Origin: Betaproteobacteria bacterium
GTDB lineage: Bacteria > Pseudomonadota > Gammaproteobacteria > Burkholderiales > Usitatibacteraceae
Direction: 5' to 3'
DNA: 64,000 nucleotides
NCBI GenBank assembly: GCA_016791265.1
Contig: JAEUMY010000004.1
Coordinates: 1-64,000 of the forward strand
Notes under the pieces: model-generated
What the model saw: the letters and a program-made list of their open reading frames with translations, nothing else
Told to the model about the DNA's origin: nothing
Databases searched by the model: none
In this document: positions 1 through 64,000 of the stretch, piece by piece
Numbering within the stretch: position 1 is the stretch's first letter
Layout: the number at the start of each line of letters is the position of its first letter
Program-made: the position numbers and the translations under genes

Positions 1-26
1 TTGGCGAGAGGCAGGACGTAGTTCAT
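1..26 (-). CDS. ppsA: Phosphoenolpyruvate synthase, N-terminal fragment (partial)
   Basis: Only the first eight codons lie in the window, reading MNYVLPLA on the minus strand. PpsA proteins commonly start with a similar N-(Y/V)-V-(L/V)-P-F segment, and ppsA is usually divergent from its regulator ppsR, which begins at 187. The assignment rests on that context and the short match, so it is an inference. PpsA makes phosphoenolpyruvate from pyruvate and ATP in gluconeogenesis. No purine-rich ribosome binding site precedes the ATG; the 28 nt in front of it are a C-rich repeat shared with ppsR. Confidence 0.55.
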
Positions 27-186
27 AGGGGCTGGGGACTGGGGGCTGGGGACTGGGGGCGGAAGAAGGCGCTGCAAGATCGTTGGGGTCCATCGCAATT
101 CTTGCAGCGCAGCAATTATACTGAACGGCGGTAGCATCCACGACCTTTCGAGTCCCCAGCCCCCAGTCCCCAGCCCCTCAAAGAAC
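27..186. promoter_or_regulatory. ppsA/ppsR divergent promoter region with twin 28-nt leaders
   Basis: A perfect 28-bp inverted repeat lies at 27-54 and 151-178, so ppsA and ppsR carry the same C-rich sequence directly upstream of their start codons, each read on its own coding strand. Between the arms is a second perfect inverted repeat of 10 bp (GCGCTGCAAG at 69-78, its complement at 101-110, 22-bp spacer). Overlapping -10 candidates face both ways: TATAAT on the minus strand at 120-115 and TATACT on the plus strand at 117-122. No good -35 is visible for either. Promoter calls are inference. Confidence 0.5.
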
Positions 187-1011
187 ATGCCCACCCGCCG
201 ATCCGTTTTTTTCGTATCCGACCGCACCGGCATCACCGTCGAGATGCTGGGTAATTCGCTGCTCACCCAGTTCGATGGCATCGAGTTCAAGCGCGTCACC
301 ATGCCCTTCATCGATTCCATCGACAAGGCGCGCGAGGCCAAGCTGCAGATCAGTGCCGCCTTCGCCGAGTCCGGCAAGCGCCCCATCGTCTTCACGTCGC
401 AGGTGGATGAGGCGGTGCGCGCCGAGATGACCAAGGTCGACGGCCTGGTGCTGGACCTCTTCGAGCGCTTCATCGTGCCGCTGGAGGAGGAGCTGGGCGT
501 CGCAAGCGCCCACGCCATCGGGCGCTCCCACAGCGCGGGCAACTTCAAGGACTACAACCATCGCATCGAGGCGGTGAATTACACGTTGGCCCATGACGAC
601 GGCGTGACCAACCGCAACCTGGATCAGGCCGACATCATCCTGGTCGGCGTGTCGCGCTCCGGGAAAACGCCGACCTGCCTCTACATGGCGCTGCAATTCG
701 GGGTCAAAACCGCCAATTACCCCTTGATCCCCGAGGACCTGGAGGCGATGAAACTGCCGCCCGCGCTGGTGCCGCTGAAAAGCAAGGTGTGGGGCCTTTC
801 CATCGCGCCCGACCGCTTGCACCAGATCCGCACCGAGCGCAAGCCGGACAGCAAGTACGCCTCGCTCGAGAACTGCAAGTACGAGGTGGACGCGGCCGAA
901 AAGCTGATGACCCAGTCCGGCATCCCCTTCCTCAACTCCACCGCCAAGTCCATCGAGGAACTGGCGACCCATATCCTGCACGAGGCGCAGTTGGTGCGAC
1001 GGGTGTACTGA
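187..1011 (+). CDS. ppsR: PEP synthase regulatory protein (bifunctional kinase/pyrophosphorylase)
   Basis: PpsR (DUF299 family) inactivates phosphoenolpyruvate synthase by ADP-dependent phosphorylation of a threonine and reactivates it by Pi-dependent removal. The 274-aa protein has the family N-terminus RRSVFFVSDRTGITVE and the nucleotide-binding loop GVSRSGKTP at about residues 154-162. Length is normal. The ATG at 187 puts this N-terminus at residue 4; it is preceded by AAAGAAC, a weak ribosome binding site. Its target gene ppsA is divergent on the other side of a shared promoter region. Confidence 0.96.
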   Translation: MPTRRSVFFVSDRTGITVEMLGNSLLTQFDGIEFKRVTMPFIDSIDKAREAKLQISAAFAESGKRPIVFTSQVDEAVRAEMTKVDGLVLDLFERFIVPLEEELGVASAHAIGRSHSAGNFKDYNHRIEAVNYTLAHDDGVTNRNLDQADIILVGVSRSGKTPTCLYMALQFGVKTANYPLIPEDLEAMKLPPALVPLKSKVWGLSIAPDRLHQIRTERKPDSKYASLENCKYEVDAAEKLMTQSGIPFLNSTAKSIEELATHILHEAQLVRRVY

Positions 1012-1268
1012 GCGGCGTCCCTCGCCCCTCTGCGGGACGGCCGCGGCCGGCTCGCATGCGCAGCCGGCTCGCCGACGGTTGCGAATATTCGCAATCCACC
1101 CAGTGTTGCAGTCGCGGCACACCTCGACTGCATGAGTGGGGCGATGCGTTCCCCTTTGCCATCCTTTGTGGGATGATTCGGCCTGTTTACCATGCACACC
1201 CGAGCGGCGCCCAGAGACGCCGCCGACCGTTTTCCGCAATAACAAACCTTCCACTCGAGGAGCCACTC
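1012..1268. other. Intergenic region ppsR to esterase gene
   Basis: About 257 bases without a convincing gene. It holds one perfect copy of the iterated palindrome (1081-1092), extended here to a 16-bp perfect palindrome at 1079-1094. Just before the next start codon is a GAGGAG ribosome binding site at 1257-1263. I see no rho-independent terminator with a T-tract after ppsR. Confidence 0.5.
1081..1092. repeat. Iterated palindrome GCGAATATTCGC, intergenic
   Basis: Between ppsR and the esterase gene; dyad extends to 16 bp. Confidence 0.9.
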
Positions 1269-3164
1269 ATGAAAAGCCGCATCAAGTCCAAGCTGCTGCC
1301 CGCACTCGTCACCGCAGCCCTTGGCGCATTCGCCGCACCCTCGCAAGCCGCGCAGTTCACCGGTGTGTTCATCTTCGGCGACAGCCTGTCCGACGCCGGG
1401 TACTTCCGCCCCGCCCTGATCGGTCTGGGCGTGCCCGCCAACGTGGCGTCCACGCTCGGTCGCTTCACCACCAATCCCGGTCCGGTGTGGTCTGAAATCG
1501 TCAGCCAGCGCTACGGCGTGACCCCGCGTGCCAGCAACGACAACAGCGGCAACATCTTCGCCCAGGGCGGCGCCCGCGTGGCGGTGGCGTCAACATCTAC
1601 GCCGCCGGGCGCGGCGCAGCGTCCGGTGTCGACACAGATCACGGAGTTCCTCGCCCGCAGCGGCGGCGCCGATCCGGGCGCGCTGTACGGCGTGTGGGCG
1701 GGCGCGAATGACATTTTCCAAACCCTCCCGGCAATCTCGGGCGGCACCGTCGATCCGACCGTGTTCATCCCCCAGCTCGCTGGCGCCAATATTCAGCAAA
1801 TCGGCCGCCTGCGTGCCGCCGGTGCCCGCTACATCCTGGTGTTCAACCTGCCGGATCTGGGCATCACCCCGCAGTTCACCGCGCTGGGCCCGGCGACGGC
1901 GGGTGCGGCCACCGCGCTGGCCGCGAACTTCAACACCGCGCTCTTCGCCGGTCTGCAATCGAACGGCATCGGCGTCATCCCGGTCGATACCTTCTCGCTG
2001 TTGAACGACGTTCGCGCCAACGCGGCCGCCTTCGGCTTCACCAACATCACCGGCGTGGCCTGCGGACCCTTCCCGCCCTTCGCACCCACGGGCGGAAATT
2101 CCCAGTTCTGCAACGCGACCAATCTGGTCGCCCAAGGTGCCGCCACGTCGTATCTCTTCGCCGATGGCGTCCACCCGACCACCGGCGCGCATCGCGTCGT
2201 GGGCGACTACGTCATCTCCTTGATCGAAGGCCCGCAGCAGTACTCCCTGCTGGCCGAGGCGCCGCTGCGCTCGCGTGAAAGCCATGTGCGCACGCTGGAT
2301 GCCGGTCTACTCACCGGCGCCCGTGGCGATGTGGGCAAGTGGACCGCGTTCGCGGCCGTCGACGGCGGCAAGTTCGACATCGACGCCTCCGGCATCAACC
2401 CGCAGCTGAAGTCGGACCAGAAGTCGATCAGCGTGGGCGGCACGCTCCGCGTCTCCGAGGCCATGACGGTCGGTGTCGCCGTGGGCAAGTCCGAGAACGA
2501 GGCCAGCTTCGGCGGCAACCTCGGCCGCTTTGATACGGAAGAAACCGTTCTCTCCGCGTTCGGCTCGATGAAATGGGGCGGGTTCTATGCCAACGCCGCG
2601 CTGTCGGTGTCCGATGTGGACTTCGAGAACGTGCAGCGCAACATCCAGCTGGGCCAGGTGCTGCGCACCGCGCGCGGCAGCACCAATGGCTCCAACTCGT
2701 CCGGCCACGTCGCGCTGGGCTATGACTTCGCGATGGGCAAGGTGACCTTCGGCCCGCAACTCTCGGTGACCAGCCAGAACGTCACCGTCAACGACGTCAC
2801 CGAAGAAGGCGCCGGTTCGGCCAACCTGAAAATCCTGAAGCAGACGCGCAATTCGACCGTCACCAGCTTCGGTCTGCGCGCCTCGATGGATCTGGGCAAC
2901 CTCACGCCGTTCGTTCGCGTCACCTATGACCAGGAGCAGAAAGGCGCGCCCCGCGACATCGGCGCCACACCGCTCTCCGTCGCCACGGGCAACACCTACA
3001 CCATCCCGGGCTATGTCGGCGATGAGCGCTGGAGCACGGCCACGGTCGGTCTGCGCGGCACGCTGGGCCAGCGTCTCGGCTTCTCGGTGGTGTATTCAGC
3101 CGTGCAGGGCAAGTCGGGCGTGAAGCAGGACGGGCTGGCCGCCAACATCGCCGTCCAGTTCTGA
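1269..3164 (+). CDS. GDSL-type esterase/lipase autotransporter (EstA-like)
   Basis: A 631-aa type V secretion protein. The reading frame is open further upstream, but ATG 1269 is chosen because it follows GAGGAG and begins a clear signal peptide (KSRIKSK, hydrophobic core, cut near SQA-A). An SGNH hydrolase passenger follows: block I FGDSLSDAG with the nucleophile Ser at about 39, GAND at about 145-148, and the catalytic DGVH pair at about 299-302. From roughly residue 370 alternating strands form the beta-barrel, and the chain ends in phenylalanine (AVQF), as outer-membrane proteins do. The enzyme probably stays surface-bound and cleaves short- or medium-chain esters; substrate unknown. A terminator follows. 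Confidence 0.92.
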   Translation: MKSRIKSKLLPALVTAALGAFAAPSQAAQFTGVFIFGDSLSDAGYFRPALIGLGVPANVASTLGRFTTNPGPVWSEIVSQRYGVTPRASNDNSGNIFAQGGARVAVASTSTPPGAAQRPVSTQITEFLARSGGADPGALYGVWAGANDIFQTLPAISGGTVDPTVFIPQLAGANIQQIGRLRAAGARYILVFNLPDLGITPQFTALGPATAGAATALAANFNTALFAGLQSNGIGVIPVDTFSLLNDVRANAAAFGFTNITGVACGPFPPFAPTGGNSQFCNATNLVAQGAATSYLFADGVHPTTGAHRVVGDYVISLIEGPQQYSLLAEAPLRSRESHVRTLDAGLLTGARGDVGKWTAFAAVDGGKFDIDASGINPQLKSDQKSISVGGTLRVSEAMTVGVAVGKSENEASFGGNLGRFDTEETVLSAFGSMKWGGFYANAALSVSDVDFENVQRNIQLGQVLRTARGSTNGSNSSGHVALGYDFAMGKVTFGPQLSVTSQNVTVNDVTEEGAGSANLKILKQTRNSTVTSFGLRASMDLGNLTPFVRVTYDQEQKGAPRDIGATPLSVATGNTYTIPGYVGDERWSTATVGLRGTLGQRLGFSVVYSAVQGKSGVKQDGLAANIAVQF

Positions 3165-3186
3165 TTCACCGCCATTCGCGCGAGAT

Positions 3187-3218
3187 AAGGGGCCGGGGAT
3201 TCCCGGCCCTTTGTTTTT
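3187..3218 (+). terminator. Rho-independent terminator of the esterase gene
   Basis: Stem GGGCCGGG (3190-3197), loop GATT, then CCCGGCCC (3202-3209), extended by A/T pairs and followed by TTTGTTTTT. It lies 22 bases after the stop codon at 3164. Confidence 0.85.
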
Positions 3219-3234
3219 GGTGCAGAGTGACCCC

Positions 3235-3555
3235 ATGAAACGCGCCTACACCGCCTTCAATCTGCCGGACGCCCAGTTGATGGCTGATCTGCTCGCCCGA
3301 GCGGGCATTCGCGCGCGGGTGTTCAATCAGAACGCGGTGGGCGCGCTGGGCGAATTGCCCGTCGACGCTGCGCAGCCGCAAGTCTGGATCGAGGACGACC
3401 ACCGCCTCGAAGACGCTCGACGACTCATCGAGACGCATCAGCTTGCGAATATTCGCGGGGCGCCCTGGACCTGCCGGGCGTGCAGCGAGTCGAATCCGAT
3501 CACGTTCGAGACGTGCTGGAACTGCGGCATGGCCGATGGCACGGCGCGCGCCTGA
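3235..3555 (+). CDS. DUF2007 domain protein with C-terminal zinc ribbon
   Basis: A 106-aa cytoplasmic protein. Residues 1-65 are a DUF2007 (putative signal-transducing) domain, recognisable from MKRAYTAFNLPDAQLMADLL and the later PQVWIEDD. The C-terminal part has two CxxC pairs, CRAC and CWNC, as in RanBP2-type or rubredoxin-like zinc ribbons. The frame is open to 3211, but that start would lie within the upstream terminator, so ATG 3235 is preferred. The reading frame contains a copy of the iterated palindrome as ANIR, between the two domains. Function unknown. Confidence 0.85.
   Translation: MKRAYTAFNLPDAQLMADLLARAGIRARVFNQNAVGALGELPVDAAQPQVWIEDDHRLEDARRLIETHQLANIRGAPWTCRACSESNPITFETCWNCGMADGTARA
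3445..3456. repeat. Iterated palindrome in DUF2007 gene
   Basis: Read as ANIR between the two domains. Confidence 0.9.
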
Positions 3556-3565
3556 GCGCGAACGC

Positions 3566-5785
3566 TCACGGCGTGCCGAGAAAGAGGTACCAGGTGCTCC
3601 GCCCCTTGGGCGCGTTGGAGTAGCCGAAGTAGAGCGGGCCGACGATGGTGTTCATCCCCAGATACACGCCGAACGACTTCTGCCAACCGGTGAGCCGCGC
3701 TTCGGTGTAGGGCAGGCCCATCTTGCCCGCCTCGGCCAACACCCCCGCGTACACGCTGGCGCCGACGATGCCTGACGGCGCGAGCAGGCGGCGCTGCAGG
3801 GCCAGCCGCGCGAAGCGCATGTCGTCGCCCACCAGCTGATCGGACGCGAAGCCGGAAAGTCGGAACGGGCCGCCCAGGGTGAACGCGTCATACGCGGGCA
3901 GCACGCCGCGCGTGGTCGAACCCATCTCGGCGGTGAGTTGCAGCGTGTAGTCGCGCAGCGACCACGCTTTCCAGAGTTCCAGCGAGGCGCGCGCATAGGG
4001 CGCGTCTTCGCGATCCACGCGGCGCACATCGCGAATATTCGCATTGAGGAACAACCCACGCGAGGGGAAGTAGCGCTCGTCCAGCGTGTCGTATTCAAAG
4101 CCCAGGTAAGGCCCGCCGGATCGCGCGCGCTGGGCCTCGAAGAGCGCCAGGCCGGTCACGGTCTCCGCCTTCAGGCTGCGCTCAAGCCAACCCAGCCGTA
4201 GCTGTCCGGGCATGCCGAGGTTGTAGCCCACCTCGACGGCCATGCGACGATCCTGCACTTCGAATTCGCTGACCCGCGAACCCTCGACGTAAAGACCGCG
4301 GCTCGACTGAACGAAGCTCGCGGCGGGCTTCACATACCAGCGCTGTGGCTTGTCCAGCGGCTGGTACCACTCGGTCGCGATGACTTCGCGCTCGCCCAGC
4401 TGCAAGGTGGTGAGCCATTCCGCGCCCAACGGATTCATCCACGTGCGGTGATACACGGCGCGCAGGTTGTACGGCGCGTTGTTGTTGAAGTCGGTGGAGA
4501 AATTGATGCCGAAGCGCAGATAGTCCGGCCCCCACGATTTCTCGACCGGATTGATGCGCAGCACGCGCCGGCCCCCGACATTGTCGATGGCATAGTCGAC
4601 GGACTGGAAGTCGCCTTCGCCGTTCAGCCGCACCAGGCTCTTGTTCAGCCGCGCCGCGTCGAGCGGCTCGGAGAGCGGCACGTCGAGATGCTTCCTCACC
4701 ACCTCGGTGTTGACGCGGCCAAGCTTCGCCACCTCGATGGCGTCGATGGTCACCGGCGGTGGCTGGCGCGTGCGCAGATGCGCCATCTGGTAGTCGTACT
4801 CGATGCGAGTGAGCGCCAGCGGCGCCAGCTTCGCCGCCACCGCGCGCGCGGCCTTGCGTCCGGCCTCGATGGCCTCGGCATGGCGATTGAAGTCGGCGGC
4901 GGTGACCGTGCCCAGATCGGGGCGGATCAGGAGATCGGATTTGTTCAGCGCGGCGAACGACGCCTCCACGTTTTGATTGGTGAGGATGTTGATCATCTGC
5001 ACGGCCACGGACAAGACGCCGGCGATCTCCTCTGACTTCAAGAGCGGGGTGCCGACATCGACCGCGATGACGATGTCGGCGCAGAGCTTGCGCGCCTCGA
5101 CGACGGGCACGTTATCCACGAGGCCGCCGTCGACCAGCTTCTTGTTGTCGATGATCACCGGCACCATCAACCCCGGCACCGACATGCTGGCGCGCATGGC
5201 CTGCGAAAGGCTGCCGTCCTTCAACACGACCTTGGCGCCGGTGGCGATGTCGGTCGCGATGATCCGCGTCGGGACGGCGAGCGACTCGATGAGCCGCTGG
5301 CCACGATCCGCGCCCACCAACCCGTTGATGAAGAACTTGATCTTGTCGCCCGCGACCGCGCCGGAGCGGAATGCCGCAGAGCCGGAGCCGACACCGATTT
5401 CCAGCCCTGGAAAGGTTTGATCGTCCAACTGCTTCTTGCGCAGCTTCACGTCGGCCCGATCCGGCTCGTCGATGAAGATGTCGGTCCAGTCGGTCTGGCC
5501 GACGCGTTCGGCCATCGCCGCGGGCGAGCGTCCGGCCGCATACGCGCCGCCCACCAGGGCGCCCATGCTGGTGCCGACCACGCAGTCGACGGGAATGCGC
5601 ATTTCCTCCAGCACCTCCAACACGCCGATGTGCGCGGCGCCGCGCGCGCCGCCGCCGCCAAGCGCCAAGCCAATGCGCGGGCGCTTGGCCTGCGCGCCAG
5701 ACTGCGCATGCGAATATTCGCTGAACCCTGCGCCCATCAGCGCAAGCACACCGAGGCCCAGGCCGATACCCAGCATCCGCCGCAT
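3566..5785 (-). CDS. Patatin-like phospholipase fused to POTRA and Omp85-type barrel (PlpD-like)
   Basis: About 739 aa. A signal peptide (MRRMLGIGLGLGVLALMGAG...) precedes a patatin domain with the oxyanion loop GGGGARG (about 43-49), nucleophile elbow GTSMG (Ser about 73) and catalytic DGG (Asp about 219). A POTRA-like segment follows, then a C-terminal beta-barrel resembling BamA/FhaC. This is the type Vd autotransporter layout of Pseudomonas PlpD. ATG 5827 is also in frame and overlaps the yhhQ stop as ATGA, but the extra 14 codons are a translated copy of an extragenic GC-rich repeat, so 5785 gives the better signal peptide. Two copies of the iterated palindrome lie inside, one in the signal peptide (EYS) and one in the barrel (ANIR). 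Confidence 0.88.
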   Translation of the reverse strand: MRRMLGIGLGLGVLALMGAGFSEYSHAQSGAQAKRPRIGLALGGGGARGAAHIGVLEVLEEMRIPVDCVVGTSMGALVGGAYAAGRSPAAMAERVGQTDWTDIFIDEPDRADVKLRKKQLDDQTFPGLEIGVGSGSAAFRSGAVAGDKIKFFINGLVGADRGQRLIESLAVPTRIIATDIATGAKVVLKDGSLSQAMRASMSVPGLMVPVIIDNKKLVDGGLVDNVPVVEARKLCADIVIAVDVGTPLLKSEEIAGVLSVAVQMINILTNQNVEASFAALNKSDLLIRPDLGTVTAADFNRHAEAIEAGRKAARAVAAKLAPLALTRIEYDYQMAHLRTRQPPPVTIDAIEVAKLGRVNTEVVRKHLDVPLSEPLDAARLNKSLVRLNGEGDFQSVDYAIDNVGGRRVLRINPVEKSWGPDYLRFGINFSTDFNNNAPYNLRAVYHRTWMNPLGAEWLTTLQLGEREVIATEWYQPLDKPQRWYVKPAASFVQSSRGLYVEGSRVSEFEVQDRRMAVEVGYNLGMPGQLRLGWLERSLKAETVTGLALFEAQRARSGGPYLGFEYDTLDERYFPSRGLFLNANIRDVRRVDREDAPYARASLELWKAWSLRDYTLQLTAEMGSTTRGVLPAYDAFTLGGPFRLSGFASDQLVGDDMRFARLALQRRLLAPSGIVGASVYAGVLAEAGKMGLPYTEARLTGWQKSFGVYLGMNTIVGPLYFGYSNAPKGRSTWYLFLGTP
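4031..4042. repeat. Iterated palindrome in patatin-barrel gene
   Basis: Read as ANIR in the barrel (LNANIRDVR). Confidence 0.9.
5710..5721. repeat. Iterated palindrome in patatin-barrel gene, signal peptide
   Basis: Read as EYS at the end of the signal peptide (FSEYSHAQ). Confidence 0.9.
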
Positions 5786-5823
5786 GCCGCCCCGCCTCAC
5801 GCCTCCCGCCTTCCGCCTCACGC

Positions 5824-6549
5824 TCATGCCTTCAACGAAAACGGCGTGAAGTTGGTGTCGCGATCATAGTGATCCTCGTTCTCGGCGCGCTTCAGTGCGG
5901 CGACGATGCGATAGGTCAAGGGGAGAAAAACAATTTCGACGCCAACCTTGGTGACGAACTGCGCCACCATGACCATGGGTAGCTTGTCGTCGGGAATGAT
6001 GCCGGCGCCGTAGAAGGCCAGCGGATAGAACAGGAGCGAGTCGACGCCCTCGCCCGCGATGGTGGACGCGACCGCGCGACCGCCGAAGTTGCGCCCCTCG
6101 GTCCACACCTTCATCTTGGCCAGCACGAACGAGTTGACGAACTCGCCGCAGAAGTACGCGAACATGGACGCCAGCGCGATGCGCCAGGTGGAGCCGAATG
6201 CGATCTCATACGCGGCCTGGTGGTTCCAGAACGGCGCGGGCGGCAACGCGACCACGATGTAGGCCATGATCGACGCGAAGGCCAGTCCGGCAAAGCCCGC
6301 CCAGATGACGCGCCGCGCGCGCTGGTAGCCGTAGACCTCGGTGAGGATGTCGCCGAAGACGTAGGAGATCGGAAAAAACAGGACGCCTGCTCCGAACACC
6401 AGCACGTTCCAGTCCGGATGCAGCGCGGTGAGCCACGGAGTCTCGATCTGTGCGATCTTGGCCGGCCCGATGAGATTCGAGCAGATGAGGATCGTGACGA
6501 AGGCGGCCATCACGAACTCGTAGTACTTGTAGGTGCGGGGAGCGCTCAT
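5824..6549 (-). CDS. yhhQ: Queuosine precursor transporter (VUT family)
   Basis: A 241-aa inner-membrane protein with about six membrane segments. It matches the YhhQ/VUT family: N-terminus KYYEFVMAAFVTILICSNLIGPAKI, then FPISYVFGDILTEVYGY, the strongest family signature. In E. coli YhhQ imports preQ0/preQ1 for queuosine synthesis. The window also encodes QueF (37303), which reduces preQ0 to preQ1, so both de novo synthesis and salvage seem present. Its stop overlaps the alternative start of the downstream patatin gene. Confidence 0.93.
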   Translation of the reverse strand: MSAPRTYKYYEFVMAAFVTILICSNLIGPAKIAQIETPWLTALHPDWNVLVFGAGVLFFPISYVFGDILTEVYGYQRARRVIWAGFAGLAFASIMAYIVVALPPAPFWNHQAAYEIAFGSTWRIALASMFAYFCGEFVNSFVLAKMKVWTEGRNFGGRAVASTIAGEGVDSLLFYPLAFYGAGIIPDDKLPMVMVAQFVTKVGVEIVFLPLTYRIVAALKRAENEDHYDRDTNFTPFSLKA

Positions 6550-6579
6550 TGCGGACGGATGGATGATCGGTCGGGGCTT

Positions 6580-6591
6580 GCGAATATTCGC
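6580..6591. repeat. Iterated palindrome, intergenic
   Basis: In the 75-bp gap between yhhQ and the TrmH-family gene. Confidence 0.9.
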
Positions 6592-6624
6592 ATGGTCAGC
6601 CGTGTTCCGGCTATCGGTACGCCA

Positions 6625-7425
6625 CTAGCGCTTTCTTCCGGCAGTCCCCCGCTGCCGCACCACCTCGAACAACGCGATCGCCCCGGCCGCGGCCGCGTTG
6701 AGCGACTCGAACCCGCCCGGCATCGGCAGCTTCGCGCGAATATTCGCACTATCCAACAGATGCCCGCTGAGACCCGCGCCCTCGTTGCCGATGAGGAGCG
6801 CGACCGGACCGGTGAGATCGCAGGTGAAGAGTGAAGTCTCGGTTCGTGGCGTCAGCGCGAGGCTCGCGCCGTGATAGGCGTGGACAAACGCGCCCAGGTC
6901 GGCGCCCTCAACGATGTTGAGATTGAAGTGAGCACCCTGGCCCGCGCGCAGCACCTTGGGCGCCCACGCGAACGCGCACGTGGGTGACAGGAGCACGTCC
7001 GCGCAGCCAGCGGCGGCCGCGGAACGCAGCAGCGCGCCCAGGTTGCCGGGATCCTGGATGTCTTCCAGCAACAGGCAGAACTTCGCTCTCGCCGAAACCG
7101 GCCGCGCATCCGGCGGGCGGATGAGCGCGAGGATGCCGGCGGGCGTTTCCACCATGGACGCATCCTGGAAAACCGCGTCGCTGAACACGGCGTGATGCGC
7201 GGCGTTCGCCGCCATCAAGCCGGCGATCTCCGGGCGACGCATGCCGGACTCGCTGGCGATGAGCGTGTCGGGCACGCCCAGCTTTTCGATGCAGGCCGCG
7301 ACCAGGTGCGCGCCTTCGATCAGGGCGAGGCCGGATTTCTTGCGTTCGCGCGAGGACTGCGCGAGACCTTTGACGCGCTTGGCCAGCACATTGTCGCGCG
7401 AGGTGATGAGCTTGGCGGCGGCCAT
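6625..7425 (-). CDS. TrmH/SpoU-family RNA 2'-O-ribose methyltransferase
   Basis: A 266-aa SPOUT methyltransferase. The three family motifs are present: LEDIQDPGNLGALLRSA (motif 1, with Asn and Arg), LLIGNEGAGLS (motif 2) and LPMPGGFESLNAAAA (motif 3, forming the trefoil knot around AdoMet). An N-terminal RNA-binding domain precedes them. ATG 7425 gives the start MAAAKLITSRDN, two bases after the stop of the upstream hydrolase gene. The target nucleotide cannot be told from sequence; 23S rRNA or tRNA are the options. A copy of the iterated palindrome (ANIR) falls between motifs 2 and 3. Confidence 0.9.
   Translation of the reverse strand: MAAAKLITSRDNVLAKRVKGLAQSSRERKKSGLALIEGAHLVAACIEKLGVPDTLIASESGMRRPEIAGLMAANAAHHAVFSDAVFQDASMVETPAGILALIRPPDARPVSARAKFCLLLEDIQDPGNLGALLRSAAAAGCADVLLSPTCAFAWAPKVLRAGQGAHFNLNIVEGADLGAFVHAYHGASLALTPRTETSLFTCDLTGPVALLIGNEGAGLSGHLLDSANIRAKLPMPGGFESLNAAAAGAIALFEVVRQRGTAGRKR
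6736..6747. repeat. Iterated palindrome in TrmH-family gene
   Basis: Read as ANIR; only 156 bp from the previous copy, the closest pair. Confidence 0.9.
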
Positions 7426-7427
7426 GA

Positions 7428-8213
7428 TCAACGCGGCGCCTGCGCGACCGGCGCTTCGGTGCGGGACAGAACGAATGCCACCAGCGCGTCGGTGAAGCGG
7501 GCCTGGCGCGCGGGATCCGGCGCGCCGCAGTACACGGCGCACACCACGTCGCTGGGCGACTCCGGGTCGCAATGGGTGGCCCCTTCGATTTCCACATCGA
7601 CCGCCGGTCGCAACGCCGCTCGCAACGGCGCGAAGCTGCGACCCAGCGCGTTGCACGCGGCCGCTGGCGCGGTGACGAGCGCGACAGGCGGCGCAGGATC
7701 ACGCAGGGACTGCGGGATGGCTCCTGTGACCGGGTCCAGCAGCACCACACCGGCGAGACGTTCGCGCTCGGCGGCGTCCAGATTCGCGGCAAGGTCCAAG
7801 GCGATGCCCGCGCCTCGACTGAAGCCACCGACGATGAGGGGTAGTCGCGCCGCATCCGGCGGGCGCGAGACCTCTCGCAGCAACGCCAGCGCGTGCGCGC
7901 CGTCGCGACCGCGCGCACCGTCGGCAAACGGCGAGTCGAGATCGGGCAACACGACAACGTGGCCTTCTCGGGCGAGCCGCGCGGCGAAATCGGCATGGCG
8001 CGCCGGGGCGCGCAGGAATCCGTGGATGAACACGACGACGCCGCGCAATGGCTGGCCGCCGGCAGGCGCGAAGCGAATGGCCTTCGCGACCCCTTGCGCG
8101 GTGGCGACCTCGATCCGCGCGCTCACGACACCCGGCGCGGGCGCGGGCAGCGACGCGCAGCCCCCGAGCGCGACGGCCACGACCAGCGACGCGACACAAC
8201 TCGGTCCGCGCAT
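7428..8213 (-). CDS. Putative lipoprotein alpha/beta hydrolase
   Basis: A 261-aa exported protein. ATG 8213 gives the signal peptide [19 protein letters not shown] with lipobox ALGGC, so it is probably a lipoprotein. The fold is alpha/beta hydrolase: an HGF oxyanion segment (FIHGF), nucleophile elbow GGFSRGAG and a C-terminal His in EGATHCDP. The closest general type is a dienelactone hydrolase or chlorophyllase-like esterase; substrate unknown. The start overlaps the rnhB stop by one base (TGATG), so it is likely co-transcribed. It interrupts the usual rnhB-to-methyltransferase neighbourhood. Confidence 0.8.
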   Translation of the reverse strand: MRGPSCVASLVVAVALGGCASLPAPAPGVVSARIEVATAQGVAKAIRFAPAGGQPLRGVVVFIHGFLRAPARHADFAARLAREGHVVVLPDLDSPFADGARGRDGAHALALLREVSRPPDAARLPLIVGGFSRGAGIALDLAANLDAAERERLAGVVLLDPVTGAIPQSLRDPAPPVALVTAPAAACNALGRSFAPLRAALRPAVDVEIEGATHCDPESPSDVVCAVYCGAPDPARQARFTDALVAFVLSRTEAPVAQAPR

Positions 8214-8842
8214 CAGAACGCCAGCCGCGATTGCGCGAGTGCGGCGCGCACAGGCGCGAAACTCACGCGATGAATGGGACATGGCCCGTGCCGTTTCAGC
8301 GCCGCCAGATGCTCCGCCGTGCCATAGCCCTTGTGACGGGCGAAACCGTAGTCGGGATAGCGGGCATCCCAGGCCAGCATTTCTTCGTCGCGGGCCACCT
8401 TGGCGAGGATCGATGCGGCCGAGATGGCGGGCACGAGGCGATCCCCCTCGACCATCGCGCGTGCGGGACACGACACGGCGGGCACATGCAGCCCATCGAC
8501 GCAAATCTCGGCGGCTGGAATCTTCAACGCGTCGACCGCGCGCTTCATCGCCAGCAGGCTGGCTTGCAGAATGTTGATGCGGTCGATCTCTTCCACCGTC
8601 GCGAACGCGATGGACCAGGCAAGCGAATATTCGCGTATGGCGCCAGCGAGCGACTCTCGTCGGCGCGAGGATAGCTGCTTGGAGTCGGCGAGCCCTGTGA
8701 TGGGGCGGCTGGGATCGAGAATGACCGCGGCGGCGTACACGGCGCCAGCGAGCGGACCGCGCCCGGCTTCGTCGACGCCCGCGAGCGTCGGGCCGGCGGC
8801 GGCGCCGGTGACGGCGCGCTCACGCGTGCGCGGCGCGGGCAT
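8213..8842 (-). CDS. rnhB: Ribonuclease HII
   Basis: A 209-aa enzyme that nicks RNA in RNA/DNA hybrids and removes single misincorporated ribonucleotides. Signatures are [19 protein letters not shown] (first catalytic Asp-Glu), DSKQLS, CVDG, and SILAKVARD with the last catalytic Asp. ATG 8842 gives MPAPRTRER and overlaps the lpxB end by 23 bases; the upstream extension looks like lpxB read in another frame. The iterated palindrome occurs as EYS at 8623. Confidence 0.95.
8623..8634. repeat. Iterated palindrome in rnhB
   Basis: Read as EYS (IREYSLAW). Confidence 0.9.
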
Positions 8843-10025
8843 GGACAGGTGGTTGCGCCGCGCCGCGCGGAGCGCCGCGCGCGTCCAGCCAGTGCGCGAG
8901 CACCTCGCGCAATCGCTCGGCATTGTCCTGGCGCAGGCTCTGGTGCATCGCCTCGAACGCCCCGGTCATGGCCTCGCGCGCGCGCTTGTGCTGCCAGAGG
9001 TTGGCGAGCGCCTGCGCCAGATTCTCCGGGGTCGCGTCGTCCTGCAGAATCTCCGGCACGATGAACTGGCCTGCGAGAATATTGGGCAGACCGACGTAGG
9101 GCAATAGCGCCTTCTTCTTCATCATGCGCCACGTGACCGGTGACATGCGGTAGGTGATGACATGCGGGCAGCGCAGCAGCGCGGCTTCCAGCGTGGCGGT
9201 GCCGCTCGCCACGAGGGCCACGTCGGCCGCGGCCAAGGCCAACTGAGAATGACCGAAGAGAATCTGCACCGGCAGGTCGCGCGCGCCGCGCACATAGCGC
9301 GCCTCGTCGAAGTGGTCACGGGTCTCGCGGGTCGCCAGCGGCACGAGAAAGCGCGCGTCTGGGAAGCGGCTGGCGAGAAGCTTGATGGTGTCGATGAACA
9401 GGTCGGTGTGATAGTCGAGCTCGGTCTGCCGGCTGCCCGGCAGAAGCGCGAAGTACTGGCCCTCGGGCTTCAGCTTCAACTGCTCGCGCGCCTCTTCGCG
9501 CTGCGCATTCTCGCGGGTCGGCATCGGCACGGCATCGGCGATGGGATGGCCGACATAACTCACCGGAATCCCGGCCTGCTCGTAGATGGCCGCCTCGAAC
9601 GGAAAAATGGTGAGCATGCGCGTCACCGCGGCCTTGATGGCGTGAATGCGCTCGGGACGCCACGCCCACAGCGACGGGCTGACGTAGTGAACCGCCGGAA
9701 TGCCAGCGGCCTTGAGCGACCGCTCCAGTGCGAGATTGAAGTCCGGCGCGTCGATGCCGATGAAGAGCGCCGGCCGCTCGGCCAGAAGGCGCGCTTTCAG
9801 ACCGCGGCGAATGGCGATCAGCTCGCGCAGATTCTTCAACACCTCGACATAGCCACGCACCGCCAGCTTTTCCATCGAGTACCACGACGTGGCACCAGCC
9901 GCCTGCATGCGAGGGCCCGCGATGCCGACAAACTCCGCATCCGGCCAACGCGCTTTCAAGGCATCGATCAATCCCCGACCCAGAAGATCGCCGGAGGCTT
10001 CGCCGGCGACAATGCCGATCTTCAT
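8820..10025 (-). CDS. lpxB: Lipid-A-disaccharide synthase
   Basis: A 401-aa GT19 glycosyltransferase that joins UDP-2,3-diacylglucosamine to lipid X to form the lipid A disaccharide at the inner membrane. The N-terminus [19 protein letters not shown] is the family signature; LLPGSRQTE and [12 protein letters not shown] are typical of the nucleotide-sugar half. It begins with ATGA overlapping the lpxA stop, and its 3' end overlaps rnhB. Confidence 0.97.
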
Positions 10026-10801
10026 CGCACGATGCCGCGCGTGGAGGTTTCGAGAAAGTCCGCCAATGCGGCGACCTCTTCGGAACCAGCGGCCTCGGCG
10101 CGCAACGCCGCCTTGGCATCGGCGAAGCTGAGTCCCGCCTTGTACAAAGTCTTGTAGGCCCGCTTCAGCGCGGCAATGCCCTCCGGCGTGAAGCCGCGCC
10201 GCTTCAACCCCTCGCTGTTGACGCCGTAAGGCGCCAGCGGATTGCCACCCACCATGATGTAGGTGGGAATGTCCTGCAGCACGACGCTCGCCACACCGGT
10301 CATGACATGCGCGCCGATGCGAACGAACTGATGCACGCCCGTGAATCCGCCCAGCGTGGCCCAGTCACCGATATGCACATGGCCGGCGAGTTGCGTGGAG
10401 TTGGCGATGGTGGTGCGATTGCCGACGACGCAGTCATGCGCGATATGCACGTAGGCCATGATCCAGTTGTCGTCACCCACGGTGGTGACACCGGTGTCCT
10501 GGATGGTGCCGCGATTGATGGAGACGTACTCGCGGATGGTGTTGCGGTCGCCGATGATGAGCCGCGTTGGCTCGCCCTTGTATTTCTTGTCCTGATTCGC
10601 TTCGCCGATGGACGCGAAGTGGAAGATGCGGTTCTCTTCGCCGATCACCGTGTGGCCCGTGATGATGTTGTGCGCGCCGATGGTCGTGTTGGCGCCGATC
10701 TCGACGTGCGCGTCGATGACGCTGTACGGGCCCACGCTCACACCATCGGCGAGCTTCGCCGACGGGTTCACGATTGCCGTGGGATGAATCGTCGTGCCCA
10801 T
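10022..10801 (-). CDS. lpxA: UDP-N-acetylglucosamine O-acyltransferase
   Basis: A 259-aa left-handed beta-helix acyltransferase that starts lipid A synthesis. Hexapeptide repeats run from [13 protein letters not shown] onward, with catalytic-region [10 protein letters not shown] and [13 protein letters not shown]. The start MGTTIHPTA (ATG 10801) overlaps the fabZ stop by one base (TGATG); an upstream extension would only repeat the fabZ end in another frame. Length matches the family (about 260 aa). Confidence 0.97.
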
Positions 10802-11274
10802 CAGGCGGCCTGGCCTTCCGGCTTGTTGTCGAGGCGGCGCTGGGTACACATGAGTTCGGCTTCCGACACCACCTGGCCGTCCACCTTGGCGACACCGCTG
10901 TACTTGAACAGGCCGCGCTTGGAGCCCAGCAGCGCCACTTCGAGGTGAAGCTGATCACCGGGCACCACCGGCTTCTTGAAACGGGCGCCGTCGATGCCGA
11001 CAAAGTAGTACACCGAACTGCCGTCATTCTCCTGGCCGCTCGACCGGAGCGACAGGAAGCAGGCCGCCTGCGCCATGGCTTCGATGATGAGTACGCCCGG
11101 CATGACCGCGTAGTGCGGGAAGTGCCCCTGAAAAAACGGCTCGTTCACGGTGACGTTCTTGATCGCCACGATGCGCGTGTCCGCCTCGAACTCCACGACG
11201 CGATCCAGCAGGAGCAGCGGATAGCGGTGCGGCAGGTAGCGCTTGATTTCCTCGATGTCGATATTGACGTTCAC
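10801..11274 (-). CDS. fabZ: 3-hydroxyacyl-ACP dehydratase
   Basis: A 157-aa hot-dog-fold dehydratase of fatty acid elongation. It carries [13 protein letters not shown] and the active-site segment [26 protein letters not shown] split by the helix, with His and Glu. The start is GTG 11274 ([19 protein letters not shown]), preceded by AGGGGGA and overlapping the lpxD stop as GTGA. The gene sits in its usual place between lpxD and lpxA. Confidence 0.95.
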
Positions 11275-12293
11275 GACTTTTCCCCCTGGTTGATCTTCTT
11301 CACCGTGGCGGCCATCTCGCCCAGGCGACGGAGCTGGCTGGCGTTTCTGAGCCAGTCCTCGTGCTTCATGAACGGCATGACCGAGGTGTAGGTGCCGGGC
11401 TCGGTGATGGACTTGGTGATCAGCGTCATCGCTGAAATGGTGCAGCGATCCGCCACGTCCAGATGGCCGAGGATGATGGCGCCGCCGCCCACCATGCAAT
11501 GGCTGCCGATGCGAGCACTCCCCGCCACGCCGACGCATCCCGCCATCGCGGTGTGGTCGCCGATGACCACGTTGTGACCGATCTGAATCTGGTTGTCCAG
11601 TTTCACGCCATTGCCGATGACGGTGTCATCCAGCGCGCCGCGGTCGATGGTCGTATTGGCGCCGATCTCGACATCATCGCCAATCAGCACACGGCCGGTC
11701 TGCGGAATTTTGACCCAACCGCCGGCGGGCCCGGCGAAATCGGGCGCGAAACCGAAACCATCCGCGCCGATGACCACACCGCTGTGGACGATGCAGCGTG
11801 CGCCGAGCTTGCAGCCGTCCGCCACGGTCACGCGCGCCGCGAGGCGCGTGCCCGCGCCGATCTCAGCACCCTCGCCGATGTGGCAGCCGGGGCCGACGCG
11901 CGCGCCGTCGCCGATGACCGCGCCCGCGCCCACCGACGCGAATTCGGCGATGCTGGCCGATGCCGCGACCTCCGCACCCGCATGCACGACGGCGGCGGGA
12001 TGCACCCCTTGCGAATATTCGCGTGGGGGCGAAAAGCGTTGCGCCACGCGGGCGAAGTAGGCGTAGGGATTGCGGGTGATGATGCGCGGCAGCGTGGTCG
12101 CATCGCGGTCCGCGTCGGACAGAATCACCGCGCCCGCCTGGCAGGCGGCCAGCTTGGCGCGGTACTTGGGATTGGCGAGAAAGGTGATCTGGTTCGGCGA
12201 GGCCGATTCCATCGCGCCGACCGCGACGATGTCCACGTCGGCATCGCCCGCGATTTCGCCGCCCAGTTCACGCACCAATTCGCCAAGTTTCAT
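11271..12293 (-). CDS. lpxD: UDP-3-O-(3-hydroxyacyl)glucosamine N-acyltransferase
   Basis: A 340-aa trimeric acyltransferase for the third step of lipid A synthesis. An N-terminal uridine-binding domain ([17 protein letters not shown]) is followed by hexapeptide repeats and the catalytic-loop segment [19 protein letters not shown], with the conserved His. The iterated palindrome occurs as EYS in the linker between the domains (PPREYSQGV), a variable position in the family. Confidence 0.97.
12011..12022. repeat. Iterated palindrome in lpxD
   Basis: Read as EYS in the inter-domain linker. Confidence 0.9.
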
Positions 12294-12323
12294 GCGCGCG
12301 CCGCGGCGGAATCGCCGCCTGGA

Positions 12324-12842
12324 TTACTTGTCCGCCAAAGCCTTGATCACCTTGTCGGTGATGTCGATCTTGGCGCTGGCGAAGACGGCTTCCTGAAGGA
12401 TGAGATCGAACCTCTCCTTCTCGGCGATCTCGTTGACCACCTTGGTGGCCTTTTCCTGAATGGAGGCCAATTCCTCATTGCGACGCAGATTCAGGTCTTC
12501 GCGGAATTCGCGCGACAGGCGCTGAAAGTCGCGGTCGATCTGCTGCAACTGGCGATCCTTCTCGCGGCGATCGGAATCCGACATGGTCACGCCGTCTTTC
12601 TGGATTTGGGTCTGCAGATCACGCGCCTGCTTCTCCAGCTTGTCCAGCTCGGACTTGCGCGGCGCGAATTCTTTCTCGAGCTTGGCCTGGGCGCGCTTGG
12701 CCGGGCCGGAGTCGCGCAGCACGCGTTCGGTATTGACGAAGCCGACCTTGATGTCGGCGGCTCGCGCGTCGGCGGCGAAGCCGGCGGCGACCACCGTTGC
12801 GGTCAGCGCCGCGGCGACAAAATTGAATGAATGATGTCTCAC
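12324..12842 (-). CDS. skp: Periplasmic chaperone Skp/OmpH
   Basis: A 172-aa exported chaperone that holds unfolded outer-membrane proteins for BamA. The start is taken as GTG 12842 (VRHHSFNF), five bases after GGAGAG; the signal peptide ends near ARA-ADIK. The mature part is typical: DIKVGFVNTERVLRDSGPA, then a long charged coiled coil of the jellyfish-like arms. It lies between bamA and lpxD, as in most proteobacteria. Confidence 0.93.
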   Translation of the reverse strand: MRHHSFNFVAAALTATVVAAGFAADARAADIKVGFVNTERVLRDSGPAKRAQAKLEKEFAPRKSELDKLEKQARDLQTQIQKDGVTMSDSDRREKDRQLQQIDRDFQRLSREFREDLNLRRNEELASIQEKATKVVNEIAEKERFDLILQEAVFASAKIDITDKVIKALADK

Positions 12843-12880
12843 GAAACTCTCCTTCCCACGGGACGCGACTGTCCCGACCA

Positions 12881-15160
12881 TCAGAATACCCTGCCCAGCA
12901 GGAACTGGAAGCGCTCGATCTGGTCCCCTTCCTTGCTGCGCACCGGGCGTGCCAGGCTGAAGCGAAGCGGGCCCACGGGCGAATACCAGCTCACCGCCAC
13001 GCCGACCGAGGCGCGGAATTCGTCGAACGTGACCTTCTGGTCGCGCGCGAACACGTTGCCGAAATCGAGGAACGCCGAGGCACGCACCGACTTGTCGGCC
13101 TTCACGCCGGGAAGCGGCGCCAGAAGTTCGAAATTGCCAACCACGCGCCGATTGCCGCCAAGCACATCGCCGTTCACATCGCGCGGGCCGAGCGAGCTCG
13201 ATTCGAAGCCGCGAATGGAGTCGACGCCACCGGCATAGAAGTTCTTGAAGAAGGGCAGCGGCTTGCCGCCGTAGCCTTGGGCGTAGCCGAGTTCACCGTT
13301 CAGTGACAGCACGATGCCGGCGAAGAGCGGGCGCAGATACTGCTGACGGAAATTGGCGCGGACAAATTTGAGATCACCGCCCGGCAAGCCCACCTCGAGG
13401 CTGAATTCGCTCAACATGCCCTTGGTCGGGAACTGGACGCTGTCGCGTGTATCGCGGGCGAATCCAACCGTGCCGCGCAGGGTGCTGTTGGTGGCGCCGA
13501 ACGCGTCGACAAAGTCCGCATAACGCGGCGGGCTGGAGGCATCCAGCACGAGGGTCGTGCGCTCAATACCGAGCCCGAAGTTGACGTTGTCGTACTCGGT
13601 CACCGGTACGCTGAAGCGCACTCCGGCGCCGGTGGAGTTGGACTGATAGGTGCCGACGACAAGACCGGATGAATCCAGTTCGCGCCGATAGAGGTCGAAG
13701 CCGCGCGCCACCCCATCCACCGTCCAGTACGGATTGAGATAGGAAATGGCGTAGGTCCTGTTGACACTGCCGCTGTTGATCGCGAAAGACAACTGATTGC
13801 CCGTGCCGAAAATGTTCGCCTGGGCGACGGACGCGGACACGGTGAAACGGTCCTGGCTGGAGTAGCCGACGCCAAACTGGAGCTGGCCGGTGTTGCGTTC
13901 CTTCACGGTCAGAGTGAGATCGACCTGATCCTGCGTGCCCGCCACCTGCGGCGACTCGATGTTGACTTCTTCGAAGAAGCCGGTGCGCTCGAGACGCTCC
14001 TTGGAGCGATTCACCTTCTCGATGGAGTACCAGCCGGACTCCAACTGGCGCAGCTCGCGGCGGATGACCTCATCACGCGTGCGCTGGTTGCCGACGATGT
14101 TGATGCGGCGCACATACACACGCCTGCCCGGATCGACAAACAGGGTGAAGGCGGCGATCCGCTTGTCCTTGTCGAGATCCGGCACCGGATTCACGTTGGC
14201 GAAGGAGTAGCCATCGTTGCCCAGCCGGTCCGTGATGGACTTGACCGAATCGACAATCTTCTTTCGCGAGAAAGTCTCGCCTTCCTTGAACTGGAGGAGC
14301 CGGGTGAGATCGGCTTCCGGCACCTTGAGATCGCCGCTGAACTTGACGCCGCCGATCTTGTAGACCGGGCCCTCGGTCAGGGCGATGGTAATGTAGATTT
14401 TCTCCTTGTCCGGCGTGATCGACACCTGGGTGGAGTCGATGTTGAATTCCAGGTAGCCGCGGTCGAGGTAGTACGACCGCAGCTTCTCCAGATCGCCGGA
14501 GAGCTTCTGCTTGGAGTACTGGTTGTCCTTGGTGAAGAACGAGAACCAGCCGCCGGTGGAGAGCTCAAACTCCTTCCGGAGCGTGCTCTCGGATATCGCT
14601 GAATTGCCGATGATGCTGATGTCAACGATGCGCGCATCGGCACCTTCGTCGATGTTGAAGGCGAGCGAAACACGGTTGCGTTCAAGCGGCGTGATGGTGG
14701 TGGTCACCTTGGCCGAGTAGAAACCGCGGCTCGTGTACTGGCGCTTGATTTCCTTTTCCGCGCGGTCGAGCAGCGAGCGGTCGAAGATCTTGGCTTCGGA
14801 GATGCCGACGTTCTTCAATCCATCGGTCAGGTTTTCCTTGGTGAATTCCTTGGAGCCTTCGATGGTGATGCCCGCGATGGCGGGACGCTCCTGCACGAAC
14901 ACGACCAGCACATCGTTTTCGGCTTCGAGGCGCACATCGGAATAAAACCCCGTGGCATAGAGCGCGCGAATGGCCTCGGCGGCCTTCTCGTCGGTCATGC
15001 GGTCGCCGACCTTGACCGGGAGATAGCTGAAAACGGTGCCGGCATCGGTGCGCTGCACGCCCTCCACGCGGATGTCGCGGATGACGAAAGGCTGGATGGC
15101 GAGGACTGCGCCTGACCAAAGCAACGTCAAGGCAAGGAAAATACGGGGCAGAAAATGCAT
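12881..15160 (-). CDS. bamA: Outer membrane protein assembly factor
   Basis: A 759-aa Omp85 protein, the core of the BAM complex that inserts beta-barrel proteins. A signal peptide (MHFLPRIFLALTLLWSGAVLA) precedes POTRA 1 (VIRDIRVEGVQRTD), with five POTRA domains to about residue 420, then the barrel with GGVDSIRGFESSSLGPRD and the C-terminal FLLGRVF. ATG 15160 is chosen for the signal peptide; a longer frame to 15232 exists. It contains no copy of the iterated palindrome despite its length. Confidence 0.97.
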   Translation of the reverse strand: MHFLPRIFLALTLLWSGAVLAIQPFVIRDIRVEGVQRTDAGTVFSYLPVKVGDRMTDEKAAEAIRALYATGFYSDVRLEAENDVLVVFVQERPAIAGITIEGSKEFTKENLTDGLKNVGISEAKIFDRSLLDRAEKEIKRQYTSRGFYSAKVTTTITPLERNRVSLAFNIDEGADARIVDISIIGNSAISESTLRKEFELSTGGWFSFFTKDNQYSKQKLSGDLEKLRSYYLDRGYLEFNIDSTQVSITPDKEKIYITIALTEGPVYKIGGVKFSGDLKVPEADLTRLLQFKEGETFSRKKIVDSVKSITDRLGNDGYSFANVNPVPDLDKDKRIAAFTLFVDPGRRVYVRRINIVGNQRTRDEVIRRELRQLESGWYSIEKVNRSKERLERTGFFEEVNIESPQVAGTQDQVDLTLTVKERNTGQLQFGVGYSSQDRFTVSASVAQANIFGTGNQLSFAINSGSVNRTYAISYLNPYWTVDGVARGFDLYRRELDSSGLVVGTYQSNSTGAGVRFSVPVTEYDNVNFGLGIERTTLVLDASSPPRYADFVDAFGATNSTLRGTVGFARDTRDSVQFPTKGMLSEFSLEVGLPGGDLKFVRANFRQQYLRPLFAGIVLSLNGELGYAQGYGGKPLPFFKNFYAGGVDSIRGFESSSLGPRDVNGDVLGGNRRVVGNFELLAPLPGVKADKSVRASAFLDFGNVFARDQKVTFDEFRASVGVAVSWYSPVGPLRFSLARPVRSKEGDQIERFQFLLGRVF

Positions 15161-15191
15161 GAAGGGATGGCTTCCGGCTGAGCGAGAGGGT

Positions 15192-16550
15192 TCAGCCCGC
15201 AATGAGTCGGTGAATATCGTTGTAAATGGCAAACGCGGTCAGGCCCAGCAGCACGAACACACCCACTTGCTGGCCAGCCTCAATGACGCGTTGCGAGACG
15301 GGACTGCCCTTGAAAAGTTCGATCAAATAATACACCAACTGCCCCCCATCCAGCACCGGGATGGGCAGCAGGTTCAGCACACCGATGCTGATTGAGATCA
15401 AGGCGAGAAACGTGAGATACGTCAGCATGCCTTGGCGCACCGATTGGCCGGCGTAATCGGCGATGCTGATCGGGCCGGAAAGATTCTTCCATGAGAGATC
15501 GCCGGTGATCATCTTGCCCAGCATGGACAGGCTGAATACGGACATGTCCCAGAGCTTCACAACCGACTTGCCAACCGCCTCGACGGGTCCCGCGCGGACA
15601 GTGATGAAGTAGTCCTCCGGCAAGGGTGGCGGACTGATGCCAATGCGGCCGACCGGCTTGCCCGCGCCATCCTTCTGCGCCTGGGGAACGAGCGAAACTT
15701 CCAGTGTCGTGTCGCCGCGCTGAATCTTGAGCCGCACGACTTCACCCGCGCGCGCGCCGATGAGTTTCGCCATGTCTTCCCATCGTCGCACTTCGACGCC
15801 ATCCACTGTCAGCACCCGGTCGCCGGCGACGAGGCCGGCACCCGCCGCGGGCAGACCCGGCTGGACGAAACTTGCAACAGGCTCGATGCGAGGCCGCCAT
15901 GCCGAGAGACCGACTTTCGACAGGAAGTCACGGTCGATATCCTCCTTGGTGACTTCGCCGAGCGAGACCGTGCGGATGCGCTGAACGCCAGCCTGGTCGG
16001 TGATCGTGAGCGCCACATCACCGCGTTCCACCGCGCGTTGCAACAGCATCCAGCGCAAGTCCTGCCAGGTCGTGACAGCCTCGCCATTGACCTGAGTGAC
16101 GAGATCGCGCTCCTGCACGCCAGCGACAGCGGCGGCGGTCCCGAGCTGAGGCGCACCCAGGAATGGCCGGAGGCCAGGCATGCCATTCACGAAGAGCGCC
16201 CAGTAGACCACGCCGGCCAGCAGGAAATTGGCCATGGGGCCGGCCAGCACGATGGCGATGCGCTTGCCGACCGACTGGCGGCTGAACGTGCGCGGCAACT
16301 GATCCGGCGTCGCCTCCTCGTCCTGCGCATCAAGCATGCGCACATAGCCGCCGAGAGGGATGGCGGCGACCACCCACTCGGTGCGGTCCGGTCCGAAACG
16401 GCGCAGCCACAGCGCAGGACCGAATCCGATGGAGAAGCGCAGGATGCGCACATTGAAAAGTCGCGCCACGCTGTAGTGTCCCAGCTCATGCACCGTCACC
16501 AGAAGACCGACGGCGACGATGAAGGCGAGAATGGCGGTGAAGACTGTCAT
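15192..16550 (-). CDS. rseP: RIP metalloprotease
   Basis: A 452-aa site-2-type intramembrane protease that cleaves the anti-sigma factor RseA and leftover signal peptides. The zinc motif HELGH lies at residues 21-25 in the first membrane helix, followed by the GFGPALW segment, two PDZ domains (about 115-290) and the C-terminal [12 protein letters not shown] motif (LDG active-site half). It overlaps dxr as ATGA and precedes bamA, the standard order. Confidence 0.97.
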
Positions 16551-17761
16551 GGCGTCGAGGCGAATATTCGCGACATCACGCTGCGCGAGGCGACCTCACG
16601 CGCGGACCGGTCTGCCGCGTACACGGCATCGAGGTCGGGCAGCTCTTCGACCGGCAGCTCATCGAGCACGGACTTGACCACATCGGCGATGCGCATGAAA
16701 GGCAGGCGTTGATCCAAAAACGCTTCGACCGCGACTTCGTTGGCGGCGTTCAGCAGTGTCGGGGCGCCGCCACCGCGCAGCATGGCCTCTCGGGCCAGCT
16801 TGAGGCAGGGAAAACGCGTCTCATCCGGCGCCTCGAAATCCAGTCGACCCGAACGAGTGAGGTCGAGCGGCGCGACACCGGCATCAATGCGTTCCGGCCA
16901 GGCCATCGCGCACGCGATCGGCGTGCGCATGTCGGGATTGCCCAACTGCGCCAAGACCGAGCCATCGTGATACGACACCATGGAGTGAATGATGCTCTGA
17001 GGATGGATGAGCACCTCGACCTGATCGGGCGCCGCGTTGAACAACCAGCGCGCCTCGATGACTTCCAGACCTTTGTTCATCATGGTGGCGGAGTCGACGG
17101 AAATCTTGCGCCCCATGACCCAGTTGGGATGCGCGCAGGCCTCGTCCGGCGTGACCGACTGCAAGGCATCAAGCGGCAGCGTGCGGAAGGGTCCGCCTGA
17201 GGCGGTGAGGATGATCTTTCGCACCCCCGCCCGGTCCAGCCCCTCTCGAAAATTCACCGGCAGCGCCTGGAAAATCGCATTGTGCTCGCTGTCGATGGGC
17301 AGCAGCAGCGCACCCGCCCGTCGCGCCGCCTGCATGAACAGCGGACCGGACATCACCAGCGCCTCCTTGTTGGCGAGCAGCACCGTCTTGCCGGCCTCGA
17401 CCGCCGCCAACGTGGCGGGCAGACCGGCCGCGCCAACGATCGCGGCCATGATCATGTCCGCGTCCGCGTGCGCCGCCACTTGGGCGAGATGCGTCGGCGT
17501 ATCCATGACCTCGATGTCTTGCAATCCCCGCGCAGTCAACGCCTCTCTGGTCCGTGCCGCACGCTCGGCGTCCGGCACGGCGACGATGCGCGGCTTGAAC
17601 TCGACACACTGGGCCACCAGAAGATCGATGTTCCGATGCGCCGTCAGCGCAAGCACGCTGAAGCGGTCCGGGTGACGGCGGATGACATCCAACGTGCTGG
17701 TGCCGATGCTGCCGGTGGAGCCCAGGATAACGACGTTGCGCTGACGGAGGGTTGCAGTCAT
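16547..17761 (-). CDS. dxr: 1-deoxy-D-xylulose-5-phosphate reductoisomerase
   Basis: A 404-aa NADPH enzyme making 2-C-methylerythritol 4-phosphate in the MEP isoprenoid pathway. Signatures are [18 protein letters not shown] (NADPH binding, about residues 9-26), [21 protein letters not shown] and [13 protein letters not shown]. The product feeds uppS, two genes downstream-linked in the same cluster. The last codons are a copy of the iterated palindrome, giving the C-terminus MSRIFASTP. Confidence 0.97.
16560..16571. repeat. Iterated palindrome at the dxr 3' end
   Basis: Read as RIFA four codons before the end. Confidence 0.9.
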
Positions 17762-17765
17762 GACA

Positions 17766-18614
17766 TCACTTCACGGGCAACACGTAGATCAACAGGCCGG
17801 CGATCGGCAGCGCGGCCGTGAGCGCGTCGATGCGATCCAGCACGCCGCCATGTCCGGGAAGCAAAGTGCCGGAATCCTTCACACCGACGCTGCGCTTCAT
17901 CCACGACTCGTAAAGGTCGCCCAGCACGCTCACCGCCGCAAGCGCGAGGAACACGATCGGCAGGCCGAGGCCGAACTTGAGCAAGGGCGCCGCCCATGCG
18001 GCATCGTTGACATACTTCAGCGCGGTGAACCAGCCGAGAAAGTACGCCATGACCAGCACCAGGCCGCCGACCACGCCTTCCCAGGTCTTGTTGGGGCTCA
18101 CGCTAGGTGCCAGCTTGGTCTTGCCGAATGCGCGCCCTGTGAAATAGGCGCCGATGTCGGCGGCGAACACGATGATGATCAGCGTCAGCAGAAGCCAGGG
18201 GCTGGCATCGTGGATCAAGAGAAACGCCGCCCAGGTGGGAAAGACCACCAGCCAACCGGCAATGCCCACGGCCCAGGGACGCGTGGGTCGCCAGGCGCGG
18301 GCGAGCCAGATCGGGACCACGATGAGCCAAAAGAGCGCTGCCAATACGAAGAGGCCCTGGGCGATACGCTCCATGAGCTGAGGCTGCCCGGCTTGCAAAT
18401 AGATGCCAGCGATCAGCAGCGATTGCGCGAGGGTGGCGATCCGGTACGCGGTCGCCTGTCGCGGCGAGAATCCGCAAAACTGCGACCACTCATGACAGGC
18501 CACCAGCACAATCGCCAGCGTGAACGCGTCCCACGCCCAATTGGGAAACCAGAACAATGCCGCGAGAAACAGCGGCAGAATGATGAGCGCGGTGAGAATC
18601 CGGGTGCGCAGCAC
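17766..18614 (-). CDS. cdsA: Phosphatidate cytidylyltransferase
   Basis: A 282-aa polytopic membrane enzyme that makes CDP-diacylglycerol from phosphatidate and CTP. The family signature is near the C-terminus: [12 protein letters not shown] and [20 protein letters not shown]. The start GTG 18614 ([13 protein letters not shown]) lies two bases after the uppS stop; the frame is open further, but only as an antisense-like extension over uppS. About eight membrane segments. Confidence 0.93.
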
Positions 18615-18616
18615 GG

Positions 18617-19411
18617 TCAGCCGTTGGCGGCCGGCGCGGACTCGGGAAGTGCTGCGCGCAACTGCTCGCTGGTGCGCCCGAAGCGGCGCTCGCGCTGCTG
18701 ATATGACGCCACGGCCTTGTCGAGTTCCGCGCGCCCGAAATCCGGCCACAGCGCATCGGTGAAGTAGAGCTCCGTGTAGGCGAGCTGCCACAGCAAAAAA
18801 TTGCTGATGCGCTGCTCGCCGCCGGTGCGAATGAAGAGGTCGGGCTCGGGCGCATAACTCATGGACAGATGCGGCGTGAATTCCGCCTCGGTAACCGGCG
18901 CCGCAGGATCAGCGCCAGCGATGGCGCGCGCGGCCATGACTTTCTGCATGGCCTGCATCATGTCCCAGCGCCCGCCATAATTGGCGGCGACGGTGAGCGT
19001 CAGAGTGCGATGATTCTCGGTGAGCGATTCGCCGCGTTTCACCAGCTCAACAATGCGCGGGTCGAACGGCGCCAGATCGCCGACCACCTTGAAGCGGATG
19101 TTGTTGGTGTTGAGCTTGCCGACTTCCTGCTCCAGCGCGCGAATGAATAGCTGCATCAACACGGACACTTCGTCCTGCGGACGGCGCCAGTTCTCGCTGG
19201 AAAAGGCGAAGAGCGTGAGGTATTCGATGCCGAGATCGCCGCACGCCTTGACCGTCTCGCGCACCGCCTCCACGCCGCGCTTGTGGCCGGCGACACGCGG
19301 CAGATAGCGCTGCTTGGCCCAGCGGCCATTGCCATCCATGATGATCGCGACGTGGCGAGGCACGGTGAACACCGGGGGAATGGTCTGGGTGGCGCTGGTG
19401 AAGTCGGTCAT
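18617..19411 (-). CDS. uppS: Undecaprenyl diphosphate synthase
   Basis: A 264-aa cis-prenyltransferase that makes the C55 carrier for peptidoglycan and O-antigen. Signatures are [16 protein letters not shown] (catalytic Asp), [10 protein letters not shown] and [23 protein letters not shown] 19411 (MTDFTSATQ) is preferred; an in-frame TTG exists four codons upstream. Confidence 0.96.
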
Positions 19412-19440
19412 GATCGTTCGCAAGGCAAAGGATCGTGATG

Positions 19441-19998
19441 TCAGATCGACATCAGGTCCTTTTCCTTCTCGGCCACCAGCTTGTCGATCTCGGCGATGGT
19501 CTTGTCGGTCATCTTTTGCACGTCGTCCTGCGCCTTCTTCTCCTCATCTTCGCTGACAGTCTTCTTTTTCAACTCGTCCTTGAGATGCGTATTGGCGTCA
19601 CGCCGCACATTGCGCACGGCCACCTTGGCGTTTTCGCCTTCGCTCTTCACGACCTTGGTGAGCTCCTTGCGGCGCTCCTCGGTGAGCGGGGGCATGGGCA
19701 CGCGGATGATGTCGCCGCTGGTGGCCGGATTCACGCCGAGATCGGAATCGCGAATGGCCTTCTCGACCACGGGCACCATTTTCTTCTCGTAAGGTTGCAC
19801 GGAAATCGTGCGCGCATCGGACAAGGTGAGGTTGGCGACCTGGTTGATGGGCATGGACGAGCCGTAGTAGTCCACATGCAAATGGTCGAGCAGACCCACA
19901 TGGGCGCGTCCCGTGCGCACCTTGGAGAGATCATGCTTCAGGGCCTCGACGCACTTGGCCATTTTCTGTTCGGCGGATTTCTTGATGTCGGCGATCAT
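19441..19998 (-). CDS. frr: Ribosome recycling factor
   Basis: A 185-aa protein that splits the post-termination ribosome with EF-G. ATG 19998 ([20 protein letters not shown]) follows a GGAG-type site and gives exactly the E. coli length. Family signatures include [15 protein letters not shown] and [15 protein letters not shown]. Gene order pyrH-frr-uppS is standard. Confidence 0.97.
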
Positions 19999-20027
19999 AT
20001 TCTTGACTCCTCGATGTGACCAACGCC

Positions 20028-20756
20028 TCAGGCATGCACCAGTGTACCTTCGTCCTCGCCCATCACGACACGCTTCAGCGCCCCGGACTTGAAAATGCTG
20101 AACACGCAAATGGGCAATTTCTGGTCACGGCAGAGCGCCAAAGCGGTCGCATCCATGACCTTGAGATGTTTGACGATGGCTTCGTCGAAGCTGACTTTTT
20201 CATAGCGCGTCGCCTTGGGGTTCTTCACCGGATCGTCGGTGTAGACGCCATCGACCTTGGTGGCCTTGAGGACGATTTGGGCTTCCATTTCGCGGCCACG
20301 GAGCGCGGCCGCGGTGTCGGTGGTGAAGAACGGGTTGCCCGTGCCGGCAGCGAACACGACGACCTTGCCCTCTTCGAGATAGCGCATGGTCTTGCCGCGG
20401 ATATAGGGCTCGACCACGGGTTCGATGTTGATGGCGGACTGGATGCGCGGCGTGAGACCGGCCTTGTGCAGCGCGTCTTGCAGCGCCAGCGAATTGATGA
20501 CGGTGGCGAGCATGCCCATGTAGTCCGCCGTCGCGCGATCCATGCCGGCTGCGCTTTGCGACACGCCGCGGAAAATGTTGCCCCCGCCGATGACGATGCC
20601 GATCTGCACGCCGAGGTCCGCGACTTCTTTGACCTCGCCCACGATGCGTTCGATGGTGGCGCGATTGATGCCGAAGGCGTCGTCACCCATGAGGGCTTCG
20701 CCGGACAGCTTCAGCAGAATGCGTTGGTACTTCGGGGTGGGCGTTGCAGGCGTCAT
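20028..20756 (-). CDS. pyrH: Uridylate kinase
   Basis: A 242-aa hexameric UMP kinase of the amino acid kinase fold. Signatures are [27 protein letters not shown] and the C-terminal [16 protein letters not shown]. The ATG follows AGAGGAGAG at eight bases. It is separated from tsf by the tsf terminator, so it probably also has its own promoter in the 114-bp gap. Confidence 0.97.
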
Positions 20757-20830
20757 GGGAATCGCTCTCCTCTTGTTGGCACACGCTCATCGTCGGCCGC
20801 CTTCATCGGGACAGACGGCCCTTTACAACA

Positions 20831-20860
20831 AAAGGGCTTGCGAATATTCGCAAGCCCTTT
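20831..20860 (-). terminator. tsf terminator built on the iterated palindrome
   Basis: A 30-bp perfect palindrome ten bases after the tsf stop. The arms AAAGGGCTT and AAGCCCTTT extend the common 12-mer GCGAATATTCGC (20840-20851). On the tsf strand it is followed by TGTTGT, so the run of U is short (TTTTGTTGT including the arm end). It should still form a long G+C-rich hairpin. This is the only copy in the window that clearly serves as a terminator stem. Confidence 0.75.
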
Positions 20861-20870
20861 GTGCTTCAAC

Positions 20871-21788
20871 TTACTCCGCCGCAGCCTCTTCCTGCTTTTT
20901 CTTGGCTGCCGCAGCCTGCTCCGCCACTTCCGCGGCGAAGTCGGTCACCTTCTTCTCGATGCCTTCTCCGACCACGTAAAGGGTGAATCCGTTCACCGCG
21001 GCACCCTTGGACTTCAAGAGCTGCTCGATGGTCTGCTTGCCGTCTTCCGCCTTCACGAACACTTGGCCCAGCAGCGCCACTTCCTTCAGGAACTTCTGCA
21101 CCGAGCCTTCGGCGATCTTTTCCAGCATCGCTTCCGGCTTGCCGGCTTCCTTGGCCTTTTCGATGGCGACACGACGCTCGGTCTCGATCAGGTCCTTGGA
21201 CACGCCGGAACCGTCCAGCGCCTTGGGCTTGGACGCGGCGATGTGCATGGCGATGTCTTTTGCCAGCACCACGTCGCCGCCGGTGATGTCGACCAGCGTC
21301 CCGATCTTGGCGCCGCCGTGGATGTAGTTCACCAGCGCACCCTTGGCAACCTTCCGCTCAAAGCGGCGGATGGACATGTTCTCGCCGATCTTGCCGATCA
21401 ACGCCTTGCGCACTTCTTCCACCGTGGAGCCATTCAGCGGCAGGGCGGAGAGCTCGTCCACGCTGGCGGGATTCTTGGTCGCCACCAACTCGGCCAGTTG
21501 CTTGGCCAGCGCGAGGAAGTCGTCGTTCTTGGCCACGAAGTCGGTTTCGCAGTTGACTTCAATGATGGAACCCAACTTGCCGTCACCCGCGATGTGAATC
21601 GCGACAATGCCCTCAGCGGCCACGCGGGCAGCCGCCTTGCTGGCCTTATTGCCCAGCTTCACGCGCAGGATCTCCTCGGCCTTGGCCATGTCGCCACCCG
21701 CCTCGCTCAGCGCCTTCTTGCACTCCATCATCGGCGCGTCGGTTTTCTCGCGCAGTTCCTTCACCATGCCTGCGGTGATTTCAGCCAT
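20871..21788 (-). CDS. tsf: Elongation factor Ts
   Basis: A 305-aa nucleotide exchange factor for EF-Tu. The N-terminus [20 protein letters not shown] and the core segment [11 protein letters not shown]-like [13 protein letters not shown] are family signatures. The C-terminus has an alanine/lysine/glutamate-rich tail ([13 protein letters not shown]). It lies 110 bp downstream of rpsB, beyond an rpsB terminator. Confidence 0.97.
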
Positions 21789-21807
21789 TTGATTCTCCAG
21801 ATTGCTT

Positions 21808-21819
21808 GCGAATATTCGC
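21808..21819. repeat. Iterated palindrome, intergenic rpsB-tsf
   Basis: Twenty bases upstream of the tsf start codon, near where a tsf leader would lie. Confidence 0.9.
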
Positions 21820-21846
21820 GTTACGTATCAATTGAAACTTGAGCTT

Positions 21847-21875
21847 AAAAAAAGGGGCTTCGCAGCCCCTTTTTT
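21847..21875 (-). terminator. Rho-independent terminator of rpsB
   Basis: On the minus strand the stem GGGGCT, loop GCGA and AGCCCC are flanked by A and T runs, ending in seven T. It lies 24 bases after the rpsB stop, in the rpsB-tsf gap, and may attenuate readthrough into tsf. Confidence 0.85.
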
Positions 21876-21898
21876 GTGCCGCGGCGGGATTGGACCAA

Positions 21899-22642
21899 TC
21901 AGGCCGCGTTTTCTTCTTCAGTCACTTCAACCAGTTCGTCGGTCTTCACCAGCTCCTGGATGACCTGCGAACGGCCTTCCAGCACCGCATCGGCCACGCC
22001 ACGGGCGTAAAGACGGATCGCACGGGTGGAGTCGTCGTTGCCGGGGATGACATAGTCCACGCCATCCATCGAGTTGTTGGTATCGACCACGCCGATCACC
22101 GGGATGCCCAGCGTCTTGGCTTCGGTCACGGCGATCTTGTGGAAGCCCACATCGATCACGAACATGGCATCGGGAATGCCGCCCATGTCCTTGATGCCGC
22201 CCATGGAACGCAGGAGCTTCTCCAGCTCACGCTGGTAGCCGAGCGCTTCCTTCTTGGAAATCTTGTCGAACGAGCCGTCCGTGGACATCTGCTCGAGTTC
22301 TTTCAGACGCTTCACCGAACCCTTGACGGTCTTGAAGTTGGTGAGCATGCCGCCCAGCCAACGGAAATCGACGTAGGGCATGCCGCAGCGTGCGGCTTCT
22401 TCCTGGACGATTTCGCGGGCTTGACGCTTGGTGCCCACGAAGAGGATCTGACCCTTGTTCGACGCCAGCTGACGCACGTATTTCAGCGCGTCCTGGTACA
22501 TCGGCAGCGACTTCTCCAGGTTGATGATGTGAATCTTGTTGCGGCTCCCGAAAATGTACGGAGCCATCTTGGGGTTCCAGAAGCGGGTCTGGTGGCCGAA
22601 ATGGACACCGGCTTCCAGCATTTGACGCATGGTGACGGACAT
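21899..22642 (-). CDS. rpsB: 30S ribosomal protein S2
   Basis: A 247-aa ribosomal protein. The N-terminus [20 protein letters not shown], then [12 protein letters not shown] and the C-terminal [15 protein letters not shown] are S2 signatures. The ATG at 22642 has AAGGA five bases upstream, placed inside a predicted leader hairpin. Transcription probably starts near 22799. Confidence 0.98.
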
Positions 22643-22799
22643 GATGTTCCTTAAGCGTTAAGGTTAACCTCCACCCGGCTGGCCCCATTTTTCAACGAGG
22701 ACCTTAACGGTGCGGGTGTGCGGATTCAATAGTTGCTTGCGTGTTTCAGACTTGCTGCCAACCTGACCTCGAAACGCTGCGGCCCCGGTATCAAGTTAG
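22643..22799 (-). promoter_or_regulatory. rpsB leader with mutually exclusive hairpins over the Shine-Dalgarno
   Basis: Three short elements on the minus strand can pair in two ways: CGTTAAGG (22709-22702), CCTTAACG (22663-22656) and TTAAGGAAC (22654-22646), which contains the ribosome binding site. The first pairs perfectly with the second over 8 bp, freeing the site. The second can instead pair with the third (CCTTAA/TTAAGG, loop CGC), hiding it. A perfect palindrome AGGTTAACCT (22661-22670) adds a further option. S2 is known to autoregulate rpsB in E. coli; that this leader does the same is inference. Confidence 0.5.
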
Positions 22800-22805
22800 C
22801 CCGAG

Positions 22806-22835
22806 ATTATAGGCGAAAAAGCGTCGAAAAATCAA
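22806..22835 (-). promoter_or_regulatory. Promoter of rpsB
   Basis: On the minus strand TTGATT (22835-22830) and a perfect TATAAT (22811-22806) are spaced by 18 bp. It faces away from the map promoter. Confidence 0.7.
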
Positions 22836-22871
22836 ACCGATGGCGCGTCCGCTCTTCGCGCGCGGCAGAGT

Positions 22872-22900
22872 TTCAGGAATGTGCGCGGGCGCGCTATAAT
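22872..22900 (+). promoter_or_regulatory. Promoter of map-glnD
   Basis: TTCAGG (22872-22877) and a perfect TATAAT (22895-22900) are spaced by 17 bp. The -35 is weak. The expected start of transcription near 22907 is about 50 bases before the map ATG. Confidence 0.65.
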
Positions 22901-22954
22901 TTCCCCCTGAATTCAAAGACCTACTGAACCCACGTGTACGCCTCCGACGCTTCC

Positions 22955-23749
22955 ATGTCCATCCAGATCAAAACGCCAGAAGACATCACCAAGATGCGCG
23001 TGGCCGGCCGGCTTGCGGCTGAAGTGCTTGATTACATTACCCCTTTTGTGAAGCCCGGGGTGACGACGGGCAAGCTCGACAAGCTCGCGCACGATTACAT
23101 GGTCACCGTGCAAGGAACGATCCCCGCCACCCTGAATTACGCCCCGCCCGGCCACAAGCCCTACCCGGCTTCGATGTGTACCTCGGTCAATCACCAGGTT
23201 TGCCACGGGATTCCCGGTGAAAAGGTGCTGAAGAACGGCGATATCGTGAACATCGACATCACCGTCATCAAGGACGGCTATCACGGCGACAACAGCCGCA
23301 TGTATTACGTGGGTGAGCCGTCCATCCAGGCCAAGCGCCTCTGTGAAGTCACCTATGAATCCATGTGGCGCGGCATCCGCGCCATCAAACCGGGCGCAAC
23401 GCTGGGCGATCTCGGCAGCGCCATCCAGCGCCACGCCGAAGGCAGCGGCTATTCCGTGGTGCGTGAATTCTGCGGCCACGGCATCGGCAAGAAATTCCAT
23501 GAGGAACCGCAAATCCTGCATTACGGCCGTCCGGGTAGCGGACTCACGCTGAAGCCCGGCATGATTTTCACCGTGGAACCCATGATCAACGCCGGCAAGC
23601 GCGACATCCGCCAGTTGGCCGATGGCTGGACCATCGTCACCGCTGACCACAGCCTCTCGGCGCAATGGGAGCACACCGTGCTGGTGACCGAGGGCGGGTT
23701 TGAAGTCCTCACCCAGTCCGCCGGCACGCCGCCGCCACCGCTGAACTGA
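22955..23749 (+). CDS. map: Type I methionine aminopeptidase
   Basis: A 264-aa cytoplasmic metalloprotease that removes the initiator Met. ATG 22955 (MSIQIKTPEDITKMRVAGRLAAEVLD) gives the E. coli length; a GTG seven codons upstream is also in frame. Metal ligands sit in IVNIDITV, HGDNSRM, GHGIGKKFHEEP, FTVEPMI and QWEHTVLV. It is followed after seven bases by glnD, as in many proteobacteria. Confidence 0.97.
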   Translation: MSIQIKTPEDITKMRVAGRLAAEVLDYITPFVKPGVTTGKLDKLAHDYMVTVQGTIPATLNYAPPGHKPYPASMCTSVNHQVCHGIPGEKVLKNGDIVNIDITVIKDGYHGDNSRMYYVGEPSIQAKRLCEVTYESMWRGIRAIKPGATLGDLGSAIQRHAEGSGYSVVREFCGHGIGKKFHEEPQILHYGRPGSGLTLKPGMIFTVEPMINAGKRDIRQLADGWTIVTADHSLSAQWEHTVLVTEGGFEVLTQSAGTPPPPLN

Positions 23750-23756
23750 CCGCAAC

Positions 23757-26396
23757 ATGGCGGCCTCGGGCGCAGCCGCAGTCGCGTCATCGTCCCGTCC
23801 GGATGCCCGACTCGCCCATTGGCGCAAATGGCTGGCCGATGAGCGCGGCGCACTCCGGGCCGGCTACCTTGCCGCGCACGAGCCGCGTCCATTCCTGCGC
23901 GCCCACGCGCGTCTGGTTGACACCGTGCTCACGCAGCTTTGGCATGACCGCTCGCTGCCAGCCGACTGGGCATTGATCGCCGTCGGCGGCTACGGTCGCG
24001 GCGGGCTGTTTCCACACTCCGATGTCGATGTGCTGGTCCTGGTGCCTGAAGATGCGCAGGTCGATCTGGCCGAACCCTTCATCGGCGCACTGTGGGACTG
24101 TGGCATCGAGCCGGGACACAGCGTGCGCAGCATCGCGCAATGCGTGGAAGAAGCCGAACGCGACGTGACCGTACTCACCAGCCTGCTCGAAACCCGGCTC
24201 ATCACCGGCGATGCGAAACTCTTCGCGGCGATGAAGAAAGCGGTGCGCGCGGATTTGAAGCCACGCGAGTTCTTCAACAGCAAACTGGAGGAGCAGCGGC
24301 TTCGGCATGCGCGCGCACTGGATGCGGCATTCAGGCTGGAACCCAATCTGAAGGAAAACCCCGGCGGCTTGCGCGATCTGCAAACCATCATCTGGGTCGC
24401 CGATGCGGCGGGAATGGGGCGCGCTCCCACTCGTGATGGCCGCACTGCCGAGCGGGCAAGCTGGCGAGGTCTCGCGGCGGAGGGTCTCATCACCCGCGCT
24501 GAAGCGCTCACCATCGCCAAGGACGAGCGCGTGCTGCAGGACTTGCGCATCCGCCTGCACTTCCTCGCTGGGCGGCGCGAGGATCGCCTGGTGTTCGACC
24601 ACCAGAACCGCCTCGCGGTGGAAATGGGCATCACGCCGACAGCCAGCAAGCGCGCCTCCGAAATCCTGATGCAGCGCTACTACCGCGCGGCCAAGAGCAT
24701 CTATCGGCTCAACACGATCCTGTTGCAGAACATCTGGGCGCGCATCGGCCCGCCTCGAGACATGCAAGTGATCGCCATCGACGACACGTTCGCGCGGCGC
24801 GGCAACACGCTGGAAATCCTGAAGGAAGACGCGTTCATCCGCGATCCCTCGAACATCCTGCGTGCGATGCATCTCTTGCAGGCGCTCACCGACCTGGAAG
24901 GCCCGTCAGCCGACGTGTTGCGCGCCTTGTGGCGCGCGCTGCCCCGGATCGATGCGAAGTTCCGCGCCAATCCGGTCAATCGCGAACTCTTCATGAGCAT
25001 TCTGCGCGAGCTGACGCGGGTCACGTTCGTGCTGCGCAAGATGAATCACTACGGCATCCTCGCCCGCTACCTGCCGGCGTTCGGCCGCATCGTGGGCCAG
25101 ATGCAGCACGACCTCTTCCATGTCTACACGGTCGATGAACACATCCTGATGGTGGTGCGCAACCTGCGCCGCTTCATCGTGCCGCGCTTCGTGCATGAGT
25201 ACCCCTTCTGCACCGAGCTGATGCGCGACTTCGAGCGCAAGGAAGTGCTGATCCTGGCCGCGCTGTTCCATGACATCGCCAAGGGTCGCGGCGGCGATCA
25301 CTCCCTGCTGGGCGCCAACGACGCGCGCCGCTTCTGTCGCGCGCATGGTCTCGCTCCCGGTGACACCGACCTCGTCGTGTGGCTGGTGGAGCAGCACCTC
25401 GCCATGTCGCAGACGGCGCAGAAGCAGGATTTGTCCGATCCCGATGTCATCGCCAATTTCGCCCTGAAGGTCGGCAACGAACGCCGACTCACCGCGCTCT
25501 ATCTACTGACCGTGGCCGATATCCGCGGCACCAGTCCCCATGTGTGGAATGCGTGGAAGGGCAAGCTGCTCGAGGATCTGTTCAAGTTGACCAGAAAGTT
25601 GCTGTCCGGCGAACGCGCGCCCATTGAAACCTGGATCGAGGGCAAGAAGGCCGAAGCCTTGCGAATATTCGCGCAGTACGTCACGGCGGAGAACAAGCAT
25701 GAAGCGCTTTGGGCGGAACTGCATCCGGCGTACTTCCAGCGCTTTGAAGCCTCCGAAATCGCCTGGCACGCGCGCGCGCTCTGGTCGCGACCTTCGCCCG
25801 AGGCGCCCATCGTCAAAGCGCGGCTCTCACCCATCGGAGAAGGTCTGCAAGTCATGGTCTACACGCCCGACCAGTCCGGCGTGTTCGCGCGAATTTGCGC
25901 GTATTTCGAGCGCATGCATCTGGACATTGCCGCGGCGAAGATCTACACCACGCGTCACGGCTACGCCCTGGACAGCTTTCAGGTGCTGTCGCGGTCGCGC
26001 GATAGCGGCGACCTGGGCGGCCACTATCGCGATGTCATCGCGCGCATCGAAGACGAACTGGCCAAGCAGTTGAAGGACGCGAAGCCGCTTTCGGCGCCCG
26101 CGTCCGGCCGCGTGTCGCGACAAGTGCGGCACTTCCCGATCGAACCGGTGGTCAACATCGCCGCTGAAAAGCGCCCCAACCATTTCACGGTCCAGGTCAT
26201 CGCCGCCGACCGTCCGGGGCTGCTCTCCACGGTCGCTCGCCACTTCCTGGCCAACGCGCTCAACCTGCACGACGCGCGCATCACGACCCTGGGCAACCGC
26301 GCCGAGGACGTGTTCGTGGTGGAAGGTGAAAAACTCGCGCGCACTGAAGGCGCGCGCGAGTTCAAGGATGGACTGCTGGCGCTGCTGAAGACCTGA
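23757..26396 (+). CDS. glnD: Bifunctional [protein-PII] uridylyltransferase/uridylyl-removing enzyme
   Basis: An 879-aa nitrogen sensor that uridylylates PII when glutamine is low and deuridylylates it when high. The nucleotidyltransferase motif GGYGRGGLFPHSDVDVLVL lies near residues 78-96, the HD hydrolase motif FHDIAKGRGGDHS near 504-516, and two ACT domains at about 700-780 (VYTPDQSGVFARICAYF) and 805-879 (VIAADRPGLLSTVARHF). The iterated palindrome occurs as RIFA at 25661, in the linker before the ACT domains. It converges on the next gene with a two-base gap. Confidence 0.97.
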   Translation: MAASGAAAVASSSRPDARLAHWRKWLADERGALRAGYLAAHEPRPFLRAHARLVDTVLTQLWHDRSLPADWALIAVGGYGRGGLFPHSDVDVLVLVPEDAQVDLAEPFIGALWDCGIEPGHSVRSIAQCVEEAERDVTVLTSLLETRLITGDAKLFAAMKKAVRADLKPREFFNSKLEEQRLRHARALDAAFRLEPNLKENPGGLRDLQTIIWVADAAGMGRAPTRDGRTAERASWRGLAAEGLITRAEALTIAKDERVLQDLRIRLHFLAGRREDRLVFDHQNRLAVEMGITPTASKRASEILMQRYYRAAKSIYRLNTILLQNIWARIGPPRDMQVIAIDDTFARRGNTLEILKEDAFIRDPSNILRAMHLLQALTDLEGPSADVLRALWRALPRIDAKFRANPVNRELFMSILRELTRVTFVLRKMNHYGILARYLPAFGRIVGQMQHDLFHVYTVDEHILMVVRNLRRFIVPRFVHEYPFCTELMRDFERKEVLILAALFHDIAKGRGGDHSLLGANDARRFCRAHGLAPGDTDLVVWLVEQHLAMSQTAQKQDLSDPDVIANFALKVGNERRLTALYLLTVADIRGTSPHVWNAWKGKLLEDLFKLTRKLLSGERAPIETWIEGKKAEALRIFAQYVTAENKHEALWAELHPAYFQRFEASEIAWHARALWSRPSPEAPIVKARLSPIGEGLQVMVYTPDQSGVFARICAYFERMHLDIAAAKIYTTRHGYALDSFQVLSRSRDSGDLGGHYRDVIARIEDELAKQLKDAKPLSAPASGRVSRQVRHFPIEPVVNIAAEKRPNHFTVQVIAADRPGLLSTVARHFLANALNLHDARITTLGNRAEDVFVVEGEKLARTEGAREFKDGLLALLKT
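25661..25672. repeat. Iterated palindrome in glnD
   Basis: Read as RIFA before the ACT domains. Confidence 0.9.
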
Positions 26397-26398
26397 GC

Positions 26399-26800
26399 TT
26401 AGTCAAGCGCCTTGCCGTCGTTCAGCGCGAGCCAGCCGCGAATCACGCGGTACAGGTACCAGACGAAGAGCACCGCGTAGGCGATCACGGGCACCACCCA
26501 CATCACCACCGCGCCCAGTCCGAAGGTGACCAGCGTGATCACCCAGAACGCCACCCAGGCCATCACGATCCAGAGCAACGCCCACCAGAAGGCGCCTGCG
26601 AGCCAGGCATAGTGGCTATCGAGAAACGTGCCGCGCACGCTGTCGCGTTTCAGAAACCCGATGAACACGGCGACCGCGGCGAGCAGCCACGCCGTGAACG
26701 GCGCCAGCGCATGCAGCAGGTACACGACGTGCAGGGTCGTCTTCTCGCCGGAGAGGTCACGCACGCTTCCGTCGGCGGTCATGTCGATGGTCTCAGCCAT
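26399..26800 (-). CDS. DUF4870-like small membrane protein
   Basis: A 133-aa protein with an N-terminal soluble stretch and about three membrane segments (LHALAPFTAWLLAAVAVFIGF, then WWALLWIVMAWVAFWVITLV, then VVMWVVPVIAYAVLFVWYLYRV). The arrangement, with YLLHALAPFT and a C-terminal YRVIRGWLALNDGK, resembles DUF4870 proteins. ATG 26800 follows AAAGGAA; a TTG two codons upstream is less likely. Function unknown. Confidence 0.85.
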   Translation of the reverse strand: MAETIDMTADGSVRDLSGEKTTLHVVYLLHALAPFTAWLLAAVAVFIGFLKRDSVRGTFLDSHYAWLAGAFWWALLWIVMAWVAFWVITLVTFGLGAVVMWVVPVIAYAVLFVWYLYRVIRGWLALNDGKALD

Positions 26801-26986
26801 GGTCAAATTCCTTTCCCAAGTTCAGGCACAGCCCGGTCGAAACACGGATGAATCGGCAGAGGCCGAGGGCCGCTGTGAGCCCGGCGTCAAAGATGCCACC
26901 GTGCTCGAAAAACTCAAGCCCACGCGCGACGAACCGCAGAAATCGCCGGCTGAATGCCCGTGGGCCGGGGTCATCCACGGCGGTGC

Positions 26987-27526
26987 TCAGTCGTCCTCGT
27001 CCTTGCCTGCCAGCTCTGGAAACAGCACCTCCGTGTAGCCAAAATCATGCAGGTCGCGGATGCGCATGGGATAGAGCACGCCCATGAGGTGGTCGCACTC
27101 ATGCTGCACGACGCGGGCGTGAAAACCATCCACCACGCGCTCGAACCGTTTGCCATACTGATCGAAGCCGCGATAGCGTAGCTTGGCGTGGCGCGGGACC
27201 AAACCGCGCATGCCGGGCACGGAGAGGCAGCCCTCCCAACCCTCTTCCATCTCGTCGCCCAGCGGCTCCAGCACCGGGTTGATGAGCACCGTCTCAGGCA
27301 CCGGCTCGGCCTGCGGATAACGTGGGTTGTTGCGCACCTCGAAAATCACCACCTGGAGCGACACGCCGATCTGCGGCGCGGCGATGCCGGCGCCGTTGGC
27401 GGCGATCATGGAGTCTTTCATGTCGGCGAGAAGCGCGTGCAACTCGGGTGTGTCGAAGCGCTCGACCGGCCGCGCCTTCTGGAACAGCACGGGCTCGCCC
27501 ATCTTCATGATCGGGCGCACGGCCAT
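26987..27526 (-). CDS. def: Peptide deformylase
   Basis: A 179-aa Fe/Zn hydrolase that removes the formyl group from new proteins. Motifs: [10 protein letters not shown] (about 45-54), EGCLS (Cys about 100) and QHECDHLMG (His 142, Glu 143, His 146). ATG 27526 overlaps the stop of the preceding phosphorylase by one base. It is probably an extra copy, since the usual def-fmt partner is absent here. The last residues (GKDEDD) are acidic. Confidence 0.96.
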
Positions 27527-28278
27527 CAGGCGTTGTCCTGGTGCAGCGCCACGGCCGCGCCCAACACGCGCAACACCTGGCGCATGCCGGCGTCGAGCAC
27601 GGCTTGCAGTTCGTCCAGCTGGATGGCGTCCTTGCTGTCGCCGAGACCGGCCGCGTGGTTGACCGACAACGCGATCGCGGCGTAGGGCAAATCCAGCTCG
27701 CGCGCGAGCACCGCTTCGGGCATGCCGGTCATTCCGACCATGCTCGCACCATCGCGCTGCAAGCGCGCGATCTCGGCCGCGGTTTCGAGCCTGGGCCCCT
27801 GGGTGGCGGCGTAAACGCCGTGATCGACGAAGGGGATGCCTGCGCGGTTCGCGGCGTCGGCCAGCAGTTTCCGCGTGACCGCGCAATACGGATGGGTGAA
27901 GTCGGCATGTTTCACCGGCGCTTCAGGTCCCTCGAAAAAAGTGTGCTTGCGACCCCAGGTGTAGTCGATGATCTGATCGGGAATGGCGATGACGCCGGGG
28001 CCGAGCGCCGGGGCGATGCCGCCCACCGAGTTCACCGCGACCACGCGGCGCGCGCCGACTTCTCGAATCGCCCACAGATTGGCGCGGTAGTTGACCTCGT
28101 GCGGGGCCAGCGTGTGGCCATAACCGTGGCGGGCGAGGAAACAGACTTCGGCATCACCCACCTTGCCGAAGGTGAGCGGGCCGGAAGGCTCGCCGAACGG
28201 CGTGCGCACGATTTCGCGGCGCGTGATGTCAAGGTCTGCTAAACGGGAGAGGCCGGTGCCTCCGATGATGGCGAGCAT
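27526..28278 (-). CDS. S-methyl-5'-thioinosine (or thioadenosine) phosphorylase
   Basis: A 250-aa member of the MTAP/PNP family: [50 protein letters not shown] and [10 protein letters not shown]. Bacterial proteins of this subfamily often act on methylthioinosine and release hypoxanthine. The neighbouring hpt gene would convert hypoxanthine to IMP, which favours that reading, but the substrate cannot be fixed from sequence alone. Confidence 0.9.
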
Positions 28279-28378
28279 TGTTTGCGGTCGGTGGTGGTGA
28301 TGGGTGAGTGGCGGTGGCGATGGGTGAGGTGCGCGGTCACGGGATTGCGAATATTCGCATGCGCGAAATCCGGACGCG
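28279..28378. other. Intergenic region phosphorylase to hpt
   Basis: 100 bases between two minus-strand genes. It holds a perfect iterated palindrome at 28347-28358 and a repeated GATGGGTGAG unit (28300-28330). No promoter with a clear -35/-10 pair was found. Confidence 0.4.
28347..28358. repeat. Iterated palindrome, intergenic
   Basis: Between the methylthioinosine phosphorylase gene and hpt. Confidence 0.9.
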
Positions 28379-28933
28379 CTACGCTTCCTTCATCGCATGG
28401 ATCGACGGCAGGTTGCGCCACGCGCCCTGCACATCCATGCCAAAGCCGAAAACGAAACGGTTAGGCAGCGAAAGCCCGACGTAATCGGCCGAAATGGGCT
28501 TGGGCTTGGCGATGGATTTGTCGGAGAACACGGCGGTCGCGACCGATGCCGCGCCTTGCTCGCGGATGAGATCGCAAATCGCGGCGAGTGTGATGCCCTC
28601 GTCCAGGATGTCGTCCACCACGATCACGTCGCGGTCGAGGATGTTCGACCGCGGCGCCACGCGCCAAGTGAGTTCGCGGCCGGTGGTGGCGTCGCCGTAG
28701 CGCGACGCGGCGATGAAATCGAAGTCGAGCGGAAAATTCAGTTTCGGCAAGAGCTGGCCGGTGAAAACGACCGCGCCACCCATCACCGACAAGACCAATG
28801 GATGGCGCGTTGCGTAGGCCTGGTTCAGGCCATCCGCCACCCGCTGAACGGCGGCCGACACCTGCGCCGCGTCGTAGATGAGCTCGGCATCAGCGAATAT
28901 TCGCAAGGCTTCAGCGCGGGTGAGTGTGCCCAT
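28379..28933 (-). CDS. hpt: Hypoxanthine-guanine phosphoribosyltransferase
   Basis: A 184-aa purine salvage enzyme. The PRPP-binding motif VIVVDDILDEGITL is clear, and SVMGGAVVFTGQLLP and DFDFIAASRYGD fit the HPRT family. The start ATG 28933 lies six bases after galU upstream on the same strand. It probably uses hypoxanthine released by the adjacent phosphorylase. The iterated palindrome reads RIFA near the N-terminus. Confidence 0.94.
   Translation of the reverse strand: MGTLTRAEALRIFADAELIYDAAQVSAAVQRVADGLNQAYATRHPLVLSVMGGAVVFTGQLLPKLNFPLDFDFIAASRYGDATTGRELTWRVAPRSNILDRDVIVVDDILDEGITLAAICDLIREQGAASVATAVFSDKSIAKPKPISADYVGLSLPNRFVFGFGMDVQGAWRNLPSIHAMKEA
28893..28904. repeat. Iterated palindrome in hpt
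   Basis: Read as RIFA near the N-terminus. Confidence 0.9.
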
Positions 28934-28939
28934 GACCGT

Positions 28940-29830
28940 CTACCTTCTTTTCTTGCCGGCCGGCGTGGAACCGCCCGCCACAAAGGCCGAGAACTCGGCG
29001 CCCACTTCCGGGTGCTTCATGCCATAGGCCAGCGTCGCCTTGAGGTAGCCCAGCTTGCTGCCGCAGTCATAGCGCGTGCCCTCGAACTCGTAGGCGTAGA
29101 TGGTTTCCTCTTCCAGCAAGGCGGCGATGCCGTCGGTCAACTGGATCTCCTTGCCGACGCCCGCCGACAGCTTTTCCAGGTGCGCGAATATTCGCGGGGT
29201 CAGGATGTAGCGGCCGACCACACCCAGCGTCGATGGCGCTTTCTCGGGTTTCGGCTTTTCCACGATGCCGGAAATTTCGGAAATCTTGTTCGCGATGGCT
29301 TGCGCCGAAACGATGCCGTATTGCGAGGTCTCTTCGCGCTTCACGTTCTGCACGCCGAGGATGGAAGACTTGCGCTTTTCGTAGAGCTTCACCATCTGCT
29401 GCATCACCGGTGTTTTCGCGTCGACCAGATCGTCGGCCAGAATGACGGCGAACGGCTCGTCGCCCACGAGATGCCTCGCGCACAACACCGCGTGGCCCAA
29501 GCCCAGCGCTTCCGCCTGACGCACATACACGTATTGCACGCCGGCCGGCAGCATGTCGCGCACTTCCGTCAGGAGCTTGTGCTTGCCCTTGGCGGAGAGC
29601 TCCGCCTCCAGCTCGTAGGCCTTGTCGAAGTGATCCTCTATGGTCCGCTTGCCGCGCCCGGTGACGAAGATCATTTCCGTGATGCCGGCCGCCGCGGCCT
29701 CCTCGACCGCATACTGGATGAGTGGCTTGTCGACCACCGGCAGCATTTCCTTCGGGCTTGCTTTGGTGGCTGGAAGGAAGCGCGTGCCGAGGCCGGCGAC
29801 GGGGAAGACGGCTTTGGTGACTTTTTTCAT
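28940..29830 (-). CDS. galU: UTP-glucose-1-phosphate uridylyltransferase
   Basis: A 296-aa nucleotidyltransferase making UDP-glucose for exopolysaccharide, LPS core and osmolytes. Signatures are [40 protein letters not shown] and [12 protein letters not shown]. The C-terminus is basic (PAGKKRR). The iterated palindrome reads RIFA at 29184, in the segment [12 protein letters not shown]. Confidence 0.96.
29184..29195. repeat. Iterated palindrome in galU
   Basis: Read as RIFA ([10 protein letters not shown]), 291 bp from the hpt copy. Confidence 0.9.
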
Positions 29831-29847
29831 TTTCGGGTCAGTGAAAT

Positions 29848-32276
<2,429 letters not shown>

Positions 32277-32321
32277 GCCTCCACTTTCATTGTGACGCGC
32301 TCATTGTCTTTTTCCGCGCGC

Positions 32322-33416
32322 CTAGCGATACAGCCGTTTCGCCGCCAGACTGCCGGGCGGCACGCCAAAATGTTCCATCTGCGCCGCGATACCGCGAATG
32401 GCCTGGCGGATCGCCTCGATGCCCTGCGGGTTGAGCGGCCGGCGATTGTCATCCACCACGTCGCCACCCAGCGACTCGGCAAGCTGCCGGGCCGTGATCA
32501 GTGCGCGCTCCAGCGCCAACATGCCGTCTACGCAATGCGGCACGTCCAGAGCAAGGCTGAGTCCGGTCAGGTAACCGGACTTGTTGATCGCGGGCGGCTC
32601 GGTCGGTTCCATGTTGCGCACGATGAAGAGCGTGAGGCCGGATTCATCCGCCTGCGCGTATTCGCCAGATGGCAGCGGGGTCAGACCCGCCGCCTCCAGC
32701 ACGCCGCGCACCTTGGTCGGCGCGAACGTGGCGCCGTTGCGGCCCACGAGGCTGATGGCAATCTCGATGTCGGTGTCGGCGCAAAAGGCATCCACCTTTT
32801 GAGCGCGCTCAAAGGCTTCATCCATGTCTTCGCGCTGGGAGACGGCGGAGACCGCGTGCGCCAGCTCCTCGGCCAGGATCATGAATTCGCTGATTGTCGC
32901 CTTGGGCGTGGGCCCGCCGCGGTCGGCCAACTGCAGGCCGACGCGAATCTCCTTTGGCGCTGGCGCGCCACTGGCGAGCGCCGCATCCAGCGGTTCCCAC
33001 ACGCCGTTGGCAAGCGCCTCCCAATGCACCGGGCGGCCCAGCTTCTGCGAGCTCAATACAAAACCGGTCAGCGTGTCGGTGACCATCGGCGCTTCGGCCA
33101 GAATGACGGCGATGCTGTCGATCCGGGGGTTGATGCCGCGATCCGGCTCGAGTTGGCGCGGCGCCAGCGACTTCACCGCCTCGGGCGCGGGAAACACGAA
33201 GTCATCGTCCGGCACCGGCAACGCGCCCAGCGTGGGTTCGACCCGCGCCGTCTTGGTTGCGTCGTCGGCGTCGAACAGGACATCCGGATGGTCAGTCTTG
33301 AACGCCCGCTCCGCAGCGCGGGCATGACGCCGCTCGGTCCACCAGTTGAAGAGCAGGATGGCGGCGATGATCGCGGCGGCGGCGCCAATGAGGGCGAGGG
33401 TGAAGTCGTTGATCAC
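32322..33416 (-). CDS. zipA: Cell division protein ZipA
   Basis: A 364-aa FtsZ anchor. A short N-terminus and one membrane helix (about residues 4-26, FTLALIGAAAAIIAAILLF) are followed by a charged linker and a C-terminal FtsZ-binding domain ending PPGSLAAKRLYR. GTG 33416 is chosen as start because it follows GAGG by eight bases and places the helix at the N-terminus. It sits between smc and ligA, the standard betaproteobacterial order. Confidence 0.9.
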   Translation of the reverse strand: MINDFTLALIGAAAAIIAAILLFNWWTERRHARAAERAFKTDHPDVLFDADDATKTARVEPTLGALPVPDDDFVFPAPEAVKSLAPRQLEPDRGINPRIDSIAVILAEAPMVTDTLTGFVLSSQKLGRPVHWEALANGVWEPLDAALASGAPAPKEIRVGLQLADRGGPTPKATISEFMILAEELAHAVSAVSQREDMDEAFERAQKVDAFCADTDIEIAISLVGRNGATFAPTKVRGVLEAAGLTPLPSGEYAQADESGLTLFIVRNMEPTEPPAINKSGYLTGLSLALDVPHCVDGMLALERALITARQLAESLGGDVVDDNRRPLNPQGIEAIRQAIRGIAAQMEHFGVPPGSLAAKRLYR

Positions 33417-33644
33417 GGACTTGGCCTCGATGGCGAGGGAACCACCGATGAACACGGATGAACACAGATATGCACTGATTCTCCCGAATATTCGCAAGCT
33501 GGACGCACTGCCGCCCGCCCATCCTGCGAATACTCAGGATGCGCGGCAATGAGCAAATCGTGAACCACTGGGAACTTCATCAACACGGATTCTAAGGTCA
33601 TCTGCGTTCATCCGTGTTCATCTGTGGCTTCTTCCGCCTTGACC
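33417..33644. repeat. zipA-smc intergenic inverted repeat
   Basis: The sequence ATGAACACGGATGAACACAG near 33448-33467 recurs in inverted orientation at 33601-33627 with two differences, giving arms of about 26 bp around 130 bp. Repeats of this GATGAACACGG type are familiar between genes in many bacterial genomes. Inside lie a one-mismatch copy of the iterated palindrome (33484-33495) and a more degenerate one near 33525. No gene is evident. Confidence 0.65.
33484..33495. repeat. One-mismatch iterated palindrome upstream of zipA
   Basis: CCGAATATTCGC, intergenic, within the zipA-smc repeat region. Confidence 0.7.
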
Positions 33645-36600
33645 TCAGGCCGCGGCCGCCTGCGCCGTGCTGCCCGCGAACTTCATCGCCGCATCGATAT
33701 CGACCTCCACCACGCGCGACACGCCCGGCTCGTTCATGGTCACGCCCACCAGTTGCTGGCCCATTTCCATGGTGACCTTGTTGTGGGTGATGAACAGGAA
33801 CTGGGTGCTGTCGGACATCTTCTTCACCAGGTCGCAGTAGCGCACGGTGTTGGAGTCGTCCAGCGGGGCGTCCACCTCATCGAGCAGACAGAATGGCGCC
33901 GGATTCAGCCGGAAGAGCGAGAACACGAGCGAGAGCGCGGTGAGCGCCTTCTCGCCACCCGAGAGCAGCTGGATGGACTGATTCTTCTTGCCCGGCGGCT
34001 GGGCGAACACCTGCAGGCCCGCATCGAGAATCTCCTCGCCGGTGAGCTTCAGGTAGGCATTGCCGCCACCAAACAGCGACGGGAACATTTCGCTGAAGTT
34101 CTTGTTCACCTGGTCGAAGGTGGTCTGCAGCAGTTCGCGCGTTTCGCGGTCGATGCGCTTGATGGCCGCTTCCAGCGTCTCGACGGCCTCGGTCAAGTCG
34201 GCGGATTGCTTGTCGAGGAAGTCCTTCCGCTCCTGTCCTTGCTGCAGCTCCTGCAACGCAGCCAGGTTCACGGGGCCCAGCGCGGCGATTTCTTCCTGCA
34301 GCCGGTTGATCTCCGCCTGCATGGACGATGAACGGGTGCGCTTCTCGATCAACTCGGCCAGCTCTTCCGGATTGGCGCCGGCTTCTTCCAGTTGCAGCCG
34401 GAATTGCTGCTCGTGGATGGACGCTTCCTGCTCCTTCAGACGAATCTCGTTGATCTTGTCCCGCATCGGCTGCAGGCTGTGTTCGATGGTGGCCTTGGTC
34501 TCGTCCAGCGTCTTCAAGCGGCCGGTGGCGCCATCCAGCGCGTCCCGCGCCTTGGTCAGCTCGGCCTCGCGCTCGCTTCGCACCGAGAGCGCACTTTGCA
34601 GACGCTCGCGCAGGTTGCCTTCGTGCATCTGGTCCAGCTCGGCGGTGATGGCGTCCTTGCTGCCCGCGAGACTTTGCGCGCGGCTGATGAGCGATTGGGC
34701 GAATGTCGCCAGCGAAGCGATCTTTTCCGTGCAGCTCTTCTGGAAGAAGTTGGCCTCCTGAACGCCGCGCTCGGCGGTGACGACGGCGTTACGCGCATCC
34801 TGCAGCGCGGCCTCGGACTGTTTCTGTTTCTCTTCCAGCCCGATGAGCTGATCCATCAATTCGTTGACGCGATCCGCACCTTCTTGCAGCTTGCGTTGCG
34901 CGTCCTGCATGGCTTCGCGCTCGCCGACCTCTTCCTGCTCGATCTCGGCCAACTCGGCTTTGATGGCGGCGCGACGGGCTTCGGCTTGCGCCATCGCCTG
35001 CGACAGTTTCTGCGCTTCCATCGCGATGGCGTGTTCGCGCGTCTTGGCTTCGGCTGCGTGACCACGCAACGCCCGAGCCTCATCCTGCAACTCGTTCAAG
35101 CGCTGTTCCAGACTCCTGAGCGCGCCGTCCCGCTCGTTGCGGGCTTCGACCAGCACCGGCATTTTCTGTTGCAGGTCCTCGATTTCGCGCTGCCGTTGCA
35201 GCACGCCATGCAATTCCGATTGGGGGCCGTGGAACACCAGACCGTGGCGCGAATACAGATGGCCATTCTTCGTGACCAGCAGCGCGCCTTCCGGCAAGGA
35301 TGCGGTGCGCGAAGCCGCCTGCGTTTCATCCTCCAGCAACATCACGTTGGCGAGGCACTCGCGCACGAACGGCATCACGCCCGGGTGCGACGCGGTGACC
35401 AGCGTCCACAGCGGCTTGAGGCCATTGGCGCCGCTGTTGCCCGCCGGCGAGGATGCATCGTCCACCAGCACCGCGACACTGCCGGGTGGCGAATCTTCGG
35501 CCAGACGCGGCAGCGCATTGCGATCACTGATGCGGATGGCATTGAGGCGCACGCCCAAGGCGCTTTCCAGCGCATCTTCCCAACCCTGCTCGATCTTGAT
35601 GGCCTGCCACAGGCGAGGCGCGTTCTCCAGGTTGTGCTTGGAGAGCCACATCGCCACCTTGTTGTTGTTGTCGAGGCGGGCCTGCTGGTTCTGCAGCGCC
35701 AGCAGGGCAGCTTCGACCTTGGCCAGCTCGCGGGACGCATCCTGCACGCCGTTGACGGCATCGCGCCGGGATTGCTCCAGCGAGGGCACTTCCTCATCCA
35801 GCGCGGCCAACCGTTCTTCGGCCTGCGCCAGACGTTCGGCCAGCTCGGCGCGCTCGGCCTCCAGCCCGGCCAGGTGCTCGGCATCAGGCATGACCAGGTT
35901 CAGGTTCTCGACCGTCAGGCGATTCTTGCGCTGCTCAAGTTGCGAGAGAATCTTCAACGCGTGGGATTCGCGGGCCTCATCCAGTGACAGCGTGGCCTCG
36001 GCTTCGCGCACCGTGTTCTCGGCTGACTTGGTCTCGGCAATGGCCGCACGGACCTTCTCCTCGAAATCGGGCACCGAATTCCGCGATTCCTCCACGCGAA
36101 TATTCGCAAGCTCGATCTTTTCCGCAGCACCTTCCAGCTCTTCCTTCCAGCGCGATTCTTCCGCAGTCGTGGTTTCGCGACTCATTTCGACTTCGGCCAG
36201 CTGCTGGGCCAGCGCGGTCATCTGCGCGGTCAGGCGGCGACGGCTTTCGCCGAGGAAGGTGATCTCCTGCTCGATCTGGTTGACTTCGCTGTTGGCCTCG
36301 TAGACCTTGGCCTGGATGTCGTGCAGCGCGTCGCTCTCGGCATAGTGGTCCTGGCGCAGCTTTTCCAGCTCGGCCTCAGCCTCGCGCAGCTTGGCCGTCT
36401 CGGCCTCGATGCCGGTTTCCAACTTCACGATTTCGTTGGCGTAGCGGGCCTTGGCCTGTGACGCCTCACGCTGACGGGTGAAGGCGAGCAGGTTTTGCGT
36501 GGTGCCCAGTTCCTTGTGCAGCTCGTGATACTTCGCTGCCACTTCGGCCTGCTGGGCGAGCTTCTCGAGCTGATTGCCCAATTCGATGCGGATGTCTTCG

Positions 36601-37181
36601 ACGCGCGAGAGGTTCTCGCGGGTGTCCTCGAGCCGGTTCTGCGTCTCGCGGCGGCGTTCACGGTACTTGGACACACCGGCCACCTCTTCGAGGAACACGC
36701 GCAGTTCCTCGGGCTTCGACGTGATGACGCGCGAGATCATGCCCTGCTCGATGATGGCGTAGGCGCGCGGTCCCAGACCGGTGCCGAGGAACATGTCGGT
36801 GATGTCGCGCCGGCGCACATGCTGGCCGTTGATGTAGTAATTGGAGTCGCCATCGCGCTGGATGACGCGCTTCACCGCAATCTCGTTGTACTGCGCCCAC
36901 GGCCCGCCGATGCGGCCCAGGCTGTTGTCGAACACCAATTCGACACTGGCGCGGCTGACCGGCTTTCTCTGCGATGAACCGTTGAAGATCACGTCGTCCA
37001 TCTTGTCGCCGCGCAAATGCTTGGCGGATGACTCGCCCAGCACCCAGCGCACGGCGTCGATGACGTTCGACTTGCCGCAGCCGTTGGGGCCGACGATGCC
37101 GACCAGTTGGCCGGGGACTGCGATGGTGGTGGGATCGACGAAGGACTTGAAACCGGCAAGCTTGATTTGAGTGAGACGCAC
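33645..37181 (-). CDS. smc: Chromosome segregation protein SMC
   Basis: An 1178-aa condensin ATPase. Walker A GPNGCGKSNV lies at about residues 31-40, long coiled coils flank a central hinge (about 515-640), and the C-terminal half has the LSGGEKALTALSL signature and Walker B CLLDEVDAPLDD. Arg-loop and D-loop are present. The iterated palindrome reads ANIR at 36096 in the first coiled coil (IELANIRVEES), keeping the heptad roughly intact. Confidence 0.97.
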   Translation of the reverse strand: MRLTQIKLAGFKSFVDPTTIAVPGQLVGIVGPNGCGKSNVIDAVRWVLGESSAKHLRGDKMDDVIFNGSSQRKPVSRASVELVFDNSLGRIGGPWAQYNEIAVKRVIQRDGDSNYYINGQHVRRRDITDMFLGTGLGPRAYAIIEQGMISRVITSKPEELRVFLEEVAGVSKYRERRRETQNRLEDTRENLSRVEDIRIELGNQLEKLAQQAEVAAKYHELHKELGTTQNLLAFTRQREASQAKARYANEIVKLETGIEAETAKLREAEAELEKLRQDHYAESDALHDIQAKVYEANSEVNQIEQEITFLGESRRRLTAQMTALAQQLAEVEMSRETTTAEESRWKEELEGAAEKIELANIRVEESRNSVPDFEEKVRAAIAETKSAENTVREAEATLSLDEARESHALKILSQLEQRKNRLTVENLNLVMPDAEHLAGLEAERAELAERLAQAEERLAALDEEVPSLEQSRRDAVNGVQDASRELAKVEAALLALQNQQARLDNNNKVAMWLSKHNLENAPRLWQAIKIEQGWEDALESALGVRLNAIRISDRNALPRLAEDSPPGSVAVLVDDASSPAGNSGANGLKPLWTLVTASHPGVMPFVRECLANVMLLEDETQAASRTASLPEGALLVTKNGHLYSRHGLVFHGPQSELHGVLQRQREIEDLQQKMPVLVEARNERDGALRSLEQRLNELQDEARALRGHAAEAKTREHAIAMEAQKLSQAMAQAEARRAAIKAELAEIEQEEVGEREAMQDAQRKLQEGADRVNELMDQLIGLEEKQKQSEAALQDARNAVVTAERGVQEANFFQKSCTEKIASLATFAQSLISRAQSLAGSKDAITAELDQMHEGNLRERLQSALSVRSEREAELTKARDALDGATGRLKTLDETKATIEHSLQPMRDKINEIRLKEQEASIHEQQFRLQLEEAGANPEELAELIEKRTRSSSMQAEINRLQEEIAALGPVNLAALQELQQGQERKDFLDKQSADLTEAVETLEAAIKRIDRETRELLQTTFDQVNKNFSEMFPSLFGGGNAYLKLTGEEILDAGLQVFAQPPGKKNQSIQLLSGGEKALTALSLVFSLFRLNPAPFCLLDEVDAPLDDSNTVRYCDLVKKMSDSTQFLFITHNKVTMEMGQQLVGVTMNEPGVSRVVEVDIDAAMKFAGSTAQAAAA
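36096..36107. repeat. Iterated palindrome in smc
   Basis: Read as ANIR in the first coiled coil. Confidence 0.9.
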
Positions 37182-37302
37182 GCTTTGCTCTTCTATTCAA
37201 CTCCCTCCCTTTCAAGGGGAGGGCTGGGGAGGGGATGGGTTTCCACTGCGCTGCGAAACTTCTCACAGACGAGCAGTGCACTAAACTCGCGATTTTAGCC
37301 GA
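37182..37302. other. smc-queF divergent intergenic region with C-rich repeat
   Basis: 121 bases. A CTCCC...GGGAG inverted repeat with a following GGGGAGGGG tract lies at 37201-37238. It is the same family as elements at 39738-39776 and 56011-56042. No strong promoter is visible for queF. Confidence 0.5.
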
Positions 37303-37806
37303 ATGAAAAAGCCTGTCCCAATGCCTAAAAAAGTCACTTCAACAAAATCAGCCAAGTCCTTGAGCGGATTGACCCAATTGGGCGGCAAGCCCACGGCGCA
37401 ACCGAGCAAGGCGCTGGAAATCTTCCCCAATCCTCATCCGGAACGCGACTTCGTGATCCATATGCAGATTCCGGAATTCACCTGTCTCTGCCCCAAAACG
37501 GGACAGCCGGATTTCGCCACGTTGGAGCTTGACTACATCCCCGACAAGACCTGCATTGAGCTGAAGAGCCTGAAGCTCTACATCTGGTCCTTCCGCAACG
37601 AAGGCAAGTTCCACGAGGCGGTGACCAACGAGATTCTGGGTGACTTGGTGAAAGCGATCAACCCGCGTTTCATGCGGCTGACGGCGAAATTCTTCGTGCG
37701 CGGCGGCATCTTCACGACCGTCGAGGCGGAACATCGCAAAAAAGGCTGGAAGCCGGCACCCCGGGTGGACCTGCGAATATTCGCGTCCGAATCACCCACC
37801 TACTGA
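37303..37806 (+). CDS. queF: NADPH-dependent 7-cyano-7-deazaguanine reductase
   Basis: A 167-aa enzyme reducing preQ0 to preQ1 in queuosine synthesis. It is the short, YkvM-like type: catalytic-Cys segment [13 protein letters not shown] and the QueF motif [16 protein letters not shown]. An alternative ATG at 37321 would shorten it by six residues. The C-terminus contains the palindrome as RIFA just before the end ([11 protein letters not shown]). The transporter YhhQ at 5824 handles the same precursors. Confidence 0.95.
37773..37784. repeat. Iterated palindrome at the queF 3' end
   Basis: Read as RIFA seven residues before the C-terminus. Confidence 0.9.
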
Positions 37807-37813
37807 ATCCTCC

Positions 37814-38476
37814 ATGTCCAGCAAATCCTTCACCCTCTCCGACGGCCTGCACCAGTACCTGCTCGACGCCAGCCTGCGCGACCACCCGGTTCTGGCGGAG
37901 TTGCGCCGTGTCACCCTTGCAGACCCGATGGCACGCATGCAGATTTCACCCGAACAGGGCCAGTTCATGGCCTTGCTGGTCAAGTTCATGGGTGCCAAGC
38001 GTTGCCTGGAAGTCGGCGTGTTCACTGGTTACAGCTCGCTTGCCGTCGCCATGGCGCTGCCGGAAGACGGTCGCATCATCGCCTGCGACGTGAGCGAGGA
38101 CTGGACCCGAATCGGCCGCGAGCACTGGGCCAAGGCCGGTGTCGCGCACAAGATTGATCTGCGCATCGCCCCCGCACTGGAAACGCTGGATGGCCTGCTC
38201 GCCAACGGTCAGGCCGGCACGTTCGACTTCTGCTTCATCGACGCGGACAAGACCAACTATCGCGGCTACTACGAGCGCGCATTGCAACTGCTGCGCGTCG
38301 GCGGGCTCATCGCCATCGACAACACGCTGTGGTCTGGCAAGGTGGCAGAGCCGGAGAATACCGAACCCGACACCGTGGCGCTGCGCGAACTCAATGCGTT
38401 CCTGAAGACGGATCAGCGGGTGGAGTTGTCGTTGTTGCCGATTGGGGATGGATTGACGTTGGCGTTGAAACGATAG
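37814..38476 (+). CDS. Class I SAM-dependent O-methyltransferase
   Basis: A 220-aa protein of the caffeoyl-CoA/catechol O-methyltransferase type (family 3). AdoMet motif I is LEVGVFTGYSSLAVAMALP, metal/substrate segment FDFCFIDADKTNY, and later GGLIAIDNTLWSGKV with the metal-binding Asp-Asn. Only seven bases separate it from queF, so the two may be co-transcribed. Substrate unknown. Confidence 0.9.
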   Translation: MSSKSFTLSDGLHQYLLDASLRDHPVLAELRRVTLADPMARMQISPEQGQFMALLVKFMGAKRCLEVGVFTGYSSLAVAMALPEDGRIIACDVSEDWTRIGREHWAKAGVAHKIDLRIAPALETLDGLLANGQAGTFDFCFIDADKTNYRGYYERALQLLRVGGLIAIDNTLWSGKVAEPENTEPDTVALRELNAFLKTDQRVELSLLPIGDGLTLALKR

Positions 38477-38509
38477 GGCAGCGGCAGCTGAGCCACCGCT
38501 TCGGCATAT

Positions 38510-39028
38510 TTAAGGGCGCTTGGCTTTCGCAGCTCTTTTGTAGGTCAACCCATGAAGACTGGTTTGCGCAGTGCATAGTGCCTTCACGCAGCTTCCTGAT
38601 GGGTCTATTAGCTTGGCCGATTGATTCTTCAATAGAATCTTCAACCGACACCCTTTGGCCGAGTACTGGTCTTCCAAAAGGATCACTTCATCGGCAACCA
38701 ATGTTCCGTGACCACGCGCGGAACAGTGGTCGGCAGTACCAAAGTGAAATGACATGTCGACAAAGACCTCGCCTTCACCAGGCTGAAAGTTGAGACTTTT
38801 CCCAACCCAAATTGAGTCTTCAAAGACCTTGAAGCAATCGGGTCTTGCCTTTGAATCAGCGAATCCAGGTCCACCCCCGCACACTTTTGACTGTCGACTG
38901 TAAGTGCCTAGCTTTCCGGTCTCAGAGGCAGAAGCAGTCCCGACCGTCATCAACCAAAGGGCAAGCAGAGCAAACAGGAGCTGAGTTGGAATCCGACTCG
39001 CGCTCAGTCCGCATTTCATCTGTTGCAT
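38510..39028 (-). CDS. Secreted Cys-rich hypothetical protein
   Basis: About 172 aa. ATG 39028 or 39019 starts a basic segment followed by a hydrophobic signal sequence (LLFALLALWLMTVGTASA). The mature part has six cysteines, consistent with three disulfides in the periplasm, and no domain I recognise. The DNA is visibly less GC-rich than its neighbours and codon choice is less biased, which hints at recent acquisition. The frame is open upstream over dinB-antisense sequence; that part is not taken as coding. Confidence 0.6.
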   Translation of the reverse strand: MQQMKCGLSASRIPTQLLFALLALWLMTVGTASASETGKLGTYSRQSKVCGGGPGFADSKARPDCFKVFEDSIWVGKSLNFQPGEGEVFVDMSFHFGTADHCSARGHGTLVADEVILLEDQYSAKGCRLKILLKNQSAKLIDPSGSCVKALCTAQTSLHGLTYKRAAKAKRP

Positions 39029-39062
39029 TCTGAAAGTTCCATGGCGGTGTCTTTCTCGCACA

Positions 39063-39659
39063 TTACGCCTGCCCCCAAATTTCTTCTTCACTCCACCCCA
39101 ACGCCACAAAGTCCGGCTGCCGCAACGCGTAGTCCCCTGTCTTTCCATCCCCCCGACAGAAGAACTCATCCAGCTGTGGTGGCGGCACTGCGGTCCCGGC
39201 CAGCATCGCATGAACCTGTCCGCGATGGTGGATCTGGTGCTGGAACAAGTGCGCGAGAAAACGCGGGATGGCCTCCGTCACGAGACCGGCGCGGCGGGGA
39301 ATGCGGATGCCAAGCTTCATGTCCTCCGGCAGCGCCTTGCAGGCGGCGATGAGCCGGTCATCCACCAATCGTTGTTCGTGCCAGAGGTCGGCGCAACGGT
39401 CGTACGGTTCCTCAGGCTCGTAGAACGCACTCGGATTGGGATTGACCTCACGGCCTTGCAGGCTGCGCTCCAGCGCATCGACGTAGTACCAATCCACCGT
39501 GAGGTTGTGGTTCAGAGTGGCCTTGATCGAAGGGAAGAAGCTCGTGCGGGCGGCCACGAAATCCGCCTGCGAAAGCTGCAGGCAAGCCTTGAACAGGCGG
39601 TAGTTTGACCAGCCGTTGTTGTAGGCCATGGTCACAAAGTGGTGTGCGAGGGGATTCAT
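39063..39659 (-). CDS. DinB family metal-dependent protein
   Basis: A 198-aa four-helix protein of the DinB/YfiT type. Likely metal-binding histidines are in ATLNHNLTVDWYYVDAL and the C-terminal HLFQHQIHHRGQVHAML. These proteins form dimers and often act as thiol-dependent S-transferases or hydrolases; the substrate is unknown. The start ATG 39659 (MNPLAHHFVTMAYNNGWSN) matches family N-termini. Confidence 0.88.
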   Translation of the reverse strand: MNPLAHHFVTMAYNNGWSNYRLFKACLQLSQADFVAARTSFFPSIKATLNHNLTVDWYYVDALERSLQGREVNPNPSAFYEPEEPYDRCADLWHEQRLVDDRLIAACKALPEDMKLGIRIPRRAGLVTEAIPRFLAHLFQHQIHHRGQVHAMLAGTAVPPPQLDEFFCRGDGKTGDYALRQPDFVALGWSEEEIWGQA

Positions 39660-39721
39660 GGGTAGCTGTGGTAGGCGGCAGGCGGATCATCCTAGCAGTG
39701 GCGTCTTATAATTCGGATAGT

Positions 39722-39733
39722 GCGAATATTCGC
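39722..39733. repeat. Iterated palindrome, intergenic
   Basis: Between the divergent dinB-family gene and dapD. Confidence 0.9.
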
Positions 39734-39737
39734 GGCA

Positions 39738-39776
39738 ACACCCCCACCCCGACCCTCCCCCCTCAAGGGGGAGGGA
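39738..39776. repeat. C-rich extragenic inverted repeat upstream of dapD
   Basis: CCCTCCCCCCTC-AA-GGGGGAGGG hairpin preceded by CCCCCACCCCGACC. Related elements lie at 37201-37238 and 56011-56042, so this is a small repeat family. It follows the iterated palindrome at 39722 by four bases. Confidence 0.7.
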
Positions 39777-39818
39777 GGAAACGCCATCCCCGATACCCTA
39801 TTGCCTATCCCCAAGACC

Positions 39819-40649
39819 ATGTCTGATCTGCAAACCCTCATCGAAGCCGCGTGGGAAGACCGCGCCAATCTCAAACCCGGTGCAGCACCCGCCAAGATTG
39901 GCGAGGCCGTCGACCATGTCGTGGAGGCCCTCGACAAGGGAACGCTGCGCGTGGCCGAGAAGATCGACGGCGAGTGGGTCACGCATCAGTGGATCAAGAA
40001 GGCGGTGCTGCTGTCCTTCCGCATCGCGGGCAACGAGCCGATGAAATTCCAAGGCGACGCACCGCTGCAGTTCTACGACAAGGTGCCCACCAAGTTCGCC
40101 GACTACTCCAAGACCGATTTCGAGCGCGGCGGCTTCCGCGTGGTGCCGCCCGCCGTGGCACGCAAGGGTTCCTTCATCGGCAAAAACGTGGTGCTGATGC
40201 CCTCCTACGTGAACATCGGCGCCTATGTTGATGAAGGCACGATGGTGGACACCTGGGCCACCGTGGGCTCTTGCGCCCAGATCGGCAAGAACGTGCATCT
40301 CTCCGGCGGCGTGGGCATCGGCGGCGTGCTGGAGCCGCTGCAGGCCAACCCGACCATCATCGAGGACAACTGCTTCATCGGCGCCCGGTCGGAAGTGGTC
40401 GAAGGCGTCATCGTGGGTGCGGGCTCGGTGATCTCGATGGGTGTCTACATCGGCCAATCCACCAAGATCTATGACCGCGCCACCGGGGAAATCCACTATG
40501 GGAAGGTGCCACCCGGCTCGGTCGTCGTCTCGGGCAATTTGCCTTCCGCAGACGGTCAATACAGCTTATATTGTGCGGTGATCGTCAAGCGCGTGGACGA
40601 GCAGACCCGCGCCAAGACCAGCATCAACGACCTGCTGCGCGGCGATTGA
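39819..40649 (+). CDS. dapD: 2,3,4,5-tetrahydropyridine-2,6-dicarboxylate N-succinyltransferase
   Basis: A 276-aa left-handed beta-helix enzyme of the succinylase branch of lysine/diaminopimelate synthesis. The start [15 protein letters not shown] is typical; hexapeptide repeats and [38 protein letters not shown] and [10 protein letters not shown] are family signatures. The succinyl-DAP partner dapE is not the next gene; pilU is. Confidence 0.96.
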
Positions 40650-40686
40650 GTTCACGCCAGACAGGCAATACAAGCGGAGGAGCCGC

Positions 40687-41847
40687 ATGCTGCTGAAAAA
40701 ACTGTTCACGATGATGGCGGAGAAGAAGGCCTCGGACATATTCGTGTCCGCCGGCACGCCGATCCAGATCAAAATCAACGGCGCCGCGATGCCAGTGAAT
40801 CCGCAGGTGCTTTCGGGCGAGGATGCCAAGAAAATCTGCTACGAGATTCTCACGCCCGCGCAGATCGAGCGACTGGAGAAGGAACGCGAGCTGAACATTT
40901 CGTTTCCCATCGACGGCGTGGGCAACTTTCGCGTCAACATGTTCTGGCAGAAGGGCAGCGTCGGCGCGGTGGTGCGCTACATCACCACCAACATCCCGGA
41001 CATGCGCACGCTGGGGCTGCCGCAGATTCTCGCCCAACTCATCATGGAAAAGCGCGGGCTGATCCTGTTCGTGGGCGCCACCGGATCGGGCAAGTCGACC
41101 TCGCTGGCCTCGATGATCGAGTTCCGCAACCAGTCAAAGCCGGGCCACATCCTCACGTTCGAGGACCCGATCGAGTACGTGTTCAGGAGCAAGAAGTCGG
41201 TCGTCAATCAGCGCGAGATCGGCAACGATTCGTTGAGTTTCATGGAAGCCGGCCGCAATGCGATGCGGCAAGCCCCGGACGTCATTCTGGTCGGCGAAAT
41301 CCGTGACGTGGAAACCATGAAGATGGCCATGATGTACTCCCTCTCCGGCCACCTGTGTCTGGCAACGCTGCACGCGAACAACAGCTACCACGCGCTGAAT
41401 CGCATCATCAACTTCTTCCCGCTGGATCAACGCGCGGTGCTGTTGAGCGATTTGTCGGTGTCGCTGCGGGCGATCATTTCCCAGCGTCTGGTGAAAAATA
41501 TCGATGGCGGCCGCTCCGCCGCCATTGAAATCCTGCTCAACACCACCAACATCGCCGAGCTGGTGGCCGAGGGCCGCGTCTCCGAAATCAAGGAGGCGAT
41601 GGAGAAGAGCCTGACGCCCGGTTCGCAGACCTTCGAGCAGGATTTGTTTCGGCTCATCAAGAGCGAGAAGATCACCGTCGAAGAAGGCATCGCCAATGCG
41701 GACTCGCCGACCAACCTCTCGCTCATCATCGGCAACTCCGGCTTCAAGCCCATCTACAAGGACGGCGCCCCGCCGCCCAGCGCGCCCAGCCGCCACGGCG
41801 CGCCGTCGTTCTCGGAGTTCAAAATCGACGCGGACGCCGAACGTTGA
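40687..41847 (+). CDS. pilU: Type IV pilus retraction ATPase, PilT/PilU family
   Basis: A 386-aa hexameric ATPase. Walker A GATGSGKST lies at about residues 130-138, followed by the Asp box HILTFEDPIEYVF, Walker B DVILVGEIRD and the His box LATLHANNSYHALNRIINFFP. The length and the C-terminal extension fit PilU better than PilT (about 345 aa). ATG follows GGAGGAG. No pilT or other pilus gene adjoins; a PilB/GspE-type ATPase is at 58351. Confidence 0.88.
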   Translation: MLLKKLFTMMAEKKASDIFVSAGTPIQIKINGAAMPVNPQVLSGEDAKKICYEILTPAQIERLEKERELNISFPIDGVGNFRVNMFWQKGSVGAVVRYITTNIPDMRTLGLPQILAQLIMEKRGLILFVGATGSGKSTSLASMIEFRNQSKPGHILTFEDPIEYVFRSKKSVVNQREIGNDSLSFMEAGRNAMRQAPDVILVGEIRDVETMKMAMMYSLSGHLCLATLHANNSYHALNRIINFFPLDQRAVLLSDLSVSLRAIISQRLVKNIDGGRSAAIEILLNTTNIAELVAEGRVSEIKEAMEKSLTPGSQTFEQDLFRLIKSEKITVEEGIANADSPTNLSLIIGNSGFKPIYKDGAPPPSAPSRHGAPSFSEFKIDADAER

Positions 41848-41862
41848 TCGCAGGAGACGCCC

Positions 41863-42390
41863 ATGCGCACCCTTGAAGAGCGGATCACCCAGTACGCCGC
41901 CTACCATCGCGACCGCCGCAACATCGCCACGCATTTCGTGGGCATTCCACTGATCGTGTTCTCTGTGACGCTGGCGCTGTCGGTCTGGTCGATGCCACTG
42001 GGATCCATCGCGCTTTCAGCGGCGATCATCGCGGCTGCGGTTGCGGGGATTTACTACCTCAAGCTTGATTTTGCGCTCGGCGTGGCCATGGCCGTCTATC
42101 TCGCCTTGAACTGCGTTCTTGCGCAGGAGATGGCTGCGATGCTCGGCACCGCGAACAGCTTGTGGGCCGCGCTGATCGCCTTCGTGGTGGGCTGGGCGCT
42201 GCAGTTCTGGGGCCACAAGTTCGAGGGCATGAAGCCCGCCTTCGTGGACGACATCATGGGCCTCGTCATCGGCCCGCTCTTCATCATGACCGAGGTGTTC
42301 TTCATGCTGGGTCTGAAGTCCAAGTTGAAGCAGTATGTCGAGGCCCGCGTCGGCCCGGTGGTGGCGCGGCGGGAACATCAGGCGACATGA
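41863..42390 (+). CDS. DUF962 / Mpo1-like membrane protein
   Basis: A 175-aa protein with four membrane segments. The N-terminus LEERITQYAAYHRDRRNIATHFVGIPLIVFS has the conserved HxxxxNxxTHxxG pattern of the Mpo1 family, whose yeast member is an iron-dependent dioxygenase in 2-hydroxy fatty acid degradation. WALQFWGHKFEGMKPAF supplies further histidines. Its stop overlaps the next gene as ATGA, and that gene is a second, shorter DUF962 member. Confidence 0.88.
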   Translation: MRTLEERITQYAAYHRDRRNIATHFVGIPLIVFSVTLALSVWSMPLGSIALSAAIIAAAVAGIYYLKLDFALGVAMAVYLALNCVLAQEMAAMLGTANSLWAALIAFVVGWALQFWGHKFEGMKPAFVDDIMGLVIGPLFIMTEVFFMLGLKSKLKQYVEARVGPVVARREHQAT

Positions 42391-42737
42391 ACATGACGAG
42401 CGAGCCGCGCTTCAAGTCCTTTGGGGAGTTCTACCCGTTCTACCTGGGTGAGCACCTCAATCCCGTTTGCCGGACGCTGCACTTCGTGGGCAGCACGCTC
42501 GTGCTGCTGCTCATCGTGGCGGCGGTGATGACGCGGCAATGGAGTCTGCTGATCGCCGTGCCGTTCGCCGGATACGGTTTCGCGTGGATCGGCCACTTCG
42601 TCTTCGAGAAGAACAAGCCGGCCACTTTCAAGTATCCCGGCTGGAGCCTGATGGGTGACTGGGTGATGTACTGGCAGCTGCTCACCCGCCAGATTCACTT
42701 CGACGGGCGCGCGGACGCGTCCGCCGCCTCACAGTAA
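42387..42737 (+). CDS. Short DUF962 membrane protein
   Basis: A 116-aa protein: FKSFGEFYPFYLGEHLNPVCRTLHFVGST then two membrane segments and GYGFAWIGHFVFEKNKPATFKYPGWSLMGDW in two parts. This is the half-length DUF962 type. It is translationally coupled (ATGA) to the longer paralogue upstream, so the two products may work together. Function unknown. Confidence 0.88.
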   Translation: MNMTSEPRFKSFGEFYPFYLGEHLNPVCRTLHFVGSTLVLLLIVAAVMTRQWSLLIAVPFAGYGFAWIGHFVFEKNKPATFKYPGWSLMGDWVMYWQLLTRQIHFDGRADASAASQ

Positions 42738-42775
42738 CCCCGGGAAGAAGCCGCATCACGGCGATTCGCCGAGAT

Positions 42776-42787
42776 GCGAATATTCGC
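42776..42787. repeat. Iterated palindrome before prmB
   Basis: Directly upstream of the prmB ribosome binding site, 13 bases before the ATG. Confidence 0.9.
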
Positions 42788-42799
42788 AAGAGAAGAGCC

Positions 42800-43741
42800 A
42801 TGCAGAAGCCCAAGTTCTACGACCCGGAAAGCACCCAGCACAAGGGGCTGTGGGATCTGGCGCAGGAGGATCTCCTCACCGTGCGCGACCTGCTTCGCTT
42901 CGGCGTCTCGCGGTTCAACGAGGCCAAGCTCTTTTTCGGCCACGGCTCGCAGAACGCGTATGACGAAGCGGTTTATCTGCTGCTGCACACGCTGCACCTG
43001 CCGCTGGATCAGCTCGATCCCTGGCTGGATGCGCGGCTGCCGGAGGCGGAGCGCAATCTCGTGCTGTCCATTTTCAAACGCCGCGTGAAAGAGCGCCTAC
43101 CCGCCGCCTACCTCACCAACGAGGCGTGGCTTGGCGACTACACGTTTTACGTGGACAAGCGCGTGATCGTGCCCCGTTCGTTCATCGCCGAACTGCTGCG
43201 CGAGGACATGGCGCCGTGGGTGGAAGAGCCGGAGAAGGTCACCAGCGTGCTCGATCTTTGCACGGGCTCGGGCTGCCTCGCCATCCTGGCCGCCCTCACC
43301 TTCCCCAATGCGCAGGTCGAGGCCGTGGATCTCTCGCAGGACGCGCTCGACGTGGCCCGTCGCAACATCTCCGACTACCGCCTCGACGGCCGCATCAAGC
43401 TGATCGAGTCGGACATGAACGAGGCGCTGAAAGGCCGCAAGTACGACATCATCATCTCCAACCCGCCGTACGTCACCGCGGAATCCATGGGCGCGCTGCC
43501 TGACGAATACCGCCACGAGCCCATGATGGCGCTGGCCTCCGGCGAGGATGGTCTGGATCACGTGCGCGTCATCCTCGACAACGCCCCGAAACACCTCAAC
43601 GAGCACGGCATCCTCGTCGTGGAAGTGGGCTACAACCGGGAAGGCGTCGAGGCGACGTTCCCGGATGTGCCGTTCATCTGGCCGGAGACGAGTGCGGGGG
43701 ATGGGGTGGTGTTTCTGCTGAACAAGGCGGACCTGAAATAG
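42800..43741 (+). CDS. prmB: Ribosomal protein uL3 glutamine methyltransferase
   Basis: A 313-aa AdoMet enzyme that methylates a glutamine of ribosomal protein L3. AdoMet motif LDLCTGSGCLAILAA and the catalytic NPPY in IISNPPYVTAESM define the HemK/PrmB class; LIVPRSFI-like VIVPRSFIAELL and the N-terminal helical domain fit PrmB. An iterated palindrome (42776-42787) sits directly before the ribosome binding site AAGAGAAGAG. Confidence 0.95.
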   Translation: MQKPKFYDPESTQHKGLWDLAQEDLLTVRDLLRFGVSRFNEAKLFFGHGSQNAYDEAVYLLLHTLHLPLDQLDPWLDARLPEAERNLVLSIFKRRVKERLPAAYLTNEAWLGDYTFYVDKRVIVPRSFIAELLREDMAPWVEEPEKVTSVLDLCTGSGCLAILAALTFPNAQVEAVDLSQDALDVARRNISDYRLDGRIKLIESDMNEALKGRKYDIIISNPPYVTAESMGALPDEYRHEPMMALASGEDGLDHVRVILDNAPKHLNEHGILVVEVGYNREGVEATFPDVPFIWPETSAGDGVVFLLNKADLK

Positions 43742-43746
43742 CCGGC

Positions 43747-43947
43747 ATGTCGAGGCGCCAGCGAAATCGATCCGAAGAAAACTTCTTGCGCTGGTGTTGG
43801 GGCGTAATGGGCGTTGTGATACTTGTCCCAACAATCATTGAGTTCACGAAGAATTCTGATCCGGGCTTTGGAGCATATGCGGCCGCTCTCATCGGCTTCG
43901 CGACCTTGCTGAATGCAGTGCTTGGTCCGAAAGACTGGCTCGGTTGA
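43747..43947 (+). CDS. Possible small membrane protein
   Basis: 66 codons, five bases after prmB: a charged N-terminus (MSRRQRNRSEENF) and two hydrophobic segments (WGVMGVVILVPTIIEF, AAALIGFATLLNAVL). Base composition is lower in GC than the neighbours. No ribosome binding site is obvious and I recognise no family, so this may be a chance frame. Confidence 0.4.
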   Translation: MSRRQRNRSEENFLRWCWGVMGVVILVPTIIEFTKNSDPGFGAYAAALIGFATLLNAVLGPKDWLG

Positions 43948-44300
43948 AGTCAAGTTTCCTGCATGGCACGAACGCCTCGCGTTCGGTCCCCGTAGAGAGC
44001 GCCGAGTAACGCAGGCTGACGCGGGGCAGTCGGCGAGGACTGTCTGAGGGTCGCGGGTGGACTCATCCGAACCTGCAAACATTGTTCGCGACCCGAGTTC
44101 CGCAGCCGCCGCGGCGGGCGAGTAACGCAGGGCACGGCGCGCGCCTTGGCGCTCACCCGCGCTCGACCCGGGGTCGCCTTTCTTTGGCGAAGCAAAGAAA
44201 GTGACTTGCCGCCGACCAACCCCCGGCAAGTTAGATATTGCGCAAACCTCGCAAACTAGCAGAACACGAATCTGGACTCCGGCCTTCGCCGGAATGACAG
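43948..44300. repeat. Composite extragenic repeat region
   Basis: About 350 bases without a gene. It contains a perfect 9-bp hairpin CTTTCTTTG-GCGAAG-CAAAGAAAG (44178-44201), a hairpin TCCGGC-CTTC-GCCGGA (44278-44293) followed by ATGAC, and two AGTAACGCAGG units (44004 and 44121 areas). Both hairpin types are familiar as dispersed extragenic repeats in Burkholderiales and relatives. It separates the prmB unit from the convergent fadD. Confidence 0.65.
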
Positions 44301-45974
44301 CTATCCCGCATCCCGCAACGCCCTTCTCAACACCTTCCCCACATTCGTTTTCGGCAGCGAGTCCCTGAACTCGATCACCCTCGGCCGCTTGTAGCCGGTG
44401 AGATTTTCCTTGCAGTACTCGGCCAGCGCTTCCTTGGTGAGCGCCGGATCCTTCTTCACCACGACCAGTTTCACCGCCTCGCCCGAATGCTCGTCCGGCA
44501 CGCCGACCGCCGCGCACTCCATCACGCCGGGATGCATGGCGACCACATCCTCGATTTCGTTGGGATACACGTTGAAGCCGGACACGAGGATCATGTCCTT
44601 CTTGCGGTCGACGATCTTGATGTAGCCGTTGGCTTCCATCACGCCGATGTCGCCGGAGCGGAAGAAGCCGTCGTCGAACATGACTTTCGCGGTCTCGTCG
44701 GGGCGCTGCCAGTAGCCGACCATGACTTGCGGCCCGCGAATGCATATCTCGCCGGGTTGGCCGATGGCGACCGACTTGCCCTCGTCGTCGCGGATGTCGA
44801 TTTCAGTCGAGGGCATCGGCAGGCCGACGGTGGCTGTATAGGCATCCGACATGACCGGGTTGCAGGTCGCGCCACTGGTGGTCTCGGTGAGTCCGTAGCC
44901 TTCCACGATGGCGCTTCCGGTCAGCGCCTTCCACCGGTCGGCCACCGCGCGCTGCACGGCCATGCCGCCGCCGTTGGAAATACGCAGATCCGAGAAGTCC
45001 AGCTGCTGAAAGCCCGGATGCATGGCCATCGCGTTGAACAACGTGTTCACCGCTGGAAACAGATTGACCTTGTGCGGCTGCAACGCCTTCACCACCGAAT
45101 CGAAATCGCGCGGATTGGGAATGAGGATGCAGAGCGCCCCGCCGCGCATTCCCAGCCACAGGCAGGAGACCAGCGCGAAGATGTGATAAAGCGGCAGCGC
45201 TACAACCACCTTCATCTGCTCGATGGGCTTGTCGGTATGCAGCGCGGGCTCAAGCCAAGCCTCGGAAACGAGGACGTTGCCGGCGACGTTGCGATGCACG
45301 AGCATCGCGCCCTTCGACACGCCGGTCGTACCGCCCGTGTACTGCAGGAACGCAAGGTCCTCCGGGCCGGGGGAGGCCATCTTGAGGGTCATGCCTCCAC
45401 CGCGTGACACAGCGTCGTTGAACCACGTGGCGCCTGGCAGGTTGTAGGCGGGCACCGCCTTCTTGATGTTGCGCACGACGTAGTTGGTGATGAAGCCCTT
45501 GACCAGGCCCAGCATGTCGCCGATGGACGCGAGCACGACATGCTTCACGTTGGTCTGCTTGATCACCTGCTCGACCGTCGTGGCGAACATCTCCATCACG
45601 ATGATGGCTTCGGCGCCACTGTCCTTGAGCTGATGCTCAAGCTCCCGCGGCGTGTAGAGCGGGTTCACGTTCACCACCACATGGCCCGCGCGCAGAATGG
45701 CGCAAAGCGCCACCACATATTGCGGCACGTTGGGCATCATGATCGCCACCCGCGAGCCCGGCGCCATGCCCAGCGACTGCAACCATGCGCCCAACGCGCG
45801 AGACTGGCGGTCGATCTCGGCGTAAGTAATCTGCTTGCCCATGAAATCGACCAAGCCTCTTTGCGAATATTCGCGAAAGGACTTGTCCATCAGATCAATC
45901 AGTGTGGGGCAGGCGTTGAGATCCACCTCCGCCGGCACCCCCGGGGGGTAGCTCTTCAGCCAGACTTTCTCCAT
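44301..45974 (-). CDS. fadD: Long-chain-fatty-acid--CoA ligase
   Basis: A 557-aa AMP-forming ligase. P-loop YTGGTTGVSKGAML, the adenylate motif GYGLTETTSG, the hinge GYIKIVDRKKDMILVSGFNV and the catalytic Lys near the C-terminus (PKTNVGKVLRRALRD) are present. N-terminal VWLKSYPPGVPAEVDLN is typical of FadD. ATG 45974 follows GGAGGAGAGG; a TTG four codons upstream is in frame. The palindrome reads EYS near residue 39 (FREYSQRGL). Confidence 0.93.
   Translation of the reverse strand: MEKVWLKSYPPGVPAEVDLNACPTLIDLMDKSFREYSQRGLVDFMGKQITYAEIDRQSRALGAWLQSLGMAPGSRVAIMMPNVPQYVVALCAILRAGHVVVNVNPLYTPRELEHQLKDSGAEAIIVMEMFATTVEQVIKQTNVKHVVLASIGDMLGLVKGFITNYVVRNIKKAVPAYNLPGATWFNDAVSRGGGMTLKMASPGPEDLAFLQYTGGTTGVSKGAMLVHRNVAGNVLVSEAWLEPALHTDKPIEQMKVVVALPLYHIFALVSCLWLGMRGGALCILIPNPRDFDSVVKALQPHKVNLFPAVNTLFNAMAMHPGFQQLDFSDLRISNGGGMAVQRAVADRWKALTGSAIVEGYGLTETTSGATCNPVMSDAYTATVGLPMPSTEIDIRDDEGKSVAIGQPGEICIRGPQVMVGYWQRPDETAKVMFDDGFFRSGDIGVMEANGYIKIVDRKKDMILVSGFNVYPNEIEDVVAMHPGVMECAAVGVPDEHSGEAVKLVVVKKDPALTKEALAEYCKENLTGYKRPRVIEFRDSLPKTNVGKVLRRALRDAG
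45863..45874. repeat. Iterated palindrome in fadD
   Basis: Read as EYS (FREYSQRGL). Confidence 0.9.
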
Positions 45975-45998
45975 CCTCTCCTCCAATCGGTTCTATTT

Positions 45999-46083
45999 TT
46001 TCACCACGGAGACCACCGGGAACACGGAGAAGTCGGCAATTCCAAGCCAGTCGCTCCGTGGTCTCTGTGGTCTCCGTGGTTCA
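45999..46083. repeat. Inverted repeat between fadD and acyl-CoA dehydrogenase
   Basis: ACCACGGAGACCACCGGGAA (from 46003) pairs with CTCCGTGGTCTCTGTGGTCT and its continuation (46054-46081). The GGAGACCACGGAG unit is a common dispersed extragenic repeat. The right arm abuts the stop codon of the acyl-CoA dehydrogenase gene and may end its transcript. Confidence 0.65.
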
Positions 46084-47304
46084 GCTCTTGACCCTGTACC
46101 GCCCCAATTCGTTCTTGGCAATGGCGTTGCGGTGTACCTCGTCGGGTCCATCCGCCAGGCGCAGGATGCGCGCCCAGGAATACGCCTCGGCCAGGGGGAA
46201 ATCGTCGCACAAACCGCCGCCGCCGTGCGCCTGCATGGCCCAGTCGATGACCTGGCAGGCCATGGTGGGCACGGCCACCTTGATCATGGCGATCTCGTTC
46301 CTGGCGTTCTTGTTGCCGGCCTGGTCCATTTTCCACGCACAGTTCAGCACCAGCAGGCGCGCCTGGTCGATCATGATGCGCGCCTCGGCGATACGCTCCT
46401 GCCAGACCGTCTGCGCGGCGATGGGCTTCCCAAACGCCACCCGCGCGCTGACCCGCTGGCAGAGCAGCTCCAGCGCATGCTCGGCGGAGCCGATGAGGCG
46501 CATGCAGTGATGCACCCGGCCGGGCCCCAGCCGGCCCTGCGCGATTTCAAAGCCACGGCCTTCGCCCAGCAGCAGGTTCTCCGCCGGCACGCGCACGTTG
46601 TCAAAGGTGAGTTCGCAATGCCCGGACGGCGCATCGTCATAGCCCAGCACGTTGAGCGTCCGGTCAATGGTTAGACCTGGCGCGTCACGCGGCACGAGGA
46701 TCATGGACTGCTGCGTGTGCTTGTCCGCGTCCGGATTGGTCTTACCCATGACGATGAAGATGGCGCAGCGCGGATCGCCCGCATTGGTGATCCACCACTT
46801 GCGGCCGTTGATGACGTAGTCGTTGCCATCGCGCACGACGGAGGTCGCGATGTTGGTCGCGTCCGACGAGGCCACGTCCGGCTCGGTCATGGCGAAGGCG
46901 GAGCGGATTTCGCCTGCGAGCAGCGGCATCAGCCACTTCTGCTTCTGCGCCTCGGTGCCGTAAAGGACCAGCGTCTCCATGTTGCCGGTGTCCGGCGCAT
47001 TGCAATTGAACACGCTGGGCGACCACAACACACGGCCGGTGATTTCGGCCAGCGGGGCGTATTCCAGGTTGGTCAGGCCGGCGCCGTACTTTTCGTCGGG
47101 CAGGAAGAGGTTCCACAGCCCGGCTGCCTTGGCTTTGGCTTTCAGCTCTTCCACCACCGGCACCGGCGTCCAGCGCTTGCCCGCCGCGGTGTTGGCGGCC
47201 AGCTCGTCGTGGAAACGCTTCTCGTTGGGGTGAATGTGCTCGGCGAAGAACGCGTTCATGCGTTCGATCAGGCCGAGCATTTTGGGGGTGTAGGCGAAAT
47301 TCAT
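46081..47304 (-). CDS. Acyl-CoA dehydrogenase
   Basis: A 407-aa flavoenzyme. [16 protein letters not shown] and [12 protein letters not shown] are the FAD/substrate signatures, and the C-terminus has [23 protein letters not shown] in two parts. It belongs to the ACAD10/11-like subfamily (long N-terminus [20 protein letters not shown]). ATG 47304 follows GGAG; the frame extends upstream over a repeat and is not taken. The next gene upstream, an APH-type kinase, is the usual partner of this subfamily. Confidence 0.93.
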
Positions 47305-47333
47305 TTCATCTCCAAACTTGATCATCACACTCC

Positions 47334-47427
47334 GTTCGTCCTGAGGTATCGAAGGACGAACGCACCTCTCCGATTTCCGTTGAGCCATCGCCAGCTCACG
47401 TCCACCCTTCGATACCTCAGGGCGAAC
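47334..47427. repeat. Extragenic repeat pair
   Basis: A unit GTTCGTCC-N12-GGACGAAC (47334-47361, itself a hairpin) recurs inverted at 47404-47427 (CCTTCGATACCTCAGGGCGAAC). Units of this GTATCGAAGGACGAAC type are very common extragenic repeats in bacteria. It occupies the gap between the kinase and dehydrogenase genes. Confidence 0.7.
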
Positions 47428-47446
47428 GAAACGGGACGACAATCAC

Positions 47447-48517
47447 TTAATTCATCTTCTCAGCGAACTTCCACCCCAGCCCCGCCACCATCGGCGCCGC
47501 CTTGCCCATTTCGATGGCCTGCGCGCTGGACGCTGTGCCGTCCACAACCCGCTTGGCGATGCCTTGCAAGATGCCGGCCATGCGGAACAGGTTGTAGGCG
47601 AGGTAGAAATCCATGTGCGGAATGCCGGGCCGGCCGGTGCGTTCGCAGTACATTTCGGTGTACTTGCGAATATTCGGAATGCCCAGTTCGTCCAGCTTCA
47701 CGCCGGCCAGGCCACGCGCCGGGCCGGGCGGCATGACCCACACCATGCAGTGATAGGCGAAGTCAGCCAGCGGATGACCCAGGGTCGAAAGCTCCCAGTC
47801 CAGCACGGCCAGCACGCGCGGCTCGGTGGGATGCCAGATGAGATTGTCGAGGCGATAGTCGCCATGCACGATGGTCGTCTCGTCCCCGGCCGGAATGTGC
47901 GCGGGTAGCCAGTCGATGAGCGCATCCATGGCCGGAATCTTTTCCGTCTCGGATGCCCGATACTGCTTGGTCCAGCGAGTGATCTGGCGTTCGAAATAGT
48001 TGCCGGGCTTGCCGAACTCGGCGAGACCGATGGCGGCGTAGTCCACGGAATGCAGTGCCGCGATGACCCGGTTCATCTCCGCGAATATTCGAATGCGCTC
48101 GTCGTTTGAGAATCCCGGCAGCGCCGGGTCCCAGAGCACGCGGCCTTCCACGAACGCCATGATGAAGAACGCACGGCCGATAACCGCTTCATCCGCGCAA
48201 AGCGCGTACATCCTGGCCACCGGCACACCGCTCCCCGCCAGCGCCTTCATGACCGCGAACTCGCGCTCGATGGCGTGGGCGGAGGGCAAGAGCTTCGCTG
48301 CCGGGCCGGGCTTGGCGCGCATCACGTAAGTCTTCGATGGCGTGATGAGTTTGAAAGTGGGATTGGACTGGCCGCCTTTGAATTGTTCGATGCTGAGCGG
48401 GCCGACAAAGCCCTCCACGTTGACGGCCAGCCAGCGCTCCAGCGCAGGCACATCGAACTTCTGGTTCTCAGCGACGGGGCGCGTGCCCGAATTTCCGTTG
48501 CCTGCATCAAGCGACAT
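47447..48517 (-). CDS. APH-family phosphotransferase (ACAD10-like kinase)
   Basis: A 356-aa aminoglycoside-phosphotransferase-fold protein: FKGGQSNPTFKLITP (ATP loop), TIVHGDYRLDNLIWHP (catalytic HGDYRLDN) and AVLDWELSTLGHPLADFAY (metal-binding Asp). Mammalian ACAD10/11 fuse this kinase to an acyl-CoA dehydrogenase and act on 4-hydroxy acids; adjacency here suggests the same two-step chemistry, by inference. Two near-copies of the iterated palindrome lie inside (47666, 48081). The start overlaps the upstream phosphatase gene by 11 bases. Confidence 0.92.
   Translation of the reverse strand: MSLDAGNGNSGTRPVAENQKFDVPALERWLAVNVEGFVGPLSIEQFKGGQSNPTFKLITPSKTYVMRAKPGPAAKLLPSAHAIEREFAVMKALAGSGVPVARMYALCADEAVIGRAFFIMAFVEGRVLWDPALPGFSNDERIRIFAEMNRVIAALHSVDYAAIGLAEFGKPGNYFERQITRWTKQYRASETEKIPAMDALIDWLPAHIPAGDETTIVHGDYRLDNLIWHPTEPRVLAVLDWELSTLGHPLADFAYHCMVWVMPPGPARGLAGVKLDELGIPNIRKYTEMYCERTGRPGIPHMDFYLAYNLFRMAGILQGIAKRVVDGTASSAQAIEMGKAAPMVAGLGWKFAEKMN
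47666..47677. repeat. One-mismatch iterated palindrome in APH-kinase gene
   Basis: GCGAATATTCGG; coding strand reads PNIR. Confidence 0.7.
48081..48092. repeat. One-mismatch iterated palindrome in APH-kinase gene
   Basis: GCGAATATTCGA; coding strand reads RIFA. Confidence 0.7.
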
Positions 48518-49232
48518 GCGACGTTCCTTTTCTGAATTTCAGGTACTGCTCGTACAGCGCTTCCATGGTGGTCTTGCGCGTACTGGTGTGAAGCTGATCC
48601 AGCGGCGCGTGGTTGATGAGGCGCACCGAGACATCGTGCCGGCCTTCGCCCACGTCGATGGCATTCACGCACGCCGGCGCCTGGGCCAGCCCGCCGATGA
48701 ACTGCTTCTGCCCAGTGAGGAGATACGACAGCACGGCACGATTGACGCCGCCGTGCAACACCAGCAGCACGACATCCCAGTCGGGGTCTGCGCGCAGCGC
48801 GTCCACGCGCGGCATGACGCGGTCCATGAGCGCCCCCACTGTCTCGCCACCCAGAAACCGCGTATCGAGGTTGACCACGCCGTCCATGGCGCCGACGAAT
48901 GCCTGCCGCAGCTCCGGATCGGGAATGGCGGAGAGCTTGCCGCCGCCGATCTCGCGCAAATCCGCATCGTGTTGCAGCGCCAGGGACTGGCCGGCGGCCG
49001 TCAGCGCGCGCTGTGCCGTTTCCACCGTCCGTTCGAGCCCGCTCACGATGACGCGATCAAAGCGAATATTCGCACTGGCGAATAGCCGGCCCGCCGCGTC
49101 GGCCTGGTCGCGGCCCTGCGCATTCAGCGGCACGGTGTCCGGCGGATGCGGACGGCCATCCGCATCGAAATAGGTCACGCTGCCGTGGCGCATGAGGAAA
49201 ATTCGGCGGCGCGCCGCGTCCTTGGCGATCAT
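48507..49232 (-). CDS. Histidine phosphatase family protein
   Basis: A 241-aa phosphoglycerate-mutase-like protein. The RHG motif is FLMRHGSVTYFD (catalytic His about 16), and the second His is in LVLHGGVNRAVLSYLL. ATG 49232 (MIAKDAARRRIFLMRHG) gives a compact N-terminus. Its coupling to the APH kinase gene suggests a role in the same pathway, possibly removing a phosphate. The palindrome reads ANIR (FASANIRFDRV). Confidence 0.88.
   Translation of the reverse strand: MIAKDAARRRIFLMRHGSVTYFDADGRPHPPDTVPLNAQGRDQADAAGRLFASANIRFDRVIVSGLERTVETAQRALTAAGQSLALQHDADLREIGGGKLSAIPDPELRQAFVGAMDGVVNLDTRFLGGETVGALMDRVMPRVDALRADPDWDVVLLVLHGGVNRAVLSYLLTGQKQFIGGLAQAPACVNAIDVGEGRHDVSVRLINHAPLDQLHTSTRKTTMEALYEQYLKFRKGTSHVA
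49062..49073. repeat. Iterated palindrome in histidine phosphatase gene
   Basis: Read as ANIR (ASANIRFD). Confidence 0.9.
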
Positions 49233-49254
49233 GTCTTGATACTCGAACGCGCGC

Positions 49255-50160
49255 TCAATGCATGGCCGCCTGCGCAGCCGCTTCCTCTTCTTTCGAAAGC
49301 GGCGGCGCGAATTTGCGCATGAGGAACACAAACGCGATGCCGGTGACGTACATCAGCACGCCGTACACCGCGCCCGGCAGGCTCATCACGTCATCTTTGA
49401 GGATGCTGGAGGCGATGACGATGGCGAGCGTCCCGTTCTGCACCGACGACTCGATGGCGACGGTCGCGGCCTGGCGGATATCCACGCCGACGAGCTTCGA
49501 AAGGCCGAAACCCAGGAGCAGCATGGTGACGTTGATGGAGAACACCAGTGGCGCGAGTGTCGCAGTGTGTTCCTTGAAGAGCGCCCAGTTCTTGGCAATC
49601 GCGGCGGCGATGATGAGGACGAAAATGAGAGTGGCGACCGTGCTCATGCGCTGGTGATACCGATGACTGAAGTCCGGTGCCTTGGCCCGCAGCAGCATGC
49701 CCGCCCCAACGGGAATGGCGAGAATGACGAAGATCGGCACGATGATCTGATCCACCGGCACGGCGATCTGCCGCGACGCGCCCAGGAAGTAGTCCATGGA
49801 CCAGCCGATGATGAGCGGCACGGTGATGATGGACATCAGACTCGCGACGGCCGTGAACGAGAGCGCCAGCGCCACGTCGCCGCGCGCGTGATAGGTCAGC
49901 AGGTTGGAGGTTGTGCCCGTCGGACAAGCCGCGATGATCATGAAGCCCACTGCCAGCGCGCCGGTCACGCCCCAGAGCTTCACCACCAGGAAACCGACCA
50001 GCGGCAGCAGAACAAAATGGCACAGGGTGCCAACCGCGAAAGCCCGCGGGTAACGGAAGACGCGCTTGAAGTCGGCCGGTGTGAGCGCCACACCCAGCGT
50101 GAACATGATGAACGCCAGACCCAGCGGCAGCAGCACAGTTGAAACGATGTCGCCTTGCAC
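49255..50160 (-). CDS. Bile acid:Na+ symporter (SBF) family transporter
   Basis: A 301-aa inner-membrane protein with about ten helices. MFTLGVALTPADFKRVFRYP, AACPTGTTSNLLTYHARGD and SSVQNGTLAIVIASS correspond to the conserved core (crossover helices) of SBF/ASBT transporters. Likely an importer of an organic anion used by the surrounding acyl-CoA genes; substrate unknown. Ends with an acidic-basic tail (LSKEEEAAAQAAMH). Confidence 0.92.
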   Translation of the reverse strand: MQGDIVSTVLLPLGLAFIMFTLGVALTPADFKRVFRYPRAFAVGTLCHFVLLPLVGFLVVKLWGVTGALAVGFMIIAACPTGTTSNLLTYHARGDVALALSFTAVASLMSIITVPLIIGWSMDYFLGASRQIAVPVDQIIVPIFVILAIPVGAGMLLRAKAPDFSHRYHQRMSTVATLIFVLIIAAAIAKNWALFKEHTATLAPLVFSINVTMLLLGFGLSKLVGVDIRQAATVAIESSVQNGTLAIVIASSILKDDVMSLPGAVYGVLMYVTGIAFVFLMRKFAPPLSKEEEAAAQAAMH

Positions 50161-50190
50161 GATGCCTCCCCCTCGTTGTTGTCGTGCCCG

Positions 50191-50979
50191 TCAGTGCTGG
50201 TAAGACGGATCCAGTCGGTCCAGCTTCCGCAACAACCCCGGCCAGGCAAGCTGCCCGCCCAGCCCCTTGGTCACCGCCTTCGCCTGCGCTTTGGCGCCGT
50301 CAAGGATGGGCTGCGGAACAGGAATCAGTTTTCCGCCGCCGGACTGCGCCCGAACCTGAATGGTGCAGGTCGTCTCGAAGATGTACATGAAAAGGAATGC
50401 GTCGGCGATACTCTCGCCGACGGTGAGCAGGCCATGGTTCTTCAGCATGAAAAAATTCCTGTCGCCCAGATCGCGCACGAGGCGCGGCTTCTCGTCGTCA
50501 TTGAGCGCGACGCCTTCATAGTCGTGATAGGCGAGACCGGCCAGCACGAATATGGACTGTTGCGAAATCGGCAGCACACCGCCCGCCTGCGCCGACACGG
50601 CGATACCGTTGGCGGTGTGGGTGTGCAGCACGCACTTGGCATCCGCACGCGCGGCGTGAATGGCGGAGTGGATCACGAATCCGGCGGGATTGATGGGATA
50701 CGGGCTGTCGTCCAGCTTGTTTCCGGCAAGGTCGATCTTCACCAGGCTGCTGGCGGTGATTTCATCGAACAACATGCCGTAGGGGTTGATGAGAAACTGA
50801 TTCTCCGCGCCGGGAATCTTGGCCGTGATGTGGGTGAACACGAGGTCCGACCAACCATGCATCGCGATCAAGCGGTAGCAGGCGGCGAGGTCCACGCGGG
50901 TCTGCCATTCGTCGGGCGAGACCCTGGATTGGAGGGATGCGGTGGCTGCGGGGCTGGCGGACTGAATGGCAGGGTTCAT
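50191..50979 (-). CDS. Class II aldolase/adducin family protein
   Basis: A 262-aa zinc-dependent aldolase-fold protein. Metal ligands are in CVLHTHTANG (two His) and the C-terminal MLKNHGLLTVG; VFTHITAKIPG is the family N-terminal segment. Members act as aldolases, epimerases or decarboxylases, so the reaction cannot be named. ATG 50979 follows GGAG by eight bases. It is divergent from the Crp/Fnr gene. Confidence 0.9.
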   Translation of the reverse strand: MNPAIQSASPAATASLQSRVSPDEWQTRVDLAACYRLIAMHGWSDLVFTHITAKIPGAENQFLINPYGMLFDEITASSLVKIDLAGNKLDDSPYPINPAGFVIHSAIHAARADAKCVLHTHTANGIAVSAQAGGVLPISQQSIFVLAGLAYHDYEGVALNDDEKPRLVRDLGDRNFFMLKNHGLLTVGESIADAFLFMYIFETTCTIQVRAQSGGGKLIPVPQPILDGAKAQAKAVTKGLGGQLAWPGLLRKLDRLDPSYQH

Positions 50980-51084
50980 GCTTGTTTCTCCATGATTTTT
51001 CAGGGGTTGTCGCCCTGACGTATCAACACGCACTAATGGGTCCCGCCGCTCGGGTGATCACCACTGGTCGTCCGGCGACAGGCC

Positions 51085-51098
51085 TTGACCCGAGTCAA
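51085..51098. promoter_or_regulatory. FNR/CRP-family binding site
   Basis: TTGAC-CCGA-GTCAA, a perfect dyad with 5-bp arms and a 4-bp centre, close to the FNR consensus TTGAT-N4-ATCAA. It lies in the 210-bp gap between the divergent aldolase gene and the crp-type gene, so the regulator probably controls itself and the catabolic genes. A TATACT hexamer follows at 51111. Confidence 0.6.
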
Positions 51099-51120
51099 TA
51101 TAACGTTGGTTATACTTACA

Positions 51121-51142
51121 GTCTGTCACAACTATGACAGAC
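51121..51142. promoter_or_regulatory. 22-bp operator-like palindrome upstream of crp-type gene
   Basis: GTCTGTCA-N6-TGACAGAC, a perfect 8-bp dyad. It lies just downstream of TATACT (51111-51116), where a bound repressor would block transcription of the gene starting at 51190. No candidate regulator is identified. Confidence 0.55.
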
Positions 51143-51189
51143 CCCAACCACACCCGGCGTCACACAACAACAAGATCCGGAAAGAGAGT

Positions 51190-51918
51190 ATGGCAACCCT
51201 GAACCCCGCTCAAATCGCGATCCTGCAAAGCGACATCTGGTTCTCCGGCCTGCCCGGCCCCGTGCGCGCCGCCATCATCGAGGCCGCGCAGGTGAAGCAT
51301 CTGGCCGATGGCGAATATTCGCACCGCAAAGATCGTCCTGGCGATGGCTGGATGGGCATCCTCTCGGGCGCGGTGAAAATCTGCGCCACCGCCCCGGACG
51401 GCAAACAGACCGCGCTCGCATTCCTCGAGCCGGGCACATGGTTTGGCGAAATCTCCCTCTTCGATGGCTTGCCGCGCACGCATGACGGCATCGCCCACGG
51501 CCCGACTGAATTGCTGCTGGTGGCCAATCACGAATTCCGCGAACTCCTGAAGCAACATCCCGAGCTGCCGATGCACTTCCTGAAGCTGCAGGCGTCGCGC
51601 CTGCGCCTCTTGTTCGCCGCGATGGAAGATGTGAATGTGTTGCCGCTGCCTGCGCGGTTGGCCAAGCAACTGGTGAATCTGTCGCACGCCTACGGCGTGA
51701 AGGAGCAGGATGGTGTGCGCATCAATCTGCATCTTCCGCAAGAGGATCTCGCTCAGCTCCTGGGCTCGTCGCGTCAGCGCGTCAATGTGCTTCTCTCCGA
51801 CTGGGTGCGGCAGGGCTGGGTGTCGGTGCGTTACGGCGGTGTGACCCTGCACGACGAGCTGCCGCTGAAGCGCATCGCGGCAGGGGATGTCGCGGCCAGC
51901 GCCACCGCACAGGCCTAG
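51190..51918 (+). CDS. Crp/Fnr family transcriptional regulator
   Basis: A 242-aa regulator: cyclic-nucleotide-type beta-roll (GWMGILSGAVKICATAPDGKQ, then LEPGTWFGEISLFDGLPRTH in the phosphate-binding cassette region), dimer helix, and winged helix LPQEDLAQLLGSSRQRVNVLL. No N-terminal Cys cluster for an iron-sulfur centre is present, so it is not an oxygen-sensing FNR proper. ATG 51190 follows AAAGAGAG. It converges with the ligase gene, sharing CTAG as overlapping stops. The palindrome reads EYS (DGEYSHRKD). Confidence 0.9.
   Translation: MATLNPAQIAILQSDIWFSGLPGPVRAAIIEAAQVKHLADGEYSHRKDRPGDGWMGILSGAVKICATAPDGKQTALAFLEPGTWFGEISLFDGLPRTHDGIAHGPTELLLVANHEFRELLKQHPELPMHFLKLQASRLRLLFAAMEDVNVLPLPARLAKQLVNLSHAYGVKEQDGVRINLHLPQEDLAQLLGSSRQRVNVLLSDWVRQGWVSVRYGGVTLHDELPLKRIAAGDVAASATAQA
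51311..51322. repeat. Iterated palindrome in Crp/Fnr gene
   Basis: Read as EYS (GEYSHRKD) in the sensor domain. Confidence 0.9.
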
Positions 51919-53420
51919 CGAAGACTTTCGCGCAGCGCCGTCTTCAACACCTTGCCATAGGCGTTTTTGGGCAAGGCTGACAAAAATCGGTACTGCTTCG
52001 GCCGCTTGAAGCGGGCGATATGTCGCAGGCAATGCGCATCCAGCGCCGCCGCATCGGCGAAACCATCTCGGCCCACGACGCAGGCCACCACAACCTCGCC
52101 CCATTCGACATCGACTTCGCCGATCACGGACACCTCGGCGACACCAGGATGCGTGAGCAGCACCTCCTCCACCTCGCGCGGATAGATGTTCGAACCGCCG
52201 GAAATGATCAGGTCCTTGCCGCGGTCCTTCAAGGTGAGAAAGCCCTCGGCGTCGAAGCTGCCCAGATCGCCGGTCAACAACCAACCCTCCGACAACGCAG
52301 CAGCGGTCGCCGCCGCATCCCGCCAATAGCCCGCCATCACCGTGCCGCCGCGCACGCGGATTTCGCCCACCTCCCCCACCGGCAGCTCGCGGCCCGCCTT
52401 GTCGCAGACGCGCACTTCGACGCCTGTGAACGGCACGCCCACCGACGCGAGCCGCTCACGAAAGCGCAGATGGGCCGCATCGTTCATCACCGCCCTTGGC
52501 AGCGCGGTGATGGTCATCGGCGTTTCACCCTGACCGTAAATCTGCGCAAGCTTCCCTGCGAATATTCGCAACGCGTCCTCAGCGTCGGCCACGTACATGG
52601 GCCCACCGCCGTAGACGATCAACTTCAAGCCACGCAGCGCACGCGCCGTCCAGCCGGCGTGCCGCGCGAGTCGCTTCACCATCGTGGGTGCCGCGAACAT
52701 CGTCACACCCCGATGCGCCGCAAGCAACGCGATGACCTCGTCCTCCACGAAGCCGCCCGACTCCGGTACGACCTGCGCCGCGCCAGCCATGAGATGCGGC
52801 AGCGCGTACAACCCCGACCCGTGCGACAAGGGCGCCGCATGCAGAATGCAATCCGCGGGCGCGATGGCATCGACCTGGGCGACGTAATTGAGACACATGG
52901 CCGCGAGATTGCCGTGGGTGAGCATCGCACCCTTGGGGCGGCCGGTGGTGCCGCTGGTGTAGAAAAGCCAGGCCAACGCGCTGTCGGCGACATCCACCAC
53001 ATCAATTGGCGGATGCATCACGTACTGCGAATATTCGCCGCCATCCAGCGTGATCAGACGCACGTCCGTGAACGATGCGGCCAGCTTGTCACGCCATTCT
53101 TCATCCACGCAGACGGCCTTCGCGCCTGACTGTTCGAGGATGTAAGCCGCCTCGCGCGGATGCAGCTTCGCGTTGACGGGCACCGCCACAAGCCCGGCCC
53201 ACCAGATGGCAAAGAGCGCCTCCAGATACGCCGGCTGATTGGCGGAGAGAAGCATGACGCGCTCGCCGGGCACCAGCCCCGAGGCGACGAAGCTGCCCGC
53301 CAGCGCCGCCGCGCGACGCGCCAGAGTGGCATGGTCGGCGACGAGGCGCGTACCCCGCAGCAAGGCCGGCGCGTCCGGTGCCTGCAATGCCTTGCGTTTC
53401 AGCCAAAGTACGCAGTTCAT
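51915..53420 (-). CDS. AMP-forming acyl-CoA synthetase
   Basis: About 501 aa. P-loop FYTSGTTGRPKGAMLTHGN, QIYGQGETPM in the adenylate motif, GFLTLKDRGKDLIISGGSNI and the C-terminal catalytic Lys in PKNAYGKVLKTALRE. It resembles short/aryl acid-CoA ligases more than FadD. ATG 53420 (MNCVLWLKRKALQ) is preferred over a TTG 13 codons upstream. It contains two copies of the palindrome, RIFA (52558) and EYS (53027). Confidence 0.92.
   Translation of the reverse strand: MNCVLWLKRKALQAPDAPALLRGTRLVADHATLARRAAALAGSFVASGLVPGERVMLLSANQPAYLEALFAIWWAGLVAVPVNAKLHPREAAYILEQSGAKAVCVDEEWRDKLAASFTDVRLITLDGGEYSQYVMHPPIDVVDVADSALAWLFYTSGTTGRPKGAMLTHGNLAAMCLNYVAQVDAIAPADCILHAAPLSHGSGLYALPHLMAGAAQVVPESGGFVEDEVIALLAAHRGVTMFAAPTMVKRLARHAGWTARALRGLKLIVYGGGPMYVADAEDALRIFAGKLAQIYGQGETPMTITALPRAVMNDAAHLRFRERLASVGVPFTGVEVRVCDKAGRELPVGEVGEIRVRGGTVMAGYWRDAAATAAALSEGWLLTGDLGSFDAEGFLTLKDRGKDLIISGGSNIYPREVEEVLLTHPGVAEVSVIGEVDVEWGEVVVACVVGRDGFADAAALDAHCLRHIARFKRPKQYRFLSALPKNAYGKVLKTALRESLR
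52558..52569. repeat. Iterated palindrome in acyl-CoA synthetase gene
   Basis: Read as RIFA (DALRIFAGKL). Confidence 0.9.
53027..53038. repeat. Second iterated palindrome in acyl-CoA synthetase gene
   Basis: Read as EYS (GGEYSQYV), 469 bp from the first; two frames used within one gene. Confidence 0.9.
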
Positions 53421-53576
53421 GCGATCAATCGTCAGGCCAAGGGGGTGGATTTCAGCCAAAACCTACCTGAAAATGCCGGAAGCGTGCGCGGCGGTTCCCC
53501 GATGGAACCTTGAAGGCTCCGCATCCGGATGCCGCCCGGCCGCGTAGTGGGTCCATATCGAGTCACGGAGGTTGCA

Positions 53577-54449
53577 ATGGGTATTCGTCTCAAATTCAAC
53601 ATCGTCCTGCTGCTGGTCTTTGCCGCCGGGATGGGCGTGTCCGCCTGGGTGTCGCACCGGCTCTTGCAGGACAACGCCAAGCAGGAAGTGCTGCGCAACG
53701 CCGGTCTCATGATGGAGGCGGCGCTGGCCATTCGCGGCTACACGGTGAAGCAGGTGAAGCCGCACCTCGAACCGCAACTCATGGAGACTTTCCTGCCGCA
53801 ATCCGTGCCCGCCTTCGCCGCGACCGAGACCTTCAATTCGCTGCGCGCCACGCATCCCGAATTCGCGTACAAGGAAGCCACGTTGAACCCCACCAACCCG
53901 CGCAACCGCGCCGTGGAATGGGAGGCCGATGTGGTCAACAGTTTCCGCAACAACCCCGCGCTGAAGGAAGTGACCGGCGAGCGCGTCACGCCCACCGGCG
54001 GCCAGCTCTATCTCGCCCGCCCCATCCAGATCAAGGACCCGGCCTGCCTCGCCTGCCACAGCGTGCCCGCCGCCGCGCCCGCGTCCATGCTGAAGCTCTA
54101 TGGCGAGAACAACGGATTCGGCTGGAAGCACCAGGAGATCATCGGCGCCCAGGTCGTGTCGGTGCCGACCGACGTGCCGATCAAGAACGCCAACCGCGCC
54201 TTCACCACGTTCATGAGCTCGCTCGCAGCCATTTTCGCTGTGACTTTTGTGGTGCTGAACATCATGCTGTCATTCATGATCATCCGTCCCATCTCGCGCA
54301 TGTCCGAGGCCGCGGACAAGATCTCCACCGGCGACTTCGACGTGCCCGAATTCATGGACAAGGGCAAGGATGAGATCAGCACACTCGGCACGTCATTCAA
54401 TCGCATGCGCCGCAGTTTGCAGAAGGCGATAAAGCTCTTGGACAAGTGA
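53577..54449 (+). CDS. DUF3365 (Tll0287-like) haem-domain sensor with HAMP
   Basis: A 290-aa inner-membrane protein. An N-terminal membrane helix precedes a periplasmic DUF3365 domain with the haem c motif CLACH (Cys 157, Cys 160, His 161). A second helix (FAVTFVVLNIMLSFMII) and a HAMP domain follow (RPISRMSEAADKISTGDFDVPEF). No kinase, cyclase or methyl-accepting domain is attached, so it must signal through a partner; the Ser/Thr kinase 115 bp downstream is the obvious candidate. ATG follows GGAGG by six bases. Confidence 0.9.
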   Translation: MGIRLKFNIVLLLVFAAGMGVSAWVSHRLLQDNAKQEVLRNAGLMMEAALAIRGYTVKQVKPHLEPQLMETFLPQSVPAFAATETFNSLRATHPEFAYKEATLNPTNPRNRAVEWEADVVNSFRNNPALKEVTGERVTPTGGQLYLARPIQIKDPACLACHSVPAAAPASMLKLYGENNGFGWKHQEIIGAQVVSVPTDVPIKNANRAFTTFMSSLAAIFAVTFVVLNIMLSFMIIRPISRMSEAADKISTGDFDVPEFMDKGKDEISTLGTSFNRMRRSLQKAIKLLDK

Positions 54450-54458
54450 TCTTTCGCG

Positions 54459-54549
54459 AGGCGGAAGGCGGGAGGAGGTAGGCGACGCAGTTCGACCAAT
54501 GCGAATATTCGCAATCGTCGCGCACGCTGACATTCCCCGCCTTCCGCCT
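54459..54549. repeat. Inverted repeat centred on an iterated palindrome
   Basis: Arms AGGCGGAAGGCGGG (54459-54472) and its exact complement (54536-54549) flank a perfect copy of the 12-mer (54501-54512) that lies almost at the centre. The arm sequence recurs at 5802-5821 beside the patatin gene, so it is another dispersed repeat family. It occupies the gap between the haem-sensor and kinase genes. Confidence 0.65.
54501..54512. repeat. Iterated palindrome, intergenic
   Basis: At the centre of a 14-bp-arm inverted repeat upstream of the kinase gene. Confidence 0.9.
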
Positions 54550-54564
54550 ACCACCTCCCTACCA

Positions 54565-55992
54565 ATGTCCCAACCAGACAAAATCGGCAAATACCAGATC
54601 GTCAAAGAACTGGGCAAAGGCGCCATGGGCATGGTGTACGAGGGCTTTGACCCCGGCATCGAACGCCGCGTCGCCATCAAGACCATCCTGCCCGAGTATT
54701 TGCAAGATGCCGAATCGGAAGAAGCGGTCGCGCGCTTCAAGCGCGAGGCGCAGGCATCAGGGCGCTTGCAGCATCCGGGCATCGTGCAGGTCTACGAATA
54801 TTCGGAGGACGGCGGCATGGCGTACATCGTCATGGAATACGCCGAGGGCAGCGAGCTGAAGGACCATCTCAAGAAGGGCAAGCGCTTCGAGATGATCCAC
54901 ATTTTCGAGATCATGAAGCAGTTGCTGGTGGCGCTTGACTACTCGCACAAGCAAGGCGTGATTCACCGCGACATCAAGCCTGCCAACATCATGCTGACCA
55001 ATGGACTCAAGGTGAAGCTGATGGATTTCGGCATCGCCCGCATCGGCACGTCGTCGATGACCCAGGTGGGCACCGTGGTCGGAACGCCGTCGCACATGGC
55101 GCCGGAACAATTGATGGGCCTCACCGCCGATGGCCGCACCGATCTCTGGGCCACGGCCATCGTGCTGTACGAGCTGCTGACCGGCAAGAATCCCTTCCTC
55201 GCCGAAACACCTGCCGCGGTGATGCACAACGTGCTCTCCGCCGAGCCACCGCCGCCGTCGTTCTACCGCCCCGACATTCCGGCCAGCATCGACACGTTCT
55301 TCAAGCATGCGCTGGCCAAGAAGCCGGCTGATCGCTTCGCCAACGCGCGCGAGTTCCTCACCAATCTATTGCAGGCGTTTCAGGGCAAGGAGTTCACCGC
55401 GACCGTCGCTATGAAGGCCATGGATGCCGAGAAGACCCAGCCGATCAACCTGGGTACCGCGCAAGCTGACGCCACCCAGCGCGTGGCCGCACCTGGCGAA
55501 GAGACGCGCATCATGGCGAAGGCGCTCGACATCGCGCCAGAGCGCCTGAAGGAAATCGAAGGGTCGCTCACCCGTTATCTCGGCCCGCTCGCGAAAGTGG
55601 TGGTGCGCGAAAGCCAGGCCGTGTCATCCAACCTGGACCAGTTCTTCGCGGCGCTGGCGGACAACATCGCCGAAGGCGCGGAGAAAGAGGCGTTCCTGAA
55701 GCGGGTGAAAGTCTGGCAAGGCGCCGAACTGTCCAGCCCGCACCTGGACGCCACCGGTGCATCGGCGCCGCGCCCGGCCGAAGCCTCGACACCGCGCGCC
55801 GTGTTCTCCCCGGAGGTGCTTTCCACGGCGGAAAAGCGGCTCGCAAGCTACGTCGGCCCGCTCGCGAAACTGCTCATCAAGCAGACCGCCGGCTCAACCG
55901 GCACCATCAAGGAGCTCTACGCCAAACTCGCCGAGAACATCGACGATCCGGCCGAGCGCAAGGCGTTTCTGGCGACGGTGGATCGGGCGTGA
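54565..55992 (+). CDS. Serine/threonine protein kinase with duplicated C-terminal domain
   Basis: A 475-aa soluble Hanks-type kinase: glycine loop GKGAMGMVYEG (about 18-28), Lys 39 in VAIKTI, HRDIKPAN (Asp about 136), DFG (about 154) and APEQLMG. There is no membrane helix and no PASTA domain. The C-terminal part has two related segments of about 60 residues, at about 321-385 and 413-472, sharing the pattern RYLGPLAK...F/YAxLAxNI...EKEAFL. They probably form a duplicated helical domain, of unknown ligand. The frame extends upstream to 54499, but ATG 54565 is preferred as the first with the standard MSQPDKIGKYQIVKELG start. Confidence 0.93.
   Translation: MSQPDKIGKYQIVKELGKGAMGMVYEGFDPGIERRVAIKTILPEYLQDAESEEAVARFKREAQASGRLQHPGIVQVYEYSEDGGMAYIVMEYAEGSELKDHLKKGKRFEMIHIFEIMKQLLVALDYSHKQGVIHRDIKPANIMLTNGLKVKLMDFGIARIGTSSMTQVGTVVGTPSHMAPEQLMGLTADGRTDLWATAIVLYELLTGKNPFLAETPAAVMHNVLSAEPPPPSFYRPDIPASIDTFFKHALAKKPADRFANAREFLTNLLQAFQGKEFTATVAMKAMDAEKTQPINLGTAQADATQRVAAPGEETRIMAKALDIAPERLKEIEGSLTRYLGPLAKVVVRESQAVSSNLDQFFAALADNIAEGAEKEAFLKRVKVWQGAELSSPHLDATGASAPRPAEASTPRAVFSPEVLSTAEKRLASYVGPLAKLLIKQTAGSTGTIKELYAKLAENIDDPAERKAFLATVDRA
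54794..54805. repeat. Degenerate iterated palindrome in kinase gene
   Basis: ACGAATATTCGG; the inner 10-bp dyad CGAATATTCG is intact. Read as EYS. Confidence 0.5.
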
Positions 55993-56010
55993 GCACCTAA
56001 TCTAGGCTTA

Positions 56011-56042
56011 CACCCTATTGAGGGGAGAGGGTTGGGGTGGGA
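56011..56042. repeat. C/G-rich extragenic repeat after the kinase gene
   Basis: CACCCTATTGAGGGGAGAGG and a following GTTGGGGTGGG match the repeat family at 37201-37238 and 39738-39776. It lies 18 bases after the kinase stop, followed 12 bases later by an iterated palindrome. Confidence 0.6.
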
Positions 56043-56054
56043 ACGCGCGGCTTG

Positions 56055-56066
56055 GCGAATATTCGC
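56055..56066. repeat. Iterated palindrome, intergenic
   Basis: In the gap between the convergent kinase and membrane-protein genes. Confidence 0.9.
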
Positions 56067-56092
56067 GAACCACCTTTCTAGAATCTCTTCGG

Positions 56093-56827
56093 CTAGCCCT
56101 GTGCCGCGCGTTTCGTCGCATCCGCAAGCGCCTCACCCAGCCTGACCACCTGCTCGATCACATCCACGCTCGGGCCGTCGACATAGAGCTTCACCTGCAC
56201 ACCCTTCTCGCCGCAACCCGCCGACAGACAGTTGTCGAGTCTGCTCATCGACTGTTTGAAAGGCGGCCAAACGAGAATGCGCGCCTCGGCGTCCGCATCG
56301 ATCAGCGCATCGTAAAGCGACGATTCCGCAATCACGACAAAACGCTCGCGCAGCGCCGGCGTGCCCACGGGCCGCTCACTCGCGTTGAGGTAGAAATCTC
56401 GCCGCCTGGCGAAAACTTTGGAAAAGACGACGCCAAGCGCGGACACGCCACCGATCATCGCGCCACCCACGCCCTTGCGGCTGATGTCGAACGACCAGCG
56501 GTCCATGAGCACCCATTCATCTTCTTCGGCAGCCAACTCCGGCGCGATGAACGTGAGGCGGGGCGACGAAGACGAGCTGGAGTGATCGCAGTCGTACTCG
56601 ACCGTCCACGCGATCCCGCCGGGCGACGTGCCGTTCACGCGATAGCGGATGTCGCCGTCATGCGTGGGGTCGTAGCGCCAGCCGTGCATCTGCAGACGCG
56701 GGCCACGCCGCCGCGACTCGGCGGCCTCCTGCTCCCGCGCCGCCTTGCCGCCGCCATGTCGATGCCACCACCAGCCATAGCCAAGCACGGCGATGATGAT
56801 GCTGGCGATCAGCGTGAACATGATCAT
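56093..56827 (-). CDS. Membrane-anchored hypothetical protein
   Basis: A 244-aa protein with one N-terminal helix (MIMFTLIASIIIAVLGYGWWW) and a soluble C-terminal part. I recognise no domain. The segment GWRYDPTHDGDIRYRVNGTSPGG in two parts and the two late cysteines (NCLSAGC) stand out. ATG 56827 places the helix at the N-terminus. It is the last of three membrane proteins of unknown function in a row on this strand. Confidence 0.75.
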   Translation of the reverse strand: MIMFTLIASIIIAVLGYGWWWHRHGGGKAAREQEAAESRRRGPRLQMHGWRYDPTHDGDIRYRVNGTSPGGIAWTVEYDCDHSSSSSSPRLTFIAPELAAEEDEWVLMDRWSFDISRKGVGGAMIGGVSALGVVFSKVFARRRDFYLNASERPVGTPALRERFVVIAESSLYDALIDADAEARILVWPPFKQSMSRLDNCLSAGCGEKGVQVKLYVDGPSVDVIEQVVRLGEALADATKRAAQG

Positions 56828-56916
56828 GGGAACGCTGGACACGGTTTCAAGCCTCGCTGGTGACCCGATGCCGGTGCGTGCCCCGCGGCACACCGGGGGA
56901 TGATGACGGTCGGCGC

Positions 56917-57312
56917 TCAGCGCGACGCGCAGGCGCGACTGGCGGCGCTTTGCAATTGCTGGCGATAGCCATCAATTTGACGCTGCAACTCGACGTGCGT
57001 GATCGCGGGATTCCCGACCTTGATCTCGGCCCGCAGCGCCGCAACTCGCTGCTGCCACTCGTTCAGTTCGCACGCCTGGCGCGCTTCGGCAGCGGCATCT
57101 TTCTGCTTGGCCACCGTGATCCACGTGAACGCGGCCAGCGTGATCGCGGCGCCACCCGCGATGATCCACTTCTGCTGACGCCGCCACAACGTGTCCTCCG
57201 CTTCCAGCTCATCCACAAGGCCCCGCACTTTGCGCAGCGCCGCCTTGTCCACCGTACGCTCGATGTTGGCGGCGATGGCGTCCTTGTCAGTGGGAGTGGG
57301 ATCGGTATTCAT
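56917..57312 (-). CDS. Hypothetical membrane protein, tandem paralogue A
   Basis: A 131-aa protein. The N-terminal cytoplasmic part has DAIAANIERTVDKAALRKVR, then a single membrane helix (IIAGGAAITLAAFTWITVA) and a charged helical C-terminal part with two cysteines. The same N-terminal pattern occurs in the gene 16 bases upstream, so the pair is a tandem duplication. Function unknown. Confidence 0.75.
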   Translation of the reverse strand: MNTDPTPTDKDAIAANIERTVDKAALRKVRGLVDELEAEDTLWRRQQKWIIAGGAAITLAAFTWITVAKQKDAAAEARQACELNEWQQRVAALRAEIKVGNPAITHVELQRQIDGYRQQLQSAASRACASR

Positions 57313-57328
57313 GGCTGCCTTATCAATC

Positions 57329-57751
57329 CTAACTTGCGTTCGCTCGTGCGCAGCGCTGTTCGGCTTCTCGAGCCACTTCATGCCATTCAGCCCGAACGCG
57401 CTTGACAATCTCGTCGGCGGGAAGCTGCGGTTGCAGCCGGCGAAGCTCGCTCTCGCGCTCGGCGCGCATGATGGCCCGCGTTTGGGTCATGCATTCAGCC
57501 ATCGGATCGACCCTTTTCTTCGTTACGGGCTCGGGCTTGGAAGGCCTGGCAATCAAGAACGCGACCGCCATCACGCTGAGAATCGCGGCGACGAACCAGG
57601 CAGTCACCCGAAACTGTTGAATGCGCAACGCACGCTCATCACGCTCGAAGTTGTCAACCAGCTTTCTCACCTTGGCGAGCGCGGTCTTGTCCACGGTGCG
57701 CGAAATGTTGGCGGCGATGGCGTCGTGATCAATCGTGGCTTTGTTATCCAT
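57329..57751 (-). CDS. Hypothetical membrane protein, tandem paralogue B
   Basis: A 140-aa protein with DAIAANISRTVDKTALAKVR, then LVDNFERDERALRIQQ, one membrane helix (WFVAAILSVMAVAFLIA) and a basic-acidic C-terminal part with two cysteines. Layout and motif match paralogue A. Shared residues cluster in the N-terminal part, whereas the C-terminal halves differ. Function unknown. Confidence 0.75.
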   Translation of the reverse strand: MDNKATIDHDAIAANISRTVDKTALAKVRKLVDNFERDERALRIQQFRVTAWFVAAILSVMAVAFLIARPSKPEPVTKKRVDPMAECMTQTRAIMRAERESELRRLQPQLPADEIVKRVRAEWHEVAREAEQRCARANAS

Positions 57752-57826
57752 GTCGTGGGGCGCGAGCGCCGGGTGGCCGTGAAAGCTGCATTTTAGTCCC
57801 GACGCTCAGACCAGGTATGAACCCGT

Positions 57827-58350
57827 TCACAAACAGCCGCCGTCGGGCGCGCCATAGCGGGTGGTGATCGCCTGCGCGGGTGGACCGGACAGCACGGTGA
57901 TGAAGCGCGAATATTCGCACTCCGACATGTCGGCCACGTCGGCGCCCAGCGCGCGGGCGATGGCCGGCACGGTGTTGCTGTGGCCGACGATGACGACGAC
58001 GCCGTCCTTTCGCTCGCGCGCGAGCTTCACCACTTCGGCCACATGCTCCGCCATGCCGCCACGGGCGATGGTCAGCACGCGCGGGGTGATCCGGGCCTGC
58101 GTCGCGAGTGGCGCCGCCGTGTCCCGCGTCCGCCTTGCCTGGCTGGTGAGAATGGCGGCGACGTTCGCACCCTTCAGCGCGACGGCCAGCGCGTCGGCGC
58201 GGCGCTGCCCTGCTTCGGCAAGGGGCGGGTCATCCTTGGGGGACTCCGCCTTCTCGGCGTGACGCACCAGCACGACAGTCTGCGCGTTCGCGGCCGCGAC
58301 GAAGCATGCGCCCGCCAGCGCGATGATGCGCAAAGCGAAAAGAATCACGC

Positions 58351-58354
<4 letters not shown>
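57827..58354 (-). CDS. SixA-like exported histidine phosphatase
   Basis: A 175-aa phosphohistidine/phosphate phosphatase: VVLVRHAEKAESPKDDPPL (catalytic RHA) and VVVIVGHSNTVPAI (second His). GTG 58354 starts a hydrophobic N-terminus (VSVILFALRIIALAGACFVAAANA) that looks like a signal peptide, so it probably acts in the periplasm, unlike cytoplasmic SixA. It overlaps the upstream ATPase gene as GTGA. Palindrome reads EYS at 57907. Confidence 0.87.
57907..57918. repeat. Iterated palindrome in SixA-like gene
   Basis: Read as EYS (ECEYSRFIT). Confidence 0.9.
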
Positions 58355-60162
<1,808 letters not shown>

Positions 60163-60238
60163 GGCGTCCCACTATAGCGACTTTGGGGCCGCATTTCCAT
60201 GCAGCCCCCGGGCGACGCCCGCCCGAACTGTGAGTGGG

Positions 60239-60835
60239 TTACTTCAGCGTTCCCGCCGCCCGCGCCTTGGCCACTTCCGCCGCCACTTCTTCGCCGCTCT
60301 TGTAGTGCGGCACGCGGAAGATCATGCGCTGGGTGCGCTGGAAGAAGGCATTGCTGCCGTTGACCTCATCCTTCCAGTATTTGTCGGCGAGCGCGATGTG
60401 CTTCACCGGATCGACCATGAATCCGTCACGCGAGCCTGCGCCGCCGAAGATGTAGAGCTTGCCGTCGATGATGCGCCACGCGTTGGCATCGCCACCCCAG
60501 GGAATGCCGTACACGATGCCATTGGCGCAATAGCCGCCGTACTGGGGCAGGTATTTCTCGGGCGCGGCATCGAACAACGTCTTGTGCTCGGGTTTGGAGA
60601 AGTGGAACGTCACGCCCTTGTAGTCGCTGCGAATATTCGCATTGCCCTTTTTGTGCGTGTTCTCGGTGAAGTAGCTCACCACGTCATGGCCGAAGAGCAT
60701 CAAGTGCTTGGCCTCTCCTTCGGCCACGGCGTTCACCGGGGAATAGCCCTGACCCGGGCTCTGGGTGGTGAGGGGCGCACAGGCGGAAAGCGCGGCGAGC
60801 AGGACAACGGCGGCCAACAGTCTTGAAATGAACAT
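60239..60835 (-). CDS. YHS domain-containing lipoprotein
   Basis: A 198-aa exported protein. Signal peptide MFISRLLAAVVLLAALSAC with lipobox LSAC, then a YHS-type domain around HDVVSYFTENTHKKGNANI and YLPQYGGYCANGIVYG, which often binds metal. The C-terminal part ends in a helical segment. It is divergent from the molybdoenzyme gene. The iterated palindrome encodes ANIR in the domain's surface loop. Confidence 0.88.
   Translation of the reverse strand: MFISRLLAAVVLLAALSACAPLTTQSPGQGYSPVNAVAEGEAKHLMLFGHDVVSYFTENTHKKGNANIRSDYKGVTFHFSKPEHKTLFDAAPEKYLPQYGGYCANGIVYGIPWGGDANAWRIIDGKLYIFGGAGSRDGFMVDPVKHIALADKYWKDEVNGSNAFFQRTQRMIFRVPHYKSGEEVAAEVAKARAAGTLK
60629..60640. repeat. Iterated palindrome in YHS lipoprotein gene
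   Basis: Read as ANIR (GNANIRSD). Confidence 0.9.
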
Positions 60836-60925
60836 GATTGCTCCAGATGTGGAATGGCTGAAGCGAATTTTGGCACGGCAGGCGCACAATAGTTTCCTCG
60901 CCCCTCGCATTATTCCAATCCCGCC

Positions 60926-63016
60926 ATGACCCGCACCGCCTACCGCGCCTGCAACCTCTGCGAAGCCATCTGCGGCCTCGAATTCAAGATCGACGGTGAC
61001 AGGATCGTCAGCATCAAGGGCGATCACGCCGACCCGTTCAGTCGTGGCCACATCTGCCCCAAGGCCGTGGCGCTGAAGGACATCCATGAAGACCCGGACC
61101 GGCTGCGCAAACCCATGAAGCGCATCGGCACCGAGTGGCACGAGATCGGCTGGGAGGAGGCCATCGCGCTGGCCGCCGATCGCATCGCCGCCATCCAGAA
61201 TGTGAATGGCAATGAGGCATTCGGCTTCTACGCCGGCAATCCGTCCGTGCATAACTTCGGCACGCTCTGGTCGCTGCCCCGGCTGGCGCGTGTGCTGAAG
61301 ACCAAGAGCGCCTTCAGCGCCACGTCCGTGGACCAGCTGCCGCAGCAGCTCGCGTCCTTCTTCATGTACGGGCACCAGTTCATGATCCCCATCCCGGACA
61401 TCGACCACACGCACTACTTCCTCATCTTGGGTGGCAATCCCATCGCGTCCAACGGCAGCATGATGACCGTGCCGGATGTGGCGAAGCGCCTGAAAGCCAT
61501 CCGGCAGCGCGGCGGCAAGGTGGTGGTGATCGATCCGCGCCGGACGGAGACGGCGGAGGTCGCGGATGAGCATCACTTCATCCGGCCGGGGAGTGATGCG
61601 GCGCTGTTGATGGCGATGATCAATGTGCTGAAGGCGGAGGGACGGCTGGCCAACATCCACCATGCTGCGCAGCTCGCCGAGCTGGACGAAGCCCTCGCCG
61701 CAATCGCCCACGTCACGCCTGAGGTCGCCGAGCGCGTCACCGGCATTTCCGTTGCGAATATTCGCAGGCTGGCTATCGAGTTTGCCAACGCTCCCTCAGC
61801 GATCTGCTACGGCCGGCTGGGCACCACGGTGCAATCCTTCGGCACGCTCACACAGTGGCTGGTGCAACTCCTCAACATCGTCACCGGCAATCTCGACCGC
61901 GTTGGCGGCACCCTGCCCACCCAGCCGGCGCTGCCGCTGGCCGGGCCTGGTTCTCGCCCAGGCCACTACGCCGAGTGGCGCTCCCGCGTGCGCGGCCTGC
62001 CCGAGTCCGGCGGCGAGCTGCCCGTCGCGGCGCTGGCGGAGGAAATTCTCACCCCCGGTGTCGGCCAGATCCGCGGAATGCTCACCGTGTGCGGTAACCC
62101 GGTGTTGTCCACGCCCAACGGCCGGCAGTTGGAGCAGGCACTGGCGAGTCTCGAATTCATGGTGTCGGTGGACATCTACCTCAACGAAACCACGCGCCAC
62201 GCCCACCTCATCCTGCCGCCCGCCTCATCGCTGCAGCACGATCACTACGACAGCGTGTTCAACGCCTTCGCCGTGCGCGAGGTGACGCGCTTCAACGAAG
62301 CGCTATGGCCGCGCGGTGAAGACGAGTTGTGCGACTGGGAAATCTTCAATGCGCTGGGCGCGGCGATTTCCGCGCGCAACAAGCGTCCCTTCTCGCCGCT
62401 GCCCGATCCGCGCCTCGCGCTGGCCGCCGCGCTGCATGCAACCGGCAATCAGCACGACGTGACGCTCGACGGCCTGCTCGCCGCACCGCACGGCCTGGAC
62501 CTCGGCCCGCTCTCGCCATCACTCTTCGCTCGCCTGGAAACCCCGGAGAAGAAAGTGCAATGCGCGCCCGCACCCGTGCTGGCCGACATCGCGCGCTTCA
62601 GCCGCGAAGTGCTGGAAACGAAACCGCAAGCGCTACAACTCGTCGGCCGCCGCCACGTGCGCAGCAACAATTCCTGGATGCACCAGTACCACCGACTGAC
62701 CAAGGGCAAACCGCGCCATCAGCTATGGATGCATCCAGACGATCTCGCGCAGCGAGGTTTGCAGAGCGGGCAGGAGGTGACGCTGCGGTCGGCGAAAGGA
62801 GAAGTCCGGGTACCGGTGGAAGCCAGTGTGGATGTGATGCCTGGCGTGGTGTGCTTGCCACACGGCTGGGGCCACAACCGCGACGGCACCCGGCTGTCGG
62901 AGGCGGAGCGGAATGCGGGGGTGAGCTACAACGATGTCAGCGACGAGATGCAGTTGGATGCGGTGTCCGGGAATGCGGCGTTGAATGGGGTGGCGGTCGA
63001 GGTCGTAGGGACGTAG
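60926..63016 (+). CDS. Molybdopterin oxidoreductase with N-terminal [4Fe-4S] site
   Basis: A 696-aa member of the DMSO reductase family. The iron-sulfur ligands are Cys 9, 12, 16 and 44 (CNLCEAIC...HICPKA). Segments LILGGNPIASNGSMM and VVVIDPRRTETAEVAD bind the molybdopterin guanine dinucleotides, and the C-terminal domain has HRLTKGKPRHQLWMHPDD. There is no Tat signal, so it is cytoplasmic, like formate dehydrogenase-type or acetylene-hydratase-type enzymes; substrate unknown. The palindrome reads ANIR at 61754. Confidence 0.92.
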   Translation: MTRTAYRACNLCEAICGLEFKIDGDRIVSIKGDHADPFSRGHICPKAVALKDIHEDPDRLRKPMKRIGTEWHEIGWEEAIALAADRIAAIQNVNGNEAFGFYAGNPSVHNFGTLWSLPRLARVLKTKSAFSATSVDQLPQQLASFFMYGHQFMIPIPDIDHTHYFLILGGNPIASNGSMMTVPDVAKRLKAIRQRGGKVVVIDPRRTETAEVADEHHFIRPGSDAALLMAMINVLKAEGRLANIHHAAQLAELDEALAAIAHVTPEVAERVTGISVANIRRLAIEFANAPSAICYGRLGTTVQSFGTLTQWLVQLLNIVTGNLDRVGGTLPTQPALPLAGPGSRPGHYAEWRSRVRGLPESGGELPVAALAEEILTPGVGQIRGMLTVCGNPVLSTPNGRQLEQALASLEFMVSVDIYLNETTRHAHLILPPASSLQHDHYDSVFNAFAVREVTRFNEALWPRGEDELCDWEIFNALGAAISARNKRPFSPLPDPRLALAAALHATGNQHDVTLDGLLAAPHGLDLGPLSPSLFARLETPEKKVQCAPAPVLADIARFSREVLETKPQALQLVGRRHVRSNNSWMHQYHRLTKGKPRHQLWMHPDDLAQRGLQSGQEVTLRSAKGEVRVPVEASVDVMPGVVCLPHGWGHNRDGTRLSEAERNAGVSYNDVSDEMQLDAVSGNAALNGVAVEVVGT
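61754..61765. repeat. Iterated palindrome in molybdoenzyme gene
   Basis: Read as ANIR (SVANIRRLA). Confidence 0.9.
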
Positions 63017-63074
63017 CCCTTGTTAGCCCATGCGTCCAAAGTGGCTGATCAGGACTCATACACCTCTGCACTCA

Positions 63075-63116
63075 TTGACACGCGCAGTTCAAATATGTAC
63101 ATTATCCTGTACATAT
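63075..63116 (+). promoter_or_regulatory. Promoter and YefM operator of yefM-yoeB
   Basis: Perfect -35 TTGACA (63075-63080), 17 bp, then TACATT (63098-63103) as -10. A perfect 9-bp dyad ATATGTACA-N6-TGTACATAT (63093-63116) overlaps the -10. It contains two TGTACA hexamers (63096-63101 and 63108-63113) with centres 12 bp apart, exactly the arrangement known for the E. coli YefM-YoeB repressor. Confidence 0.85.
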
Positions 63117-63128
63117 CTGGAGAAGCCC

Positions 63129-63380
63129 ATGGATGCAATCACCTACACCGCAGCTCGCGCCAATCTGGCAGACACCATGGATCGGGTCTGTCAGGACCAC
63201 GAACCCATCGTCATTACCCGCAACAGTCAGCAGGCTGTCGTGATGATGTCTCTTGAGGACTTCAACGCACTTGAGGAAACTTCATACCTGTTGCGCAGCC
63301 CGAAGAGTGCCCGCCGCCTGCTTGAATCGATTGCAAGCTTGGAGACAGGAATGGGGACAGAGCGAAAGCTGGCAAAGTGA
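63129..63380 (+). CDS. yefM: Type II antitoxin, Phd/YefM family
   Basis: An 83-aa antitoxin: MDAITYTAARANLADTMDRV and TRNSQQAVVMMSLEDFNALEE are the DNA-binding and core segments of YefM. The C-terminal tail is the toxin-neutralising region. It overlaps the toxin start as GTGA. Expected to repress its own promoter with YoeB as co-repressor. Confidence 0.95.
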   Translation: MDAITYTAARANLADTMDRVCQDHEPIVITRNSQQAVVMMSLEDFNALEETSYLLRSPKSARRLLESIASLETGMGTERKLAK

Positions 63381-63631
63381 AGTTGATCTTCTCCGAGGAA
63401 GCCTGGGAAGACTACCTCCACTGGCAAAAAACCGACAAGAAGATCCTTGAAAGAATTCATGCGCTGATCAAGGATATTGCACGCTCCCCATTCGAGGGCA
63501 TCGGCAAGCCAGAGCCGCTGAAGCACGCGCTGGCCGGATACTGGTCCAGGCGAACCAATGACGAGCACCGCATCGTTTACAAGGTTGCAGATGGCTCAAT
63601 GCTGATAGCGCAATTGCGCTATCACTACTAG
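63377..63631 (+). CDS. yoeB: Type II toxin, ribosome-dependent mRNA endonuclease
   Basis: An 84-aa RelE-fold toxin that cleaves mRNA in the ribosomal A site. The E. coli YoeB catalytic residues line up position for position: Glu 46, Arg 65, His 83 and Tyr 84 (C-terminus RYHY). Start is GTG 63377, overlapping yefM, which ties toxin synthesis to the antitoxin. It looks fully functional. Confidence 0.95.
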   Translation: MKLIFSEEAWEDYLHWQKTDKKILERIHALIKDIARSPFEGIGKPEPLKHALAGYWSRRTNDEHRIVYKVADGSMLIAQLRYHY

Positions 63632-63645
63632 AACCCACAGACATC

Positions 63646-63687
63646 GCAGACATCGGGGTCAGACATCGCAAAGCAGACATCGGGGTC
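63646..63687. repeat. Direct repeat after yoeB
   Basis: GCAGACATCGGGGTC occurs at 63646-63660 and again at 63673-63687, with a partial third unit between (CAGACATCGCA). Tandem short repeats such as this mark the boundary between the two toxin-antitoxin loci. Confidence 0.6.
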
Positions 63688-63719
63688 TAGTCTTGCAATG
63701 TCGCATCCACCTCAGCTTG

Positions 63720-63930
63720 CTACTCCGCAATCTCAACAAACTTGCCGACTGAGGTAGGCGGAGGAACCGGCAACCCACCTTCCTTGCCCTTCGATATGAA
63801 ACTCGATGGCCGCCTGACTGAGTGCAAGAACTTCCTCATTCGTCTCACCCGCTGCGACGCAGCCCGGCAAATCCGGCACATAGGCACTGCTAGAAGTCGG
63901 CCCCGTTTCGATAATCACCAAGTAGCGCAT
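63720..63930 (-). pseudogene. hicB: hicB-like antitoxin, frameshifted
   Basis: ATG 63930 gives MRYLVIIETGPTSSSAYVPDLPGCVA and continues to AAIEFHIEGQ, a good HicB N-terminal domain. The frame then runs off into an unrelated tail and stops at 63733. In the +1 frame the expected HicB ending reads GLPVPPPTSVGKFVEIAE and stops at 63720. The shift lies near 63775-63790 and equals one inserted or two deleted bases. The antitoxin has probably lost its normal C-terminal region, or the base is a sequencing error. Confidence 0.65.
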
Positions 63931-64000
63931 CGAATTCTTCCGTTTCCTGAGATCTGCATGCCAAAACAAAGAAGCGGGACGCCGTACCAGGCTTCAAAGT
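63890..64000 (-). pseudogene. Possible degenerate hicA C-terminus (partial)
   Basis: Upstream of hicB the minus strand reads TLKPGT in one frame, typical of the HicA C-terminal part, then ASLFWHADLRKR in a second frame (compare HicA S-I-L-R-x-A-G-L), then EEFDALL in the first again. This pattern suggests an eroded toxin gene. The piece is short and cut by the window edge, so this is tentative. Confidence 0.3.

Follow-up and report, generated by a model that had tools for sequence, protein, structure and literature searches.

A 12-bp palindrome iterated throughout the genome of one uncultured betaproteobacterium

The palindrome in the window, the genome and relatives

The window, by which we mean the whole 64-kb stretch of DNA analysed, carries predicted genes on both strands, among them one for a type IV pilus assembly ATPase. 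Set into genes and gaps is a 12-bp perfect palindrome, GCGAATATTCGC (Table 1). All 30 exact copies had been correctly placed in the initial annotation, as had five near-copies, four with one mismatch and one with two. The flanks were also as described, with a pyrimidine on the left of 24 of the 30 copies and a purine on the right of 28. Dinucleotide shuffles of the window expect 0.02 copies and none of 100 reached 30; the excess is not due to chance.

Table 1. Copies of the palindrome, near-copies and a pilus gene in the 64-kb window.
Feature	Position	Strand	Context
Exact copy	1081..1092		intergenic (predicted)
Exact copy	3445..3456		within gene 3220-3555 (+)
Exact copy	4031..4042		within patatin/Omp85 gene 3566-5776 (-)
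Exact copy	5710..5721		within patatin/Omp85 gene 3566-5776 (-)
Exact copy	6580..6591		intergenic (predicted)
Exact copy	6736..6747		within gene 6625-7425 (-); codes Ala-Asn-Ile-Arg
Exact copy	8623..8634		within gene 8213-8842 (-); codes Glu-Tyr-Ser
Exact copy	12011..12022		within gene 11271-12293 (-)
Exact copy	16560..16571		3' end of gene 16547-17761 (-)
Exact copy	20840..20851		intergenic (predicted), part of longer inverted repeat
Exact copy	21808..21819		intergenic (predicted)
Exact copy	25661..25672		within GlnD-type uridylyltransferase gene 23757-26396 (+); codes Arg-Ile-Phe
Exact copy	28347..28358		intergenic (predicted)
Exact copy	28893..28904		within gene 28379-28933 (-)
Exact copy	29184..29195		within gene 28940-29830 (-); gene 70-78% identical to relatives
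Exact copy	30664..30675		within gene 29848-31866 (-); ANIR here, ADAR/VDAR in several relatives
Exact copy	36096..36107		SMC gene 33645-37181 (-); Ala-Asn-Ile-Arg here, Ala-Arg-Glu-Arg in most relatives, ungapped
Exact copy	37773..37784		within gene 37369-37806 (+)
Exact copy	39722..39733		5' edge of gene 39720-40649 (+); start uncertain, intergenic in first gene set
Exact copy	42776..42787		intergenic (predicted)
Exact copy	45863..45874		within gene 44301-45974 (-)
Exact copy	49062..49073		within gene 48507-49232 (-)
Exact copy	51311..51322		within Crp-family gene 51190-51918 (+)
Exact copy	52558..52569		within AMP-binding enzyme gene 51915-53459 (-)
Exact copy	53027..53038		within AMP-binding enzyme gene 51915-53459 (-)
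Exact copy	54501..54512		intergenic (predicted)
Exact copy	56055..56066		intergenic (predicted)
Exact copy	57907..57918		within histidine-phosphatase-family gene 57827-58354 (-)
Exact copy	60629..60640		within gene 60305-60826 (+)
Exact copy	61754..61765		within molybdopterin oxidoreductase gene 60926-63016 (+)
Near-copy	31408..31419		one mismatch, inner letter
Near-copy	33484..33495		one mismatch, outer letter
Near-copy	47666..47677		one mismatch, outer letter
Near-copy	48081..48092		one mismatch, outer letter
Near-copy	54794..54805		two mismatches, 10-bp core CGAATATTCG intact
Type IV pilus assembly ATPase TfpB	58351..60162	-	above NCBIfam cut-off; part of the apparatus required if the motif serves DNA uptake

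The host is related to Betaproteobacterium UKL13-2, and the nearest named records are betaproteobacterial. The genome examined is a draft of 3,937,828 bases (3.94 Mb) in 24 contigs, from an uncultured bacterium, with a completeness of 89.93%. GCGAATATTCGC occurs in it 1,624 times, or once per 2.4 kb, against 0 for the reversed-word control. The motif is neither confined to the window nor close to its Markov expectation. A subset of 449,212 bases, used for Markov and short-word tests, has 195 copies where 0.035-0.046 are expected (Markov orders 2 to 4, motif masked). Detailed statistics come from a sample of 849,212 bases (22% of the genome) with 369 exact copies; the mismatch tallies refer to this sample and not to the whole genome. 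None of the 24 contigs is without copies, which bears out the chromosome-like, unclustered spread first described for the window.

The same family, order and class were represented by 778 other genomes, none of them with more than 9 copies. The palindrome is thus iterated genome-wide in a single genome of those examined. A scan of nine relatives (20-80 kb each, both strands) found no motif dialect: no 12-mer passed the threshold of 8, and the best 10-mer had 8 occurrences against 0.8. A palindrome far above Markov expectation throughout a genome recalls HIP1 of cyanobacteria. Lineage-specific copies in hundreds to thousands recall the uptake sequences DUS (Neisseriaceae) and USS (Pasteurellaceae). 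A restriction site would be avoided in the genome; GCGAATATTCGC is enriched. The initial annotation knew of no description of the sequence, and we likewise found none in the literature searched, which was without most subscription journals and all bioRxiv preprints. The 12-mer itself occurs in 4 records; the one work among the matches listed deals with colibactin.

Anatomy, placement and origin of the copies

At the centre of the unit is a 10-bp core, CGAATATTCG. The G/C pair around it hardly varies, and further out the preferences are graded (T at -1, T at -2 and C at -4, with their mirror images), over about 20 bp in all. The wider consensus proposed from the window stands, sharpened towards TGCGAATATTCGCA; it is clearest between genes, where T occupies -1 in 76% of 75 sites. 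The single-mismatch count suggested by the initial annotation gave 51 forms of the 12-mer in the sample (2.7 expected), and 37 of these deviate at the first or last letter. Conversely, the core has 408 exact copies and 23 one-mismatch forms against 19.0 by chance (849,212 bases). The core with one letter changed thus shows no excess.

Parts of the word were counted outside the motif in the 449,212-base subset. AATATT (19 against 18.9) and GAATATTC (3 against 2.6) are at chance. Longer half-site words are slightly over-represented (GCGAATA, 23 against 14-16; GCGAATAT, 8 against 3.1-3.6). Spacer variants of GCGA..TCGC are not enriched, and the HIP1 word, GCGATCGC, is depleted in the host (33 against 85.6 expected).

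The palindrome had been said to run across genes and gaps. Both are indeed occupied, but that wording hides a four-fold bias: in the sample, predicted coding sequence has 0.31 copies per kb and the remainder 1.32. Genes were called with a custom codon-bias finder, which an atypical C5 methyltransferase gene escaped. The finder overstates non-coding length in atypical DNA and hence the four-fold excess is conservative. A promoter or terminator element was rejected because gaps of all three kinds have comparable densities: tandem 1.50/kb, divergent 1.13/kb and convergent 1.19/kb. Close pairs are scarce, with 60 less than 500 bp apart against 84.3 +/- 6.7 simulated (none of 500 simulations was as low); pairs below 1 kb are also in deficit. 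There were no copies in a 20-kb stretch reading as an apparently foreign metal-efflux island, in the phage-like part (1-8673) of another stretch, or in an 11.3-kb run reading as pnp-infB-nusA. A cluster of sites in stretch L265 (572-749) lies with a duplicated block beside what read as YD-repeat-like coding remnants.

Ortholog alignments bear on how the copies arose. At 16 sites, 98 of 105 comparisons were ungapped. Gaps made up 6.7% at motif sites and 1.5% in 2,957 controls, and amino-acid identity to relatives was 0.26 at the motif (16 sites) against 0.53-0.68 at a distance of 6 codons or more (17-19 sites); both the gap and the identity figures count some relatives twice (one genome, two loci), doubles that were dropped in further analysis. 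To judge from these alignments, the copies took over existing sequence in place, mostly without change of length and amino acids included, and are not inserts. Origin in place rather than by insertion is also a mark of HIP sequences. A mobile miniature element would appear as a gap in relatives, and the mostly ungapped alignments do not support a mobile insert, nor with it the self-spreading sequence of the initial annotation if meant as an inserted mobile unit. Copies may arise by single substitutions or as a patch. Given one-mismatch cores no more frequent than expected at random, the word may even have been written whole rather than letter by letter.

The same data bear on whether the copies are artefacts of assembly or binning, linkers, or miniature mobile inserts. 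The draft state of the genome, in 24 contigs and 89.93% complete, and long poly-C runs at the start of one contig could prompt such a reading. It is scarcely credible when the copies prefer one phase of the predicted frames that they lie in (128/50/54), align to relatives mostly without gaps, have flanks that vary yet are patterned, and are missing from island-like DNA.

Candidate readers of the palindrome

We infer that a sequence-specific drive keeps the copies, through a reader of the intact palindrome only that favours inheritance of DNA carrying it. The reader probably recognises the palindrome as a symmetric dimer.

A solitary methyltransferase could methylate the palindrome or its core, and methylation-directed mismatch repair could build the copies up. 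Since its description in 1995 HIP1 has remained without an established function, and its link to methyltransferases is the main clue so far, according to the part of PMC4390886 available. For HIP1, Elhai proposed such a build-up, with about one useful site per kilobase and the outer G/C added last. As nearest precedent in form, HIP1 had been named in the initial annotation, and several parallels held when tested. The half-sites are identical, four bases further apart here (GCGA/TCGC in HIP1, GCGA-ATAT-TCGC in the host). Both words extend outward, HIP1 to TGCGATCGCA in several cyanobacteria, as far as the accessible text goes, and the host word to T..A. The mostly terminal deviations of the 12-mer (37/51) follow what the available excerpts report for HIP1. 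These excerpts also have HIP1 forming in situ and scarce in foreign and most ribosomal protein genes, and the host's island and pnp-infB-nusA run are empty. The pair deficit below 1 kb also fits. Finally, the host encodes a C5 methylase, and the Synechocystis CGATCG enzyme is also one, on the part of the source available.

The enzymes themselves make the methylation reading somewhat unlikely. A search with five Pfam families in the 90%-complete genome found two methyltransferases, one HsdM-type and one C5, and no PF01555 or PF02086 enzyme. The HsdM-type enzyme is 82-83% identical in G005, G012, G013 and G019, four relatives with 0, 0, 0 and 1 motif copies, and was rejected as the distinguishing enzyme. 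The C5 gene lies in a motif-free 4.75-kb stretch of 49% GC, adjoining Vsr and a GmrSD-type gene, a neighbourhood that resembles a recently gained restriction system. The motif-free gap takes in an apparent polA, and only 4.75 kb of it is atypical; about two copies would be expected in that length and hence their absence is weak evidence. Since AATATT and GAATATTC are at chance outside the motif, the enzyme would need to read about 10 bp. A drive by Vsr-type repair was discarded: the Vsr gene is present, but repairing T:G mismatches where C belongs cannot yield the AATATT centre. Thus, the modification enzyme of the initial annotation has no good candidate among the enzymes found: the HsdM type is common to motif-poor relatives, and the C5 enzyme remains.

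Alternatively, a chromosome-organising or segregation protein could bind each copy as a dimer, with selection keeping about one site per 2.4 kb. The symmetry of the site, its graded flanks over about 20 bp, its presence on each of the 24 contigs and close pairs below chance would all suit such a protein. Dimeric proteins can also read the core, to judge from viral DNA: among 80 viral stretches listed, two contigs carry three and two copies over several stretches, and every one of these copies lies within one shared 20-bp palindrome that resembles a repressor operator. We consider this reading unlikely. DNA-binding proteins usually tolerate mismatches, whereas the core with one mismatch is no more frequent than expected, and the drop in identity suggests that a tiny benefit spread over 1,624 sites would hardly repay the amino acids replaced. 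The 14-mer is present in 102 viral stretches, none with more than two 12-mers. Phage as carriers of the motif were rejected, as viral stretches hold few copies and those in the two contigs are operator-like.

The palindrome could also be a Chi-like signal or one for nicking in mismatch repair. Read in double-stranded DNA by a recombination or repair nuclease, such a signal would need no methylation, and would account for the all-or-none core and kilobase-scale spacing. This reading is very unlikely, given that known Chi sites are short, non-palindromic and oriented, and that E. coli Chi has near-copies in excess (1,008 exact; 8,855 one-mismatch against 3,579 expected).

Our best guess, with a probability of roughly 0.37, is that the palindrome is a self-DNA tag kept by drive in natural transformation. 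DNA uptake lies outside the four mechanisms of the initial annotation. Self-DNA would be recognised at uptake, by minor pilins of the type IV pilus, or at subsequent recombination. Fragments bearing a site would enter or recombine more often, and alleles with the site would thereby displace alleles without it. A single site would suffice per fragment, hence the shortage of close pairs. The host has the competence channel and type IV pilus genes found with DUS and USS: ComEC, without stops and above the NCBIfam cut-off, the pilus ATPase and a minor-pilin operon. The first pilin of the operon, at about 106.7-107.1 kb in G000:C9, matches Pfam ComP_DUS (46.5 bits, cut-off 27.3), a family that also covers pilins from species without uptake sequences. 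The host has a GspH-family (FimT-like) pilin as well.

Other observations speak against the self-DNA tag. ComEC is also present in 24 of 27 relatives, which have 0-4 motif copies, and therefore explains nothing by itself. A PDB search with the candidate pilin returned other pilins and no ComP at E up to 0.01. The core lacks the one-mismatch excess (23 against 19.0) expected of DUS and USS; for the A. pleuropneumoniae uptake sequence such forms number 947 against 86 expected. H. influenzae and N. gonorrhoeae have some 0.4-0.5 one-mismatch forms per exact copy, by our estimate from printed ratios and genome sizes. The longer half-site words, slightly over-represented in the host, also count against the tag. 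In a ComP-type receptor two disulfides hold the DD region; the candidate pilin has four cysteines, but their positions (72, 86, 133, 142) do not match the ComP pattern (76, 118, 125, 139; PMC4906244, part available). In N. bacilliformis the one-mismatch excess of the uptake sequence is 4,914 to 4,265 (PMC3630211, part available). Known uptake sequences are non-palindromic, according to the accessible part of PMC1939737. On the supporting side, dyad symmetry has a precedent among uptake sequences: Simonsiella muelleri has 1,294 overlapping DUS pairs in dyad symmetry, which the authors took as a hint of dimer recognition (PMC3630211, same part).

Comparison with known systems

We tentatively propose a new kind of palindromic self-DNA tag, outside cyanobacteria, Neisseriaceae and Pasteurellaceae, independent of methylation and with an all-or-none symmetric reader, driven to 1,624 copies in one lineage, coding sequence included. 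Should the reader be a pilin, uptake specificity would have arisen once more and, to our knowledge, for the first time with a perfectly palindromic word. Because the relatives are sequenced and nearly motif-free, a comparison of gene content should reveal the gene for the reader. A second such palindrome, HIP1-like in behaviour but from a non-cyanobacterium and as yet with no methyltransferase that fits, could allow the phenomenon to be uncoupled from methylation.

Sites of SlmA, Noc, MatP and ParB resemble the host word in length (12-16 bp) and in being palindromic or nearly so; they number tens and are regional, whereas the host has 1,624 on all 24 contigs. Chi is likewise a short word over-represented genome-wide, but is shorter, non-palindromic and oriented, with a near-copy excess.

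The available parts of PMC4390886 and PMC3025956 describe in HIP1 an iterated palindrome at kilobase spacing with GCGA/TCGC half-sites, a T..A extension in some genomes and mostly terminal deviations, and in HIP1 and alternate HIPs an origin in place and scarcity in foreign and highly expressed genes; the host word shares all of these. It is not HIP1 proper (GCGATCGC in a cyanobacterium): it has 12 bp with an AT spacer rather than 8 bp, and belongs to a betaproteobacterium, in one genome as far as sampled, at one per 2.4 kb. It is also sharper, with 51 one-mismatch to 369 exact forms against 1,830 to 5,648 for the Synechocystis HIP1 10-mer. A cognate methyltransferase is the rule, with exceptions, for cyanobacterial HIPs; the host enzyme is only a candidate.

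With DUS and USS the host word shares more than 1,000 copies of a lineage-specific word, a preference for permissive intergenic sites, and competence channel and pilus genes. It differs in being a perfect palindrome throughout, without a one-mismatch excess of the core, and in a candidate pilin without the ComP cysteine pattern. Dyad-symmetric overlapping DUS pairs are nevertheless known in Simonsiella and Kingella (PMC3630211, part available).

Abundance and anatomy of the 12-mer

The initial annotation had listed 30 exact copies of the 12-mer in the window. All 30 were found in place, and the accompanying flank counts (an outer pyrimidine on 24/30 left sides, a purine on 28/30 right sides) were exact. 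Four of its five near-copies have one mismatch; the fifth, at 54794, has two. It had also proposed counting the word across the whole genome and in relatives. The host genome (24 contigs, 3,937,828 bases, 89.93% complete) contains 1,624 copies and the relatives are motif-poor; the motif is not confined to the window. The reversed word, used as a control, had 0 copies in the same 24 contigs. An artefact is a very remote explanation for these numbers. Across family, order and class, 778 distinct other genomes were counted. The 27 family members had 0–4 copies each. Leaving the host aside, no genome of the order (398 of 399) exceeded 9 copies and none of the class (368 of 369) exceeded 6. The family search returned no second genome of the host's own genus. 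No similarly iterated 12-mer was found in nine relatives (20–80 kb each), and no earlier description of the motif in the literature searched. The SMC protein of the window is 65–66% identical to its counterparts in Betaproteobacterium UKL13-2 and in MAGs carrying the labels Burkholderiales, Nitrosomonadaceae, Rhodocyclaceae and Betaproteobacteria. GC content is 63% in the window and 50–64% at the other family loci fetched; the published value for UKL13-2 is 55%.

The anatomy of the motif was examined in 849,212 bases, made up of the window and 40 further stretches from the host genome. This sample held 369 exact 12-mers and 51 one-mismatch copies, against 2.7 expected. The mismatch was in the outermost letter in 37 cases (folded positions 2 to 6: 1, 4, 2, 4, 3). 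The 10-bp core, CGAATATTCG, occurred 408 times, with both outer letters in 369 cases, one in 37 and none in 2. One-mismatch cores numbered 23, against 19.0 expected from a masked Markov model. Thus, the core has essentially no near-miss halo. In a 449-kb subset, AATATT (19 vs 18.9) and GAATATTC (3 vs 2.6) were at expectation outside the motif, and GCGAAT was near it (176 vs 150–208). The half-words GCGAATA (23 vs 14–16 expected) and GCGAATAT (8 vs 3.1–3.6) were slightly over-represented. The motif flanks are graded and mirrored; at 75 intergenic sites the favoured letters were T at −1 (76%), T at −2 (47%) and C at −4 (44%). There was no compensation between left and right flanks (Fisher p 0.58).

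The 20-bp palindrome ATCTGCGAATATTCGCAGAT, which holds the core, occurs three times in one viral contig (L142, L160, L179) and twice in another (L150, L158), arranged as repressor operators might be.

Placement and origin of the copies

Motif density was 0.31/kb in coding DNA (232 sites) and 1.32/kb in non-coding DNA (137 sites). The preferred reading at coding sites was Ala-Asn-Ile-Arg (128), ahead of Arg-Ile-Phe (54) and Glu-Tyr-Ser (50). From the lowest to the highest fifth of codon bias, there were 0.26, 0.43, 0.44, 0.26 and 0.20 sites/kb. Close neighbours were rarer than in 500 random placements that kept coding and non-coding site numbers per stretch: 11 vs 24.5 ± 4.3 below 100 bp, 32 vs 49.5 ± 5.4 below 250 bp, 60 vs 84.3 ± 6.7 below 500 bp and 119 vs 139.6 ± 6.9 below 1 kb. 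At the 20-kb scale, the 39 stretches held 8.6 copies on average with a variance of 13.8, an over-dispersion with p 0.012; counts also increased with GC (rho 0.49, p 0.0016). The two poorest stretches help to explain this; their genes were named by reading translated starts. L263, which reads as a metal-efflux island, has 0 copies. L261 has a single copy, at 8719. There are none in its phage-like part (1–8673, up to an integrase-like gene adjoining pnp), nor in the 11.3-kb run after 8719 that reads as pnp, rpsO, truB, rbfA, infB and nusA. We consider it doubtful that the motif is a chromosome organiser site, and improbable that it is a Chi-like or nick signal.

Orthologs were compared at 16 coding sites, and 98/105 comparisons were ungapped. 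Gaps were commoner at motif sites (6.7%) than in 2,957 controls (1.5%), yet rare. Nucleotide identity to orthologs fell from 0.65 in controls to 0.41 at sites, and amino-acid identity from 0.65 to 0.32. By distance from the site, amino-acid identity was 0.26 within 2 codons, 0.40–0.45 at 2–6 codons and 0.53–0.68 beyond. These mostly ungapped alignments of low identity indicate that the word took the place of other sequence in situ. With doubled genomes taken out, which leaves 14 sites and 78 pairs, identity over the 12 nucleotides flanking each side of the site was 0.54. Hence, motif sites lie in rather variable patches. In the same set, relatives' 12-mers were on average 7.1 letters off the motif (9.0 in the control), and the closest relative was 4 to 8 off. 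A copy could arise by a last substitution in a chance near-miss, by several substitutions or by patch replacement; the relatives are too diverged for single steps to be read.

Candidate readers of the motif

Since the motif replaced amino acids, we infer that drive is to be preferred to tiny benefits. To our knowledge, uptake-biased transformation is the sole such drive with experimental support elsewhere. The best-known case, the Neisseriaceae, belongs to the host's order in the GTDB sense. Dyad-symmetric DNA uptake sequences (DUS) occur among Neisseriaceae, according to PMC3630211. For these reasons the motif may be a self-tag in natural transformation (probability roughly 0.37).

The host has a ComEC gene without internal stop, as well as a candidate receptor; ComEC is also present in 24/27 relatives. 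The candidate is a minor pilin of 142 aa that scores 46.5 bits against ComP_DUS (cut-off 27.3), a family that also includes pilins from species without uptake sequences. It is the first gene of a minor-pilin operon, followed by a GspH-family pilin, PilV-like (under the NCBIfam cut-off), PilW-like (under the Pfam cut-off), a small matchless gene and PilY1. A PDB search with the ComP_DUS-family pilin gave 22 sequences, none named ComP. Its cysteines (72, 86, 133, 142) form a pattern unlike that of ComP, for which PMC4906244 gives disulfides 76-125/118-139.

Maintenance of the motif by methylation/repair is possible, if rather unlikely. Profile searches of the host genome (89.93% complete) found no PF01555 or PF02086 enzymes. 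A C5 methylase stays a candidate motif methylase because the Synechocystis CGATCG enzyme is also C5 (PMC6604393). Its neighbours are a Vsr endonuclease, a NOV_C-domain protein, a GmrSD-type protein and a small unknown protein. The motif-free surroundings point weakly to its recent arrival, as only about two copies are expected in its stretch. The neighbouring genes inspected around an HsdM-type methylase did not include a specificity subunit. Copies of HsdM 82–83% identical occur in four relatives, G005, G012, G013 and G019, with motif counts of 0, 0, 0 and 1.

Features of the host genome by location
Feature	Location	Strand	Description
Minor pilin, candidate receptor	L267:6705-7133 (G000:C9 about 106.7-107.1 kb)	(-)	Pfam ComP_DUS match
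Atypical stretch with C5 methylase	L252:7230-11979 (G000:C21)		4.75 kb, 49% GC, 0 motif copies
HsdM-type methylase	L253:7806-11901 (G000:C12)		Adjoins GIY-YIG/RAMA-domain protein and AbiEi/AbiEii-like pair
PF07669 match	window 43358-43498		One short match
Clustered motif copies	L265:500-2900 (G000:C2)		Four copies in a span of 190 bp, plus a duplicated block that also carries copies; adjoining sequence holds short repeated words and YD-repeat-like remnants of coding sequence
One-base runs	L110:1-209 (start of G000:C9)		Two runs, 109 and 96 long; probably an assembly artefact

Comparison with known iterated words

Other short palindromes were depleted in the host: CGATCG (217 vs 646) and HIP1 itself, GCGATCGC (33 vs 86), in the genome sample, and GTGCAC in 449 kb (16 vs 96). 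In three relatives of another genus GCGATCGC was mildly over-represented (45 vs 23 in 120 kb; L284-L289).

The ratio of one-mismatch to exact copies was 0.14 for the 12-mer and 0.06 for the core. Known words are less sharp: 0.32 for the HIP1 10-mer, 2.2 for the A. pleuropneumoniae uptake word, and about 0.5 and 0.4 for H. influenzae and N. gonorrhoeae, the last two being estimates from printed ratios, genome size and GC. The N. bacilliformis DUS has 1.15 (PMC3630211), again less sharp. The host motif is sharper than each of these HIP and uptake words, so sharpness alone cannot choose between them; it speaks for an all-or-none reader. Like a HIP, the motif is a palindrome in excess, made in place, with deviations at the end letters. 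It differs from HIP1 proper in sequence and in host. The motif works like a HIP and is filed neither as HIP1 nor as a DUS.

Follow-up and report, generated by a model that had tools for sequence, protein, structure and literature searches.

The stretch of DNA analyzed here (the window, 64,000 nt) carries, just after tsf, a 30-bp perfect palindrome, AAAGGGCTTGCGAATATTCGCAAGCCCTTT, with arms AAAGGGCTT/AAGCCCTTT. At its center lies one copy of a 12-mer, GCGAATATTCGC, that is iterated in this genome far above chance. Both features had been pointed out in an earlier note on this DNA, and both are borne out by the present analysis. Judging from the sequence and from comparisons with relatives, we consider that the palindrome is probably an old intrinsic terminator of tsf, which would end or attenuate rpsB-tsf transcription before pyrH, and that its apex was later converted to the 12-mer.

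The palindrome begins 10 nt beyond the stop codon of tsf, which lies on the minus strand in the gene order rpsB-tsf-pyrH-frr (Table 1). No other perfect palindrome in the window is as long (the runner-up measures 22 bp), and in a genome sample of 1.26 Mb this one ranks joint third in length; as a complete 30-mer, it is found only once in the whole genome. Another long perfect palindrome in the window (63603-63624, TGATAGCGCAATTGCGCTATCA) does not contain the 12-mer.

Table 1. Features at and around the tsf palindrome (window coordinates).
Feature	Position	Strand	Remarks
30-bp perfect palindrome	20831..20860	-	forms, as RNA, a stem of 13 bp closed by an AUAU loop; putative intrinsic terminator of tsf
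GCGAATATTCGC, central 12-mer (hairpin apex)	20840..20851	.	1 of 1,624 genomic copies
U-tract, minus-strand reading UUUUGUUGUAAA	20822..20833	-	from sequence
tsf (elongation factor Ts), 305 aa	20871..21788	-	homologues found
pyrH (UMP kinase), next gene downstream of tsf	20028..20756	-	homologues found
Second 12-mer copy, in the tsf leader immediately before the gene; non-palindromic arms	21808..21819	.	
Terminator-type hairpin without the motif, rpsB-tsf gap (A-run, GGGGCTGCGAAGCCCC, T-run)	~21846..21873 (approximate)	-	sequence and folding

Does this palindrome have the makings of a terminator? RNA folding of the hairpin plus its tail yielded a 13-bp stem with an MFE of -21.7 kcal/mol; the 71-nt context had a z-score of -5.06. 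Directly after the stem, the coding-sense strand reads UUUUGUUGU, with seven U in nine positions, three of which are paired in the full palindrome: the first three U of the tract double as the palindrome's last three bases. A G interrupts the tract. The site combines a stable stem-loop downstream of a gene with a U-rich tail after the stem, as expected of an intrinsic terminator, and from these features we infer that it may terminate transcription in vivo. Our own terminator scan of the 1.26-Mb sample predicted 50 terminators at 621 gene ends, that of tsf included, and none in shuffled sequences. A stricter consensus scan, which requires five T in the eight bases past the stem, did not list the tsf hairpin, because three of its U pair within the stem. 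Compared with the intrinsic (Rho-independent) terminators that follow tsf in Burkholderiales, the site is alike in its location just past the stop, its GC-containing stem, and its T-rich tail; it differs in the iterated-palindrome apex, the perfect 30-bp symmetry, and the three tail U that are paired in the stem.

The earlier note had described the motif as recruited to serve as the tsf terminator stem. The motif does top a terminator-type hairpin after tsf, but "recruited" overstates its contribution, because it supplies the apex only (the top four base pairs and the loop); the locus itself contributes the lower nine base pairs and the U-tract.

The 12-mer is present in 30 exact copies in the window (1081-61765) and in 1,624 copies in the 3.94-Mb genome, the assembly of which is approximately 90% complete. 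Statistics on its distribution were based on the sample (1.264 Mb, window included, 32% of the genome), in which 521 copies were found vs. 0.14 expected from a second-order Markov model. The density in the sample is 0.41 per kb, with near-random spacing. By our own simple gene caller, 326 of the 521 copies (63%; 0.305 per kb) are coding, and the 195 intergenic copies (0.99 per kb) compare with 81 expected from length. Density is highest 10-20 nt past gene 3' ends, where it reaches 6.4 per kb. Coding copies favor the frame GCG AAT ATT CGC (Ala-Asn-Ile-Arg), with 176 instances vs. 77 and 73 for the others, and TT is preferred before the motif and AA after it. In the 1.26-Mb sample, GTGAATATTCGC and GCAAATATTCGC variants numbered 14, all of them on the plus strand. 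A strand asymmetry of one-base variants was considered and dropped; genome-wide, the GYRAATATTCGC variants numbered 21 vs. 12.

Among the genomes searched, the 12-mer is essentially confined to its own. Sixty relatives, none of them another species of the genus, had zero to four copies each, and the maximum among 398 other genomes of the order was nine. A 16-mer, TTGCGAATATTCGCAA, with 184 copies in its own genome, was absent from all 397 other Pseudomonadota genomes searched. In 800 kb of "Betaproteobacteria bacterium UKL13-2" (UKL13-2), a member of the same family used as a comparison, no comparable iterated palindrome was found. A literature search for the 12-mer gave no match beyond a paper on colibactin crosslinks.

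How did the terminator and the motif come together? The earlier note had left two routes side by side: the motif was built into a terminator, or it grew out to one. Comparison of the tsf-pyrH gaps of relatives favors the former and disfavors the latter, because genomes of a sister genus carry terminators without the motif at the same position. Among 67 tsf-pyrH gaps ≥35 nt long from this family and other Burkholderiales (the window's own gap counted), 33 had a terminator-like hairpin; shuffled gaps had none. In three genomes of the sister genus (L019, L025, and L028), hairpins lacking the 12-mer, with T-rich tails, lie 8-10 nt past the tsf stop. That of L019 is ACGGGGAAGCGA-AACA-TCGCTTCCCCGT, and its apex, GCGAAACATCGC, is three bases off the 12-mer; the corresponding apices of L025 and L028 have three and six mismatches, respectively. 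Seven other members of the sister genus (L018, L020, L021, L023, L024, L026, and L029) showed no clear terminator at the tsf site, which renders the "ancestral" status of the terminator uncertain. Arm sequences of tsf hairpins vary between genera, and a MAFFT alignment of four tsf terminators shifted the window sequence by one stem and left the stems unaligned; the homology of these hairpins is thus based on position and structure, not on sequence. L021 and L040 have the same tsf-pyrH gap sequence. In another sister-genus genome (L027), the apex of the tsf hairpin is apparently interrupted by ~80-90 nt of inserted sequence with a CTCCTCCCGGAGGGG-type palindrome, flanked by the arms GGGGAAGC and GCTTCCCC.

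A second gene end resembles that of tsf. Between rpoA and rplQ (named from gene order and protein sizes), the genome carries the hairpin CGGCGATGCGA-ATAT-TCGCATCGCCG with the 12-mer as its apex, and several relatives have hairpins without the motif in the same gap, e.g., GATGCAGTG-ATAT-CACTGCATC in L223. The rpoA-rplQ hairpin of one relative has GATGC...ATAT...GCATC in common with that of the genome under study. The palindrome at L145 is unlike those after tsf and rpoA, in that most relatives have no hairpin at its site. This last case, together with the enrichment of 12-mers 0-60 nt after gene 3' ends, which would provide many seeds, is what would be expected had the 12-mer come first and locus-specific arms grown round it under selection for termination. 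We regard that history as unlikely for tsf: at both tsf and rpoA, relatives devoid of the motif still have a hairpin in the same place, and the arms fall short of 5 bp in 104 of the 113 copies located at 3' ends.

Only ~2% of 12-mer copies have palindromic arms 5 bp or longer. Such copies are concentrated no more than 60 nt from gene 3' ends, where they make up 9 of 113 vs. 0.71 expected (0 of 2000 flank shuffles); elsewhere there was no excess, with 3 coding copies vs. 1.54 expected and no other intergenic copies. Of the nine, six are located between convergent genes, only about half have a T-rich tail as judged by eye, and one is the L145 palindrome. This distribution bears on the notion that, by coincidence, one of ~1,600 copies fell symmetrically into a hairpin. 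Such an accident would fit an arrangement seen in a single one of the 30 window copies and in 2 of the 50 predicted terminators; we nevertheless deem it very unlikely, as long-armed copies near 3' ends exceed expectation more than tenfold and, of the 15 longest palindromes in the sample (≥22 bp), 12 have the 12-mer at their center. Apex capture with long arms after gene 3' ends thus looks like a weak genome-wide tendency. Capture by terminators is rare, since the motif is inside only two of the predicted terminators (tsf being one), each time as a single copy.

Returning to conversion of a pre-existing apex, we infer the following order of events. The terminator would predate the motif at tsf. 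As GCGAATATTCGC accumulated across the genome of this lineage by base substitution, the apex of the tsf hairpin, presumably already near GCGNNNNNNCGC, would have been converted to the full 12-mer; conversion would have preserved stem pairing, leaving a site that carries a motif at the DNA level as well as a hairpin at the RNA level. Capture may have been favored by the short mutational distance from GCGNNNNNNCGC-like apices and by the tolerance of apex changes that preserve pairing. Read in this manner, the tsf site clearly illustrates how a motif spreading through a genome can overwrite the apex of an old terminator and lodge harmlessly in a functional RNA.

Co-option of a repeated motif into terminators is already known for the DNA uptake sequences (DUS/USS) of Neisseria and Pasteurellaceae, in which the stem is built from a pair of non-palindromic motif copies in opposite orientation; the sequence is present in about 55% of strong terminators in Neisseria and in 17-29% in Pasteurellaceae (PMC1852404, PMC2397512, PMC3630211). 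On its sequence distribution, the 12-mer appears similar to these elements: it is a short motif of ~1,000-2,000 copies, tolerated in genes, enriched after them, and co-opted into terminator hairpins, with its hairpin copies concentrated between convergent genes. It departs from them in being a perfect palindrome, a single copy of which forms the apex only, and in its presence in just 2 of 50 terminators. Pairs of 12-mers within 30 nt numbered 9 vs. 3.6 expected, and paired copies as DUS-like stems were set aside in view of this weak excess. With one palindromic copy at its apex, the tsf hairpin represents a variant of this known co-option, and the more surprising part is the 12-mer itself, not its placement in a terminator.

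A closer likeness in form is offered by HIP1, GCGATCGC, which with the alternate HIPs constitutes the highly iterated palindromes of cyanobacteria (PMC4390886). Like HIP1, the 12-mer is a grossly over-represented, genome-wide palindrome that starts with GCGA and ends with TCGC, and its one-base deviants are concentrated at the outermost positions (45 of 79 in the sample at the first or last base). Like the alternate HIPs, it is essentially confined to a single genome (PMC4390886). Unlike the cyanobacterial HIPs, it measures 12 bp rather than 6-8, has another core and a betaproteobacterial host, and is enriched after gene ends; searches for PF01555 and PF02086 gave no matching methyltransferase. 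Given its 1,624 copies in one betaproteobacterial lineage and its near absence from the rest of the family, the 12-mer makes a sharp case for studying the origin of iterated motifs, a question that stands for HIP1 too.

Might the 12-mer act at the DNA level? The earlier note had suggested a bound protein as a roadblock, i.e., that a sequence-specific DNA-binding protein on the 12-mer blocks RNA polymerase and so causes termination. The motif is shaped like a dimer site and clusters past gene ends; in Synechococcus elongatus, HIP1 shows an enrichment of RNA polymerase peaks, albeit at just 41 of 7,402 sites (PMC3219970). We find this proposal highly improbable: 326 of the 521 sampled copies are within genes, the hairpin and U-tract suffice, and no protein is known to bind the 12-mer. 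Distinctly doubtful, too, is that the 12-mer is a dual DNA/RNA element placed preferentially after stop codons, serving as a protein or methylation site in DNA and, where its arms allow, as a hairpin at transcript 3' ends. If true, the machinery that spreads the 12-mer would be remodeling the terminators of this genome.

The copies themselves seem to have been made in place. Twenty-eight coding copies had a UKL13-2 homologue at ≥50% identity, and in 26 of these the alignment was free of gaps around the 12-mer, which argues that 12-mer copies arise by substitution. Insertion of a mobile 12-mer was rejected on these gap-free alignments; the flanks, moreover, are nearly uninformative beyond TT/AA. 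Elhai's model for HIPs (PMC4390886) and the uptake-sequence model may each account for the spread of the motif. A Dam-type or N6/N4 methyltransferase is disfavored as the driver, there being no match to PF02086 or PF01555 in this ~90% complete genome. One C5 methyltransferase (PF00145) adjoins GmrSD_N and NOV_C proteins at L220:360-4058; the cluster is probably a restriction-modification or defense locus. Elsewhere in the assembly, the start of contig C9 (L132:1-209) contains two homopolymer runs of C or G, 109 and 96 bases long, that are probably an assembly artifact.
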